DNA of 43,938 nt from positions 69,725 to 113,662 of the forward strand of contig NZ_KE386823.1 of NCBI RefSeq assembly GCF_000428945.1, read 5' to 3'. The notes under the pieces were generated by a model. The model did no database searches, was not told where the DNA came from, and worked only from the letters and a program-made list of their open reading frames with translations. Position 1 is the first letter of the stretch; each line of letters begins with the position of its first letter. Shown here piece by piece: positions 1 through 43,938 of this stretch. The translations under genes and the position numbers were made by a program. The stretch is from Hamadaea tsunoensis DSM 44101 (GTDB taxonomy: Bacteria > Actinomycetota > Actinomycetes > Mycobacteriales > Micromonosporaceae).

Positions 1-1130
1 AGTGCCACACGCTGGTTGGTCACGCCCGCGAAACTCGCCACCGCGTTCTGCCCCGCGACCGTCGTCGTCATCGTCAGCGACGTGCCGGGGACGAGCGTGG
101 AGGTCGCGTCCGCGGGCACGTCGGTCATCTGCACCGTCAGCGCGCCGACCTGGCTCGTCTGCGGGTCGAGGAGCACCGTGTAGGTGCCGTCGGCCGGCAG
201 CACCTTCGTGTCGATCCAGCACGACGTACCGCAGGCGGTGCTCGACACCAGAGCCGTGCCGTCCGGCTTCTTCACCGTGATGTACGCGTACGACGACGAG
301 CCGAACGTGCCGGCCGAGAACTGGAAGGCGCGCCGCTGGCCGGTCGTGCCGGTGAAGGTCGCCGTCGCGTTCTGCCCGGGCACGGTGGTGGCGAGGGTCA
401 GCGGCGTACCGGCGGCGAGCGGCGCGGCCGGATCCGCCGGCAGGTCGTAGACGGTCACGGCGACCTGCCCGACCGCCGTCCCCTGCGGATCGACGAGGAT
501 CTGGTACGTCCCGTCGAGCGGCATCACGTAGGGCTCCAGGAACAGCCCGGCGGTGGCGAACCCGGTCGGCGCGATCGCGGCGACCCCGTCGGGCCGGTAG
601 AGGGCCACCCGCGCGTTGCTCGTCGACGAGCCGAAGGTGCTGGTGGCGAGCTTGACGCTGATCCGGTGGCCGGCGGCGCCGGGCACGGTCAGCAGCGAGA
701 TCCGGCCCGAGGTGCCGACCACCGCGGTCGCGGCCGTGCCGAAGACGGCCCGCTGATAGGTCTCCACGTCGGCCGGCGTGAAGCCGGTCGGCGGGATGTA
801 CACATCGGACGCCGAGGTCGCCGAGCCAGCCGGGCTCTGCACCGTCACCGGCCCGGAGGTCACGCCGGCCGGCACGGTCGCGGTCAGCGCAGTGGCCGTC
901 GCCGAGGTCACCGTCAGCGCGGTTCCGTTGAGCCGCACCACGTTCTCGCTCGCGGTCGCCGAGAACCCGTGCCCGGTGACGGAGATCGTCCCGGTCGCCG
1001 CGGTCACCGGCGGCACCACCGCGTCGATCCCCACCGGATCATCGGCCGCGGCCGGCGCGGTCACCAGCAGGCCGGCGACCAGGGCTCCCGCGGCCGAAGC
1101 GGAAAGCACACGCATCCACGTACGCGTCAT
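1..1130 (-). CDS. Secreted IPT/TIG-domain repeat protein, C-terminus beyond window
   Basis: Open reading frame running off the left edge, so the C-terminus is missing. It starts with MTRTWMRV, followed by an Ala/Gly/Leu-rich signal peptide ending near the AAADD sequence at about residue 30. Residues about 35-115 (PPVTAATGTISVTGHGFSA, then VRLNG, then a TVPAGVTSGPVTVQSPAG segment) look like an IPT/TIG immunoglobulin-like fold. After that come at least two roughly 130-residue beta-rich repeats, each ending in DGTYxxLxDPQxxxVG followed by DVPAD or DLPAD. These resemble the pre-peptidase C-terminal-like modules found in large secreted actinobacterial proteins. A GGGGGAGG ribosome site precedes the ATG at the normal distance. 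It is probably an extracellular or wall-associated protein; no catalytic motif is visible in the part present. Confidence 0.75.
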   Translation of the reverse strand, partial: MTRTWMRVLSASAAGALVAGLLVTAPAAADDPVGIDAVVPPVTAATGTISVTGHGFSATASENVVRLNGTALTVTSATATALTATVPAGVTSGPVTVQSPAGSATSASDVYIPPTGFTPADVETYQRAVFGTAATAVVGTSGRISLLTVPGAAGHRISVKLATSTFGSSTSNARVALYRPDGVAAIAPTGFATAGLFLEPYVMPLDGTYQILVDPQGTAVGQVAVTVYDLPADPAAPLAAGTPLTLATTVPGQNATATFTGTTGQRRAFQFSAGTFGSSSYAYITVKKPDGTALVSSTACGTSCWIDTKVLPADGTYTVLLDPQTSQVGALTVQMTDVPADATSTLVPGTSLTMTTTVAGQNAVASFAGVTNQRVA

Positions 1131-1221
1131 CGCGCATCCTCCCCCGTGAGAATTGAGGAAGAATGTATCGGGGCACTCCGATATAGGCAATGGTCGACTT
1201 GTCTGCCCGCAGGCCAACCCC

Positions 1222-1293
1222 GGCGATCTTGCGCGAACGTCCCGAATTCCGCGACATTTGCGAGAAACGCCCGGACATTCGCGCAAGATCGCC
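1222..1293. repeat. Class A palindrome, copy 1
   Basis: Arms of 21 nt: GGCGATCTTGCGCGAACGTC at 1222 and its complement ending at 1293, with one G/T-type mismatch. The loop is about 30 nt. The same arm sequence occurs at 12051-12120 and 15625-15704. Here it lies between divergent genes, so it is not simply a terminator. Confidence 0.8.
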
Positions 1294-1418
1294 GAAAAGC
1301 GGGGTAGAGATCCCCGAAACCGGGCGGATCGCACGACCCGGACCGTCGGTGCATGACCGGTAGGTGTGGATCATCCATGACCGCATGGGGGACGGCGGGA
1401 AACGAGGCCCGGCGCTAC

Positions 1419-1431
1419 GGTGTCTGACACC
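1419..1431. promoter_or_regulatory. Perfect 13-bp palindrome upstream of lipoprotein gene
   Basis: GGTGTC-T-GACACC sits about 40 bp before the GTG start of the hydrolase gene. It is a plausible repressor operator. No regulator is encoded next to it, so this rests on symmetry and position only. Confidence 0.35.
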
Positions 1432-1469
1432 CCAGGTGATCCCCGGCACCTGTACTGGAGGAATTTCTC

Positions 1470-2282
1470 GTGTCACCCCACCGTGCACTATTGGTCGCCG
1501 TGGCGCTGACCGGCGTGCTCACCGCCGTGTCCGCGTCCGGCTGCGCTTCGGTAGATCAGGCGGCGAACGTGTCCGCCACCGCCAGCCCGGAGCCGTCCCC
1601 GCTGCAGGCCGGCGACGCCTGCCCGGACGACGCCGCGGCCGGCAAACAGGTCCACTTCGAGGGCAAGATGGGCGACGACCTGCGCGGCGTCGAACTCGGC
1701 TCCGGCGAGGTGGGCATCGTCCTGGCCCACGAGGACGACGGCAGCGTCTGCGAATGGCTGCCGTTCGGCAAGGAACTGGCGGACAAGGGCTACCGCGTAC
1801 TGACCTTCGACTTCGTGGGCAACTCCAACGGCGTCTCGCGCGGACCGGACACCAACCAGGTCAACCAGGTGGTGGCCGCGGCCGCGTTCCTGCGCCAGGA
1901 GGGAGCGACCTCGATCGTCCTGCTCGGGGCCTCGATGGGCGCCACCGCCGTGCTCGACTCCACGCTGAGCATGGCCCCGGCACCGACCGCGATCGTGGCG
2001 CTCTCCCCGCCCGCCCGGTTCGACGGGCTCGACGCCATCGACGGCGCGCGGTCGATCCGCGTACCGCTGCTGGTGGTCGTGGCCGAGCGGGATCAGATCC
2101 GCTTCCCGGACATCCCGGACACCGCCCAGGCGGTCTACAACGCCGCGCCGACGCGGAACAAGAAGCTCATCGTCGTCGACGGCCTCGAACACGGGCACAA
2201 CCTCGTGACCAAGGGCTTCGGCCCGGAGGCGACCCGCCAGCAGGTGTTCTCCTGGCTGTCGACGAACGCGCACGCCCGCTGA
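1470..2282 (+). CDS. Alpha/beta-hydrolase lipoprotein
   Basis: 270-residue protein exported as a lipoprotein: hydrophobic N-terminus followed by the lipobox SASGC (Cys25). The alpha/beta-hydrolase core carries the nucleophile elbow GASMGA (Ser155), the acid Asp208 in VVAERDQ and a His in LEHGHN (His241 or His243), so a complete Ser-Asp-His triad is likely. The substrate is unknown; it is probably a dienelactone-hydrolase-like esterase on the outer face of the membrane. The GTG start at 1470 is chosen because GGAGG lies 8 nt upstream and the signal peptide begins there. Confidence 0.85.
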   Translation: MSPHRALLVAVALTGVLTAVSASGCASVDQAANVSATASPEPSPLQAGDACPDDAAAGKQVHFEGKMGDDLRGVELGSGEVGIVLAHEDDGSVCEWLPFGKELADKGYRVLTFDFVGNSNGVSRGPDTNQVNQVVAAAAFLRQEGATSIVLLGASMGATAVLDSTLSMAPAPTAIVALSPPARFDGLDAIDGARSIRVPLLVVVAERDQIRFPDIPDTAQAVYNAAPTRNKKLIVVDGLEHGHNLVTKGFGPEATRQQVFSWLSTNAHAR

Positions 2283-2347
2283 CCCGCCGAACTTCCCGAG
2301 GATCCGTACTCCCTGAAGAACCGCCGTACTCCCTTAAGATCAACGGC

Positions 2348-3220
2348 ATGACGACGCTTGGTGCCGTGTTCGTGCCCGGCTTCCCGCCCGAGCGGCTGCG
2401 CCCGGTGGTCCAGGCCGCCGAGGAGGCCGGTCTGGAAGAGCTGTGGCTCTGGGAGGACTGCTTTCTGGAGAGCGGCATCGCGCCCGCGGCGGCGGCCCTG
2501 GCCTGGACGAGCAATCTGCGCGTCGGGGTCGGGCTGCTGCCGGTGCCGCTGCGCAACGTCGCCATCGCCGCGATGGAACTGTCCACTCTGGAGCGCATGT
2601 TCCCCGGCCGGCTCACCACGGCCGTCGGGCACGGCGTACAGGAATGGATGGGCCAGGTCGGCGCGCGCGTCGAGTCGCCGGTCACCCTGCTGCGCGAGTA
2701 CCTCGACGCGCTGCGCGCGCTGCTGCGCGGCGAGGAGGTCAGCCGCGAGGGCCGCTACGTCACGCTCGACAAGGTCAAGCTCGACTGGCCGCCGGCGAGC
2801 GCGCCGCCGATCCTCGCGGGCGCCGTGGGCCCCCGCTCCATGCGCCTGGTGGGCGAGGCCGCCGACGGCGTCGTCCTGACCGCGGGCACCTCCCCCGAGG
2901 GAGTACGCGCAGCCCTGCGCACGGTCGCCGAGGGCCGCTCGGGCGCCGGGCGGGCCGCCGGCGGGCCGGTCGTGGTCTACCTGCACTGCGCGATCGGTGC
3001 GAACGTGCCCGAGCGGCTGGAGGCCGAACGCGTGCGTTGGGGCTACGACACCATGGACGGGCTGGCCGTCACCGGCACGGCCGAGCAGATCGCCGCCGGG
3101 ATCGCGCAGTGGGCGGAGGCCGGCGCGGACGCGGTCATCCTGCAGCCGACCCCCGACGACCCGGACCTCGAGGGCTTCGTACGCTTCATCGCCCAGGAGG
3201 TCCGGCCGCTCGTGCCGTAA
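2348..3220 (+). CDS. LLM-class flavin/F420-dependent oxidoreductase
   Basis: 290 residues of the luciferase-like monooxygenase (TIM barrel) family. Typical segments are AEEAGLEELWLWEDCF, TSNLRVGVGLLPVPLRN, FPGRLTTAVGHGVQEWMGQVG and PPILAGAVGPRSMRLVGEAADGVVL. In actinobacteria such proteins usually use coenzyme F420 or FMN; the substrate cannot be told. ATG 2348 is preceded by TTAAGAT only 8 nt away, a good -10 box, which suggests a leaderless transcript. The reading frame stays open upstream into the previous gene, but that part looks non-coding. The gene ends 27 bp from the convergent peroxidase gene. Confidence 0.85.
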   Translation: MTTLGAVFVPGFPPERLRPVVQAAEEAGLEELWLWEDCFLESGIAPAAAALAWTSNLRVGVGLLPVPLRNVAIAAMELSTLERMFPGRLTTAVGHGVQEWMGQVGARVESPVTLLREYLDALRALLRGEEVSREGRYVTLDKVKLDWPPASAPPILAGAVGPRSMRLVGEAADGVVLTAGTSPEGVRAALRTVAEGRSGAGRAAGGPVVVYLHCAIGANVPERLEAERVRWGYDTMDGLAVTGTAEQIAAGIAQWAEAGADAVILQPTPDDPDLEGFVRFIAQEVRPLVP

Positions 3221-3247
3221 CTTTCCCGCCGCTCGGGACTTCCTGCG

Positions 3248-3733
3248 TTACGGCAGGGCGCTCTCCACCGCGGCGATCAGTTCGGGCGCCTCGGGAGTCA
3301 CCCCGGGCCGCAGCCGGGCGGCGACCCGTCCGTCCGGCGCGACCACGAACTTCTCGAAGTTCCACTGGATGTCACCGGCTTCGCCCTCGGCGTCCGGCGT
3401 CGCGGTCAGGATCTCGTAGAGCGGGTGCCGGTCCGCTCCGTTCACCTCGACCTTCTCCAGGATCGGGAAGGTCACACCGTAGTTGACCTGGCAGAACTCC
3501 TCGATCTCGGTGGCCGTGCCGGGCTCCTGGGCGCCGAACTGGTTGCACGGCACGCCCAGCACCACCAGCCCCCGGTCCGCGTACGCCTCCGACAGTTTCT
3601 GCAGCCCGGCGTACTGGGGAGTGAGCCCGCAGCGCGAGGCCACGTTGACGATCAGCAAGGCCTTGCCCTGGTACTGGGCCAGGTCGGCCGGGGCGCCCTG
3701 CAGCGTGCTGATCTGCACATCGTGAACGGTCAT
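3248..3733 (-). CDS. Glutathione peroxidase family thiol peroxidase
   Basis: 161-residue GPx-like protein. The catalytic tetrad is visible: Cys35 in VASRCGLTPQ (Cys in place of selenocysteine), Gln65 in CNQFGAQEPG, and Trp124 and Asn125 in WNFEKF. Cys81 in FCQVNYGVTFP lies where the resolving cysteine of BtuE-like enzymes is found. In an actinomycete lacking glutathione it probably reduces hydroperoxides with thioredoxin or mycoredoxin. Divergent from the MFS gene across a palindromic intergenic region. Confidence 0.92.
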   Translation of the reverse strand: MTVHDVQISTLQGAPADLAQYQGKALLIVNVASRCGLTPQYAGLQKLSEAYADRGLVVLGVPCNQFGAQEPGTATEIEEFCQVNYGVTFPILEKVEVNGADRHPLYEILTATPDAEGEAGDIQWNFEKFVVAPDGRVAARLRPGVTPEAPELIAAVESALP

Positions 3734-3770
3734 GCGGTAGAAACTACCCCTTCGGCCCAGGCTCCTTACT

Positions 3771-3786
3771 GGGAAAGGGCTTTCCC
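3771..3786. promoter_or_regulatory. Palindrome between gpx and MFS genes
   Basis: GGGAAAG-GG-CTTTCCC lies in the 84-bp space between two divergent starts, so one regulator could control both. The regulator is not identified. Confidence 0.35.
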
Positions 3787-3817
3787 GGCCGGCCGGTTCG
3801 GTGCCAAGCTTCGGGAC

Positions 3818-5065
3818 GTGAGGTTCAGCACCACGTTCCGCCCTTCGCCCCTCCGGTCGGAGACCAACCGATCGGCGACGTTCCGATCGACGGCGGCCCT
3901 GATCATCCTGTCCGCCGCCACCTTCACCTACGTCACCACCGAGGTCATGCCGATCGGCGTACTGACCCTGATCGCCAAGGATCTCCACCGCAGCGAGAGC
4001 GACATCGGCTTCGTCGTCACCGCGTACGCGGCCGTCGTCCTCGTCGCCTCGCTGCCGCTGACCAAGCTGACGGCGCGCGTACCGCGGCGGGTGGTGCTGA
4101 CCTCGACCCTCGGCGTCTTCGCGGTGGCCACCCTCGCGGCGGCCCTGGCCCCGACCTACGACCTGCTGCTCGCGGCCCGGCTGCTCACCGCGCTGACGCA
4201 GGGGCTGTTCTGGGCGGTCGTCGGCCCGGCCGCCGCCGGACTCTTCGCACCCGAGCTGAGCGGCCGCACGGTGGCCCGCCTCGCCCTCGGCACGTCCCTC
4301 GCCCCCGTCCTCGGCATCCCTTTCGGCACCTGGCTCGGCCAGCTCGCCGGCTGGCGCGTCCCGTTCCTCGTCATGGCCGTGGTGAACGGCCTGACCTGCG
4401 TACTGGTCACGGTCCTGGTTCCCCGTACGCCCCGCGAGACCGGCGACGACGCCCGCGGCACGGCACCGGACCGGCGGCTGTTCGTGCTGCTGCTGATCGG
4501 CGTACTGCTGGTGGTGACCGGCTTCCAGACGGTCTGGACCTACGTCACGCCCTACCTGCTCGACGTCAGCGGCTTCGCCGACGGCTCCCTGGCCACCCTC
4601 CTGCTGGTCGGCGGCGTCTGCGGGGTCGTCGGCACCTCCATCGCCGGCCGGTACTCCGACCGCCACCCCTGGCCCTCCCTGATCATCCCGATGGGCCTGG
4701 TCGCGGTCGCGCTCACCATCCTGTTCGCCTTCGGCCAGGTGGAGGCCGCGGCCGTCGGCGCCCTCGCCCTCAACGGCTTCGGCTTCAGCGGATTCGCCGC
4801 CTCCCTGCAGGGCACGATCCTGCGCATCGCCCCGATGACCGTCGACATGGGAATGGCGGCCGTCGGCTCCATCTTCAACGCCGGCATCGCGGGCGGGGCG
4901 TACCTCGGCGGCCTCCTCCTCGACGGGCCCGGCGTCCGCAGCGTCGCCTTCGCAGGCGCGGTCCTCTGCGCCCTCAGCTTCGCCGTCCTGGCCATCGGCA
5001 CCCGCACGACCCGGACGGCCGCACAGCCGTCCGCCCCGAAATCCGAAGAGATCGTCGCCGCCTGA
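3818..5065 (+). CDS. MFS efflux permease, AraJ-like drug:H+ antiporter family
   Basis: 415 residues with about 12 predicted membrane helices, starting after a 30-residue basic N-terminus. The order of helices and the loops LTKLTARVPRRVV (between TM2 and TM3) and GRYSDRHPW (mid protein), and the EVMPIGVL sequence in TM1, match the DHA1/AraJ-type exporters. Likely exports a small molecule by proton antiport; the substrate is unknown. GTG 3818 is chosen because the reading frame extends far upstream into the opposite-strand gpx gene without family similarity. Confidence 0.88.
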   Translation: MRFSTTFRPSPLRSETNRSATFRSTAALIILSAATFTYVTTEVMPIGVLTLIAKDLHRSESDIGFVVTAYAAVVLVASLPLTKLTARVPRRVVLTSTLGVFAVATLAAALAPTYDLLLAARLLTALTQGLFWAVVGPAAAGLFAPELSGRTVARLALGTSLAPVLGIPFGTWLGQLAGWRVPFLVMAVVNGLTCVLVTVLVPRTPRETGDDARGTAPDRRLFVLLLIGVLLVVTGFQTVWTYVTPYLLDVSGFADGSLATLLLVGGVCGVVGTSIAGRYSDRHPWPSLIIPMGLVAVALTILFAFGQVEAAAVGALALNGFGFSGFAASLQGTILRIAPMTVDMGMAAVGSIFNAGIAGGAYLGGLLLDGPGVRSVAFAGAVLCALSFAVLAIGTRTTRTAAQPSAPKSEEIVAA

Positions 5066-5218
5066 CCAACATCAGACCACCGTCCATCAGACCGCCATCG
5101 CCCCCGATATCGGACACTCGCGACAAAGTTCGAACCAGCCGAGGCGAACCGGCGCGCTTGATCCCAGAGCACTCGACGATCTTGCAATACCCGGCATCTT
5201 GCATTCGCAGACCAGCCT

Positions 5219-5325
5219 TGATCATGTCGCGCGGATATGTCGAGATCCGGCCGCCGCAACATATACGCGCGACATGATCAGCGCCCGGCGATCAACTTCG
5301 ACATATACGCGCGACACGATCAAGG
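5219..5325. repeat. D1 palindromes (TGATCATGTCGCGCG arms)
   Basis: Arms TGATCATGTCGCGCGGATAT... at 5219-5240 and the complement at 5259-5280 differ at one position of 22. A third half-copy (ACATATACGCGCGACACGAT) lies at 5301-5320. A related block is at 19279-19385. Confidence 0.75.
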
Positions 5326-5336
5326 CGGGTTTCCGC

Positions 5337-5586
5337 ATATCGGACAGTCGCGACAAAGTCCGGGCTGATCTCGACGGCGACGGGCGCCGGCTACCGAAGT
5401 ACACCCGACACCATGATCATGTAACGCCATTCCGGCAGCGGCGTGGACCTAGCCTTGATCATGTAACGCCATATCGGCGGGAGAGCGCTTCCTTGCCGAA
5501 ACAGCGCTACATGATCAAGGAGCTCGCAGCGATCATGCCGGATACGAGGGCATACTCACCCCGATTTTGTCCCGACTGTCCGATAT
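5337..5586. mobile_element. MITE-like element, copy 1: D2 hairpins between inverted B repeats
   Basis: Begins with B in forward orientation and ends with B in reverse orientation, so the 22-bp motif acts as terminal inverted repeats of a 250-bp element. Inside is the palindrome CCTTGATCATGTAACGCC ... GCGCTACATGATCAAGG at about 5455-5518. A second element with the same order and sequence is at 18783-19024. No transposase is encoded, so if mobile it is non-autonomous. No clear target-site duplication was seen. Confidence 0.55.
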
Positions 5587-5601
5587 GGACGTCAATGTGA
5601 G

Positions 5602-5753
5602 GGGTGAAACGGTGACCGGCGACGGCGACGGATGCCTCGCCCCACTCAGGTGGCAGTGGAGGCCCCCCGGGCCGGAACGGTCTCCCGCGCGAGGAGCGGA
5701 GGTGAGATCGACGAACCCGGGAAATAAAGATCTTGAAGAATTTGATCTTGATC
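5602..5753 (+). repeat. Module C, copy 1
   Basis: About 140-bp module shared with 16238-16376 (same strand) and 18483-18620 (opposite strand). It runs from GGGTGAAAC to a TTTGATCTTG end. It contains three potential hairpins: CCACT/AGTGG, GGCCC-CCC-GGGCC and CTCC-CGCGCGA-GGAG. In the other two copies the second hairpin reads GGCGC-CCC-GCGCC, a pair-preserving change. Confidence 0.8.
5632..5727 (+). CDS. Conserved 31-codon ORF inside module C, copy 1
   Basis: Starts MPRP and then reads PTQVAVEAPRAGTVSRARSG followed by GEIDEPGK and TAA. The same frame, start and stop position occur in all three full copies of module C. Changes from copy 2 are Arg2 to Pro, Thr31 to Lys, two silent changes and a different stop codon. 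Whether it is translated is unknown; there is only a weak purine-rich site (GGCGACGG) before the ATG. The alternative is a structured element whose hairpins force the sequence. No recognised domain. Confidence 0.3.
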   Translation: MPRPTQVAVEAPRAGTVSRARSGGEIDEPGK

Positions 5754-5756
5754 CCC

Positions 5757-6746
5757 CTACAGCCAGCCTTTGCGTTTGAAGGTGACGTAGAGCAGCGCGG
5801 ACAGCGCCAGCGTGACCGCCGTCGACGTCCAGAAGCCGATGTGCTGGCCGAAGCCGGGGTACGGCACGTTCTGGCCGTAGAAGCCGGTGACCGCCGTCGG
5901 GACCGCGATGATCGCCGCCCAGCTCGTCACCTGCTTCATGATCACGTTGAGGCGGTTGGAGCGGGCGTTGAGGTGGGTCTCGAAGACCGTCGTCACCATT
6001 TCGCGGAGGGAGTCGAGCCACTCGGTGACGCGCAGCGTGTGGTCGTAGACGTCCTGGAAGTACGGCTGCAGCTCGGGGTTGATCGAGGCGAGGTCCCGGC
6101 GCTGGAGGGCCAGGACGGCCTCGCGCATGGGTAGGGCGACCCGGCGCATGCGGACGAGGGATTTGCGCAGCTCGAACGTACGCTTCTGCATCTCCTTGTC
6201 GGCCGGGCGGTCCTCGAAGAGCATCTCCTCCAGGTGTTCGAGCTCGTCGTCGAGCAACTCGGCGACGCTGAGCTGGGTGTCGACCACGTAGTCGAGCAGG
6301 CCGTGGACGAGGTAGCCGACGCCGTACCGGCTGAGTTCGGGCTCGGCGTCCCAGCGGCGTACGACCTCGTCCATGTCGAAGATGTCGTCGTCGTCGCCGT
6401 GTGCGTCGGTACGCACGGTGACGAGGGCGTTGGGCACGATGAACGCGGAGACCTCGGCGAGCCGCATCCGCCCCGTACGCGAGTCCAGCGCCGTCGAGTA
6501 CGCCGACAGGAACAGGTGGGAGGCGTACCGGTCGAGTTTGGGACGCTCGTGCACCTGCAGCGCGTCCTCGACGGCCAGCTTGTGGATGCCGAGTTCCTCG
6601 CTGATGGCGTTCACGTCGTCGGTGTGCGAGGCGAGCATGTCCAGCCAGACGAGGCAGCCCGGCTGCTGGAGATGGTCGGAGATCTCGGCGACCGGGAAGT
6701 TCTCCTTCACCAGTTCGCCGTCCTTGTACAGGCGCGTACGCCCCAT
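5757..6746 (-). CDS. corA: CorA-family divalent cation transporter
   Basis: 329-residue membrane protein of the CorA/MIT family, which takes up Mg2+ (or exports Zn2+ in the ZntB branch) as a pentamer. A long cytoplasmic alpha/beta and helical domain (1-270) is followed by two C-terminal membrane helices and a basic tail (FKRKGWL). The signature loop is YGQNVPYPG with Gln at the position of the usual Met of GMN (residues 291-293), so selectivity may differ from classical Mg2+ channels. It follows rnhA by 6 bp and is probably co-transcribed with it. Confidence 0.88.
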   Translation of the reverse strand: MGRTRLYKDGELVKENFPVAEISDHLQQPGCLVWLDMLASHTDDVNAISEELGIHKLAVEDALQVHERPKLDRYASHLFLSAYSTALDSRTGRMRLAEVSAFIVPNALVTVRTDAHGDDDDIFDMDEVVRRWDAEPELSRYGVGYLVHGLLDYVVDTQLSVAELLDDELEHLEEMLFEDRPADKEMQKRTFELRKSLVRMRRVALPMREAVLALQRRDLASINPELQPYFQDVYDHTLRVTEWLDSLREMVTTVFETHLNARSNRLNVIMKQVTSWAAIIAVPTAVTGFYGQNVPYPGFGQHIGFWTSTAVTLALSALLYVTFKRKGWL

Positions 6747-6752
6747 GGTCTC

Positions 6753-7208
6753 CTACCTTCCGGCCGCGCGGGCCTCCGTCATGCCCCGGTTGGCGAGGGC
6801 GTCGGCCAGTTCATTACCCGGATCGCCGGCGTGACCCTTCACCCAGATCCACTCGATCTCGTGCTCGGCGGCGGCGGTGTCGAGGCGGCGCCACAGGTCG
6901 TCGTTCTTGACCGGCTTCTTGTCGGCCGTACGCCAGCCATTGCGCTTCCAGCCCGCAAGCCACGAGGTGATGCCGTTGCGCACGTACGAGCTGTCCGTGT
7001 GCAGGCGGACGGAAACGTTGCGGGACAGGGATTCCAGCGCCTGGATGGCGGCCATCAGCTCCATCCGGTTGTTGGTCGTGAGCCCGCCGTCGCCGCCCCA
7101 GATCTCCTTGACGTGGTCGCCCCAGCGCAGCACCGCGCCCCAGCCGCCGGGGCCGGGGTTGCCGCTGCACGCGCCGTCCGTGTAGATCTCCACGACCTGC
7201 TCTGTCAT
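6753..7208 (-). CDS. rnhA: Ribonuclease HI
   Basis: 151-residue RNase H that cleaves the RNA of RNA-DNA hybrids. The active-site residues are all visible: Asp11 in [16 protein letters not shown], Glu50 in NNRMELMA, Asp72 in HTDSSYV, His126 in [10 protein letters not shown] and Asp136 in ADALA. The length is normal for bacterial RNase HI, with the basic handle region [15 protein letters not shown] present. First gene of a probable rnhA-corA unit; the start is divergent from the SRPBCC operon. Confidence 0.96.
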
Positions 7209-7247
7209 GCCCGCGAACCTACCGGATACGCCCGGGTGGCCGGCACC

Positions 7248-7279
7248 TTGACACGGCAGATACTAAGCGCGCATACTAT
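7248..7279 (+). promoter_or_regulatory. Promoter and possible MarR operator of the SRPBCC-EVE-marR operon
   Basis: TTGACA (7248-7253), an 18-nt spacer and CATACT (7272-7277) lie just before ATG 7284, so the transcript would be nearly leaderless. The -10 is embedded in an imperfect 20-bp palindrome, ATACTAAGCGCGCATACTAT (7260-7279). The MarR protein encoded as third gene of the operon is the natural candidate to bind it. Confidence 0.55.
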
Positions 7280-7283
7280 TTTC

Positions 7284-7742
7284 ATGACACGGACGCATGC
7301 CAAGACACAGACGATCGCCACTGCGCAGATCAGCAGCGACCTTCCGGCCGAGGCCTTCTTCGAGCGCTGGGCCGACATGGCCACCTGGCAGGAGTGGAAC
7401 ACCGACACCGAGTGGGTCCGCCTCGACGGCCCGTTCCAGACCGGGGCCACCGGGGTCCTGAAGCCGAAGGGCGGCCCGAAGACGAAGTTCGTCGTCGCGG
7501 CCCTGGAGCCCGGCCGGGAGTTCACCGACGTCTCCCTGCTCGCCGGGGCGAAACTGACCTTCCGCCACCTCGTGGACCGGGCGGCCGACGGGCGTACCAC
7601 GGTGGCCGTCACGGTCTCCCTCGGCGGCCCCCTGGCCTTCTTCTGGAACACCGTGCTCGGCAAGGGCATCAAGAACGGCATCGCCGCCGACCTGACCCAC
7701 CTCGAAGCGGCGGCCCGCGCGAAGTTCCGGGCTGCGGCATGA
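7284..7742 (+). CDS. SRPBCC (START-like) family protein
   Basis: 152 residues with the helix-grip fold typical of polyketide cyclase/AHSA1-like proteins: ISSDLPAEAFFERWADMATWQEWNTDTEWVRL, then FQTGATGVLKPKGGPKTKF and a C-terminal long helix (GIAADLTHLEAAARAKF). Such proteins bind hydrophobic ligands in a deep cavity; no specific ligand can be named. First gene of an operon with an EVE-domain gene and a marR gene. Its TGA overlaps the next ATG (ATGA), implying translational coupling. Confidence 0.8.
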   Translation: MTRTHAKTQTIATAQISSDLPAEAFFERWADMATWQEWNTDTEWVRLDGPFQTGATGVLKPKGGPKTKFVVAALEPGREFTDVSLLAGAKLTFRHLVDRAADGRTTVAVTVSLGGPLAFFWNTVLGKGIKNGIAADLTHLEAAARAKFRAAA

Positions 7743-8254
7743 AGAGCTATGACATGAAGAACGGTGACATGAAGAACGGTGACATGAAGAGCGGTGGCGG
7801 CATGAGGTACTGGCTCGGCGTGGTCTGCCGCGACCACGTGCAGCTCGGAACCGCCCGCGGCATCGCCCAGCTCGGGCACGGCAAGCGCGACGGCCTCGCC
7901 CGGCTGTCGGCCGGCGACTGGCTCGTCTACTACTCGCCCCGGACCAGCCTGCGCGGCGGCGAGCCGCTCCAGGCCTTCACCGCCCTGGGCGAACTGCCCG
8001 ACGACGACATCTGGCAGGCGCACGAGGGCGACTTCCACCCGTGGCGGCGCCGCGTCGCGTACCGTGAGGACACTGTGGAGACGCCGATCCGATCCCTCGC
8101 CCTCGACCTGACCGCCGGTCCGAACTGGGGCTACCAGCTGCGGCGGGGCCTGATCACGCTGACCGAGCACGACTTCGCGACGATCAGCGCCGCGATGGCC
8201 GGGACCACGCCTGCGGTGCCGGCCGCCGTACCGGCCTCGGTCGGGGCGCGATGA
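7739..8254 (+). CDS. EVE-domain protein (UPF0310)
   Basis: EVE domain from MRYWLGVVCRDHVQLG through the GDWLVYYSPRT and LQAFTALGEL segments to NWGYQLRRGLITL. EVE domains have the PUA-like fold and bind modified bases in DNA or RNA. The coupled ATG at 7739 would add a 21-residue N-terminus made of DMKNG repeats (171 residues in all); the family usually begins at MRYW, which is ATG 7802 here (150 residues). The 15-bp tandem repeat at 7751-7795 puts several in-frame ATGs in a row. Overlaps the SRPBCC gene by ATGA and the marR gene by 4 bp. Confidence 0.85.
   Translation: MKSYDMKNGDMKNGDMKSGGGMRYWLGVVCRDHVQLGTARGIAQLGHGKRDGLARLSAGDWLVYYSPRTSLRGGEPLQAFTALGELPDDDIWQAHEGDFHPWRRRVAYREDTVETPIRSLALDLTAGPNWGYQLRRGLITLTEHDFATISAAMAGTTPAVPAAVPASVGAR
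7751..7795 (+). repeat. 15-bp tandem repeat at the EVE gene start
   Basis: Three units of GACATGAAGAACGGT, the third with one change. Each unit holds an in-frame ATG. Confidence 0.9.
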
Positions 8255-8691
8255 CCGGCCTGGCCACCGAGTTCGACACGGCCGACGAGAGCACCGGCCT
8301 GTTGCTGTGGCAGGTCACCAACCGGTGGCAGGCCGCGCAACGGGCGGCGCTCAAGCCGCTCGGCCTCACCCACGTGCAGTTCGTCCTGCTGGCGGCGCTG
8401 ACCTACCTCGGCGAGAGCGGCACCGTCACCCAGAAGGCGCTGGCCGACATGGCCGCCACCGACCCCATGATGACCTCCCAGGTCCTGCGGACGCTGGAGA
8501 GCCGCGGCCTGGTACACCGCCCGCCGCACCCCCAGGACCGCCGGGCCCGGGCCCTCGCCGTCACCGACGAGGGCCGCGACCTGGCCAACCGGGCCGTCGT
8601 CGCCGCCGAGGCATGCGATCAGGCGTTCTTCGCGGCGCTCGGGGACGACCGGGCCGGGTTCACGTCCGCGCTCCTCGCCCTGCGCTCCTGA
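8251..8691 (+). CDS. MarR-family transcriptional regulator
   Basis: 146 residues with the winged-helix fold of MarR: dimerisation helix at the N-terminus, recognition region QKALADMAATDPMMTSQVLRTLESRGLVHR and wing PPHPQDRRARALAVTDEGR. Cotranscribed with the SRPBCC and EVE genes and overlapping the latter by ATGA. It likely represses its own operon through the palindrome at 7260-7279, responding to a small ligand. The stop codon lies in a 17-bp tandem repeat. Confidence 0.92.
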   Translation: MTGLATEFDTADESTGLLLWQVTNRWQAAQRAALKPLGLTHVQFVLLAALTYLGESGTVTQKALADMAATDPMMTSQVLRTLESRGLVHRPPHPQDRRARALAVTDEGRDLANRAVVAAEACDQAFFAALGDDRAGFTSALLALRS

Positions 8692-8746
8692 ACAGACGCT
8701 GCTCCTGAACAGACGCTGCTCCTGAACAGACGCTGCTCCTGAGAGG
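8684..8746 (+). repeat. 17-bp tandem repeat spanning the marR stop codon
   Basis: Three full units of GCTCCTGAACAGACGCT and a partial fourth. The first unit contains the last Ser codon and the TGA of marR. Confidence 0.95.
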
Positions 8747-8797
8747 ACACGCCCCGCCTCCCGCGCGGCATCCACCGGCTCCACTATCGTCACGCGG

Positions 8798-9142
8798 ATG
8801 GAACGCGTACTCGGCATCGGTGGATTCTTCTTCCGCTCACGAAACCCTCAGGCGCTGGCCGAGTGGTACGAGCAGGCTCTCGGCATCAACGGCATGGCCT
8901 GGGAGCAGGAGGCCGGCCCCACGGTCTTCATGCCCTTCCCCGAAGACACCGACTACTTCGGGTCCGAGCGGCAGCAGGCCATGCTCAACTTCCGCGTACG
9001 CGACCTCGACGCCATGCTGGCCCAGCTGCGGGCGGCCGGGGCGGTGGTGTCGGACGAGATCTCCGAGGCGGATTTCGGCCGCTTCGGCCACGCGACCGAC
9101 CCCGACGGCAACCGGTTCGAGCTGTGGGAGCCGCGCGCCTGA
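8798..9142 (+). CDS. VOC-family (glyoxalase-like) protein
   Basis: 114-residue vicinal oxygen chelate protein: IGGFFFRSRNPQALAEWYEQALGI begins the first beta-alpha-beta module, and FGHATDPDGNRFELWEP ends the second. The C-terminal Glu of FELWEP is the usual metal ligand. Could be a glyoxalase or a resistance-type binding protein; the context gives no substrate. The stop lies in an 18-bp duplication that also contains the stop of the convergent DUF2000 gene. Confidence 0.85.
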   Translation: MERVLGIGGFFFRSRNPQALAEWYEQALGINGMAWEQEAGPTVFMPFPEDTDYFGSERQQAMLNFRVRDLDAMLAQLRAAGAVVSDEISEADFGRFGHATDPDGNRFELWEPRA

Positions 9143-9169
9143 GCTATCCGTCGCGCCTGAACTATCCGT
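9134..9169. repeat. 18-bp duplication across two convergent stop codons
   Basis: Unit CGCGCCTGAGCTATCCGT is followed directly by the same unit with one change. The first copy carries the VOC stop (9140-9142). The second carries the DUF2000 stop (9162-9164). Confidence 0.9.
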
Positions 9170-9572
9170 GCAGGGTCGCTCCTTTGAGGACCTTGTCGAC
9201 GGCGTTGCGCGGCCCCTCCACCACGAGGCCGACAAGGTCCAGGTCCGCGGTGCGTACGCGCTGCACCGCGGCCCGGTTGTCCTCGTCGTTCCCGGTCGCG
9301 AACAGGTCGGCGGTGAAGACGCCCATCGGCAGCTCCCGTTCCAGCGCCCGGCCGTGCGCCGTCCTCAGCAGCACGGCGTCGCCCTGGAACACGAGCACGG
9401 GCTGGCGGAACATCGGCAGGTAGACCCGGCCGTCCGCGTCGGCGTACTCCTTCCCGATCAGGTCGGGCCGGCGGGCGGCGAGGCCGCTGACGAGAAAGGC
9501 GGTCACGTTCAGCCGCTGCCAGCCGGCCAGGTCGTCGCGGAGCAGGACGGCGATCTTGTTCTCGAACCTCAT
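9162..9572 (-). CDS. DUF2000 family protein
   Basis: 136 residues matching the DUF2000 pattern: KIAVLLRDDLAGWQRLNVTA, YLPMFRQPVLVF and the C-terminal GPRNAVDKVLKGATLH. The family has a peptidyl-tRNA-hydrolase-II-like fold and no settled function. Divergent from an AraC regulator whose start is 66 bp away, an arrangement that suggests the regulator controls it. Confidence 0.85.
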   Translation of the reverse strand: MRFENKIAVLLRDDLAGWQRLNVTAFLVSGLAARRPDLIGKEYADADGRVYLPMFRQPVLVFQGDAVLLRTAHGRALERELPMGVFTADLFATGNDEDNRAAVQRVRTADLDLVGLVVEGPRNAVDKVLKGATLHG

Positions 9573-9638
9573 GGCCCCAGCGTGCCCGCGAACTGCCGGC
9601 CGGGTCTTGTACGTTTCATCCCGGGAGGAGGTCTACCC

Positions 9639-10427
9639 GTGGAGGAAGTCACGGCCTGGCGGCCGGCGGTGCCCGGCATCGCCGAGGTCTTCCACGCCCA
9701 GTTCGTGGGGCACGCGTACCCGATGCACGTCCACGAGCACTGGACGGTGCTCATCGTCGACGACGGCGCCATCCGCTACGGGCTCGACCGCGCCGAGCGC
9801 GGCGCCACCGGCGGCACGGTCACCCTCCTGCCGCCGCACGTCCCGCACGACGGCCGCGCCGCGACCCACACCGGCTTCCGCAAGCGCGTGCTCTACCTCG
9901 ACGCAGCCACGCTCGGTGAGCACCTCGTCGGCGCCGCGGTCGACGCCCCCACGCTGCCCGACCCGCTCCTGCGGCACCGCCTCCACCAGCTCCATGATCT
10001 TCTGAGTACGCGTACGCGAGAAGAACTCGAAGCCGAAACGCGGCTCGCGTTCATCACCGAGCGGCTGAGCGGGCACCTGAAGGCACGCCCGGCCGACCCG
10101 CCGGACCGGCCCGGGCGGCTCGCGGACGAGTTCCGGGCGCTCCTCGACGCGTACACGAGAGAGAATCTGACCTTGAAAGACGCGGCGCTGCGGCTGAACG
10201 CGCGCCCGGCGCAACTGGTCAGGGCGTTCCGGCGGGAGTTCGGGCTGCCGCCGCACGCCTACCTGACCGGGCGCCGCGTGGCGCTCGCGCGCGACCTGCT
10301 GCTGGCGGGCGGGCGACCGGCGGACGTGGCGCTCGCCGCGGGATTCTTCGACCAGGCCCACCTGAACAGGCACTTCACCCGTCACGTCGGCACGACACCG
10401 GCCCGGTACGCGCGCCTGTCCCGATGA
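9639..10427 (+). CDS. AraC-family regulator with N-terminal cupin
   Basis: 262 residues. The N-terminal cupin sensor contains HAYPMHVHEHWTVLIVDDG (metal/ligand-type histidines) and LLPPHVPHDGR. The C-terminal double helix-turn-helix runs from about residue 165 (LTLKDAALRLNARPAQLVRAFRREFGLPPHAYL) to ADVALAAGFFDQAHLNRHFTRHVGTTPARY. GTG 9639 is selected by the strong GGGAGGAGG 8 nt upstream; the open frame extends much further upstream without meaning. It probably regulates itself and the divergent DUF2000 gene. Confidence 0.9.
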   Translation: MEEVTAWRPAVPGIAEVFHAQFVGHAYPMHVHEHWTVLIVDDGAIRYGLDRAERGATGGTVTLLPPHVPHDGRAATHTGFRKRVLYLDAATLGEHLVGAAVDAPTLPDPLLRHRLHQLHDLLSTRTREELEAETRLAFITERLSGHLKARPADPPDRPGRLADEFRALLDAYTRENLTLKDAALRLNARPAQLVRAFRREFGLPPHAYLTGRRVALARDLLLAGGRPADVALAAGFFDQAHLNRHFTRHVGTTPARYARLSR

Positions 10428-10455
10428 TGTTGCGGGCGGTAGTCAGGATGGTCGC

Positions 10456-10827
10456 ATGGCCGACGATCTCTTCCTGCGTCTCGTGCCGATCCTGAACGTC
10501 GCGGACCTCGACACCGAGCGGCGCTTCTACGAGCTGCTCGGCCTGCGGGTGACCTACGAGGGCCCGGAGTACCCCGGGTTCCTGGCCATGGGCGACGAGC
10601 GCGCGGTGGAGTTCGGCATCCAGTCCGCCCCCGGTACGCTCGACGGCCTGACCTGGCAGTTCCAGGTGTCCGACGTGGACGAGATGCGCCGCCGCCTGGA
10701 CTCGGCCGGCATCGCCTACGAGTCGCGTACGCACTCCCCCGCGCCCGGCTGGCGGTATCGCACACTTTCGCTACGCTCGCCTAACGGCTACCGGGTGCTG
10801 CTGGAGGGCACGAACGAATGGACCTGA
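10456..10827 (+). CDS. VOC-family (glyoxalase/bleomycin resistance-like) protein
   Basis: 123 residues: VPILNVADLDTERRFYELLGL opens the first module and SPNGYRVLLEG closes the second. The last Glu of LLEG is the likely metal ligand. Ligand unknown. Not closely similar in sequence to the other VOC gene at 8798. It ends 7 bp before the DUF456 gene; the end of this gene and the start of the next share ATGGACCTGAC with 17-bp spacing. Confidence 0.82.
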   Translation: MADDLFLRLVPILNVADLDTERRFYELLGLRVTYEGPEYPGFLAMGDERAVEFGIQSAPGTLDGLTWQFQVSDVDEMRRRLDSAGIAYESRTHSPAPGWRYRTLSLRSPNGYRVLLEGTNEWT

Positions 10828-10834
10828 CCGAAGC

Positions 10835-11335
10835 ATGGACCTGACGGATCTCGACTCGACCCTGACCGTCGTCTGCGGACTGATGATCGTCGTCGGGGTC
10901 TTCGGCGTGGTCGTCCCGATGCTCCCCGGCCTGCTGCTGTGCTGGGGCGCCGTGCTGCTCTGGGCCATCCTCTCCGACGCGGGCTGGGGCCGCTGGGTCG
11001 TGCTCGCGGTGGCCACCCTCATCGGCGGCGTCGGCGTCGCGGCCAAGTACGCCTGGCCCGGGCACCGGCTCAAGCAGAGCGGCGTACCGAACCTGACGCT
11101 GTTCCTCGCCGGGGTGCTCGGCATCGTCGGCTTCTTCGTCGTGCCGGTCGTCGGCCTGCCGCTCGGCTTCGTGCTCGGCATCTTCGGGGTGGAATGGGCC
11201 CGGCAGCGGGGCGCGGGACCGGCGTGGCGCTCGACGAAGAAGGCGCTCGGCGCGGTAGGGCTGTCGATGCTCATCGAGCTGGGAGCGGCCCTGCTCATCG
11301 GCGTCACCTGGGTCGTCGGGCTGATTTCCACATGA
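10835..11335 (+). CDS. DUF456 membrane protein
   Basis: 166 residues, strongly hydrophobic, with about four or five membrane helices. It has the glycine-rich pattern of DUF456 (GVVVPMLPGLLLCWGAVLLW, then GFFVVPVVGLPLGFVLGIFGVEW). These proteins contain glycine-zipper-like segments; function unknown. Probably in one unit with the preceding VOC gene. Confidence 0.8.
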   Translation: MDLTDLDSTLTVVCGLMIVVGVFGVVVPMLPGLLLCWGAVLLWAILSDAGWGRWVVLAVATLIGGVGVAAKYAWPGHRLKQSGVPNLTLFLAGVLGIVGFFVVPVVGLPLGFVLGIFGVEWARQRGAGPAWRSTKKALGAVGLSMLIELGAALLIGVTWVVGLIST

Positions 11336-11414
11336 GAGGTTCGGCCACCTAAGGGTTCGGGCTCGGGGTGTGATGCGGGGCTCGCCCGGATGCGGCTAGG
11401 ACCGTCCCCTCACG

Positions 11415-11993
11415 ATGATCTACGACATGAAGTCCACCGTGATCCTCGCGCCCCTCGCCCTCGCGCTCTACGGCGTGCTCCGCCTCGTCGGCAAGGCCGA
11501 CGGCGCCTACGGTCCCGGCTGGGACTGGCAGGCCGCGCACCTGGCCGCGCTCGCCGGCGTCCTGCTGTTCATCCCCGCCGTCCTGTGGCTCGGCCGGCAG
11601 CTGCCGCGCGGGGCGTGGCGTACGTCGGCGGTCGTGGTGAGCCTGGTCGGCCTCGTCTGCGCCATCGTCCAGTTCGGCGCGGACATGGTCACCGCCGCGC
11701 TGTCGGCGGACCACGCCGAGATGTCCCAGCGGCAGGGCGACTTCGGCGACCTGCCCGGCGTGAACCTCGCCGTGTACGCGGTCGGCCCGCAGCTGTTCTA
11801 CATCGGACTGATCGTCCTGACGGTCCTGCTCGCGGTGCACCGCCGGCTGCCCTGGTGGAGCGTCGCGCTGCTGGTCGTCGGGGTCGCGGTGGCGCCGGTG
11901 TCGCTGAACCTGCTCCCGGTCATGGGAGTCCTGCTGGCGGTCGCCCTGATGCCGGCCCTCCGCCCGCTCCCCACCCCCGCCCCCACCGCCTGA
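11415..11993 (+). CDS. Membrane protein of unknown function
   Basis: 192 residues, about five predicted membrane helices (near 5-22, 40-58, 70-92, 122-143 and 148-180) with a polar loop QRQGDFGDLPGVN. I do not recognise the family. ATG 11415 or 11427 could be the start. The C-terminus is proline-rich (PLPTPAPTA) and the gene is followed by short CTTCTCGACG repeats. Confidence 0.7.
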   Translation: MIYDMKSTVILAPLALALYGVLRLVGKADGAYGPGWDWQAAHLAALAGVLLFIPAVLWLGRQLPRGAWRTSAVVVSLVGLVCAIVQFGADMVTAALSADHAEMSQRQGDFGDLPGVNLAVYAVGPQLFYIGLIVLTVLLAVHRRLPWWSVALLVVGVAVAPVSLNLLPVMGVLLAVALMPALRPLPTPAPTA

Positions 11994-12050
11994 CGCCCGC
12001 CCCCGCTCTTCTCGACGCCCCGCCGTTCTCGACGCCCCCCGCTCTTCTCG

Positions 12051-12120
12051 ACGATCTTGCGCGAATGTCCGGGCTTTCTCCGCGAAGCGGACGAAATTCG
12101 GGGCATTCGCGCAAGATCGT
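12051..12120. repeat. Class A palindrome, copy 2
   Basis: Arms ACGATCTTGCGCGAATGTCC and complement (one mismatch in 20) around a 30-nt loop. Lies between convergent genes and could end transcription from both sides. Confidence 0.8.
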
Positions 12121-12190
12121 TGGGATTCTCGGCGCAGCGGCGGGGGCAGCGGGGCGGCGGATGGGGCCGCGGGAGCGGGGCGGGCGGGGG

Positions 12191-13117
12191 TCAGAGGAGG
12201 TCGCGGAAGAGGGCGGGGTCGATGTTGCCGCCGGACAGGACCGCCACCGTCCGACCCGGCGGCAGCGCGCCGGTCGCGTACGCGGCCATGGTCAGGGCAC
12301 CGCTCGGCTCGACGACCAGCCGGGCGCCCCGGGCGAGGACGCCGACCGCCGACCGGATCGCCTCCTCCGGCACGGTGACGATGTCATCCACATAGGACTG
12401 GATGTGCGCGAACGTCAGCTCGGACGGGTGCGTGCGTACGCCGTCCGCGACCGTGCGGTAGGTCTGCTCGACCGGCCACGTGGTCAGGTTCCCGGTACGC
12501 AGGCTCTCGGCCGTCTCCCCGGCCAGTTCCGGTTCGACGCCGACGACGCGTACGCCCGGACGCAGCGCCTTGACCGCGAGGGCGACGCCGGAGATCAGCC
12601 CGCCGCCGCCCACGGGCACGGCGACGACCTCGACCTCAGGCAGGTCGGCCAGGATCTCCAGGGCGATGGTCCCCTGCCCGGCGATGACGTCCGGGTGGTC
12701 GAACGGCGGTATCAGGGCCGCACCGTGCTCCGCCGCGAGTTCGGCCGCCCGGCCGGGACGCTCCGGCGGCGGCACGAGCACGATCTCGGCACCGAGGTCG
12801 CGCATGGCGTCGACCTTCACCTGCGGCGCGCCTTCCGGTACGACGACCCAGCACGGCACCTTCGCTTCGCGGGCCGCGTACGCCAGCGCCTGACCGTGGT
12901 TGCCGGACGAATGCGTGACGACCCCCGCCGCCCGCGCCCGCTCGGGAAGCTTCCGGACGGCGTTCACCGCGCCCCGAATCTTGAAAGCACCGGTGGGCTG
13001 CAAGGTTTCCGGCTTCAACCAGAGCCCCTCCCCCAAGGCCGGAGTACGCACGAGCGGCGTACGCACGGCCACCCCTTCGATCCTGCGCGCGGCTTCCTGC
13101 ACGTCCGCCAAGGTCAC
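12191..13117 (-). CDS. Threonine/serine dehydratase-like PLP enzyme
   Basis: 308 residues of fold-type II PLP enzymes. Lys46 in PTGAFKIRGA binds PLP, SSGNHGQALA binds the substrate carboxylate, and GGGGLISG (170-177) binds the phosphate. This is the pattern of catabolic threonine dehydratase and of serine racemase-type enzymes; there is no C-terminal ACT regulatory domain, so feedback control by isoleucine is unlikely. GTG 13117 is preferred because GGAG lies 8 nt before it; an upstream TTG at 13141 is also open. Confidence 0.88.
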   Translation of the reverse strand: MTLADVQEAARRIEGVAVRTPLVRTPALGEGLWLKPETLQPTGAFKIRGAVNAVRKLPERARAAGVVTHSSGNHGQALAYAAREAKVPCWVVVPEGAPQVKVDAMRDLGAEIVLVPPPERPGRAAELAAEHGAALIPPFDHPDVIAGQGTIALEILADLPEVEVVAVPVGGGGLISGVALAVKALRPGVRVVGVEPELAGETAESLRTGNLTTWPVEQTYRTVADGVRTHPSELTFAHIQSYVDDIVTVPEEAIRSAVGVLARGARLVVEPSGALTMAAYATGALPPGRTVAVLSGGNIDPALFRDLL

Positions 13118-13150
13118 GAGATCCACTCCAGCAGCGTACAAGAAATGGCG

Positions 13151-13180
13151 TTGTCGGATCCCCGTCGCTCGTCCTATCTT
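13151..13180 (+). promoter_or_regulatory. Promoter of small transcription unit
   Basis: TTGTCG (13151-13156), 18-nt spacer, TATCTT (13175-13180), reading rightward. Expected transcript start is near 13187. Confidence 0.5.
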
Positions 13181-13223
13181 GATCCTGCGTCATCGAACGG
13201 ATCCCGGAAAGGCAGGCACAGAC

Positions 13224-13292
13224 GTGAAGCGACTATTGACCAGCGAGCCCTGTGCCGGAGCCGGCCGGGCTCGGGAGGATGCCCGACACTAG
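13224..13292 (+). CDS. 22-residue ORF in the small transcript
   Basis: Starts with GTG and encodes a basic peptide beginning VKRLLTSEPCAGAG, ending at TAG. GGAAAGG lies 11 nt before the start. It could be a leader or a free microprotein, or be chance. Codons inside coincide with the hairpin arms. Confidence 0.25.
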   Translation: MKRLLTSEPCAGAGRAREDARH

Positions 13293-13310
13293 GGCGTACG
13301 ACTTCCCCGC

Positions 13311-13350
13311 CGCCGATGGACGCCACGTTCCACAGGCGGTTTCTTTTTCT
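13311..13350 (+). terminator. Intrinsic terminator
   Basis: CCGCC (13311-13315) pairs with GGCGG (13336-13340), with an inner TGG/CCA stem, followed at once by TTTCTTTTTC. U-rich terminators are uncommon in such GC-rich genomes. Confidence 0.65.
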
Positions 13351-13386
13351 CTGAAATAACTCTCTACTGTGGATTTACTCAGCTGC

Positions 13387-13458
13387 CCGGAACGAGGGAG
13401 ACGGCAACCCGTGCGCTTTGGGAGCGCGAGACACCCCGTTCGACTCGGGGGTTCCGGA
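13387..13458 (+). tRNA. tRNA-Pro(TGG)-like gene, noncanonical
   Basis: Folds as a cloverleaf. Acceptor CCGGAAC/GTTCCGG with C1:G72 and A73, the bacterial proline identity pair and discriminator. D-arm of 3 bp with loop AGACGGCAA (GG present). Anticodon stem TGCGC/GCGCG with loop TTTGGGA, so the anticodon is TGG (13419-13421) followed by G37. Variable loop AGACA, T-arm CCCCG-TTCGACT-CGGGG. CCA is not encoded. Odd points: positions 8-9 are GA instead of the near-universal U8, and the acceptor differs from the usual CGGGG type. It may be a specialised, pseudo- or mobile-element tRNA. Confidence 0.45.
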
Positions 13459-13558
13459 CCGCGGCGCCCGCGGGCCGACGCCAGCGCGGCGGCGGCCGGT
13501 CGGGGGTGGGCGTCGTGCGATACGCCGTGACGGGCGCGAGTCCGTCACGGCACCGCCA
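13459..13558. other. GC-rich hairpin segment between the two tRNA-like sequences
   Basis: Contains GGCGT/ACGCC around 13509-13526 and a 7-bp hairpin GTGACGG ... CCGTCAC at 13527-13548 whose loop GCGCGAGT recalls a T-loop. It is flanked by GGGGGTG (13502-13508) and CACCGCC (13551-13557), which pair with one mismatch. It may be a decayed third tRNA-like unit; I cannot fold it as a proper cloverleaf. Confidence 0.25.
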
Positions 13559-13630
13559 GGACGACGCACAGGTGTGCAGCGCTGTCTTGCAGACAGCGCG
13601 GGCGCGGTTCGATACCGCGGTCGTCCACCA
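13559..13630 (+). tRNA. tRNA-like sequence with minimal D-arm, anticodon TGC
   Basis: Acceptor GGACGAC/GTCGTCC, discriminator A and an encoded CCA. The T-arm CGCGG-TTCGATA-CCGCG is normal in shape. Anticodon stem GCTGT/ACAGC (extendable to 7 bp) has loop CTTGCAG, so the anticodon would be TGC (Ala). The D region is only 15 nt, best drawn as GCAC-AGGT-GTGC, and there is no G3:U70 pair, so alanyl-tRNA synthetase should not recognise it. Probably a tRNA-like RNA or a degenerate gene rather than a working elongator tRNA. Confidence 0.35.
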
Positions 13631-13639
13631 GCCCAGCCG

Positions 13640-13700
13640 GCCCAGCCGGCCTCGTCATTTCAGCCGGCTCAGTCCGCTCAGCCGGCTCAGCTCGCCGTGT
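13640..13700. repeat. 9-bp tandem repeats at the HTH-gene stop codon
   Basis: On the minus strand, CTGAGCCGG, CTGAGCGGA and CTGAGCCGG follow one another starting at the TGA of the gene, then GGCCGGCTG repeats continue. Confidence 0.75.
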
Positions 13701-15288
13701 CCGGACCGCCGGTCCGCGGGATGCGGCGCAGCCAGCAGGCGGCCGTCGCGCGTACGGTGTGGGGCACGTCCGGGCGGTCGCGGATGTCGGCGAGCAGGCC
13801 GCCGTGGTGCTCGGTGCCGATGCCGAAGGTGATCCCGTGCAGGACGGAACCGTTGGTGGTGGCCGGATTCTGCTGCCAGGCGGCGACCTGGACGGTGAGG
13901 ATCTGGCGCCAGGTCTGCTCCGGGAAACGCCCGCCGCAGAACGGCGTCGCCCACGCCGCCGCCTGGCGTACCGTCTCGCTGGCGCCGCGCTGGGTGAGCA
14001 GGTCGTGGATCAGCGGCCGATGGGTGTCCACCCCCAGCAGCGTGAGTACGCGCAGCGCGGTGGCCAGCGGATACGTGCCGCGCTGGCGGACGAGATCGAC
14101 CCGGACCTCGTCGAGGAGGATCTGGGTGAACGGGATCCGGTAGGGCGTGGCCCCGATGAGCATCGCCGCGGCGAAGCTGCGGTCCGGGTCCGGCAGGAAC
14201 AGCGCCTCCTCGACCAGGACGGCCAGCATCACGTCGACGCCGCCGGTGTGCGGAGCGAGCCGGCTGTGCACGGCGGCCGCGATCCGGGCGCTGGTCGTCT
14301 GGGCTGTGGCCAGCCCGGCCAGGCGGCGGCTGGTCCAGACGTGGTGGGCCAGCGAGGCGGCGGGCAGCCGGCGGGAGACGGCACCCGCGTAACTCGGCTG
14401 CCGGGCGAGCCGCCGGCCCGCCTCGACGGCGAGGGCGAGATCGCCCGTGCTGGTCGCCGGATCGTTCATCAGCGCGGCGAGGGACGCCATCAGCCGGACG
14501 GACTCCTGATCGTCGAAGTGCAGCCGGCCGGCCTTGTACACGGCGGCCTGCAGTGCGCCCTCCAGCGCCCGCTCCCCCGCCGGGTTCTCCAGCTGCCGCA
14601 GCACGTACTGGTTGGCGACCCGGTCCCGGGCATCGCCCAGCAGCGACAGCGGCTCGACGATCAGCAGCGACGTGGGATCGTCGGCGTGCGCGATGCAGCG
14701 GGCCACCGCGTGCGGTCCCGCGGCGGGATGGCGGATCAGCCGGCTCATCGCGGTCTGCCGCTGCAGCCACTCGACGCCGACCGCCTCGACCATCTCGTCG
14801 AGGAGCCGGTCGGCGACCTCGTGCCAGAGCCGCGGCGGGTACAGCTCCAGTTCGGGACGCCCGGCGACGATCTCGGCCAGCGCGCTCCAGTCCGCCCCGG
14901 TCAGCGCGTCCGCCGCCGTGACCCGGTCCAGCAGGTGGTACAGCCGGTCCCGATCGTGATCGTGGCCGGTGTCCTGCCGCGTACGCAGCGATGCGCCGTC
15001 GGCCGCCGAATGCATCATCGCGTCGGCGACCGCCACCAGCGACTCCGGCGCCAGCCCGAGCAGGCCCTCGTATCGGCGTACCGCGCCCCGGGCCGGCAGC
15101 AGCTCGCCGGTCTCCCAGCGGGTGATCTGCGACGGCGCGAGCGAAACGCTCGTCCGGGTGGGAAAAGCACGCGCGAACGTACGGCCCGAGTGCAGCGCCT
15201 CGTCCGGGCCGTGCATCCGGTTCACCCGCAACAACCAGCCGACGTGGCGGGTCGCGGTCGCCATGCTCACGACGACAGAGTGCGCCAT
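13687..15288 (-). CDS. Large XRE-type HTH protein with helical-repeat C-terminus
   Basis: 533 residues. Near the N-terminus (about 40-85) is a helix-turn-helix of the XRE type: SVSLAPSQITRWETGELLPARGAVRRYEGLLGL. The remaining 440 residues are almost all helical with repeated Ala/Leu patterns, HEAT- or TPR-like, ending WATPFCGGRFPEQTWRQILTVQVAAWQQNP. Probably a DNA-binding regulator with a protein- or ligand-binding helical domain; target unknown. ATG 15288 has GGAG 8 nt upstream; longer starts extend into sequence with no ribosome site. Confidence 0.75.
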   Translation of the reverse strand: MAHSVVVSMATATRHVGWLLRVNRMHGPDEALHSGRTFARAFPTRTSVSLAPSQITRWETGELLPARGAVRRYEGLLGLAPESLVAVADAMMHSAADGASLRTRQDTGHDHDRDRLYHLLDRVTAADALTGADWSALAEIVAGRPELELYPPRLWHEVADRLLDEMVEAVGVEWLQRQTAMSRLIRHPAAGPHAVARCIAHADDPTSLLIVEPLSLLGDARDRVANQYVLRQLENPAGERALEGALQAAVYKAGRLHFDDQESVRLMASLAALMNDPATSTGDLALAVEAGRRLARQPSYAGAVSRRLPAASLAHHVWTSRRLAGLATAQTTSARIAAAVHSRLAPHTGGVDVMLAVLVEEALFLPDPDRSFAAAMLIGATPYRIPFTQILLDEVRVDLVRQRGTYPLATALRVLTLLGVDTHRPLIHDLLTQRGASETVRQAAAWATPFCGGRFPEQTWRQILTVQVAAWQQNPATTNGSVLHGITFGIGTEHHGGLLADIRDRPDVPHTVRATAACWLRRIPRTGGPDTAS

Positions 15289-15548
15289 CCATCGATCTCC
15301 GGTCAACGCCGTAACGGTCCGGAACGACCGGCCCCCCGTTCGCGGATTCGTTACAGGGTTCGTTGCAGGGGAAGACACTTACGCAACGGCCGCCGAACGC
15401 CCGGCCGAGGTGGCACAGACTGCGTACGGGCGCACCGGGGGCTTGCCCACGGCCCGGGTATCGGGGCGGCGGAGGGTCGCGTGCGGCTCCGGCGAACGGG
15501 GGTAGCCGGCACCGTCGGGGATGTGCGACGACCGCCGCCCCATCCGTA

Positions 15549-15610
15549 AGATCAAGATCTTTTTAGTCACCGTTTCCCCCTTCACCCCAGCCTTTGTCCC
15601 GACTGTCCGA
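15549..15610 (-). repeat. Internally deleted module C plus B
   Basis: Has both ends of the C-B unit as seen at 18483-18653 (AAGATCAAGATCT ... GTCACCGTTTCCCCCTTCAC ... CTTTGTCCCGACTGTCCGA) but lacks the central ORF and hairpins. Confidence 0.65.
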
Positions 15611-15624
15611 CTTGCACCCGAGAT

Positions 15625-15704
15625 GGTCGACGATCTTGCGCGAATGCCTCGAATTTCGTCCGGTGCACCCGGAATGCCCGGACATTCCTGCAAGATCGTC
15701 GACC
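15625..15704. repeat. Class A palindrome, copy 3
   Basis: Arms of 22 nt beginning GGTCGACGATCTTGC, two mismatches, loop of about 36 nt. Located inside repeat island 2. Confidence 0.8.
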
Positions 15705-15804
15705 AAGATGAAGATCGGGGCCACCGTCCAACCCTGGCCGACCCTGGCCGATTCTGACTTTGTCGCGACTGTCCGATATGGGTGCTGGGGCGGCGGTCGG
15801 CGGG

Positions 15805-15952
15805 GTGATCGTTTACGGCTGTGGTGTGGAAACGGCCACCCGATGCATGATCGTTTACGGTTCTCGAGCGCGCTGACCGGCTTCCGCTACACCTGACGCG
15901 TAGACGATCGTGCAGTTCGAGCCGAAACTACGCCTCAGCCGTAAACGATCAC
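15805..15952. repeat. Palindrome E1
   Basis: Perfect 17-bp arms GTGATCGTTTACGGCTG (15805-15821) and complement (15936-15952). A nested pair GCATGATCGTTTACG/CGTAGACGATCGTGC lies inside. Confidence 0.8.
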
Positions 15953-16030
15953 GAAACAGGAGCCGGTGTCCGCATGGCGGAAGATCGTTCCCGCATCCCG
16001 GGCCGCCGGGGATGACTGGACCGCTTGGAC

Positions 16031-16136
16031 ATGATCCACCGCGGCTGAGATGTAAGAACATATCCCTCGCCCATGATCCATAGCGGTGGAGATGCAGGAA
16101 ATCGGCCTATAGCTACATCTCAGCCGTAATGGATCG
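16031..16136. repeat. Palindrome E2
   Basis: Arms ATGATCCACCGCGGCTGAGA... and TACATCTCAGCCGTAATGGA... share CGGCTGAGATGTA exactly. A further half site ATGATCCATAGCGG occurs inside. Confidence 0.65.
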
Positions 16137-16237
16137 AGAGCACAGGCCCCGAAACTACATCGGAACCGCGAACGATCATCGCCGGACCCGACGGCCGAGC
16201 TACAGATCGGACAGTCGCGACAAAGGCCGGTGCGAAG

Positions 16238-16376
16238 GGTGAAACAGCGACCGAACGACGGTGAAAGATGCGTCGCCCCACTCAGGTGGCAGTGGAGGCG
16301 CCCCGCGCCGGAACGGTCTCCCGCGCGAGGAGCGGAGGTGAGATCGACGAACCCGGGACATGAATTTGATCTTGAA
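16238..16376 (+). repeat. Module C, copy 2
   Basis: Same module as at 5602 and 18483, preceded by B forward at 16204. It ends with TTTGATCTTG a few bp before the nadE stop codon on the other strand. Confidence 0.82.
16268..16363 (+). CDS. Conserved 31-codon ORF inside module C, copy 2
   Basis: ATG to TGA, MRR followed by PTQVAVEAPRAGTVSRARSG and GEIDEPGT. GGTGAAAG precedes the ATG. Same frame and length as the ORFs at 5632 and 18588 (minus). Function unknown. Confidence 0.3.
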   Translation: MRRPTQVAVEAPRAGTVSRARSGGEIDEPGT

Positions 16377-16383
16377 TATGGCC

Positions 16384-18417
16384 TTAGAGATCGGACATCC
16401 GAGCAAGATCCCTCAGCCACGCGTCTGCCGATGAGTCCGACGGCGCCCGCCAGTCGCCGCGCGGTGACAGCGAGCCGCCGTGCGAGACCTTGGGGCCGTT
16501 GGGCAGGGCGGACCGCTTGAACTGCGCGAACCCGAAGAAGCGGCGGCAGAAGTAGTCGAGCCAGTGCCGGATCTCCGCCAGCGTGTACGCCTTCCGCTTC
16601 GCGGCCGGGAAGTTGGTAGGCCACGCCCCCGCTTCGGCGTCCCGCCAGGCGTGCCAGGCGAGGAAGGCGATCTTCGTCGGACGGAAGCCGTAGCGCAGGG
16701 TGTAGAAGAGGGTGAAGTCGTGCAGCGAGTAGGGGCCGATCTTCGACTCGGTGGACTGCATCTCCTCGCCGGGGACGAGTTCGGGGCTGATCTCGGTGTC
16801 GAGGATGGCCTCCAGGGTCGCGCTCGTCTCGGCGTCGAACTGGCCGATGCTGACGACCCAGCGGATGAGGTGCTGGATGAGCGTCTTCGGTACGCCCGCG
16901 TTGACGTTGTAGTGGCTCATCTGGTCGCCGACGCCGTACGTGCACCAGCCGAGGGCCAGTTCGGACAGGTCGCCGGTGCCGAGCACGATGCCGCCGCGCT
17001 GGTTGGCGAGCCGGAACAGGTAGTCGTAGCGCAGGCCGGCCTGGACGTTCTCGAAGGTGACGTCGTAGACGGGCTCGCCGTCGGCGAACGGGTGGCCCAT
17101 CTCGGCGAGCATCAGGCGGGCCGTCGGGGTGATGTCGAGTTCGGCGGCGGTGACGCCCAGGGCGGCCATCAGCTTGTGCGCGTTGTCCCTGGTGTGGTCG
17201 CTGGTCGCGAAGCCGGGCATGGTGAACGCCAGGATGTCGCTGCGCGGCCGGCCCGCCCGGTCCATCGCGCGCGCCGCGACGATGAGGGCGTGGGTCGAGT
17301 CCAGGCCGCCGGAGACGCCGATGACGACCTTCGGGCCGCCGATCGCGCCGAGCCGCTGCTGCAGGCCCGCGACCTGGATGTTGTACGCCTCATAGCAGTC
17401 CTGGGCGAGCCGGGCGGGATCGGCGGGCACGAACGGGAAGCGTTCGACACGGCGGCGCAGGCCGAGGTCGGTGGCGGGCGGGTCGAGCCGGAACCGCACC
17501 TCGCGATAGCCGTCCGTACGCGCCGCGTGCGCCCGCCGGTTCTCGTCGAACGTGCCCATCCGGGCGCGGTCCTGGCGCAGCAGGTCGAGGTCGACGTCGG
17601 CGATCGCGTACTGGTCCTCGGCGGGGAAGCGCTCGGTCTCGGCGAGCAGCACGCCGCTCTCGTAGATCATCGTCTGGCCGTCCCAGGACAGGTCGGTCGT
17701 CGACTCCCCCGCACCGGCCGCCGCGAACACGTACGCGGCCAGGCACCGCGCCGACGCCGACCGGCACAGCAGCCGCCGGTCCTCGGCCCGCCCGACGGTG
17801 ATCGGGCTGCCCGAGAGGTTGGCGAGCACGGTCGCCCCCGCGAGGGCCGCCTCCGTGCTCGGCGGGATCGGCACCCACATGTCCTCGCAGATCTCGGCGT
17901 ACAGCACGAGGCCGGGGACGTCGTCGGCGGCGAAGAGCAGGTCGACGCCGAACGGGACCTGCGTACCCGCGATCGTGATCGTTCCGCCGCGCTCGTCCGG
18001 GCCGGCCGCCAGCTGCCGCGGCTCGTAGAACTCCCGGTAGTTCGGCAGGTACGACTTCGGTGCGACGCCCAGGATCCGGCCGCGGTGCACGACGACGGCA
18101 CAGTTGTAGACGCGGTTGCGGTGCCGCAGCGGCGCGCCGATCACCAACACCGTCAGCAGATCGGCGGAGCCGGCGACGACGGTGGCGAGGGCCGCCGCCA
18201 CGTCGTCGAGCACGGCGTCCTGCAGGAGAAGATCCTCGATGGAGTACCCGCACAAGCCCAGCTCAGGGAAGACGGCCACGGCCACGCCCTCGCCGGAACA
18301 ATGGCGCGCCTGCCGGAGGACGGTCTCCGCGTTGACGGCCGGGTCGGCGACGGCGGTGTGGCCGGTGACGGCGGCCACACGAGCGAATCCGTGCTGGTAG
18401 ATCGAACGGAAGTTCAC
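16384..18417 (-). CDS. nadE: NAD+ synthetase, glutamine-dependent
   Basis: 677-residue two-domain enzyme that makes NAD+ from nicotinate adenine dinucleotide, ATP and glutamine. The N-terminal nitrilase-type glutaminase has the catalytic Glu52 ([10 protein letters not shown]), Lys121 ([13 protein letters not shown]) and Cys177 (EICEDMW). The C-terminal synthetase has the ATP-binding SGGLDS (369-374) and [13 protein letters not shown]. The length is normal. The last residues (DLARMSDL) read into sequence resembling repeat B (GATCGGACA), so the original stop may have been replaced by repeat sequence. The gene is flanked by inverted copies of module C and B. Confidence 0.97.
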
Positions 18418-18482
18418 GGCACCATCATGTCAGATCGCACGGTCCGGGTCGTAGTCAAGATCCTTAGCAAAGATCCTTTTTG

Positions 18483-18620
18483 AAGATCAATTTCATGTCC
18501 CAGGTTCGTCGATCTCACCTCCGCTCCTCGCGCGGGAGACCGTTCCGGCGCGGGGCGCCTCCACTGCCAGGTGAGTGGGGCGACGCATCCTTCGCCGCGG
18601 CCTGGTCACGGTTTCACCCT
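18483..18620 (-). repeat. Module C, copy 3 (inverted)
   Basis: Minus-strand copy of the module, followed on its outer side by B reverse at 18631. Together with copy 2 it forms a large inverted repeat around nadE. Confidence 0.82.
18493..18588 (-). CDS. Conserved 31-codon ORF inside module C, copy 3
   Basis: ATG to TGA with GGCGAAGG just upstream, a fair ribosome site. It differs from copy 2 only at QV to HL (residues 6-7) and one silent Pro codon. See copies at 5632 and 16268. Function unknown. Confidence 0.32.
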   Translation of the reverse strand: MRRPTHLAVEAPRAGTVSRARSGGEIDEPGT

Positions 18621-18715
18621 TCACCCCGACCTTTGTCGCGACTGTCCGATATGGGCGGTGCATCGTTGGCCGGTGAGGGGCGACCGCTCGCAGCTTTTCG
18701 GGCCGCCACAGCGCT

Positions 18716-18800
18716 CGGATGGTCACAGCTTCGGGCCGGCGCAGCTCTCGGACAGCCACGGCTTTCGGGCAGTCACAGTTTCAGACAGTCGCGACAAAGG
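18716..18800. repeat. Degenerate tandem array of B-like units
   Basis: About five 16-17-bp units such as TCGGATGGTCACAGCT, TCGGACAGCCACGGCTT and TCGGGCAGTCACAGTT. They end in a true B core, CAGACAGTCGCGACAAAG. Confidence 0.6.
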
Positions 18801-19024
18801 CCGGGGGAGACCTCGCCGGCGGCGTATCTGCTCCGGGAGCACGTCCGACACCTTGATCGTGTAGCGCCATTCCGGCAATGGGAGCGGTCCAGCCTTGATC
18901 ATGTAACGCCATATCGGCGGGAGAGCGCTTCCTTGCCGGAATAGCGCTACATGATCAAGGAAATGGTCGCGATCATGCCGGTCCGCGGGCTTGCCGGCCC
19001 GGACTTTGTCCCGACTGTCCGATA
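18783..19024. mobile_element. MITE-like element, copy 2
   Basis: Same arrangement as 5337-5586: B forward, spacer, palindrome CCTTGATCATGTAACGCC ... GCGCTACATGATCAAGG (about 18893-18960), a GCGATCATGCCGG segment and B reverse. The left B is worn (CAGACAGTCGCGACAAAG). Confidence 0.55.
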
Positions 19025-19101
19025 CAGCGTCGCCTCGCCGGCAGCCCGGTCCGCGATATGAGAACGATCTTCCATCAGGTGAACGGGGATCACCGATTTC
19101 T

Positions 19102-19247
19102 TGATCGTTGACGAATGAGGTGTGATTCCGGCCTGATCTGCATGATCAATGACGGGTCAGGTGCAGCCATGAGCGGTCAACGCGCTCCAGAACCGTCATC
19201 GATCATGCAACTGGCGGCCGTATTCACACCTCAGCCGTCAACGATCG
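19102..19247. repeat. Palindrome E3
   Basis: Arms of about 23 nt: GATCGTTGACGAATGAGGTG at 19103 and its near-complement ending at 19247, about three mismatches. A GCATGATCAATGACGG half site is nested inside. Confidence 0.7.
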
Positions 19248-19278
19248 CCCCGCCGGCCCGACTCTCGCTTCGCCGACC

Positions 19279-19385
19279 ATGATCATGTCGCACGCATATG
19301 TCGAAGTTGATCGCCGAGCCCTGATCATGTAGCGCAAATATGTTGTTGCGGGCGGATTTCGACAGATATGCGTTACATGATCAAG
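19279..19385. repeat. D1-type palindromes, second block
   Basis: ATGATCATGTCGCACGCATA, TGATCATGTAGCGCAAATAT and the complement ATATGCGTTACATGATCAAG follow one another. Related to 5219-5325. Confidence 0.7.
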
Positions 19386-19475
19386 GCCGGTGCACGAAGA
19401 CCGCGGCCCACGCATCCTCAAGCGCTACCCATATCGGACAGTCGAGACAAAGACCCGAGGCGGAAGGCCAGCAGG

Positions 19476-19507
19476 TTCCGCTATAACGGAATTCCGCTAT
19501 AGTGGAA
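19476..19507 (+). promoter_or_regulatory. Tandem operator and -10 box of the XRE-cupin/decarboxylase operon
   Basis: Two adjacent 16-bp palindromes, TTCCGCTATAACGGAA (19476-19491) and TTCCGCTATAGTGGAA (19492-19507). The second contains TATAGT (19498-19503), a -10 box 7 bp before GTG 19511. Binding of the XRE protein here would block its own promoter. Confidence 0.65.
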
Positions 19508-19510
19508 CGC

Positions 19511-20149
19511 GTGGACACCCAAGCCATCGGTGAACGGCTGCGCGCCCTGCGGCGGGCCCGGCACCTGACTCTCGAACAGCTCGCGGCCGCCTCCGGGGTG
19601 AGCCGCAGCATGCTGTCCGATGTGGAGCGCGGCGGGCGTACGCCGACCGTGCTCACGCTCGACCGCATCGCGACCGGCCTCGGCACGAGCATCGCCCGCC
19701 TCCTGCAGGACCAGCACCAGGACGGCCGGCGGCAGGACGGCCAGCAGCAAGACGGCCAGCAGCAAGACGGCCGGCAACAGGACGGCCGGCACGGTCAGCC
19801 GGTCGTGCTGCGCCACGCCGATCAGCAGGTCGCCCGCGACCCGGCCGGGTGGGAGCGCCGCATCCTCAGCCCGGTCCTGCCGGGTGTCGAGTTCGAGTTC
19901 ATGCGTACGACGATCGGCGGCGGGGTCGACGCGGGCGAGTTCGCGCCGCACGCGGCCGGGTCCCGGGAGTACGTGGCCGTCGAGGCGGGCACTCTGCGGC
20001 TCACCCTGGACGGCGAGCCCGTCGACCTGCGGGCGGGCGACAGCGCCTACTTCGCCGGCGACCGCCGGCACGGCTTCGCCAATCCGGGAGCCGAGGACTG
20101 CGTCTACTACCTGGCGATGGACGTCGACGGCCACAGGAGCGAAGGATGA
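19511..20149 (+). CDS. XRE-family regulator with C-terminal cupin
   Basis: 212 residues. The N-terminal HTH (IGERLRALRRARHLTLEQ, SGVSRSMLSDVERGGRTPT) is followed by a low-complexity linker of QDGQQQDG repeats (about residues 67-95). A cupin sensor follows with GSREYVAVEAGTLRLTLDGE, LRAGDSAYFAGDRRHGF. Such regulators usually sense a metabolite of the enzyme they control. GTG 19511 is chosen because the -10 TATAGT lies 7 bp upstream (leaderless mRNA); GTG 19502 lies inside the operator. Its TGA overlaps the decarboxylase ATG. Confidence 0.88.
   Translation: MDTQAIGERLRALRRARHLTLEQLAAASGVSRSMLSDVERGGRTPTVLTLDRIATGLGTSIARLLQDQHQDGRRQDGQQQDGQQQDGRQQDGRHGQPVVLRHADQQVARDPAGWERRILSPVLPGVEFEFMRTTIGGGVDAGEFAPHAAGSREYVAVEAGTLRLTLDGEPVDLRAGDSAYFAGDRRHGFANPGAEDCVYYLAMDVDGHRSEG
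19726..19795 (+). repeat. Imperfect 15-bp tandem repeat in the XRE linker
   Basis: Units of the form CAGGACGGCCGGCGG / CAAGACGGCCAGCAG, about five copies, encoding the QDG(R/Q)(R/Q) linker. Confidence 0.8.
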
Positions 20150-21543
20150 ACCCCTACGAGGTCGCCCGGACGATCGTGACCTATCTGGACGCCTTGAAAG
20201 ACGCTCCCCCGCACCGGCCGTACCCTCGTGAGTTGAGGGAGGAGCTTGCGGCGCAACCGATCCCGGCCGACGGGCGCCCCTTCGGAGACGTGCTCGCCGA
20301 GTTCCGCGAGAAGATCGCGCCCTACCCGTTCGGCAACGGCCATCCCCGCTTCCTGGCCTGGGTCAACTCGCCGCCGCACCCGGCCGGGATCGCCGCCGAC
20401 GCGCTCGCGGCCGCGATGAACCCCAGTGTCGCGGGCGGCGACCACGCGGCCGTCCACATCGAACACCAGGTGGTGCGGTGGTTCGCCGACGCGGCCGGGT
20501 TCCCCGCGGGCAGCGGCGGCCTGCTGGTCAGCGGCGGCTCCACGGCCACGCTCACCGCGCTCGCCGTCGCCCGCCACCGGGCCGCCGCCCGCGCCGGGAT
20601 CGACGTGCGCGCCGCCGGCCTCCAGGGTGACGCGCGGTTCGCCGTCTACGTCGGCGAGGAGGGCCACGGCTCCGCGCGCAAGGCGGTGGAACTGCTCGGT
20701 CTCGGCTCGGCCTGGGTGCGTACCGTCGCGGTCGGCGGGGACTTCCGCATGGATCCCGACCATCTGCGTACGCTGATCGCCGCCGACCGGGCCCGGGGAG
20801 TGCATCCGGTGGCGGTCGTGGCCAGCGCGGGAACCACGAACACGGGCGCGATCGATCCGCTGGACGAGATCGCGGACGTCTGCGCCGAACTGGACGTGTG
20901 GCTGCACGTGGACGGCGCGTACGGCCTGCCCGCTCTGCTGTTCCTCGACGAGTACGCGCACCACCGCCCCGGTCTGTCGCGAGTGGACAGTATCGCCATG
21001 GATCCGCACAAGTGGCTGTACGCGCCGATCGACGCCGGCCTGGTCCTGCTGCGCGACCCGGCGCTCGCCCGGGACGCGTTCAGTCTCGTGCCGGCGTATC
21101 TGCGTACGGACGACGAGCCGTGGTTCAGCGAGTTCGGCTTCGAGCAGACCCGGCCGTTCCGGGCGCTGAAGATCTGGTTCCTCCTGCACCATCTCGGTAC
21201 GCGCGGCTACGCCGACCTCATCCGGCACGACCTCGCGATGGCGGACCGCCTGGCCGCCGCCGTCGAGGCCGACGAGGACCTCGAACTCCTGGCCCGCGGG
21301 CTGAGCGTCGTCTGCTTCCGCGGCCGGCCCGCCGGAGTGCGGCTGGACGAGCTCGACGCGCAGAATCGTCGCGTACTCGCGGATGTGCAAAGGGACGCGT
21401 TCCTGGCGGGGACGACGGTGAACGGGGTGTTCGGGTTGCGGGCCTGCGTGGTGAACCCGGGGACGACGGCGGCGGACATCGACGCGGTGCTGGAGCTGGT
21501 GCGCTCGGCCGTCAGGCGCGGGCCGGCCGGACCGCCGGCCTGA
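20146..21543 (+). CDS. PLP-dependent aromatic/aspartate-type decarboxylase
   Basis: 465 residues of the group II decarboxylase family (pyridoxal-dependent decarboxylase, fold type I). Lys289 in MDPHKWLY binds PLP. Asp256 in VDGAYG contacts the pyridine nitrogen, and His174 in EEGHGSARKA stacks on the ring. HPRFLAWVNSPPHPAGI and NPSVAGGDHAA are typical of the aromatic-amino-acid decarboxylase branch. The substrate could be an aromatic amino acid or glutamate-like compound. ATGA overlap with the XRE-cupin gene ties its expression to that sensor. The 3' end overlaps the convergent TDT gene by 32 bp. Confidence 0.88.
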   Translation: MNPYEVARTIVTYLDALKDAPPHRPYPRELREELAAQPIPADGRPFGDVLAEFREKIAPYPFGNGHPRFLAWVNSPPHPAGIAADALAAAMNPSVAGGDHAAVHIEHQVVRWFADAAGFPAGSGGLLVSGGSTATLTALAVARHRAAARAGIDVRAAGLQGDARFAVYVGEEGHGSARKAVELLGLGSAWVRTVAVGGDFRMDPDHLRTLIAADRARGVHPVAVVASAGTTNTGAIDPLDEIADVCAELDVWLHVDGAYGLPALLFLDEYAHHRPGLSRVDSIAMDPHKWLYAPIDAGLVLLRDPALARDAFSLVPAYLRTDDEPWFSEFGFEQTRPFRALKIWFLLHHLGTRGYADLIRHDLAMADRLAAAVEADEDLELLARGLSVVCFRGRPAGVRLDELDAQNRRVLADVQRDAFLAGTTVNGVFGLRACVVNPGTTAADIDAVLELVRSAVRRGPAGPPA

Positions 21544-22606
21544 GCTCGGGCCGCAGCAGCACGACCGTGCGGACCGCGACCGTCAGCCAGGCCGCGGCGA
21601 GGGCGAGGAAGCCGGCGCACGCCAGGACGCGCAGGGCGCCCGCACCGGTCTGGACGGCCAGCCCGGACAGGCCGGTGACCAGCGTGCCGACCGGGAACGT
21701 GAAGCTCCACCAGGTCAGCGCGAACGGCAACCCCGCCCGGGCGGTACGCACGGTCAGCGCGAGCGCGAGGGCCAGCCAGAACGCGGCGAAACCGGCGACC
21801 GGCAGGCCGTAGAGCACGGCGAAGACCTCGGCGCCGGTGGCGTAGGGCGCGGGCAGCGTGCCGTGGGCGGCGACCGCGAGCGCGTGCGCGGCGGTGATGC
21901 TCTGGCCGAGCGGCCCGAGCACGATCCACAGCGTGGGTACCAGCGCGGCCGGCCCGAGGTGGTGGTGCACGAGGCGCTGCCACAGCTGCGGCAGGACGAT
22001 CAGGGTCGACAGGGCGGAGACGCCGAACAGCGCGGAGCAGACCACCACGAGCCCCTGGGCCAGCCCGTGATCGGGCACGTACGCGACGAGCAGCGCCCCG
22101 TTGGCGGCGGAGACCATCGGCGGCACGAGCGGCATCAGCCAGCCGCCGAAGGCCGCGTCCGGTCCGATCCGGTGCCGGGTCATCATCTGGTACGGGATGG
22201 CGACGGCCACCACGAGGCCGCCGAGCGTACCGGCGAGCCAGAGGGCGGCGGCCAGCGCGACCGCGGCGGACCCGAGGAGATCCCGGCCGAGGAGCAGGGC
22301 GCCGCCGCCGACCGTCATCAGGGCCATCGGCGGCGCGCCCCAGTACTGGGAGAGCACGGGATCCGCGTAGCTCCTCGGCCGGTCTCCCCGGGGCCGGTCT
22401 TTCTGGAGGCGTTCTCTTGCCCGATTCAAGAGCCAGCCGGCGGTCAGTGCGACCAGCAGACCGGCCGCGAGCAGCCACACCCCTGTCGCCGCCGTACGCA
22501 GTCCGGGCAGCCGGACGGGCAGCCCGGCGGCGGCCGTGGCGACGATGCCGGTGCCCATCACCATCGCGTACCAGTGCGGGCCGGGGCGGGTCTGCTGGTT
22601 GCTCAT
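21512..22606 (-). CDS. TDT-family (TehA/SLAC1-like) transporter
   Basis: 364 residues, about ten membrane helices. It starts with GPHWYAMVMGTGIVATAAAGL, the first-helix signature of the tellurite-resistance/dicarboxylate transporter family (TehA, Mae1, the sulfite exporter Ssu1). The paired-helix pattern continues through WWSFTFPVGTL near the C-terminus. It moves an anion such as sulfite, a C4-dicarboxylate or chloride. Divergent from a LysR gene with a shared palindrome, so it is probably that regulator's target. Confidence 0.85.
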   Translation of the reverse strand: MSNQQTRPGPHWYAMVMGTGIVATAAAGLPVRLPGLRTAATGVWLLAAGLLVALTAGWLLNRARERLQKDRPRGDRPRSYADPVLSQYWGAPPMALMTVGGGALLLGRDLLGSAAVALAAALWLAGTLGGLVVAVAIPYQMMTRHRIGPDAAFGGWLMPLVPPMVSAANGALLVAYVPDHGLAQGLVVVCSALFGVSALSTLIVLPQLWQRLVHHHLGPAALVPTLWIVLGPLGQSITAAHALAVAAHGTLPAPYATGAEVFAVLYGLPVAGFAAFWLALALALTVRTARAGLPFALTWWSFTFPVGTLVTGLSGLAVQTGAGALRVLACAGFLALAAAWLTVAVRTVVLLRPELRPAVRPARA

Positions 22607-22662
22607 GCCTCCAATCTGCCGACCCGACGGCGCGGCCGGTAGACCTCGATCATCTTCCAGGT

Positions 22663-22679
22663 CATAACCTCTGGTTATG
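22663..22679. promoter_or_regulatory. LysR-type operator
   Basis: Perfect inverted repeat CATAACC-TCT-GGTTATG, containing ATAAC-N5-GTTAT. It ends on the ATG of the LysR gene, 57 bp from the transporter start. Confidence 0.65.
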
Positions 22680-23618
22680 CCTTTGCCGCCCGAGGTCGCC
22701 GATCTGACCAGCTACGACCTGCTGCTGTCGGTCGCCCGGCTCGGCAGCCTCGGCCGGGCGGCCGCCGAGCACGGCATGTCCCAGCCGGCCGCCAGCGCCC
22801 GCCTCCGGCAGCTCGAACGGGCCCTCGGCGTCCAGCTCCTGCGGCGCTCGCCGCGCGGCTCGACGCTCACCGACGCGGGCGCGCTCGTCGTGGACTGGGC
22901 GCAGGCGGTGCTGGACGCCGCGTACACGCTGGCCACCGGGGCCGCGTCGCTGCGCTCGGCCCGCCACGGCCGGCTCCGCGTCGCGGCCAGCCAGACGGTG
23001 GCCGAGTACCTGCTGCCCGCCTGGCTCGTCACCCTGCGCTCCGGGCGGCCCGAGCTGACCGTCAGCCTGCGCGCCGCCAATACCGCCCAGGTGGTCGAGG
23101 CCGTGCACGCGGGCGACGCCGATCTCGGCTTCATCGAGGGCCCGCAGGTCGCCGCCGGGCTGCGGGCCCGCGACATCGCCGCCGACCGCCTGCTCGTCGT
23201 GGTCGCCCCGGGCCACCCCTGGACCCGGCGCCGCCGTCTCGGCCTCGGCGAGCTGGCGGCGGCACCGCTGATCATGCGCGAACAAGGCTCGGGTACGCGG
23301 GCCGCGCTGCTCGCCGCCCTCGCGGCCCACGGGATCGGCGAGGTCGCCGAACCGCTGCTGCAGCTGTCGTCGACGACCGCGATCAAGCATGCCGTGGCGG
23401 CGGGCACCGGGGCGGCCGTGCTCAGTTCGCTGGCGGTGAGCGCCGAACTGCGTACGGGTGCCCTGGTGGCGGTCGACGTGCCGGGGCTGGCGCTGGAACG
23501 CGTACTGCGGGCGGTCTGGCCGACACGGCAGCCGCCGGGCGGTCCCGCCGCCGACCTCCTCGCGATCGCGACCACCCGGGCCGGATCTCGATCAACTGGG
23601 TCTAAGCTCGCGCGATGA
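22677..23618 (+). CDS. LysR-family transcriptional regulator
   Basis: 313 residues. The N-terminal winged HTH (SVARLGSLGRAAAEHGMSQPAASARLRQLERALGVQLLRRSPRGSTLT) is followed by a LysR effector-binding domain with RLRVAASQTVAEYLLPAWL and the REQGSGTRAAL loop found in CysB/CbbR-like members. Likely controls the divergent TDT exporter and itself through the palindrome at 22663-22679, which overlaps its own start codon. ATGA overlap with the following DUF2804 gene. Confidence 0.92.
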   Translation: MPLPPEVADLTSYDLLLSVARLGSLGRAAAEHGMSQPAASARLRQLERALGVQLLRRSPRGSTLTDAGALVVDWAQAVLDAAYTLATGAASLRSARHGRLRVAASQTVAEYLLPAWLVTLRSGRPELTVSLRAANTAQVVEAVHAGDADLGFIEGPQVAAGLRARDIAADRLLVVVAPGHPWTRRRRLGLGELAAAPLIMREQGSGTRAALLAALAAHGIGEVAEPLLQLSSTTAIKHAVAAGTGAAVLSSLAVSAELRTGALVAVDVPGLALERVLRAVWPTRQPPGGPAADLLAIATTRAGSRSTGSKLAR

Positions 23619-24586
23619 CGCACGAGCGGGAGATCACCGAGCCGGTCGACCTGTGCGCGGGGGCCCGGCTCAACCCGGCGGCCGTCGGCTGGAGCCGTAC
23701 GCCGCTGCACCGGTCGAACCTGCGCGGCTGGGGCCGGGTGAAGCGCTGGGAGTACTGGGGCGTCGTCACGCCGACGCACATCCTCGGCCTGACCGCCTCC
23801 TCCCTCGACTACGCCGGGGTGCACGGGATCTACGTGCTCGACCGGGCGACCGGCGAGGAGTTCACCCGCGACGCGGTGGTCCCGTTCGCGGCGAACACGA
23901 GCTTCCCCGACGTCAGCGGCGCCGGCCCGGTACGCGCCCGCGGCGGCGGATTTCAGCTGGCCATCGACCAGAACCCGACTGGGAGCACGATCACGGCGAG
24001 CGCGCCCGGTTTCGCAATAGACCTGACGGTCCCGCTGCCGCCCGGCCACGAATCGCTGAGCGTGGTGATCCCGTGGAGCGCGCGGCGCTTCCAGTACACC
24101 GTCAAGGATCTGGGTCGCCCCGCGACCGGCACCCTGACGCTGAACGGCCGGACGGTCGCCGTCGACGACGCGTTCGCGGTCCTCGACCACGGCCGCGGCA
24201 AGTGGCCGTACGCGATCCGCTGGAACTGGGCGGCGGGCTGCGCTCCCGGCCGGGGCGTCCAGCTCGGCGGCCGCTGGACGGACGGCACCGGGCTCACCGA
24301 GAACGGGCTGTTCGTCGACGGCCGCCTGCACAAGATCGGATCCGACCTCCGGTGGGAGTACGACCGGGCGGACTGGCTGCGGCCCTGGAAGATCACGGGT
24401 GAGCGGGTCGAGGCGGCGTTCCACCCGTTCCACGAACGGGTCGCCAAGACCAACCTCGGCATCCTCGCGAACGAGACGCACCAGTGCTTCGGCGAGTTCA
24501 GCGGCTGGGCGGAGGCGGACGACGGCGAACGGGTACCGCTGGACGGCCTCACCGGCTGGGCGGAAGAAGCCCGCAACCGCTGGTGA
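23615..24586 (+). CDS. DUF2804 family protein
   Basis: 323 residues. DUF2804 features are visible: NLRGWGRVKRWEYWGV, DHGRGKWPYAIRWNWAAG, and WKITGERVEAAFHPFHERVAKTNLG near the C-terminus. Function is not established; the beta-rich fold resembles lipocalin/AttH-like proteins. Translationally coupled to the LysR gene (ATGA), so it may belong to the same response. Confidence 0.85.
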   Translation: MTHEREITEPVDLCAGARLNPAAVGWSRTPLHRSNLRGWGRVKRWEYWGVVTPTHILGLTASSLDYAGVHGIYVLDRATGEEFTRDAVVPFAANTSFPDVSGAGPVRARGGGFQLAIDQNPTGSTITASAPGFAIDLTVPLPPGHESLSVVIPWSARRFQYTVKDLGRPATGTLTLNGRTVAVDDAFAVLDHGRGKWPYAIRWNWAAGCAPGRGVQLGGRWTDGTGLTENGLFVDGRLHKIGSDLRWEYDRADWLRPWKITGERVEAAFHPFHERVAKTNLGILANETHQCFGEFSGWAEADDGERVPLDGLTGWAEEARNRW

Positions 24587-24641
24587 CCCGCCCCCAGCTC
24601 CCCCTTGCGCCCACCCCTCCCCCTGCGCCAAGCGCCAAGCG

Positions 24642-24724
24642 CCAAGATCCCGTTTGGATCAGGGAAATCACCCGAATCTTGGGCCATGATTCGGGTGATT
24701 TCCCTGATCCAAACGGGATCTTGG
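24642..24724. terminator. Perfect palindrome with 37-bp arms between convergent genes
   Basis: Left arm 24642-24678 (CCAAGATCCCGTTTGGATCA...) and right arm 24688-24724 are exact complements around a 9-nt loop TTGGGCCAT. It sits between the convergent DUF2804 and FAD-monooxygenase genes, so it should act as a bidirectional terminator, though there is no U-tract. Three GCGCCAA units precede it (about 24626-24644). Its exactness is beyond what a terminator needs. Confidence 0.75.
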
Positions 24725-24749
24725 GGGTGCTCTTTCGGGGTGGGCGGGG

Positions 24750-26300
24750 TTACAGGGTGGGAAGGCCGAGCCAGAGGGCGAGGGCCTTGGCCGGCTCCGC
24801 CGGGTCCGCGTCCGCCGACGACGACGCCCAGGCCACGTAGCCGTCGGGGCGTACGAGGAGGGCTCGCAGATCACTGCCCTCCACAGTGGAGCTGAGCACC
24901 TTCAGCCGGTCCTCGTAGCCCGCGGCGGTCTCCCCGAGTGACCCGCCGGTCAGGTCGATGAGCAGTGCCCGGCCCTCGTGCAGGTGGTCGGCCAGCCGCG
25001 TACCGTCGGCGAAGGCCAGGTCGGGGGCGCTCCGGCCGGTCAGCGGGTGGTCGCCGGGCAGGTCGTAGCCCTGCCACACACCCGCGATCTTCTTCGCCAG
25101 GTAGGTCGCTCCGTCCATCGTGGACGCCAGATCGCCGAGCACCGCGCGGATCGCCCGCGCGTGCCGGTCCGGGCGCATGACGGCGATCTGCGCGCGCGTC
25201 CAGTCGAGCACCCACGCCCCGATCGGGTGGCGCTCGGCCGTGTACGTGTCCAGCAGGTCCGCGGGCGCCCAGCCGCGTACGGTCGCCGCGAGCTTCCAGC
25301 CCAGGTTCACCGCGTCGCCGAAGCCCAGGTTCAAACCCTGCCCGCCGAACGGCGAGTGGACATGCGCGGCGTCGCCTGCCAGCAGAACACGCCCCTTCCT
25401 GTACGCGGGAACCTGCCGGGCGTTGTCCGTGAAGCGGGTCACGGTCTGGATCGCCTCGACGGTCACCTCGACGCCGGTCACGCGACGGATGGCACCCTCC
25501 AGTTCGGACGGTGTGACGGCGGCGTCCCGGTCGGCCGGCGCCCCGCCGAACTCGGCCACCAGGATGCGGCCGGGGACGGGGCCGAACGCGTACACGCCGG
25601 TGTCGGTGATGTTCCAGCCGCCGCGCAGCCCCTCGGTCCCGGTCATCCGCGCGATCGCCTGGTACGCCGTGATCTCCGGTTCGGTGCCCGGGAACTCGAA
25701 GCCGGCCAGCTTGCGTACGCGACTGCGGCCGCCGTCGCAGCCGACCAGCCAGCCGGCCTCGATGTCGCCGGCGGTGGTCTGCACGACGACGCGGTCGGCG
25801 GTCTCGGTGAAACCGGTGACCTCGACGCCCCGGCGCAGGTCGACGCCGAGCTCGCCGGCCCGCTCCGCCAGCATCGCCTCCAGCGCCTGCTGGCCGATCA
25901 TTCCCAGGCCCGCGATCGAGCTGTCGGCGGCCAGGTCGGGATCTTCCGGGTCGAGCGCGCCCGCGTCGAGCATGATGCCGCCGAAGTGCCCGGCGAACCG
26001 GGGCCGGGCCGGCGGCTGCGGCGCTGTTCCCGGGGCGGTGGCAGGGGCGCCCTGCGAGCGGAGGAACGCCGCCATCTGTTCCTGCGCCACGGCCCGGGCC
26101 TCCTCCAGCCGCGGCCGGAAGCCCCGGCGGTCGAGCGCCCGGATCGTCGGGTTGTTGATCGCCCCCGCCTTGATGGTCTGGTCGATGTCCGTCCGCCGCT
26201 CCACGACGACCACGTCGACTCCGGCCAGCCGCAGTTCGCAGGCGAGCATCAGGCCGACCGGACCGGCTCCGGCGACGATGACTTCGGCGTACTCGAGCAT
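24750..26300 (-). CDS. Group A FAD-dependent aromatic monooxygenase
   Basis: 516 residues of the PF01494 flavoprotein hydroxylase family, like those acting on phenols, polyketides or rifampicin. GAGPVG (11-16) binds the FAD ADP moiety, GCDGGRSRVRK is the DG motif, and GDAAHVHSPFGGQGLNLGFGDAVNLGWKL is the GD motif. A thioredoxin-like C-terminal domain ends ALLVRPDGYVAWA. ATG 26300 has GGGGAGGA before it. Divergent from a TetR gene, so the enzyme is probably induced by its substrate or a related xenobiotic. Confidence 0.9.
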   Translation of the reverse strand: MLEYAEVIVAGAGPVGLMLACELRLAGVDVVVVERRTDIDQTIKAGAINNPTIRALDRRGFRPRLEEARAVAQEQMAAFLRSQGAPATAPGTAPQPPARPRFAGHFGGIMLDAGALDPEDPDLAADSSIAGLGMIGQQALEAMLAERAGELGVDLRRGVEVTGFTETADRVVVQTTAGDIEAGWLVGCDGGRSRVRKLAGFEFPGTEPEITAYQAIARMTGTEGLRGGWNITDTGVYAFGPVPGRILVAEFGGAPADRDAAVTPSELEGAIRRVTGVEVTVEAIQTVTRFTDNARQVPAYRKGRVLLAGDAAHVHSPFGGQGLNLGFGDAVNLGWKLAATVRGWAPADLLDTYTAERHPIGAWVLDWTRAQIAVMRPDRHARAIRAVLGDLASTMDGATYLAKKIAGVWQGYDLPGDHPLTGRSAPDLAFADGTRLADHLHEGRALLIDLTGGSLGETAAGYEDRLKVLSSTVEGSDLRALLVRPDGYVAWASSSADADPAEPAKALALWLGLPTL

Positions 26301-26330
26301 GATTCCTCCCCATGATCTTGCTGTCGCTAG

Positions 26331-26385
26331 AAACATACCGTCACTAAAATTTTTTAGCAAGTGTAGTTTCTGTTAGAGTCGGGAG
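26331..26385. promoter_or_regulatory. Divergent promoter/operator between monooxygenase and tetR
   Basis: AT-rich region with the palindrome CTAAAA-TT-TTTTAG (26344-26357) flanked by outer half sites TAGAAACATAC and GTGTAGTTTCT. A TetR dimer binding here would control both genes. Confidence 0.55.
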
Positions 26386-27084
26386 GTGGACAGCGAACCC
26401 AGCTCCGACACCAGCTCTGACACAAGCCCTGACATCAGCTCTGAACCCGGCTCCGGGCTGGGGCTGCGCGAGCGCAAGAAGCGGCAGACCCGGCAGCTCA
26501 TCGCGGACCTGGCGACCGGCTTGATCGTGCGGCGCGGGTTCGACGCGGTGACCGTGGCCGAGATCGCGGACGCGGCCGGCGTCTCGGTGAAGACGGTCTT
26601 CAACTACTTCCCGCGCAAGGAAGACCTCTTCTTCGACCGGTTCCCGCAGATGACCGAGATGGTCACGGCCGCCTTCCGGAACCGCGGCGACACCCCGCCG
26701 CTGGCGGCGCTGCGGCGGATGTTCCTCGACCTGCTCGCCCAGCGGCACCCCCTCAGCGGGTACGCCGAGCCCGGCTTCCAGGACTTCTGGCGGGTCGTGG
26801 TGGATTCGCCGAACCTGCAGAACCGGGCCCGGGAGTTCGTGCAGGAGTTCGAGGACCTCGTCGCCGCCCTGCTCGGCGAAGCCGAAGGGGCCGACCCGGC
26901 CGGTTTCCGCATCCGGTACGCGGCGGCCGCGATCGTCGCGGTCCACCGGACGGTGTTCCTCACCGGTGCCCGCCGCATCACGGCCGGCGAGGACCACCTC
27001 CTGGTCAACGCCGACCTGGTCCGCCTGTACAACGAGGGCTTCGACGCGATCGACCGCGCCCTCGCCGGCCTTGCCTCCTCCTGA
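26386..27084 (+). CDS. TetR-family transcriptional regulator
   Basis: 232 residues. The N-terminus is a Ser/Asp/Pro tail (SSDTSSDTSPDISSEPGSG) from a short codon-repeat expansion. The TetR HTH follows: KKRQTRQLIADLATGLIVRRGFDAVTVAEIADAAGVSVKTVFNYFPRKEDLFF. The C-terminal helical domain binds an unknown ligand. GTG 26386 directly follows GGGAG. Divergent from the FAD monooxygenase, its probable target. Confidence 0.9.
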   Translation: MDSEPSSDTSSDTSPDISSEPGSGLGLRERKKRQTRQLIADLATGLIVRRGFDAVTVAEIADAAGVSVKTVFNYFPRKEDLFFDRFPQMTEMVTAAFRNRGDTPPLAALRRMFLDLLAQRHPLSGYAEPGFQDFWRVVVDSPNLQNRAREFVQEFEDLVAALLGEAEGADPAGFRIRYAAAAIVAVHRTVFLTGARRITAGEDHLLVNADLVRLYNEGFDAIDRALAGLASS

Positions 27085-27290
27085 GGTGGGGCTGGGAGAA
27101 TCGGCGGATCAGGCGGGGGCGGTCGGCCGGGCGCCCGGTTACGCTCGCCTGCTTCCCATGGGAATCTGCTGCTCAGAGCGGTAAACCGAGAACGGGTGCC
27201 GCGCGTCTCCTCGACGTGGCACCCCGACTGCGCTCCGCCGACCCCGTCCTCGACGCGGGCCGGTCCGGCGCGTACGCCCCAGGGATGCAG

Positions 27291-27815
27291 ATGCAGGACG
27301 CGGCCGATCCGCGCACGTGGGACGCCGACGAGGCGGTGACGCGCCTGTTCCGGGCGCACTACCGGCCGCTCGTCCGACTCGCGGCGCTGCTGACCGGCGA
27401 TCCCGGGCGGGCCGAGGAGCTCGCCCAGGACGCGTACGTGGAGCTGCACGCGCGCTGGCGACGCCTCCGCGACACCGACAAGGCCCTGGCCTACCTGCGC
27501 CAGTGCATCGTCAACCGGTCGCGGTCCGTGCTTCGCCGGCGTCTGGTCAGCCAGCGGTACGCCGAGAGCCAGCCCCCGCCCGCGACGGTGCCGTCGGCGG
27601 AGCACGGGGCCCTCGCGGCGCTCGACCACGCGGGGATGATCGAGGCGCTCGGCCGGTTGCCGGAGCGCCAGCGGGAAGCCCTGATCCTGCGCTACTACCT
27701 GGACCTGTCCGAGGCCGACATCGCCGAGGCGATGGGCATCAGCCGGGGGGCCGTGAAGAGCCACTGTTCGCGGGGCCTGGCCGCGTTGCGACAGGGATGG
27801 GAGGTGACGTCATGA
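27291..27815 (+). CDS. ECF sigma factor, SigE family
   Basis: 174 residues. Region 2 reads VTRLFRAHYRPLVRLAALLTGDPGRAEELAQDAYVELHARWRRL; region 4 reads ALGRLPERQREALILRYYLDLSEADIAEAMGISRGAVKSHCSRGLAAL. This matches the actinobacterial SigE-type short ECF group (TIGR02983-like). AGGG lies 6 nt before ATG 27291; ATG 27285 is also possible. ATGA overlap with the next gene, which has the layout of a membrane anti-sigma factor. Confidence 0.9.
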   Translation: MQDAADPRTWDADEAVTRLFRAHYRPLVRLAALLTGDPGRAEELAQDAYVELHARWRRLRDTDKALAYLRQCIVNRSRSVLRRRLVSQRYAESQPPPATVPSAEHGALAALDHAGMIEALGRLPERQREALILRYYLDLSEADIAEAMGISRGAVKSHCSRGLAALRQGWEVTS

Positions 27816-28909
27816 CCGGGGATACGACCGGGAGCCGGCTGCCGGACCCCACCGAGTCGCGACTTCGGGCGGCCCTGGAGGCGCGGGCCGCCACGGTGGA
27901 CGTCGCCCCCGACGCCCTGTCCGCGATCCGGGCGCGTACGCGTCGCCGCGGCTGGTGGCACCGAATCCGAGGAGGAGTCATGCCGCTCACGTTCACCTTC
28001 GGCGCGGCGTCGGCCGCCGCCGCGACGGTCACCGCCGTCGTCCTCTCGGCGGGCAGCTGCGCACCGCGGCCGGTCGCCACACCCTCCGGCCAGCCGCCGG
28101 CCGCCTCCGCCGAGTCCTCCGCTTCGCCCGCGGCCTCGCCGCCCGAGTCGCCGCCGAACCCATCCGGCGGTTCGACATCCGGAGGTTCGGCAGCTTCCGT
28201 GCCCGTCTACTACATCGGAAGCATCGGCGGCGTACCGAAGCTGTATCGGGAGTTCCACGCGCCGCCGCAGGCCCAGTCGGTCACCGACCGCGTGGGGTTC
28301 GCCGTGCGCACCATGCTCGACGGGCGTACCGCGTACGACCACGACTACATCAGCAGCTGGCCGGCCAGTACGCGGTTGCGCTCGGTCACGGTCGCGGGCG
28401 ACACCACGACGGTCGACCTGTCCGGGGCGGCCGTGAACGCGTACGACCCGCCGACCGAGAAGGCCGCGCTGCAGCAGCTGATCTGGACCGTCACGGCCGC
28501 GAGCGGCGGTTCCGGCGTACGCCTGCTGCTCGACGGCAAGCCGGTCGGCAAGTTGTGGAATCTCCTGCCCGTGCAGGGGACGCTGCGCCGGGCGGCGGCC
28601 GTCGACACGCTCGCCCCGGTCTGGGTGATCGATCCGCAGCAGGGCGCCACCTACCCGGCCGGGCCGGTGACGATCAACGTCGCCGGGATCGTGTTCGAGG
28701 CGACGATGCGGGTACGCGTCCGCGACTCCGCCGGGAAGATCGTCTTCGACAAGTCGGTGCACCTGAGCGCCGGCCCGCCGACCCAGGGAACGGCCGTCGT
28801 ACGCACCGGCGCCCTGACGGCCGGCACCTACACGGTCGAGGGCTTCTACATCTCGGCGAAGGACAGCTCGATCCAGGCGATGGACAACCACACGTTCACC
28901 GTCCGCTGA
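27812..28909 (+). CDS. Membrane-anchored GerMN/Gmad2 protein, possible anti-sigma factor
   Basis: 365 residues. A cytoplasmic N-terminus (about 1-55, ESRLRAALEARAATVDVAPDALSAIRARTRRR) resembles that of SigE-group anti-sigma partners. One membrane helix (about 58-80) and a Ser/Pro-rich stalk follow. The GerMN domain spans about 125-250 (LDGRTAYDHDYISSWP, TVDLSGAAVNAYDPPTEKAALQQLIWTVT). The Gmad2 immunoglobulin-like domain spans about 268-360 (VWVIDPQQGATYPAGPVTINVAGIVFEATM). It may hold the sigma factor and sense the cell envelope; this is inference from coupling and layout. Confidence 0.82.
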   Translation: MTGDTTGSRLPDPTESRLRAALEARAATVDVAPDALSAIRARTRRRGWWHRIRGGVMPLTFTFGAASAAAATVTAVVLSAGSCAPRPVATPSGQPPAASAESSASPAASPPESPPNPSGGSTSGGSAASVPVYYIGSIGGVPKLYREFHAPPQAQSVTDRVGFAVRTMLDGRTAYDHDYISSWPASTRLRSVTVAGDTTTVDLSGAAVNAYDPPTEKAALQQLIWTVTAASGGSGVRLLLDGKPVGKLWNLLPVQGTLRRAAAVDTLAPVWVIDPQQGATYPAGPVTINVAGIVFEATMRVRVRDSAGKIVFDKSVHLSAGPPTQGTAVVRTGALTAGTYTVEGFYISAKDSSIQAMDNHTFTVR

Positions 28910-29019
28910 ACCCGCGCTGCATCTCCGCCGAACCTCGACTGAACGCCGGCGGCGGTCACCCCCGTGTGGTTGATCACTCAACTGTGCGGAATTCATTTTT
29001 CGGTGCTAGGTGTAAAAGG

Positions 29020-29637
29020 GTGACCGTCGCCGATATGTACTTCGACCCCATGTGCCCCTGGGCCTGGATGACCTCACGCTGGCTGCTGGAGGTGGAGCAG
29101 GTCCGGGACGTCCGGATCACGTTCCGCGTCATGAGCCTGTCCGTGCTCAACGAAAACCGCACCGAGCTGCCGGAGCGGTACAAGGAGATGCTCTCCCGCG
29201 GCTGGGGCCCGGTACGCGTCGCCATCGCCGCCGAGGAGAAGTTCGGCAACGAGGTGCTGCGCAACCTGTACACCGCCCTCGGCAAGCGCATCCACCTCGA
29301 CAAGCACCCGCTCGACCGGGACCTCTACCTGGCCGCGCTGGCCGAGGTCGGGCTGCCGGCCGAGCTCGCCGACGCGGCGTACACCGACGAGTTCGACGAG
29401 GCGTTGCGGGCCAGCCACGAACGCGGCATGCGCCCGGTCGGCGAGGACGTCGGCACGCCGGTCGTGCACGTGCCCGGCCCGGACGGCGAGCAGATCGCCT
29501 TCTTCGGCCCGGTCGTCACCCCGGCCCCGAAGGGGGAGGCCGCCGGGCGGCTCTGGGACGGCGTCCTCGCGGTCGCCGGGACGGACGGGTTCTTCGAGCT
29601 CAAGCGCACGCGTACGCGCGAGCCGATCTTCGACTGA
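29020..29637 (+). CDS. DsbA-fold protein of the mycothiol-dependent Rv2466c type
   Basis: 205 residues closely following the mycobacterial nitroreductase/mycoredoxin-like protein Rv2466c: ADMYFDPMCPWAWMTSRWLLEV, VMSLSVLNENR, GWGPVRVAIAAEEKFG, GMRPVGEDVGTPVVHV and FFELKRTRTREP. The active site is CPWA (Cys12), lacking the second cysteine of the CPWC motif in Rv2466c, so a monothiol mechanism with mycothiol is likely. It implies a mycothiol-making organism. GTG 29020 is preceded by AAAAGG. Confidence 0.88.
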   Translation: MTVADMYFDPMCPWAWMTSRWLLEVEQVRDVRITFRVMSLSVLNENRTELPERYKEMLSRGWGPVRVAIAAEEKFGNEVLRNLYTALGKRIHLDKHPLDRDLYLAALAEVGLPAELADAAYTDEFDEALRASHERGMRPVGEDVGTPVVHVPGPDGEQIAFFGPVVTPAPKGEAAGRLWDGVLAVAGTDGFFELKRTRTREPIFD

Positions 29638-29759
29638 GCAGCGCCCGGGTTCGCCGGGTGGCGGTCGGCGACGACCGCGACCCGGCTGGCCGACCTGGCG
29701 CTCGGCCAGCCAGCACAAGTGGGGCGAGTACAGCCAGGAGCGCCGCCATGTGTGCTCTC

Positions 29760-30989
29760 TCAGGAAGGATAGCCTCGCAGCAGACCGTCCAGTTCGGACA
29801 GTTTGACCGCGACCGCTTTGGTCTGCCCCAGGCACAACAGCCAGGTCTCGCCGATGTCGCACCGCCGGGCCGGCGCGTTCAGCGCCAGCAGCGCGATGAA
29901 CCGCCCCCGCGTCGCGACACCCAGCCAGCTCGTGCGGCCGCCGGGCACGCCGAGCAGCGCCAGCCGATGCCCCGCGTACGCGCCGACCTCGGCCCAGCCG
30001 TCGGCGATCCCGGTCGGCAGCGTGCCGGGTGCCGTCGGGCCGCCGCCGGCGGAGATCGCGTCGGGCGAGACCGCGATGAAGGCCGTGCCGCCGGACGAAC
30101 CGACCCGGGACCCGCCGAGCTGGGAGGACTGGCCGCCCGACTGGACGCACAGCTGGCCGGAGCAGTCCCACACCCCGTAGCCGCCCTCCGCCGGGAGTTC
30201 CTGCTCGACCGCGAACGTCCGCAGGTCGTACAGCACCATCACGTCGGCGGACGGGCGGTGTTCCAGGGTGGCGAGCAGGTTGTGCGAGGCGTACAGGCCT
30301 TCGGCGCCGGGATGGACGCGGCCCAGGGTCCGCGCCGTGCCGTCCGCCGGAGCCAGGGCGCTCACGGTCCCGTCGGCGGCGACGAGCAGCACACCGTCCG
30401 GAGTGGACAATGCGTCGACACCGGCGGCGGACGGGCGGGTCCACCGCGCGGCACCGGTCACCGGGTCGAGCGCGGTCAGCCGCCCCTCCTCGCGTACCAC
30501 GAACAATTCGCCCGCGCCGAGCAGCTCACCCGCGTGCTCCCAGACCTGCCGGCCGGTACGCGCGTCGTAGCCGCGTACCTCAGCGGCGAAGACCAAGTGG
30601 GTGCTGAGGTCGTTGAGGTCGCCGGCGCCGACCCGGGACACGTCGTCGGTGGCGACGACCGCCGTCCCCGGCGCCCCGCGCAGCTCCCGGAGCAGCCCTT
30701 CGAGCGGCATCGCCCACAGCATGCCGCCGCCGGCCGCGTCGTAGGCCGACAGCGTCTCCCCGGTCAGGTCGAGCCCGAGCGCGGTGTCCCCGACGAGCAG
30801 GGACTGCTGGTCCGAGGAGACCGGCCCGACCGCGCGTACGCTCGGCGCCGCGCCCGCGGGCTGCGAGGCGCTCGCGAGCAGGGTCGCCGCCACGAGCAGG
30901 GCCGCCACCACGTACCGCCGCACGTCGGGGCGCGGCGGCGCCGGCGCGGGCTCGAAGTCCTCGTGGTCGCCGAGGTCGATGACCGTCAC
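29760..30989 (-). CDS. PQQ-like beta-propeller protein, membrane-anchored
   Basis: 409 residues. A short cytoplasmic N-terminus and one hydrophobic segment (about 26-47) are followed by repeated propeller blades of the outer-membrane-assembly/PQQ type: DLTGETLSAYDAAGGGMLWAMPLEG, GYDARTGRQVWEHAGEL and ALDPVTGAARWTRP. It likely faces the outside as a binding scaffold. GTG 30989 overlaps the stop of the upstream membrane gene (GTGA), so it is the last gene of a three-gene unit. Cys residues in WDCSGQLCVQ and ARRCDIGETWLLC may form disulfides. Confidence 0.75.
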   Translation of the reverse strand: MTVIDLGDHEDFEPAPAPPRPDVRRYVVAALLVAATLLASASQPAGAAPSVRAVGPVSSDQQSLLVGDTALGLDLTGETLSAYDAAGGGMLWAMPLEGLLRELRGAPGTAVVATDDVSRVGAGDLNDLSTHLVFAAEVRGYDARTGRQVWEHAGELLGAGELFVVREEGRLTALDPVTGAARWTRPSAAGVDALSTPDGVLLVAADGTVSALAPADGTARTLGRVHPGAEGLYASHNLLATLEHRPSADVMVLYDLRTFAVEQELPAEGGYGVWDCSGQLCVQSGGQSSQLGGSRVGSSGGTAFIAVSPDAISAGGGPTAPGTLPTGIADGWAEVGAYAGHRLALLGVPGGRTSWLGVATRGRFIALLALNAPARRCDIGETWLLCLGQTKAVAVKLSELDGLLRGYPS

Positions 30990-31774
30990 GAAGGGAGGGT
31001 AACGCCGATCCGCGGCGCGGTGGAGGCCCGCTGCAGCCGGGCCAGCTCCTCGGGCGTCCCGATGGCGGCCCGGTGCTCGGGATGGTCGGCGTACTCGCGG
31101 ATCGCCGCCGCCAGGAACTCCGGCCGCACATGGAACAGGTACGCGGGCACGGTCGCGGTCCACAGCACGCCGTACTGGTTCACCCGGCGCAACGAGAACC
31201 GTAGGACCCAGCCGCGTTCCGGCACCATCGGCAGCGGACGCCCCGCGACGAAGTCGCCCCACGCGTACTCCCGCCGCCGCAGGGTCCGGACGGTCAGCCC
31301 GGCCGGGGTCAGGCGTACGCGGGGCCGGCCGGAGAGGATGAGGTAGGCCGCCATCACGCCGAAGACCAGGGCGTTCACGACGAGGGACAGGAGGAGCGAG
31401 ACCGGATCGGTGACGAACCGCGCTTCGGCCCGGTCCGGTACCCCTTCCACCATCAGCAGGCCGGGCGAGCTCATCATCGCGATCACGACGACGGCGCTCA
31501 GGAGGTTCCCCGCGGCGGCAGGCGCCTCGAAACCGCCGTCGCGCAACGTGAACGTGGCGCGCGGCCGGCTTCGCCACAGCAGCCAGCCGTACACGGGCAG
31601 CGGCAGGGCCGCCAGCAGGATCGGCCCGAGCCCGGTCAGCGTGTACACCACGACGAACGGCAGCTCGCGGTGCGACCGGCCGAACGGGATCCCCCAGAGC
31701 GGCGCCACCGTACGGACCGCCACCGCGTACAGGCCGCAGAGGACGAGCAGGAGACGCAGGGCGCGGGGGGACAT
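30986..31774 (-). CDS. Membrane protein, paralog of the adjacent upstream gene
   Basis: 262 residues with about four membrane helices and a C-terminal cytoplasmic part. That part (RPRVRLTPAGLTVRTLRRREYAWGDFV) looks like the PH-like domain of bacterial membrane PH-domain proteins. The end HVRPEFLAAAIREYADHPEHRAAIGTPEELARLQ is nearly repeated in the neighbouring gene (31798-32607), so the two arose by duplication. Function unknown. Start uncertain: ATG 31774 aligns with the paralog; ATG 31786 and GTG 31801 are also open. Confidence 0.7.
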   Translation of the reverse strand: MSPRALRLLLVLCGLYAVAVRTVAPLWGIPFGRSHRELPFVVVYTLTGLGPILLAALPLPVYGWLLWRSRPRATFTLRDGGFEAPAAAGNLLSAVVVIAMMSSPGLLMVEGVPDRAEARFVTDPVSLLLSLVVNALVFGVMAAYLILSGRPRVRLTPAGLTVRTLRRREYAWGDFVAGRPLPMVPERGWVLRFSLRRVNQYGVLWTATVPAYLFHVRPEFLAAAIREYADHPEHRAAIGTPEELARLQRASTAPRIGVTLPS

Positions 31775-31797
31775 GCCCCGCAGCATAGGGGGCGTGG

Positions 31798-32607
31798 TCA
31801 CTCCCCGGCCGCCACCGCCTGGAGTCTTGCCAGTTCGGCGGGGGTGCCGATGGCCGTCCGGTGCTCCGGATGCTCCCCGTAATGGCGGATCGCCACCGCG
31901 ACGACACCGGGCCGTACGTGCAGCAGCCCGACCGGGACGTCCTCGGTGACGGCGTACCCGCCGATGCCCAGCGGGGGCAGGTTCAGCCGGACCGCAAGCC
32001 GCCCGCGACGCGCCCGGCCGTGCGGGTGGCCGGGGGTCACGAGCTCCCAGGGGACGTGCCTCGACCGCCGGACCCGCTCCCACACGGTGAAGCCGGTCGG
32101 ATCGAGGCGGAGCACCGGCGTACGCAGGACGAGGAGCACGATCGCGGCCGTGAGCGGCAGGAGCGCGTACGCGGCGGCGAAGCCGAGCGCGCCACCGCCG
32201 AGGTCCAGCCGGAGCGCCTGCGTCGTCTCGTCGCGATGCCGGGGCCAGCCGTCGCCGAGGAGTTGGAGCACCATGATGGCCGCGATCCCGGGCGGTACCG
32301 GGCTGGCCGGCGCCACGAATCCACCATTGTGGACGATCAAGGTGCCGTACGGCCGCGCGATCCACACGAGCAGCCCGAACCCGGCCAGCGGCACGGCCAG
32401 CGCGGCCACCTGCGCCGCGAGGTACCCGAGGTCACCGGTGTCGTAGCGGTCGAACCGGTCGGCGAAGCGCAGACCGTCGAGGCGGATCACGACCACCAGG
32501 CGGGCTACGCCGCCGAGCACGCCGAGCGCGAATGCGGCGGTCCGGAGGGTTCGGGGCGACACGCTTCGGAGCGACAGGCTTCGGAGTGACAGGCTTCGGA
32601 GTGACAC
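31798..32607 (-). CDS. Membrane protein, paralog of the adjacent downstream gene
   Basis: 269 residues, four membrane helices, then a PH-like segment (TPVLRLDPTGFTVWERVRRSRHVPWELV) and the shared tail HVRPGVVAVAIRHYGEHPEHRTAIGTPAELARLQ. The N-terminus SLRSLSLRSLSLRSVSPR is made by a 15-bp tandem repeat; the paralog lacks it. TACACT 6 bp before GTG 32607 would give a leaderless mRNA. First gene of the three-gene unit ending with the propeller protein. Confidence 0.7.
   Translation of the reverse strand: MSLRSLSLRSLSLRSVSPRTLRTAAFALGVLGGVARLVVVIRLDGLRFADRFDRYDTGDLGYLAAQVAALAVPLAGFGLLVWIARPYGTLIVHNGGFVAPASPVPPGIAAIMVLQLLGDGWPRHRDETTQALRLDLGGGALGFAAAYALLPLTAAIVLLVLRTPVLRLDPTGFTVWERVRRSRHVPWELVTPGHPHGRARRGRLAVRLNLPPLGIGGYAVTEDVPVGLLHVRPGVVAVAIRHYGEHPEHRTAIGTPAELARLQAVAAGE
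32561..32605. repeat. 15-bp tandem repeat at the membrane-protein start
   Basis: Three units of AGGCTTCGGAGTGAC (the leftmost with two changes), encoding SLRSL repeats on the minus strand. Confidence 0.9.
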
Positions 32608-32766
32608 GGCGGCAGTGTAGAACCCGCCGCTCACCAGCCGCTTGCCCACTCAGCGTACCCGGAACGTGTACTGCCCGTGTCGGACCTTGGATCGAAGTCT
32701 GTACGCCACCTGTACGCCGTCTTACCGTTGGATCAACACCTTTCGCTCCCTACCCCTTTACACGGC

Positions 32767-32806
32767 CCCCTTCACCAGGAACAAGGCCCCTTCACAAGGA
32801 ATGAGG
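32767..32806 (+). repeat. Duplicated ribosome-site region before the small membrane gene
   Basis: CCCCTTCACCAGGAACAAGG is followed by CCCCTTCACAAGGAATGAGG. Confidence 0.7.
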
Positions 32807-32812
32807 TGCGTG

Positions 32813-32995
32813 ATGAGCCCCGCCAAGAAGTACGGTTTCAGCAGCGCCGGGGTCGGCGTCGTGCTCGCGGTCCTCTTCTTCATCCTCTACGGCAGCGACA
32901 CCAGCGGCTCGAACGCGACGGCGTACCTGGCCGCGGCGATCGTGTGCCTCGTCGCGGGTGCGGCCGGCCTGCTCATCGGAGTGTTCGCCCAGTAG
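32813..32995 (+). CDS. Small two-helix membrane protein
   Basis: 60 residues: MSPAKKYGFSSAG, a helix (VGVVLAVLFFILYG), a short polar loop SDTSGSN and a second helix (AYLAAAIVCLVAGAAGLLIGVFA). Family not recognised. ATG 32813 has GAGG 6 nt upstream and is preferred to ATG 32801. Confidence 0.65.
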   Translation: MSPAKKYGFSSAGVGVVLAVLFFILYGSDTSGSNATAYLAAAIVCLVAGAAGLLIGVFAQ

Positions 32996-33064
32996 CCGCC
33001 CGGCCCAGCCCGCCACGTTAGTCGCGGAAGTTCTCCGCGATGTGGACGGAACTGGTGAAATGGG

Positions 33065-33664
33065 ATGGTGCGGTTCGCGATCGAGCACGTTCTGGCCGAA
33101 CCTCAGCTGTCCCAAGCCTGGCGCCTGTACGCCGACGCCTTCGCCCAGCTGCGTACGGCGGCGATGCAACGGCACGTGATGTCGCGGCCGGAGTTCGACG
33201 CGGTCATGGCCGACCGGCGGGTCGAGAAGCACCTGGCGATCGACAACGGCGCAAGCGGCAACAGCGCAGGCGGCAACAGCGCTACCGACAACGGCGCCGG
33301 CGAGACGATCACCGGTCTCGCCACCTTCACCAACGTCCTGGAGGCCATGCCGCTGGTCTCCCCGGAGTTCTTCGCCCACCGCTGGCCCGACCAGTACGCC
33401 CGCCACCAGGTCTGGTACCTCGGGTTCTTCGCGATCCACGAGGAGTACCGCAGCACCGGCATCTTCGAGACCGTGATCGCCCAGATGTGGGCGCACGTCC
33501 AGGCCGGTGGCGGGGTGGCCGCGCTGGACGTCTGCGGGGTCAACGCCCAGCTCGGGCTGCCCCAGGCGATCACGCGTACGCTGCGCGAGCTGAGTCCGGA
33601 GGTCCTCGCCGGCCAGGTCGACACCCAGACGTACTGGGCCTTCGAACTGCGGCCCCGGTCCTGA
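33065..33664 (+). CDS. GNAT-like acyltransferase-fold protein
   Basis: 199 residues. VWYLGFFAIHEEYRSTGIFETVIAQMWAHV resembles the acetyl-CoA-binding A motif of GNAT proteins (RxTGxF in place of the usual RGxGxG/A loop). The N-terminal part (YADAFAQLRTAAMQRHVMSRPEFDAVMADRRVEKHLA) is typical of a related actinobacterial family. An insertion ASGNSAGGNSATDNGAGE at about residue 63-80 comes from a short tandem repeat. The substrate is unknown and acetyl-CoA binding is unproven. The stop codon is within a 17-bp duplication. Confidence 0.6.
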   Translation: MVRFAIEHVLAEPQLSQAWRLYADAFAQLRTAAMQRHVMSRPEFDAVMADRRVEKHLAIDNGASGNSAGGNSATDNGAGETITGLATFTNVLEAMPLVSPEFFAHRWPDQYARHQVWYLGFFAIHEEYRSTGIFETVIAQMWAHVQAGGGVAALDVCGVNAQLGLPQAITRTLRELSPEVLAGQVDTQTYWAFELRPRS

Positions 33665-33688
33665 GAAGCGGCCGATCCTGAGAAGCGG
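33655..33688 (+). repeat. 17-bp duplication across a stop codon
   Basis: CCGGTCCTGAGAAGCGG followed directly by CCGATCCTGAGAAGCGG; the first copy contains the TGA of the GNAT-like gene. Confidence 0.9.
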
Positions 33689-33696
33689 GCCGGCGC

Positions 33697-35979
33697 TCAG
33701 GCGGCGATCTGGACGGCGCCGGGCGACCAGAGCGCGGCGAAGGTCTCGGCGTCGACGGCCCGCCCCCACAGCCAGCCCTGCCCGTGGCGTACGCCCACCC
33801 GGGCGAGCAGGTCGCGCTGGTGTTCGTCCTCGACGCCCTCGGCGACCACCGACAGCTGCAGGGCGCTGCTCATCGCGACCACGGCCCGCACGATCGCCTC
33901 GTCCTCGGGGTTGTGGCCGAGGCCGACCACGAACGACTTGTCGATCTTCACACCCGTCACCGGGTAGGTACGCAGGTAGCCGAGCGCCGAGAAGCCGGTG
34001 CCGAAGTCGTCCACGACCAGGCTCAGACCGAGGTCGCGCAGGGACCGCAGGGCCTGGTCGGCGCCGCTTGTGGGGTCGATCATCACCGACTCGGTCAGCT
34101 CGACGACGACCGATGCGGCCGGCAGCCGGTGCCGTCGCAGCGCCGCCGACAGCTCGCCGGCCAGCCGCGGGTCGCGCAGCTGGCGCGGCGAGACGTTGAT
34201 CGACATCCAGAAGTCCTCGCCGACCGTGCCCGCCGCGCGCCACTGGGCGAGCTGGCGCATGGCCTCGTGCATGACCCAGCGGCCCAGCTCGATGATCAGC
34301 CCGGACTCCTCGGCGACCGGGATGAAGCTGTCCGGCCCGATCACGCCGCGCGTCGGGTGGGTCCACCGGATCAACGCCTCGGCGCCCACGATCCGGCCGC
34401 CGGCCAGCTCCACCACCGGCTGGAACTCCAGGTGCAGGCAGCCCGCGGCCATCGCCTCGCGCAGGGCCAGGTCGATCTCGATCCGCTCCTGTACGCGGTC
34501 GCGCATCACCGGGTCGAACATCGCCCAGTTGTCGCGTCCGTTCGCCTTGGCCTGGTACATCGCGGTGTCGGCGTCGCGCAGCAGGTCCTCGGCGGTCACG
34601 TCGTGCTCGGGCCCGGTCGAGTGCGCGATCCCGATCGACGCCGAGATCACGACGTCGACGGTCGGCATCTTCAGCGTCTTGCGGATCGTGCGCAGGATGT
34701 CGTCGGCGAGGCGTACGGCGTCGTGCCGGGCGGCCCCGTAGGCGACCACGAACTCGTCACCGCCGACCCGGGCGATCGCGGCCGAGGCCGGGGCGCACTG
34801 CCGCAGCCGGGCGGCCACCTCGGTGATCACCTGGTCGCCGGCCCGGTGCCCGCGCGAGTCGTTGACGTACTTGAACCCGTCCAGGTCCAGGAAGAACACC
34901 CAGACCTGCTCGTCCGGCCCGGCCTGGGCGAGCAGCGTACGCACCTCGGCGAACCACCGGGCCCGGTTCGGCAGGCCGGTCAGCGGGTCGTGGGTCGCCT
35001 GGTACTCGTACTGCTCCTGGGCGGCCGCGTAGCCGCGGACGGCGGAGACCGCCCGGGCCAGCACGAGCCCGACGAGCGCCGCCCCGCCGACCGCCAGCAG
35101 TACGCGTTCCAGCGTCGACGGATGCCCGATCGCGACGGCGAGGACGAACGGGACGACCAGGGCGGGCAGGATCAGCACGAGCCGGCGCAGGGACCACGCC
35201 TGGACCGGCAGGCTCTCGTCGCGGCCGATGTCGACCATCGTCGGGTGCAGTCCGGCCCCGCCGACGAGCGTGAAGCCGAGCAGGAACGGCAGGTCGAGCA
35301 GGGGCGAGCCGGTCAGCCGCCCCGCCGTGCCGATGATCGCGTACGCGATGTCGCCGACGAGCATGAGCGACATGCACGAGATGAGCATGTAGTAGCTGGG
35401 TCCCCGGCGGGCGGTGGCGAAGGCGAGATTGAGCACCAGCAGCACGAGGACGCCGTCGAGCAGCGGGTAGAGCCCGGCCAGCGCCGAGACCACGCCGTCG
35501 CGGCCGACGACCGAGGCGGCCGGGACCGCGAACAGGATCGCGAAGACGAGGGTGGCCCCGAGGCCGACGATCAGGCCGTCGATCACCGCGTGCCGCTTCA
35601 CCCCGGTACGCGACCGCAGGAACCCGTTGAGCCCGATGAACATCAACGCGTACCCGGGGATGGTGAAGCAGTCGGCGATGACGCTGGCCGCGCCGGTCTC
35701 CTGGGCCCAGCCGCGCAGCAGCGCACCGGTGGTGAAGAAGAAGCAGGCGGCGGCGAGGAACCACCATGGATGGCGCGGCGACGGGCGGTACCGGTGCACC
35801 CCGTACACGATCGACAGCCCGGCGCCGACGCCGATCACCGAGAACGACAGCGCGGAGAGCCAGGCGGCCGTCGTCAGCGCGTACACGGCCGCCGCGGTGA
35901 AGCCGATCGCCAGAAAGCCGGCCCACCCCCGCGCGCGCCCGGTCACCCGGTCGGTGCCGGGAACGGTCGCGTGTGACAT
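33697..35979 (-). CDS. Membrane GGDEF-EAL protein (cyclic di-GMP turnover)
   Basis: 760 residues. The N-terminal 310 residues contain about nine or ten membrane helices. The diguanylate cyclase domain (330-490) has an intact GGDEF (406-410) and the FFLDLDGFKYVNDSRGH segment. The phosphodiesterase domain (500-755) has EAL in AEALIRW (534-536), TESVMIDP and DDFGTG (657-662). Both active sites look intact, so the protein may make and break c-di-GMP; the membrane part is the likely sensor. GAAGAGG precedes ATG 35979. Confidence 0.95.
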   Translation of the reverse strand: MSHATVPGTDRVTGRARGWAGFLAIGFTAAAVYALTTAAWLSALSFSVIGVGAGLSIVYGVHRYRPSPRHPWWFLAAACFFFTTGALLRGWAQETGAASVIADCFTIPGYALMFIGLNGFLRSRTGVKRHAVIDGLIVGLGATLVFAILFAVPAASVVGRDGVVSALAGLYPLLDGVLVLLVLNLAFATARRGPSYYMLISCMSLMLVGDIAYAIIGTAGRLTGSPLLDLPFLLGFTLVGGAGLHPTMVDIGRDESLPVQAWSLRRLVLILPALVVPFVLAVAIGHPSTLERVLLAVGGAALVGLVLARAVSAVRGYAAAQEQYEYQATHDPLTGLPNRARWFAEVRTLLAQAGPDEQVWVFFLDLDGFKYVNDSRGHRAGDQVITEVAARLRQCAPASAAIARVGGDEFVVAYGAARHDAVRLADDILRTIRKTLKMPTVDVVISASIGIAHSTGPEHDVTAEDLLRDADTAMYQAKANGRDNWAMFDPVMRDRVQERIEIDLALREAMAAGCLHLEFQPVVELAGGRIVGAEALIRWTHPTRGVIGPDSFIPVAEESGLIIELGRWVMHEAMRQLAQWRAAGTVGEDFWMSINVSPRQLRDPRLAGELSAALRRHRLPAASVVVELTESVMIDPTSGADQALRSLRDLGLSLVVDDFGTGFSALGYLRTYPVTGVKIDKSFVVGLGHNPEDEAIVRAVVAMSSALQLSVVAEGVEDEHQRDLLARVGVRHGQGWLWGRAVDAETFAALWSPGAVQIAA

Positions 35980-36180
35980 CGGCGTACCTCTTCTCACCAG
36001 GGCCGAGGCCGGCCCCGGACAAGCTCGGCCACTTTACCAATCACCGCCCTTGACCTGCCAAAACATTGTCAGACCGGCAACGCTCCCTTTTGCCATGAAC
36101 AGGACACCAAGCTGGGAACCACCCCAACGTTGGCTCGGCGTTGCCTTCTCATCGTTCTTTCATCGCGTACGCGCGAAGCT
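35980..36180. other. Divergent intergenic region
   Basis: Promoter region for the GGDEF-EAL gene and the MprF-like operon. A CAACG ... CGTTG hairpin lies at about 36123-36141. No gene seen. Confidence 0.5.
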
Positions 36181-38064
36181 GTGAACGTGCTGCTTCGTGA
36201 CTCCCGGCGGACAGACCCCCGCAAAGCGCCGGTTCTGCGGAAAACACAGGCCCGGGCTTCGTCGACCGTGCGCTGGGTCGCCCGGTTCGTGGCCCTGACC
36301 GGTGCCATCGACGTGATCACCGCGCTCGCCCCGCCGGGGTGGCACCGGCTGCGGCTGCTGACGGAGGTGGTGCCGCTGGCCGGCGTACAGACGGCCCGCG
36401 CGGTCACGATGGCGGTCGGGCTGCTCCTGATCTACCTCAGCGCCGGGCTGCGCCGCCGGACCGCCGAGGCGTGGTACCTGGCCGTCGCCCTGGCCTGCGC
36501 GAGCGTGGTGCTGAACGTGGTCAAGGGCCTGGACCTGGACGCCGCCGCAGTCTCCGGAGTGGTGCTCGCCCTGCTGGTCACCTCCCGGGCGGACTACACG
36601 GCGCGACACCACTGGACCAGCCGCTGGCGGGCGGCCCTGGCGTTCGGCGGGTTCGCCGCGGCGGGACTGGCGATCGGGGTGGCCGAGATCGGCGTACGCG
36701 CCCGTGCGCTCGCCCCCGGGCAGCCGTGGCGGCTCTGGTTCCTCCAGTCGGCCGAGGGCATGGCCGGCGTCACCGGTCCGCTGCGGTTCACCCGGCCGGC
36801 CGTCGCGGACGCCGTCTCCGTGACGACCGGCGTGCTCGGACTGCTGGCTCTCGGCGTACCCCTGGTGATGCTCTTGAAGCCGCGCGGGCGGCGGCCGGGG
36901 CACTCCGGCGAGGACGTCGAGCGGATCGCCGGACTGCTGGCCACCCACGGCGCGCAGGATTCGCTGGGGTACTTCGCGCTGCGCGCGGACAAGTCGATGG
37001 TCTGGTCGCCGTCGGGCAAGGCGGGCGTCGCCTACCGGGTGATCTGGGGCGTGAGCCTCGCGTCGGGCGACCCGATCGGCGACCCGGAGGCGTGGCCGGG
37101 CGCGGTCGACGCGTGGCTGGCCGACTGCCGGGCCCACGGCTGGACGCCGGCCGTGCTGGGCTGCGGCGAACGGGCCGCCCACCTGTACGCCAAGCACGGC
37201 CTCGACGCGATCGAACTGGGTGACGAGGCACTGGTCGACGTGGACTCCTTCGCGCTGGAGGGCCGCCCCATGCGCGCGGTACGCCAGGCGGTCGGCCGCG
37301 TCGAGCGCGCCGGCTACACCTGCGAGGTGGCGCGGCAGCGGGACCTGAGCCCGGCGGCGCTGGCCGAGGCCGGGCGGGCGTGGGGGCGGCTGCGCGACGG
37401 CGAGGTGGAGCGCGGCTTCTCGATGGCGCTGTCCCGGGTCGGCGATCCGGCCGACCGCGACTGCGTCCTCGTGCTCGCCCGCGACGCCGCCGGTACGCTG
37501 CGCGGCCTGCTCCAGTTCGTCCCGTGGGGATCGGACGGCCTGTCGCTCGACGTCATGCGGCGCGACCGGGCGAGCGACAACGGGCTCATCGAATACATGA
37601 TCACGAACGTCCTGCGGCAGGCCCCCGCCCTCGGCGTACGCCGGCTGTCGCTGAACTTCGCCGTGCTGCGCTCGGTGTTCGCCCGGGGCGGCCGGATCGG
37701 CGCCGGTCCGATCCTGCGGGCCTGGTACCACGTCCTGCTGCTGGCCTCCCGGTACTGGCAGCTCGAATCGCTCTACCGGGCCAACGCCAAGTACCTGCCG
37801 GAGTGGCTGCCCCGGTTCCTGTGCTTCCCGTCGCTGGCCGACATCCCGCGGATCGGCCTGGTGGCGCTGCGCGCCGAGGCGTTCCTGACCGCACCCGCCC
37901 TGCTGCGCCGCCGCCCGATCCTCCCGCCGGCCCTTTCAGCAAAAGCAGCCCTCTCAGCGGAAGCAGCACTCACAGCGGAAGCAGCCCTCACAGCGGAAGC
38001 AGCACTCACAGCAAAAACAGCCCTCTCGGAAGCCTGTGCCTCCGAGCCGGCCCGCCTCCCATGA
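36181..38064 (+). CDS. MprF-like lysyl/aminoacyl-phosphatidylglycerol synthase (DUF2156)
   Basis: 627 residues. About six N-terminal membrane helices (30-220) precede the soluble DUF2156 double-GNAT domain: ALRADKSMVWSPSGKAGVAYRVIWGVSLASGDPIGD, GWTPAVLGCGERAAHLYAKHGL, LQFVPWGSDGLSLDVMRRD, RRLSLNFAVLRSVFARG. It likely transfers an amino acid from aminoacyl-tRNA to phosphatidylglycerol, lowering surface charge. The C-terminus is a repeated AALTAE/AALSAE tail. GTG 36181 is the likely start; no strong ribosome site is seen. Coupled by ATGA to the next gene. Confidence 0.85.
   Translation: MNVLLRDSRRTDPRKAPVLRKTQARASSTVRWVARFVALTGAIDVITALAPPGWHRLRLLTEVVPLAGVQTARAVTMAVGLLLIYLSAGLRRRTAEAWYLAVALACASVVLNVVKGLDLDAAAVSGVVLALLVTSRADYTARHHWTSRWRAALAFGGFAAAGLAIGVAEIGVRARALAPGQPWRLWFLQSAEGMAGVTGPLRFTRPAVADAVSVTTGVLGLLALGVPLVMLLKPRGRRPGHSGEDVERIAGLLATHGAQDSLGYFALRADKSMVWSPSGKAGVAYRVIWGVSLASGDPIGDPEAWPGAVDAWLADCRAHGWTPAVLGCGERAAHLYAKHGLDAIELGDEALVDVDSFALEGRPMRAVRQAVGRVERAGYTCEVARQRDLSPAALAEAGRAWGRLRDGEVERGFSMALSRVGDPADRDCVLVLARDAAGTLRGLLQFVPWGSDGLSLDVMRRDRASDNGLIEYMITNVLRQAPALGVRRLSLNFAVLRSVFARGGRIGAGPILRAWYHVLLLASRYWQLESLYRANAKYLPEWLPRFLCFPSLADIPRIGLVALRAEAFLTAPALLRRRPILPPALSAKAALSAEAALTAEAALTAEAALTAKTALSEACASEPARLP
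37930..38028 (+). repeat. 18-bp tandem repeat at the MprF-like gene end
   Basis: Five to six units like GCAGCACTCACAGCGGAA encode the AALTAE hexapeptide repeats near the C-terminus. Confidence 0.9.
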
Positions 38065-39035
38065 CGCTCACCGGTACGCCGTTCATCCTGACCGCGTTCG
38101 CCGTCGCGGCCGCCGCCACCGGACTGCTCGCCTGGGCCTGGCGCCGGCTGCGCGGCCGCCTGATGCCGGTACGCGTCCTCGGCATCCTGGTGTGCGAGGC
38201 GCTGCTGCTCGTCGCGGTGGCCGCGGAGGTGAACCAGGCCGGCGACTTCTACCCGTCGTGGGCGGCGCTGGAAGGCAGCTCCACCACCGCCCAGCTGCCC
38301 CGCGCCCCCGCCGTCCACCTGAGCCGGTGGCTGGCGGGCCAGGCGGCCGCCGGGAGCAGGGACGGCCTCGTCTTCACGTGGCACACCGCCGGCCTGCCCG
38401 ACTGGCGGCTCGCCGGTCCGCCCGTGGTGTACCTGCCGCCCGAGTCCTTCCAGGATCCGAGCCTGGCCGTGCCGGTGGTGGTCGTCGTGCAGCCGCCGGG
38501 CGCGCCGACGCCGACGGACGCGCTGCACCGGCTGGGCGTACCGGCGTGCGTCGTGTTCCTGCGCACCACCCGGGACGTCAAGGTGTCCGCGGTCTCGGCC
38601 GGGCTGCCGGAACAGCTCACCGGGGACCTGCCCGTGCTGGGCCACGGCTGGGCGGTCGTCGGGGTGGGCAGCGCCATGCCCGTCGCGGTCGACCTGCTGC
38701 GCGCCGACACGCTCCGGTTCCAGCCGCTCGCCCTGCTCCCCTCGCCGGGCGCCGCCGTGGACCCCACGCTGCTGCGGACCGCGCGCGTCGACGCGGGCAC
38801 CGAGACCCACACCGCCGTCGACCTCACCGACGCGCTGATCTGGGCCGCGCAGCACACACCGGCCGCGCTCGCGCCGCCGCTCACCCTCACGCCCCTGCCG
38901 ATGCCCTCCACGACCGTGCCGCCCGGCCCTCACCCGACGTCCTCCCGCACTCAGCCGTCCAGTACGCCACCCGCGTCGAAGAGCCCCTCACCCCAGAGCA
39001 AGCCACCGAGGAACACATGGCACCCGACAGTCTGA
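38061..39035 (+). CDS. Membrane-anchored pseudo-esterase
   Basis: 324 residues. Two N-terminal membrane helices (6-25, 36-56) are followed by EVNQAGDFYPSWAALEG, which parallels VNHELELFGSWSEVVG of the next protein. Where that esterase has WGLIGYSAGGFCAVNLA, this protein has WAVVGVGSAMPVAVDLL: the nucleophile serine is replaced by glycine. So it is probably a duplicated, catalytically dead hydrolase. The C-terminus is a long Pro/Ser/Thr tail. ATGA coupling with the MprF-like gene; its end overlaps the next start by 19 bp. Confidence 0.6.
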   Translation: MTLTGTPFILTAFAVAAAATGLLAWAWRRLRGRLMPVRVLGILVCEALLLVAVAAEVNQAGDFYPSWAALEGSSTTAQLPRAPAVHLSRWLAGQAAAGSRDGLVFTWHTAGLPDWRLAGPPVVYLPPESFQDPSLAVPVVVVVQPPGAPTPTDALHRLGVPACVVFLRTTRDVKVSAVSAGLPEQLTGDLPVLGHGWAVVGVGSAMPVAVDLLRADTLRFQPLALLPSPGAAVDPTLLRTARVDAGTETHTAVDLTDALIWAAQHTPAALAPPLTLTPLPMPSTTVPPGPHPTSSRTQPSSTPPASKSPSPQSKPPRNTWHPTV

Positions 39036-40132
39036 CCACCCTGGTCGTCGCCCTCGCCGTGGCGCTCGCGGTCGCCGCCGGCACCGCTCTGTTCTGGGAC
39101 CGCGTCCGCGGCTGGCCGCGGTTCGCCGCCCGCCCGCTCGCCGTGCTCCTCTGCCTCGCCACCGCCGCGGCCGCCGCCCTCGTCGGGGTCAACCACGAAC
39201 TGGAGCTCTTCGGCTCGTGGTCGGAGGTGGTCGGCGCGCCGCCGCCCACCGCCGCCGACGGCCCCGGCCTCACCGCCGCCGAGCCCGGTCACGGGTCGGG
39301 CAGCCGGATCGTCTCCTTCACCGTGCACGGCAGGGCCAGTCACATCACCCTTCCCGTGTACGCGTACCTGCCGCCCGGGTATCAGGCGCACGGACCCCGG
39401 CTGCCGGTGATCGAGGCGCTGGACGGATTCCCCGGCAGCCCGCAGGCCTGGCTGAAGGCGCTGGCCGCCCCGGCCCACCTGGACGAGGAGATCGCCACCC
39501 GCCGGATGCCGCAGACGATCGTCCTGTTCCCGTACCAGACCGTCGACGCCCACCGTGATCTGGAGTGCACCGATGCGGTCGACGGCCCCGCGATGGACAC
39601 GTTCCTCACGACGGACGTGCCGGCAGCGGTCGGCCAGCTGCTGCGCGTACGCACGGACGCGGCCGGCTGGGGCCTGATCGGCTACTCGGCCGGCGGCTTC
39701 TGCGCGGTGAACCTGGCGATGCGCCACCCCGACCGGTACGCCGCCGCGGCCAGCCTGTCCGGCTACTTCGAGGCGCTGACCGACTCGACGACCGGCGATC
39801 TGTACCACGGCCAGAAGGCGGTCCAGAACGCGAACTCTCCACTGTGGAGAATCGCGGCGCTGCCGGTGCCGCCGCTGTCGCTGTACCTGGCGACCGCCGA
39901 GGACGACCACTTCGAGTACAGCCAGATGGAGAAGTTCGCGGCACTGGCCAAGCCGCCGATGCGGCTGACCCTGGCGACCGTGCCGCTGGGCGGGCACAGC
40001 AAGAAGGTCTGGCGGCAGATGGAGGGGCCGGCGTTCGACTGGCTCGCGGCCCATCTCGCCGGCCCCCAACCCGATCAGCTCTACAGCGCGGGGAAGGCGC
40101 CCGGGGTCTCGTCCGCGTCGACCGCCAGGTGA
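39017..40132 (+). CDS. Membrane-anchored esterase (Ag85/S-formylglutathione hydrolase-like)
   Basis: 371 residues. Two N-terminal membrane helices and an extracellular alpha/beta-hydrolase domain with LPVYAYLPPGY, the nucleophile GYSAGG (about Ser220) and GGHSKKVW supplying the histidine. Placed after an MprF-like gene, it may be an aminoacyl-phosphatidylglycerol hydrolase. Similar synthase/hydrolase pairs are known in Pseudomonas aeruginosa (PA0920/PA0919) and enterococci; here this is inference. GAGGA lies before ATG 39017. Its end overlaps convergent ppk2 by 52 bp. Confidence 0.85.
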   Translation: MAPDSLTTLVVALAVALAVAAGTALFWDRVRGWPRFAARPLAVLLCLATAAAAALVGVNHELELFGSWSEVVGAPPPTAADGPGLTAAEPGHGSGSRIVSFTVHGRASHITLPVYAYLPPGYQAHGPRLPVIEALDGFPGSPQAWLKALAAPAHLDEEIATRRMPQTIVLFPYQTVDAHRDLECTDAVDGPAMDTFLTTDVPAAVGQLLRVRTDAAGWGLIGYSAGGFCAVNLAMRHPDRYAAAASLSGYFEALTDSTTGDLYHGQKAVQNANSPLWRIAALPVPPLSLYLATAEDDHFEYSQMEKFAALAKPPMRLTLATVPLGGHSKKVWRQMEGPAFDWLAAHLAGPQPDQLYSAGKAPGVSSASTAR

Positions 40133-40986
40133 GCGGGGCCGACGATGAGCGGATCGGGCGCCCCGACCACCTCCGTGTCCTTGTCCGCGTACGCGAACCG
40201 GCTCAGCACGTGCCGCATCGCCTCGATCCGGGCCCGCTTCTTGTCGTTGCTCTTCACCACCGTCCAGGGCGCGTCCGCCGTGTCGGTGTAGAAGAACATC
40301 GCCTGCTTGGCCTCGGTGTAGTCGTCCCACCGCTCCAGCGAGGCGAGGTCCATCGGCGACAGCTTCCACTGGCGTACCGGGTCGACCTGGCGGATCGCGA
40401 ACCGGGTGCGCTGCTCGGCGTACGAGACGGAGAACCAGAACTTGACCAGGTGGACGCCGGAGCGCACCCACATCCGCTCCAGCTCCGGCGTCTGCCGCAT
40501 GAACTCCAGGTACTCCTGCCGGCTGCAGAAGCCCATCACCCGCTCGACGCCGGCCCGGTTGTACCAGGACCGGTCGAACAGCACGATCTCGCCGGCCGCC
40601 GGCAGGTGTGACACGTACCGCTGGAAGTACCACTGGGTCCGCTCGCGCTCGCCCGGCTTCTCCAGCGCGACGACGCTCGCCCCGCGCGGGTTCAGGTGCT
40701 CCATGAACCGCTTGATCGTGCCGCCCTTGCCGGCCGCGTCGCGCCCCTCGAACACCACCACCAGCCGCTCGCCGGACGCCTTGATCCACTTTTGCAGCTT
40801 GAGCAGCTCGATCTGCAGCAGCCGCTTGTGCCGCTCGTACTCCGCGCGTTCCATCCGCCGGTCGTAGGGGTAGCTCTCCCGCCACGTGTCGACGGGCGAA
40901 CCGTCGCCGTGCAGCAGGACCGGGTCGTCGTCATCGTCGTCCACGACCCGGTAGTCGCCGAGCTTGCTGATATCGAGTGAGTCCAC
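40081..40986 (-). CDS. ppk2: Polyphosphate kinase 2
   Basis: 301 residues of the PPK2 family, which moves phosphate between polyphosphate and nucleoside diphosphates. Walker A GRDAAGKGG (81-89), lid-type ERERTQWYFQRYVSHLP and Walker B LFDRSWYNRAG (136-146) are all present; one PPK2 domain only. The N-terminus has a run of seven aspartates (DDDDDD region, 16-22). GTG 40986 is the start. Convergent overlap with the esterase gene. Confidence 0.95.
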   Translation of the reverse strand: MDSLDISKLGDYRVVDDDDDDPVLLHGDGSPVDTWRESYPYDRRMERAEYERHKRLLQIELLKLQKWIKASGERLVVVFEGRDAAGKGGTIKRFMEHLNPRGASVVALEKPGERERTQWYFQRYVSHLPAAGEIVLFDRSWYNRAGVERVMGFCSRQEYLEFMRQTPELERMWVRSGVHLVKFWFSVSYAEQRTRFAIRQVDPVRQWKLSPMDLASLERWDDYTEAKQAMFFYTDTADAPWTVVKSNDKKRARIEAMRHVLSRFAYADKDTEVVGAPDPLIVGPAHLAVDADETPGAFPAL

Positions 40987-41010
40987 GTGATTGTTCTACC
41001 CATATCCGGG

Positions 41011-41304
41011 CTACGCCACGTTGCCGCCCGGTGAACGGCGGGCGGCCTCGAACGGCAGCCGGTCGAAGATGAACCGGCTGTACGCGATCCGCCCGTCGCG
41101 TACCGTCACGTACTCGGCCGCCGGGGAGCTCGCCACCGGAACGGTCGCCGTGTCGTCCACGATGACCGCCGTGTCCTCGTCCCCGTACGCGCCGAGCAGC
41201 GCCGCCGAACGCAGGATCCTCGTGAAGGGCTCCAGGAACGCCCAGTACGCCGCCGCGCCCTCGATCCGGCCGGCCGGCGCGTCGCAGACGATGTCCTCGG
41301 CGAC
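41011..41304 (-). pseudogene. 5'-truncated NTF2/SnoaL-like gene
   Basis: The minus strand encodes VAEDIVCDAPAGRIEGAAAY, then WAFLEPFTRILRSA, and ends FEAARRSPGGNVA with TAG, typical of the second half of a SnoaL/NTF2-like protein. The usual first 30 or so residues are missing: just upstream the frame meets TGA and no start codon exists. The break coincides with the truncated end of the neighbouring sigma-factor fragment on the other strand. Confidence 0.7.
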
Positions 41305-41640
41305 GCGAACTCGCCTTCATCGAGGCCCTGCAGCACCTGCCGCGGCGCCAGGCAGCCGCGCTCGTCCTGCGGGACGTGCTCGGCTTCGGCGGCGAGGAGG
41401 TCGCCGCGATGCTGGGAGTCGGCGCCTTCCTGGCCGCGTCCCGGAGCTGGCGGGCAGGCCGGCGCTTCTCCGTGTCGCCGAGGGCCGTCAACACCCAGCC
41501 CGCGTACGCGACGTTTCTGGACGGCGTACCGGCGGGTCTGTATGTGATCACAGTGGACGGTGACCGGATCGCGGCGCTGACCCGCTTCCTGGACCCCGGG
41601 CCGAGGTTTGCCGAACCGGCGCGCGGGTTAACAACGGAGG
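41304..41640 (+). pseudogene. Remnant of SigG-type ECF sigma factor
   Basis: The plus strand encodes RELAFIEALQHLPRRQAAAL, then VLRDVLGFGGEEVAAMLGV, region 4 of a TIGR02960-type sigma factor. After an abrupt join follows QPAYATFLDGVPAGLYVITVDGDRIAALTRFLDP, the end of the SnoaL-like domain these sigma factors carry. Region 2 and most of the SnoaL domain are gone, so there is a 5' truncation and an internal deletion. The frame runs on into the GH13 gene until 41714. Confidence 0.7.
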
Positions 41641-43302
41641 ATGAGCGACCGGTGGTATTCGAAGGCGGTCATCTACTGCCTCGACGTGGAGACTTTCCAG
41701 GACTCCAACGGTGACGGGATCGGTGACTTCCCGGGCCTGGTGAGCCGCCTGGACTACCTGGCCAGGCTCGGCGTGACCTGCCTGTGGCTGCACCCGATCC
41801 ATCCCACTCCCAACCGGGACGACGGCTACGACGTCACCGACTTCTACAACGTCGATCCGAAGCTGGGCACGCTCGGCGACTTCGCGACCCTGCTGCACGA
41901 GGCCGACCTGCTGGGCATCAAGGTGATCATCGACCTGGTCGTGAACCACACCTCCGACGAGCACCCGTGGTTCGTCGCGGCGCGCGGTTCGGCCGATTCG
42001 CCGTACCGGGACTGGTACGTCTGGTCCGACAGCGAGCCGTCCGACCGCCGGCAGGGCATGGTGTTCCCGGGCGAGCAGACCGAGACGTGGACCTACGACC
42101 GCCGGGCCCGGTCCTGGTACTACCACCGGTTCTACGACTTCCAGCCGGACCTGAACTTCCGCAACCCCCTGGTACGCCGGGAGGTCATGAAGATCATGAC
42201 CTTCTGGCTGAAGCTCGGGGTCGCCGGCTTCCGCATCGACGCCGCCCCCTTCATCCTGGAGCTGACCGAGGCGGGCGTCGCGGACTGCCCGAAGGAGTTC
42301 ACCTTCCTCACCGAGCTGCGCGAACACGCCCAGTGGCTGCGCGCCGACGCCCTGCTGCTGGCCGAGGCCAACGTCGAGGCGGACCGGATCCCCGAGTACT
42401 TCGGGGACGCCGGCGGCTCGGCCAACCGCCTGCACATGCTGTTCGACTTCCAGCTCAACGGCCGGTTCATGCTCGCCCTCGCCCGCGAGGAGCCCGAGCC
42501 GATCATCGAGGCGCTCAAGAGCACGCCCACCCTGCCGCAAGGTGCGCAGTGGGCGACCTTCCTGCGCAACCACGACGAGGTCGACCTCTCCCGGCTGACC
42601 GCCGACCAGCGCGACGAGGTGTTCGCCGCGTTCGGCCCCGACGAGAACATGCAGCTCTACGGCCGCGGCATCCGCCGGCGCCTCGCCCCGATGCTGGGCG
42701 GCGACCGGCGGCGGCTGGAACTCGCGTACGCGCTGCAGTTCTCCCTGCGCGGCACGCCCGTCCTGCGCTACGGCGAGGAGATCGGCATGGGCGACGACCT
42801 GAGCCTGCCCGACCGCCAGTCCATCCGTACGCCGATGCAGTGGTCCTTCCTCCCGAACGCCGGATTCTCCACCGCCGACCCGGTACGCCCGGTCGTCTCG
42901 TCGGGCGACTACGGCTACAAGAAGGTCAACGTGACCGACCAGCGCCAGGACCCGTCCTCGCTGCTGGCCTGGTTCGAGCGGATGATCCGGACCCTCCGCG
43001 AGGCACCCGAGATCGGCTCCGGCACCTGTACGCACGTCGACGTGCCCGCGCCGCGTACGGTGCTGGTGCACCGGGCCGACCACCACACCGGACGGATGGT
43101 GTTCCTGCACAACCTCGCCGACGAACCGGCCACGGTGGACCTCGGTACGCTGACCGCCGAGGCCGACCATCCCAACGACGTGCTATCCGATGTGGACTAC
43201 GGCGGTCCCGTGGATCTGAAGTCCTTGAAAATCAACGGTTTCGGCTACCGCTGGATCCGCCTCAGCCGCGACACGGTCACCGGCGCACCCCCGATCTCCT
43301 GA
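41641..43302 (+). CDS. GH13 alpha-amylase family enzyme (trehalose synthase-like)
   Basis: 553 residues. The catalytic barrel begins RWYSKAVIYCLDVETFQDSN, close in style to trehalose synthase TreS. GH13 motifs: VIIDLVVNHTS, nucleophile Asp200 in GFRID, acid Glu242 in LLLAEANVEAD and Asp312 in LRNHDEVD. A C-terminal beta domain follows (RMVFLHNLADEPATVDL). It probably acts on trehalose, maltose or short alpha-glucans; the exact reaction is undecided, and TreS normally has a DGYD element, which is present (60-63). Directly after a degraded sigma gene; GGAGG just precedes the ATG. Confidence 0.88.
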   Translation: MSDRWYSKAVIYCLDVETFQDSNGDGIGDFPGLVSRLDYLARLGVTCLWLHPIHPTPNRDDGYDVTDFYNVDPKLGTLGDFATLLHEADLLGIKVIIDLVVNHTSDEHPWFVAARGSADSPYRDWYVWSDSEPSDRRQGMVFPGEQTETWTYDRRARSWYYHRFYDFQPDLNFRNPLVRREVMKIMTFWLKLGVAGFRIDAAPFILELTEAGVADCPKEFTFLTELREHAQWLRADALLLAEANVEADRIPEYFGDAGGSANRLHMLFDFQLNGRFMLALAREEPEPIIEALKSTPTLPQGAQWATFLRNHDEVDLSRLTADQRDEVFAAFGPDENMQLYGRGIRRRLAPMLGGDRRRLELAYALQFSLRGTPVLRYGEEIGMGDDLSLPDRQSIRTPMQWSFLPNAGFSTADPVRPVVSSGDYGYKKVNVTDQRQDPSSLLAWFERMIRTLREAPEIGSGTCTHVDVPAPRTVLVHRADHHTGRMVFLHNLADEPATVDLGTLTAEADHPNDVLSDVDYGGPVDLKSLKINGFGYRWIRLSRDTVTGAPPIS

Positions 43303-43389
43303 GCGAATCCGGCAATCCTCGGCCCCTGCCGCCGTGGAGTGGTCGGCGGTGATCGAGTGCCCGGAATCTGTAGTAGTTGATCTCCATCG

Positions 43390-43455
43390 CTTGATCAAGA
43401 GCCCGGGAGCTGCACAATCAAGCCATTTTTGGCAGCATTCGGGTACTTGATCAAG
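43390..43455. repeat. TGATCA-tipped palindrome D5a
   Basis: CTTGATCAAGAGCCCGGGAG at the left and TTCGGGTACTTGATCAAG at the right; 24-nt arms with about five mismatches. Confidence 0.65.
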
Positions 43456-43537
43456 CTTTGGCGCCGTGATCACGCCGAGCGCGCCTGCGGCCGGTGATCG
43501 TTTGCCGCCATGACGGCAGTCCCGGCCCCATCATCGT

Positions 43538-43598
43538 GATCAAATACCGTCAATACGGCAAGAAGGCGCTCTTCTGCCGCAATAGCGGTATTTGATCA
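43538..43598. repeat. TGATCA-tipped palindrome D5b
   Basis: TGATCAAATACCG ... CGGTATTTGATCA with an inner AGAAG-GCGCT-CTTCT stem. Almost the whole 61 nt pairs. Confidence 0.8.
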
Positions 43599-43694
43599 AC
43601 AGAGAGCGGCCGGAAACTACATCCTTCCTCTCAACCGGTCGGTGCAAGTGGGTCGTTGACCTTCTTGGTGCTGGCTGGTTGAGAGGGGTCGCGG

Positions 43695-43938
43695 GTGGCG
43701 AGGGCTCATGTGCTGACGGCGGATTTGCGGTTGGTGATCGAGAATCTGTGGCGGCAGGGTGCGACGTTCGAGGAGATCGCGGTAGCGGTCGGTACCGACT
43801 TTTCGACGGTGTGGCGGGAGTTGGATCGTCATAACTCGCATCGGCACGGGGTGAAGAATCCGCTGGGCTCGACGCGGGGCGGGTTGTATCGGTGGGGGTA
43901 CACCGCACAGTGGGCACAGGAGAAGGCACAAACGGCTC
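43695..43938 (+). mobile_element. IS30-family transposase, N-terminal part (cut by window end)
   Basis: GTG 43695 opens a frame that runs off the window: VARAHVLTADLRLVIENLWR, then a helix-turn-helix GATFEEIAVAVGTDFSTVWRELDRHNSHRHG and GGLYRWGYTAQWAQEKAQ. This HTH_38-type start with WRELDRH is typical of IS30 transposases; the DDE catalytic domain lies outside. Codon use is less GC-biased than the neighbours (ttg, cat, tat), fitting transfer. The inverted repeat at 43627-43687 may contain its left end. Confidence 0.8.

Follow-up and report, generated by a model that had tools for sequence, protein, structure and literature searches.

Multi-layered palindromic composites between the genes of Hamadaea tsunoensis

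The three gene-free islands in the 43,938-nucleotide stretch of Hamadaea tsunoensis DSM 44101 DNA analysed here (the window) are members of an extensive family of palindromic composites, layered and non-coding, that lie in gaps between genes. Module annotation confirmed that all three islands lie between genes and that each is made of motif B, module C and GATC-tipped palindromes, as an earlier note on this DNA had claimed. The motifs also occur outside the window: a genome-wide search returned 335 copies of B and 218 of the C core, with none for the reversed control pattern in either case. We favour, at a probability of about 0.5, the reading that the composites are interspersed palindromic repeats, which would have grown by nesting and been moved in trans.

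In the window, the B core CGGACAGTCGCGACAAAG has 10 matches at up to 3 mismatches; 100 dinucleotide shuffles gave an expectation of 0.05 and at most one match each. All 10 sit within the three islands (Table 1), in agreement with the early count of about ten copies placed between palindrome blocks. The module order is B+ E B+ D B- C+ in island 1, B- G B- F F2 B+ C+ in island 2 and C- B- (133-bp stretch without module assignment) B+ D B- F E B+ in island 3, with a single C in each. The polarity of B is irregular here, five copies facing inward, four outward and one being central. DNA matches in the congeners have only ~66-97% identity over short stretches and 68-84% in longer ones, and they contained no readable empty site for the window islands. 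A scan of NAD-synthase loci, which returned mainly Streptomyces, gave no gap orthologous to the window islands.

Table 1. Modules, islands and stand-alone palindromes in the window
Feature	Position	Strand	Setting or remark	Basis
Island 1	5111..5745		MFS gene (+) / CorA gene (-), convergent	module annotation; Pfam of neighbours
Island 2	15566..16383		NAD synthase 3' end to next gene on same strand (tandem)	module annotation, Pfam
Island 3	18475..19452		divergent genes: NAD synthase (-), HTH-cupin (+)	module annotation, Pfam
B	5111..5128	+	1 mismatch to core	
B	5341..5358	+	exact core match	
B	5565..5582	-	2 mismatches to core	
B	15592..15609	-	1 mismatch to core; CAAGT-type inner flank facing G	
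B	15758..15775	-	exact core match; CATAT-type inner flank facing F	
B	16208..16225	+	exact core match	
B	18631..18648	-	exact core match	
B	18782..18799	+	1 mismatch to core	
B	19004..19021	-	1 mismatch to core	
B	19435..19452	+	1 mismatch to core	
C	5602..5745	+	structured-RNA-like core, then GATC-rich tail	
C	16237..16376	+		
C	18484..18619	-	tail towards NAD synthase start	
Palindrome E (TTGATCATGTCGCGC...)	5214..5324	-		ends taken from module gaps
Palindrome D (TTGATCATGTAACGCC...)	5412..5525	+		ends taken from module gaps
Palindrome G (GATCTTGCGCGAATG...)	15627..15702	+		module annotation
Nested palindrome F (GTGATCGTTTACGGC...)	15805..15952			module annotation
Palindrome F2	16031..16138	+	start approximate	
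Palindrome D	18852..18965	+		module annotation
Nested palindrome F	19103..19246	-		module annotation
Palindrome E	19278..19388	+	start approximate	
Palindrome G	1214..1299		stand-alone, outside islands	
Palindrome G	12046..12125		stand-alone	
Palindrome H (GATCCCGTTTGGATCAGGG...)	24610..24732		stand-alone	
Palindromes K + J	43332..43609		adjoining, without B or C	

The layered architecture becomes clear in a 937-kb sample, which is mostly DNA selected for containing B. From the outside in, a typical composite consists of C, B and at least one GATC-tipped hairpin (G, F/F2, D, E or J/K), followed by an inverted B and C. B is an 18-bp border whose CGG side faces inward in 107 copies and outward in 13, with 14 central copies left uncounted, and the AT-rich tail of clustered C is outermost in 65 of 68 cases. 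The same polarity is found in 400 kb of unselected DNA, where B faces inward in 16 copies and outward in 2 (3 central) and the C tail is outermost in 12/12. The earlier note had described the modules as occurring in different orders; this is true of the window islands, but the arrangement over the 937 kb is nested and polar and therefore does not support free reordering. In the set of three sequences that we folded, a regular 0.8-kb composite (L215) forms a single giant hairpin (z -26.7) and island 2 folds as single-strand DNA with z -8.95, while the coding control gave z -1.9.

In addition to this, 19 composites begin and end in C, and the best 12 pairs, drawn from 8 of them, are 79-92% identical over 0.62-0.98 kb. 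Their ends are alignable as inverted repeats in 18/19 (68-99% identity over 69-196 bp), and the interiors between these common ends, short and non-coding, differ. Two ways of producing such a structure are not supported. Across 9 composites, the C arms show no association with payload orientation (p 0.72), so that a composite moving as one fixed unit is not indicated. C arms of the same island are 86% alike compared with 82% for random pairs, and the partner is the closest copy in only 4/30, which gives no support to a recent inverted duplication as the source of both arms. At least 13/28 contig ends (14 contigs) have a B or C no more than 600 bp away, as expected if some copies are similar enough to break the assembly.

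B has another module within 200 bp in 137/138 copies of the 937 kb and was not found in the three congeners searched. Since it is almost always beside other modules and, among these genomes, present only in its own, we suggest that B terminates the payload units as their border and is not a repeat in its own right. The type of its inner flank goes with the payload: G adjoins 27/30 B copies of the CAAGT type and 0/30 of the CATAT type.

Long hairpins number 37 in 400 kb, compared with 0 in one Markov-2 control sequence, and 31 of the 37 carry GATC near the outer tip. G hairpins, alone among the families, have CGTC beside the GATC. Elsewhere, the GATC tip is carried by 7 of the 9 hairpins in 400 kb from one congener and by 4 of the 6 in 260 kb from another genus; a search of 132 kb in six named loci of presumed relatives found no hairpin of any kind. 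The bases flanking the hairpins are slightly more complementary than in shuffles, at 4.22 versus 3.83 of 6 for H and 4.51 versus 4.23 of 6 for G. This modest excess lends weak support to landing within older palindromes.

Module C is RNA-like and non-coding. The earlier note had seen it as coding-like, which we rejected because the core lengths of 115-118 and 127-128 nt break the reading frame, as judged from the 61 of 73 C matches that were near full length. Variation among these 61 copies is highest in one hairpin whose pairing persists, and paired positions carry compensatory changes, which together with the frame-breaking lengths points to an RNA-like element; a further C alignment held 69 rows (68 distinct). 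In Rfam, the window had no match at the gathering score, and neither the four matches up to E 10 in 15400-19600 nor the two up to E 1 in 11 loci fell on C. Relatives of C are present in 42/354 genomes of the family and in 11/44 genera at E 0.01; at E <1e-5 they cover seven genera, i.e., at least six besides Hamadaea, in which they are dispersed and mostly single-copy. Outside the family, 0/393 genomes of a class-wide draw matched at E ≤0.001 with the C model R3, whose sensitivity is not established, and 80 named NAD-synthase loci, mostly from Streptomyces and mycobacteria, contained no match to the C model R2.

Our preferred reading is that each layer is, or goes back to, a non-autonomous palindromic element of its own, REPIN/MITE-like and moved in trans by an enzyme that would not be of the Y1/RAYT type. 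New elements would land preferentially in gene-free gaps, beside or in the middle of older palindromes, which would both create the nesting and account for the position of B between blocks. Effects on host transcription, such as termination or the formation of mRNA 3' ends, may be secondary, if there are any. No autonomous element, transposase or gene-bearing copy was noticed in the 937 kb sampled, and the longest closed ORF within 66 sampled islands is 238 aa. None of our searches matched a known transposon family; neither of the findings that would have refuted the earlier note, confinement to the window or simple nested insertions of one known family, was made. We also found no match to island 2 in plasmid and phage collections, and IMG/VR returned no exact match to the B core, to a pattern for the C core or to a foreign C motif, where in both cases records close to the own genome may be omitted; on this lack of matches a phage or plasmid origin was rejected.

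The inverted, alignable ends around differing, short, non-coding interiors are also what a classical MITE family would give, with C plus B (or B alone) forming the inverted termini of a single DDE transposon, the autonomous version having been lost or unsampled, and with the payloads as internal leftovers. We consider this somewhat unlikely, as the C arms do not track the payload side, C has solitary, unpaired copies both in its own genome and in other genera, and target duplication is not general: 2 of the 19 composites reach a score of ≥8 where 3 are expected, and the one with a score of ≥10 (0.07 expected) has its direct repeat inside a tail repeat unit. A system of BIME/REPIN type mobilised by a RAYT (Y1 HUH transposase) would explain the inverted repeat doublets with variable middles as well as the clustering, given that REPIN clusters are described in PMC3116915 as arising by insertion into or beside existing ones. 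The RAYT-like transposase that the earlier note proposed to look for did not turn up, however, as PF01797 (Y1_Tnp) had 0 matches in this 99.5% complete genome and was positive in 5/14 control genomes. The common tag is GATC and not GTAG, and we regard RAYT mobilisation as most improbable.

Alternatively, the structures may be retained for host use, as terminators, protection of mRNA 3' ends or elements of DNA topology, and spread by gene conversion instead of a mobile element. Gap orientation, counted with a home-made gene caller that misses genes, bears on this in both ways. H is rare in divergent gaps (1/23, compared with 39/145 of the gaps of at least 80 bp) and J is in convergent gaps in 5/5; tails adjoin stop codons in several rows by eye, and the compensatory changes in C would fit as well. 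In contrast, island 3 is divergent, and so are the gaps holding 6/20 B, 3/15 C and 4/19 G in the unselected 400 kb. With B not found in the three congeners, and with close species of another genus differing in whether two orthologous sites carry C, host use is an unlikely origin.

One of these occupied sites bears on whether C is a retrotransposed, SINE-like structured RNA on which the palindromes hitch-hike. At ahcY, four species carry C and one has an empty site, with a probable 13-bp direct repeat, and C in Hamadaea joins its RNA-like core to a 3' tail of GATCTTGA units with 40% GC in a genome of 70.5% GC. Against this, direct repeats are not general, since 4/49 copies (57 R2 matches minus 8 partial, tandem or weak ones) score ≥10 with ~1.5 expected, two of the four being the ahcY site, and tails in another genus are only mildly AT-rich (57.6% vs 68.3% GC). 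This origin seems very unlikely. A bolder reading, which we regard as a long shot, is that C founds, within a single actinobacterial family, a novel class of mobile structured RNAs: an RNA or single-strand intermediate would probably serve to copy its RNA body and GATC-unit tail into the 3' ends of genes, and GATC-tipped palindromes that differ in sequence between lineages would be parts of the same machinery and form onion-like composites without a Y1 transposase.

In bacteria, interspersed palindromes usually go together with RAYT transposases. With hundreds of palindromes in several families, a nesting rule and no Y1 enzyme found, the Hamadaea genome offers a test case for a RAYT-free origin and spread. 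C, without an Rfam match and common to at least six other genera, can be studied where close species differ in occupied sites.

The earlier note was aware of no description of such an intergenic mosaic for this group, and our search of a library of open-access papers found none. BIMEs of enterobacteria are extragenic palindromic units of alternating orientation with fixed linker motifs, present in hundreds of copies. The likeness to them that had been proposed stands for the form, a dispersed intergenic mosaic of many short palindromes in ordered clusters with fixed linkers and hundreds of copies; it does not extend to RAYT, for which no PF01797 match was found. In Hamadaea the units exceed those of BIMEs in size, are nested around a dyad and have an RNA-like module at their edges. 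MITEs are short, non-coding and multicopy, with inverted repeat ends and varied interiors. The composites have all of these features, but differ in lacking a general target duplication (19 examined) and a transposase partner in our searches.

REPINs, as presented in the available text of PMC3116915, are inverted doublets forming hairpins, with conserved outer parts, variable middles and compensatory changes, features that the Hamadaea repeats have in common with them along with clustering. RAYT association is central there and was not found here; the Hamadaea tips are GATC, hairpins of several unrelated families occur together, and the B and C layers are without counterpart in that text. GTAG- and CGTC-tagged REPs are palindrome families with a tetranucleotide tag, as in Hamadaea, where the tag is GATC; according to PMC3733652, terminal inverted repeats form families too and CGTC REPs are said to be without a dedicated transposase, and the terms actino-, Streptomyces, Mycobacterium and GATC do not occur in its main text. 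Finally, full insertion sequences can target REPs, as stated in PMC1525189. Although the inserts there are full insertion sequences, unlike in Hamadaea, they provide a precedent for insertion into palindromes, which our nesting reading assumes.

The repeats of the window islands extend across the Hamadaea tsunoensis genome (9.48 Mb in 68 contigs; window at G000:C29:69725-113662), where we counted 335 copies of the 18-bp border motif B at up to 2 mismatches (289 at up to 1) and none of its reversed control, and 218 matches to the 32 most conserved bases of the RNA-like module C at up to 3 mismatches, with none in the control. The earlier note had put about ten B copies in the three islands, and this count held: the B core occurs 10 times in the window, always within the islands, against 0.05 expected. 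Each of these islands contains one C, and the remainder is mostly GATC-tipped palindromes. At least 13 of the 28 contig ends of known length (on C1, C3, C5, C6, C7, C9, C10, C11, C12 and C16) lie within 600 bp of B or C; thus, the copy numbers may be underestimated.

The modules follow a layered order. We annotated them with nucleotide profiles in 937 kb, comprising 400 contiguous, unselected kb of contig 1 (its first 400 kb, 70.5% GC), 40 stretches picked for holding B, and the window. The typical composite reads C- B- payload B+ C+, the payload being hairpins enclosed between B copies, and in some composites one side or both also include a second B and a G hairpin. The CGG side of B points toward the island centre in 107 cases, away from it in 13 and lies near the centre in 14, and the leftmost B is - and the rightmost + in 35 of the 45 islands with at least two B. 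Of the 68 clustered C copies, 65 have the tail pointing outward, and 5 further copies are solo. The unselected 400 kb alone give 16 inward, 2 outward and 3 central B, and 12 of 12 outward C tails with 4 solo C. Regularity is lower in the window islands, where 5 B point inward, 4 outward and 1 is central. Another module lies within 200 bp of 137 of 138 B copies, and the five bases inside B vary with the payload: they are CAAGT-like in 27 of 30 cases beside palindrome G, where CATAT-like bases are absent (0/30), and mostly CATAT-like beside F (25 of 41; CAAGT-like in 11) and F2 (17 of 29; CAAGT-like in 3).

Coordinates of the islands and of other features in the window and in relatives
Feature	Sequence	Coordinates	Observation
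Island 1	window	5111-5745	
Short tandem repeat	window	8684-8742	17 bases
Island 2	window	15566-16383	
NAD synthase gene	window	16384-18417	between islands 2 and 3
Island 3	window	18475-19452	
Short tandem repeat	window	19716-19784	15 bases; yields a Gln-Asp-Gly-rich linker within the HTH-cupin gene
Palindrome H	window	24610-24732	TGGATCAGGG and CGAATCTTGG common with the H relative; outer arms and middle differ
Palindromes K and J	window	43332-43609	adjoining, without B or C
H relative	L183 (congener G061)	6554-6625	
C core	L283 (G052)	9888-10290	in a tandem array, period 81 bases
Tail behind a C relative	L256	1411-1500	extends into a long array of TTGATCTTGACC-like units
SAM riboswitch (Rfam RF00162)	L253	2703-2841	about 1.1 kb off a C relative

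Long hairpins number 37 in the unselected 400 kb, where a single Markov-2 control sequence contained none, and 31 of the 37 have GATC near the outer tip (expected fraction about 0.20). They form several families (G, H, F, D/E and J) with differing bodies. All five J copies there lie in convergent gaps, and in the H. tsunoensis genome H shows two middle variants seemingly mixed between arms. The congener G061 has 9 long hairpins in 400 kb, 7 of them GATC-tipped, of which five are H-like (TGGATCAGGG...CGAATCTTGG), and it lacks exact matches to short motifs of B, C, F, G, D, J and the H of our genome. Elsewhere, we found 6 long hairpins in 260 kb of G088, from another genus (4 GATC-tipped), 4 in 15 Streptomyces loci (0/4 GATC-tipped), and none in 132 kb from six named loci of presumed relatives (Actinoplanes, Paractinoplanes, Winogradskya and Dactylosporangium). 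On these samples, the GATC tip could be a rule of the whole family or of only part of it. As DNA, composite L215, which was picked for its regularity, folds into one hairpin (-314.7 kcal/mol, z -26.7), window island 2 has z -8.95 and a coding stretch of similar length -1.92; folding covered these three sequences only, with 20 shuffles each.

Module C has a core of 115-128 nt (61 own copies), with the consensus CGCGGACCTGGCAG-hairpin-CCGGTCTCCGGCGGGAGCGACGGTCGTGCCCACGACGGACCCGGGAC, from which the own copies have diverged. RNAalifold predicted 24 pairs, 5 of them changed on both sides, mainly within one hypervariable hairpin (changes in 29 sequences at pair 55-77 and in 8 at pair 57-75); many other pairs are invariant and hence uninformative on pairing. 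The same hairpin varies with compensation across 68 diverse family members (pair 15-41: GC in 41, CG in 22). The folding energy is -44.7 for the tail-ending strand and -40.5 for the opposite strand, against a column-shuffle mean of -37.5 (sd 3.6), a z of only -2.0. The first 40 nt of the own tails (n=61) are 40.4% GC, with GATC in 59 and GATCTTGA in 39, compared with 70.9% GC and GATC in 16 of 58 controls 200 nt farther out. This signal is much weaker in the other genus examined (57.6% vs 68.3% GC; GATC in 30/49 vs 23/49).

B appears confined to this genome, while C has relatives. At up to 1 mismatch, B is absent from the three congeners. Of the 296 further family genomes examined, two have a single match each, which is chance level because the reversed control yields four single matches. 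For C, model R1, from own copies, matched weakly elsewhere (6 of 250 genomes including our own). Model R2, for which 3 foreign cores were combined with 7 own ones, gave matches in 42 of 354 family genomes, ours among them, spread over 11 of 44 genera at E <= 0.01, where about 3-4 chance matches are expected. The four that fall in genus g4 (E 0.002-0.007) do not exceed chance level, and the best E is below 1e-5 in seven genera, our own included. Among the matches listed, the congeners G039, G080 and G061 have 3, 1 and none, respectively, and six genomes of genus g19 each have at least the 13 candidates listed. Among 394 genomes drawn from the class, model R3, of uncertain sensitivity, matched ours alone. 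Outward-tailed C pairs without B occupy one orthologous gap in three g19 genomes (G100, G109 and G072), so the pair is not peculiar to H. tsunoensis.

The g19 species, about 82-91% identical in longer matches, differ in where C is present. One site is the 3' end of a putative ahcY gene, named from its C-terminus: G052, G109, G088 and G100 carry C there, and G072 lacks it. At a second orthologous site, G100, G018 and G072 carry C, and G052, G088 and G109 lack it. Either gain or loss of C could account for these differences. In the filled ahcY site, AGTAACGGTAGTG precedes and AGTACCGGTAGTG follows C in G052, and CGGTAGTGCT flanks it on both sides in G088. Direct repeats do not generally flank C: a score of at least 10 is reached by 4 of 49 copies (about 1.5 expected), two of which occupy the ahcY site.

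As to what moves the repeats, the RAYT-like transposase for which the earlier note had proposed a search did not appear, PF01797 having no match in the genome. Ten window genes, including those flanking the islands, are all ordinary (MFS, CorA, RNase H, PLP enzyme, NAD synthase, HTH-cupin, PLP decarboxylase and FAD hydroxylase, with two lacking a Pfam match), and plasmid, phage and viral-contig collections gave no match. The NAD synthase has no long DNA match among the 40 candidates scored in each of the three congeners, its best named relatives are from Streptomyces (up to 85%), and it was possibly acquired. No general target duplication was found at 19 composites: a direct repeat scoring at least 10 flanks one (0.07 expected), sited in the tail repeat unit, and repeats scoring at least 8 flank two (3 expected).

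The best 12 composite pairs listed, involving 8 of the 19 composites, are 79-92% identical over 0.62-0.98 kb. In 9 composites tested by exact label swap, the left and right C do not track payload orientation (p 0.72), which implies shuffling or, alternatively, that the payload has inverted between its inverted arms. C arms within an island are slightly more alike than random ones (86.2% against 81.9%; 15 pairs, with p about 0.005 when the non-independent pairs are resampled), but the island partner is the closest relative of only 4 of 30 arms. The best account of the nesting has palindromic elements landing inside or beside older palindromes, a step that we infer and to which a flank-pairing test lends only modest support.

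Among the best-ranked titles of the open-access literature, none dealt with these repeats or with C, subscription journals being mostly outside it. Such landing has precedents: PMC3116915 describes insertion into or beside existing elements in REPIN clusters, and PMC1525189 describes insertion sequences landing in REPs. PMC3733652 treats GTAG- and CGTC-tagged REPs. Because one defining feature of REPIN/BIME repeats and one of MITE repeats were tested and not found here, we assign the repeats to neither class, with both of which the islands share their form.
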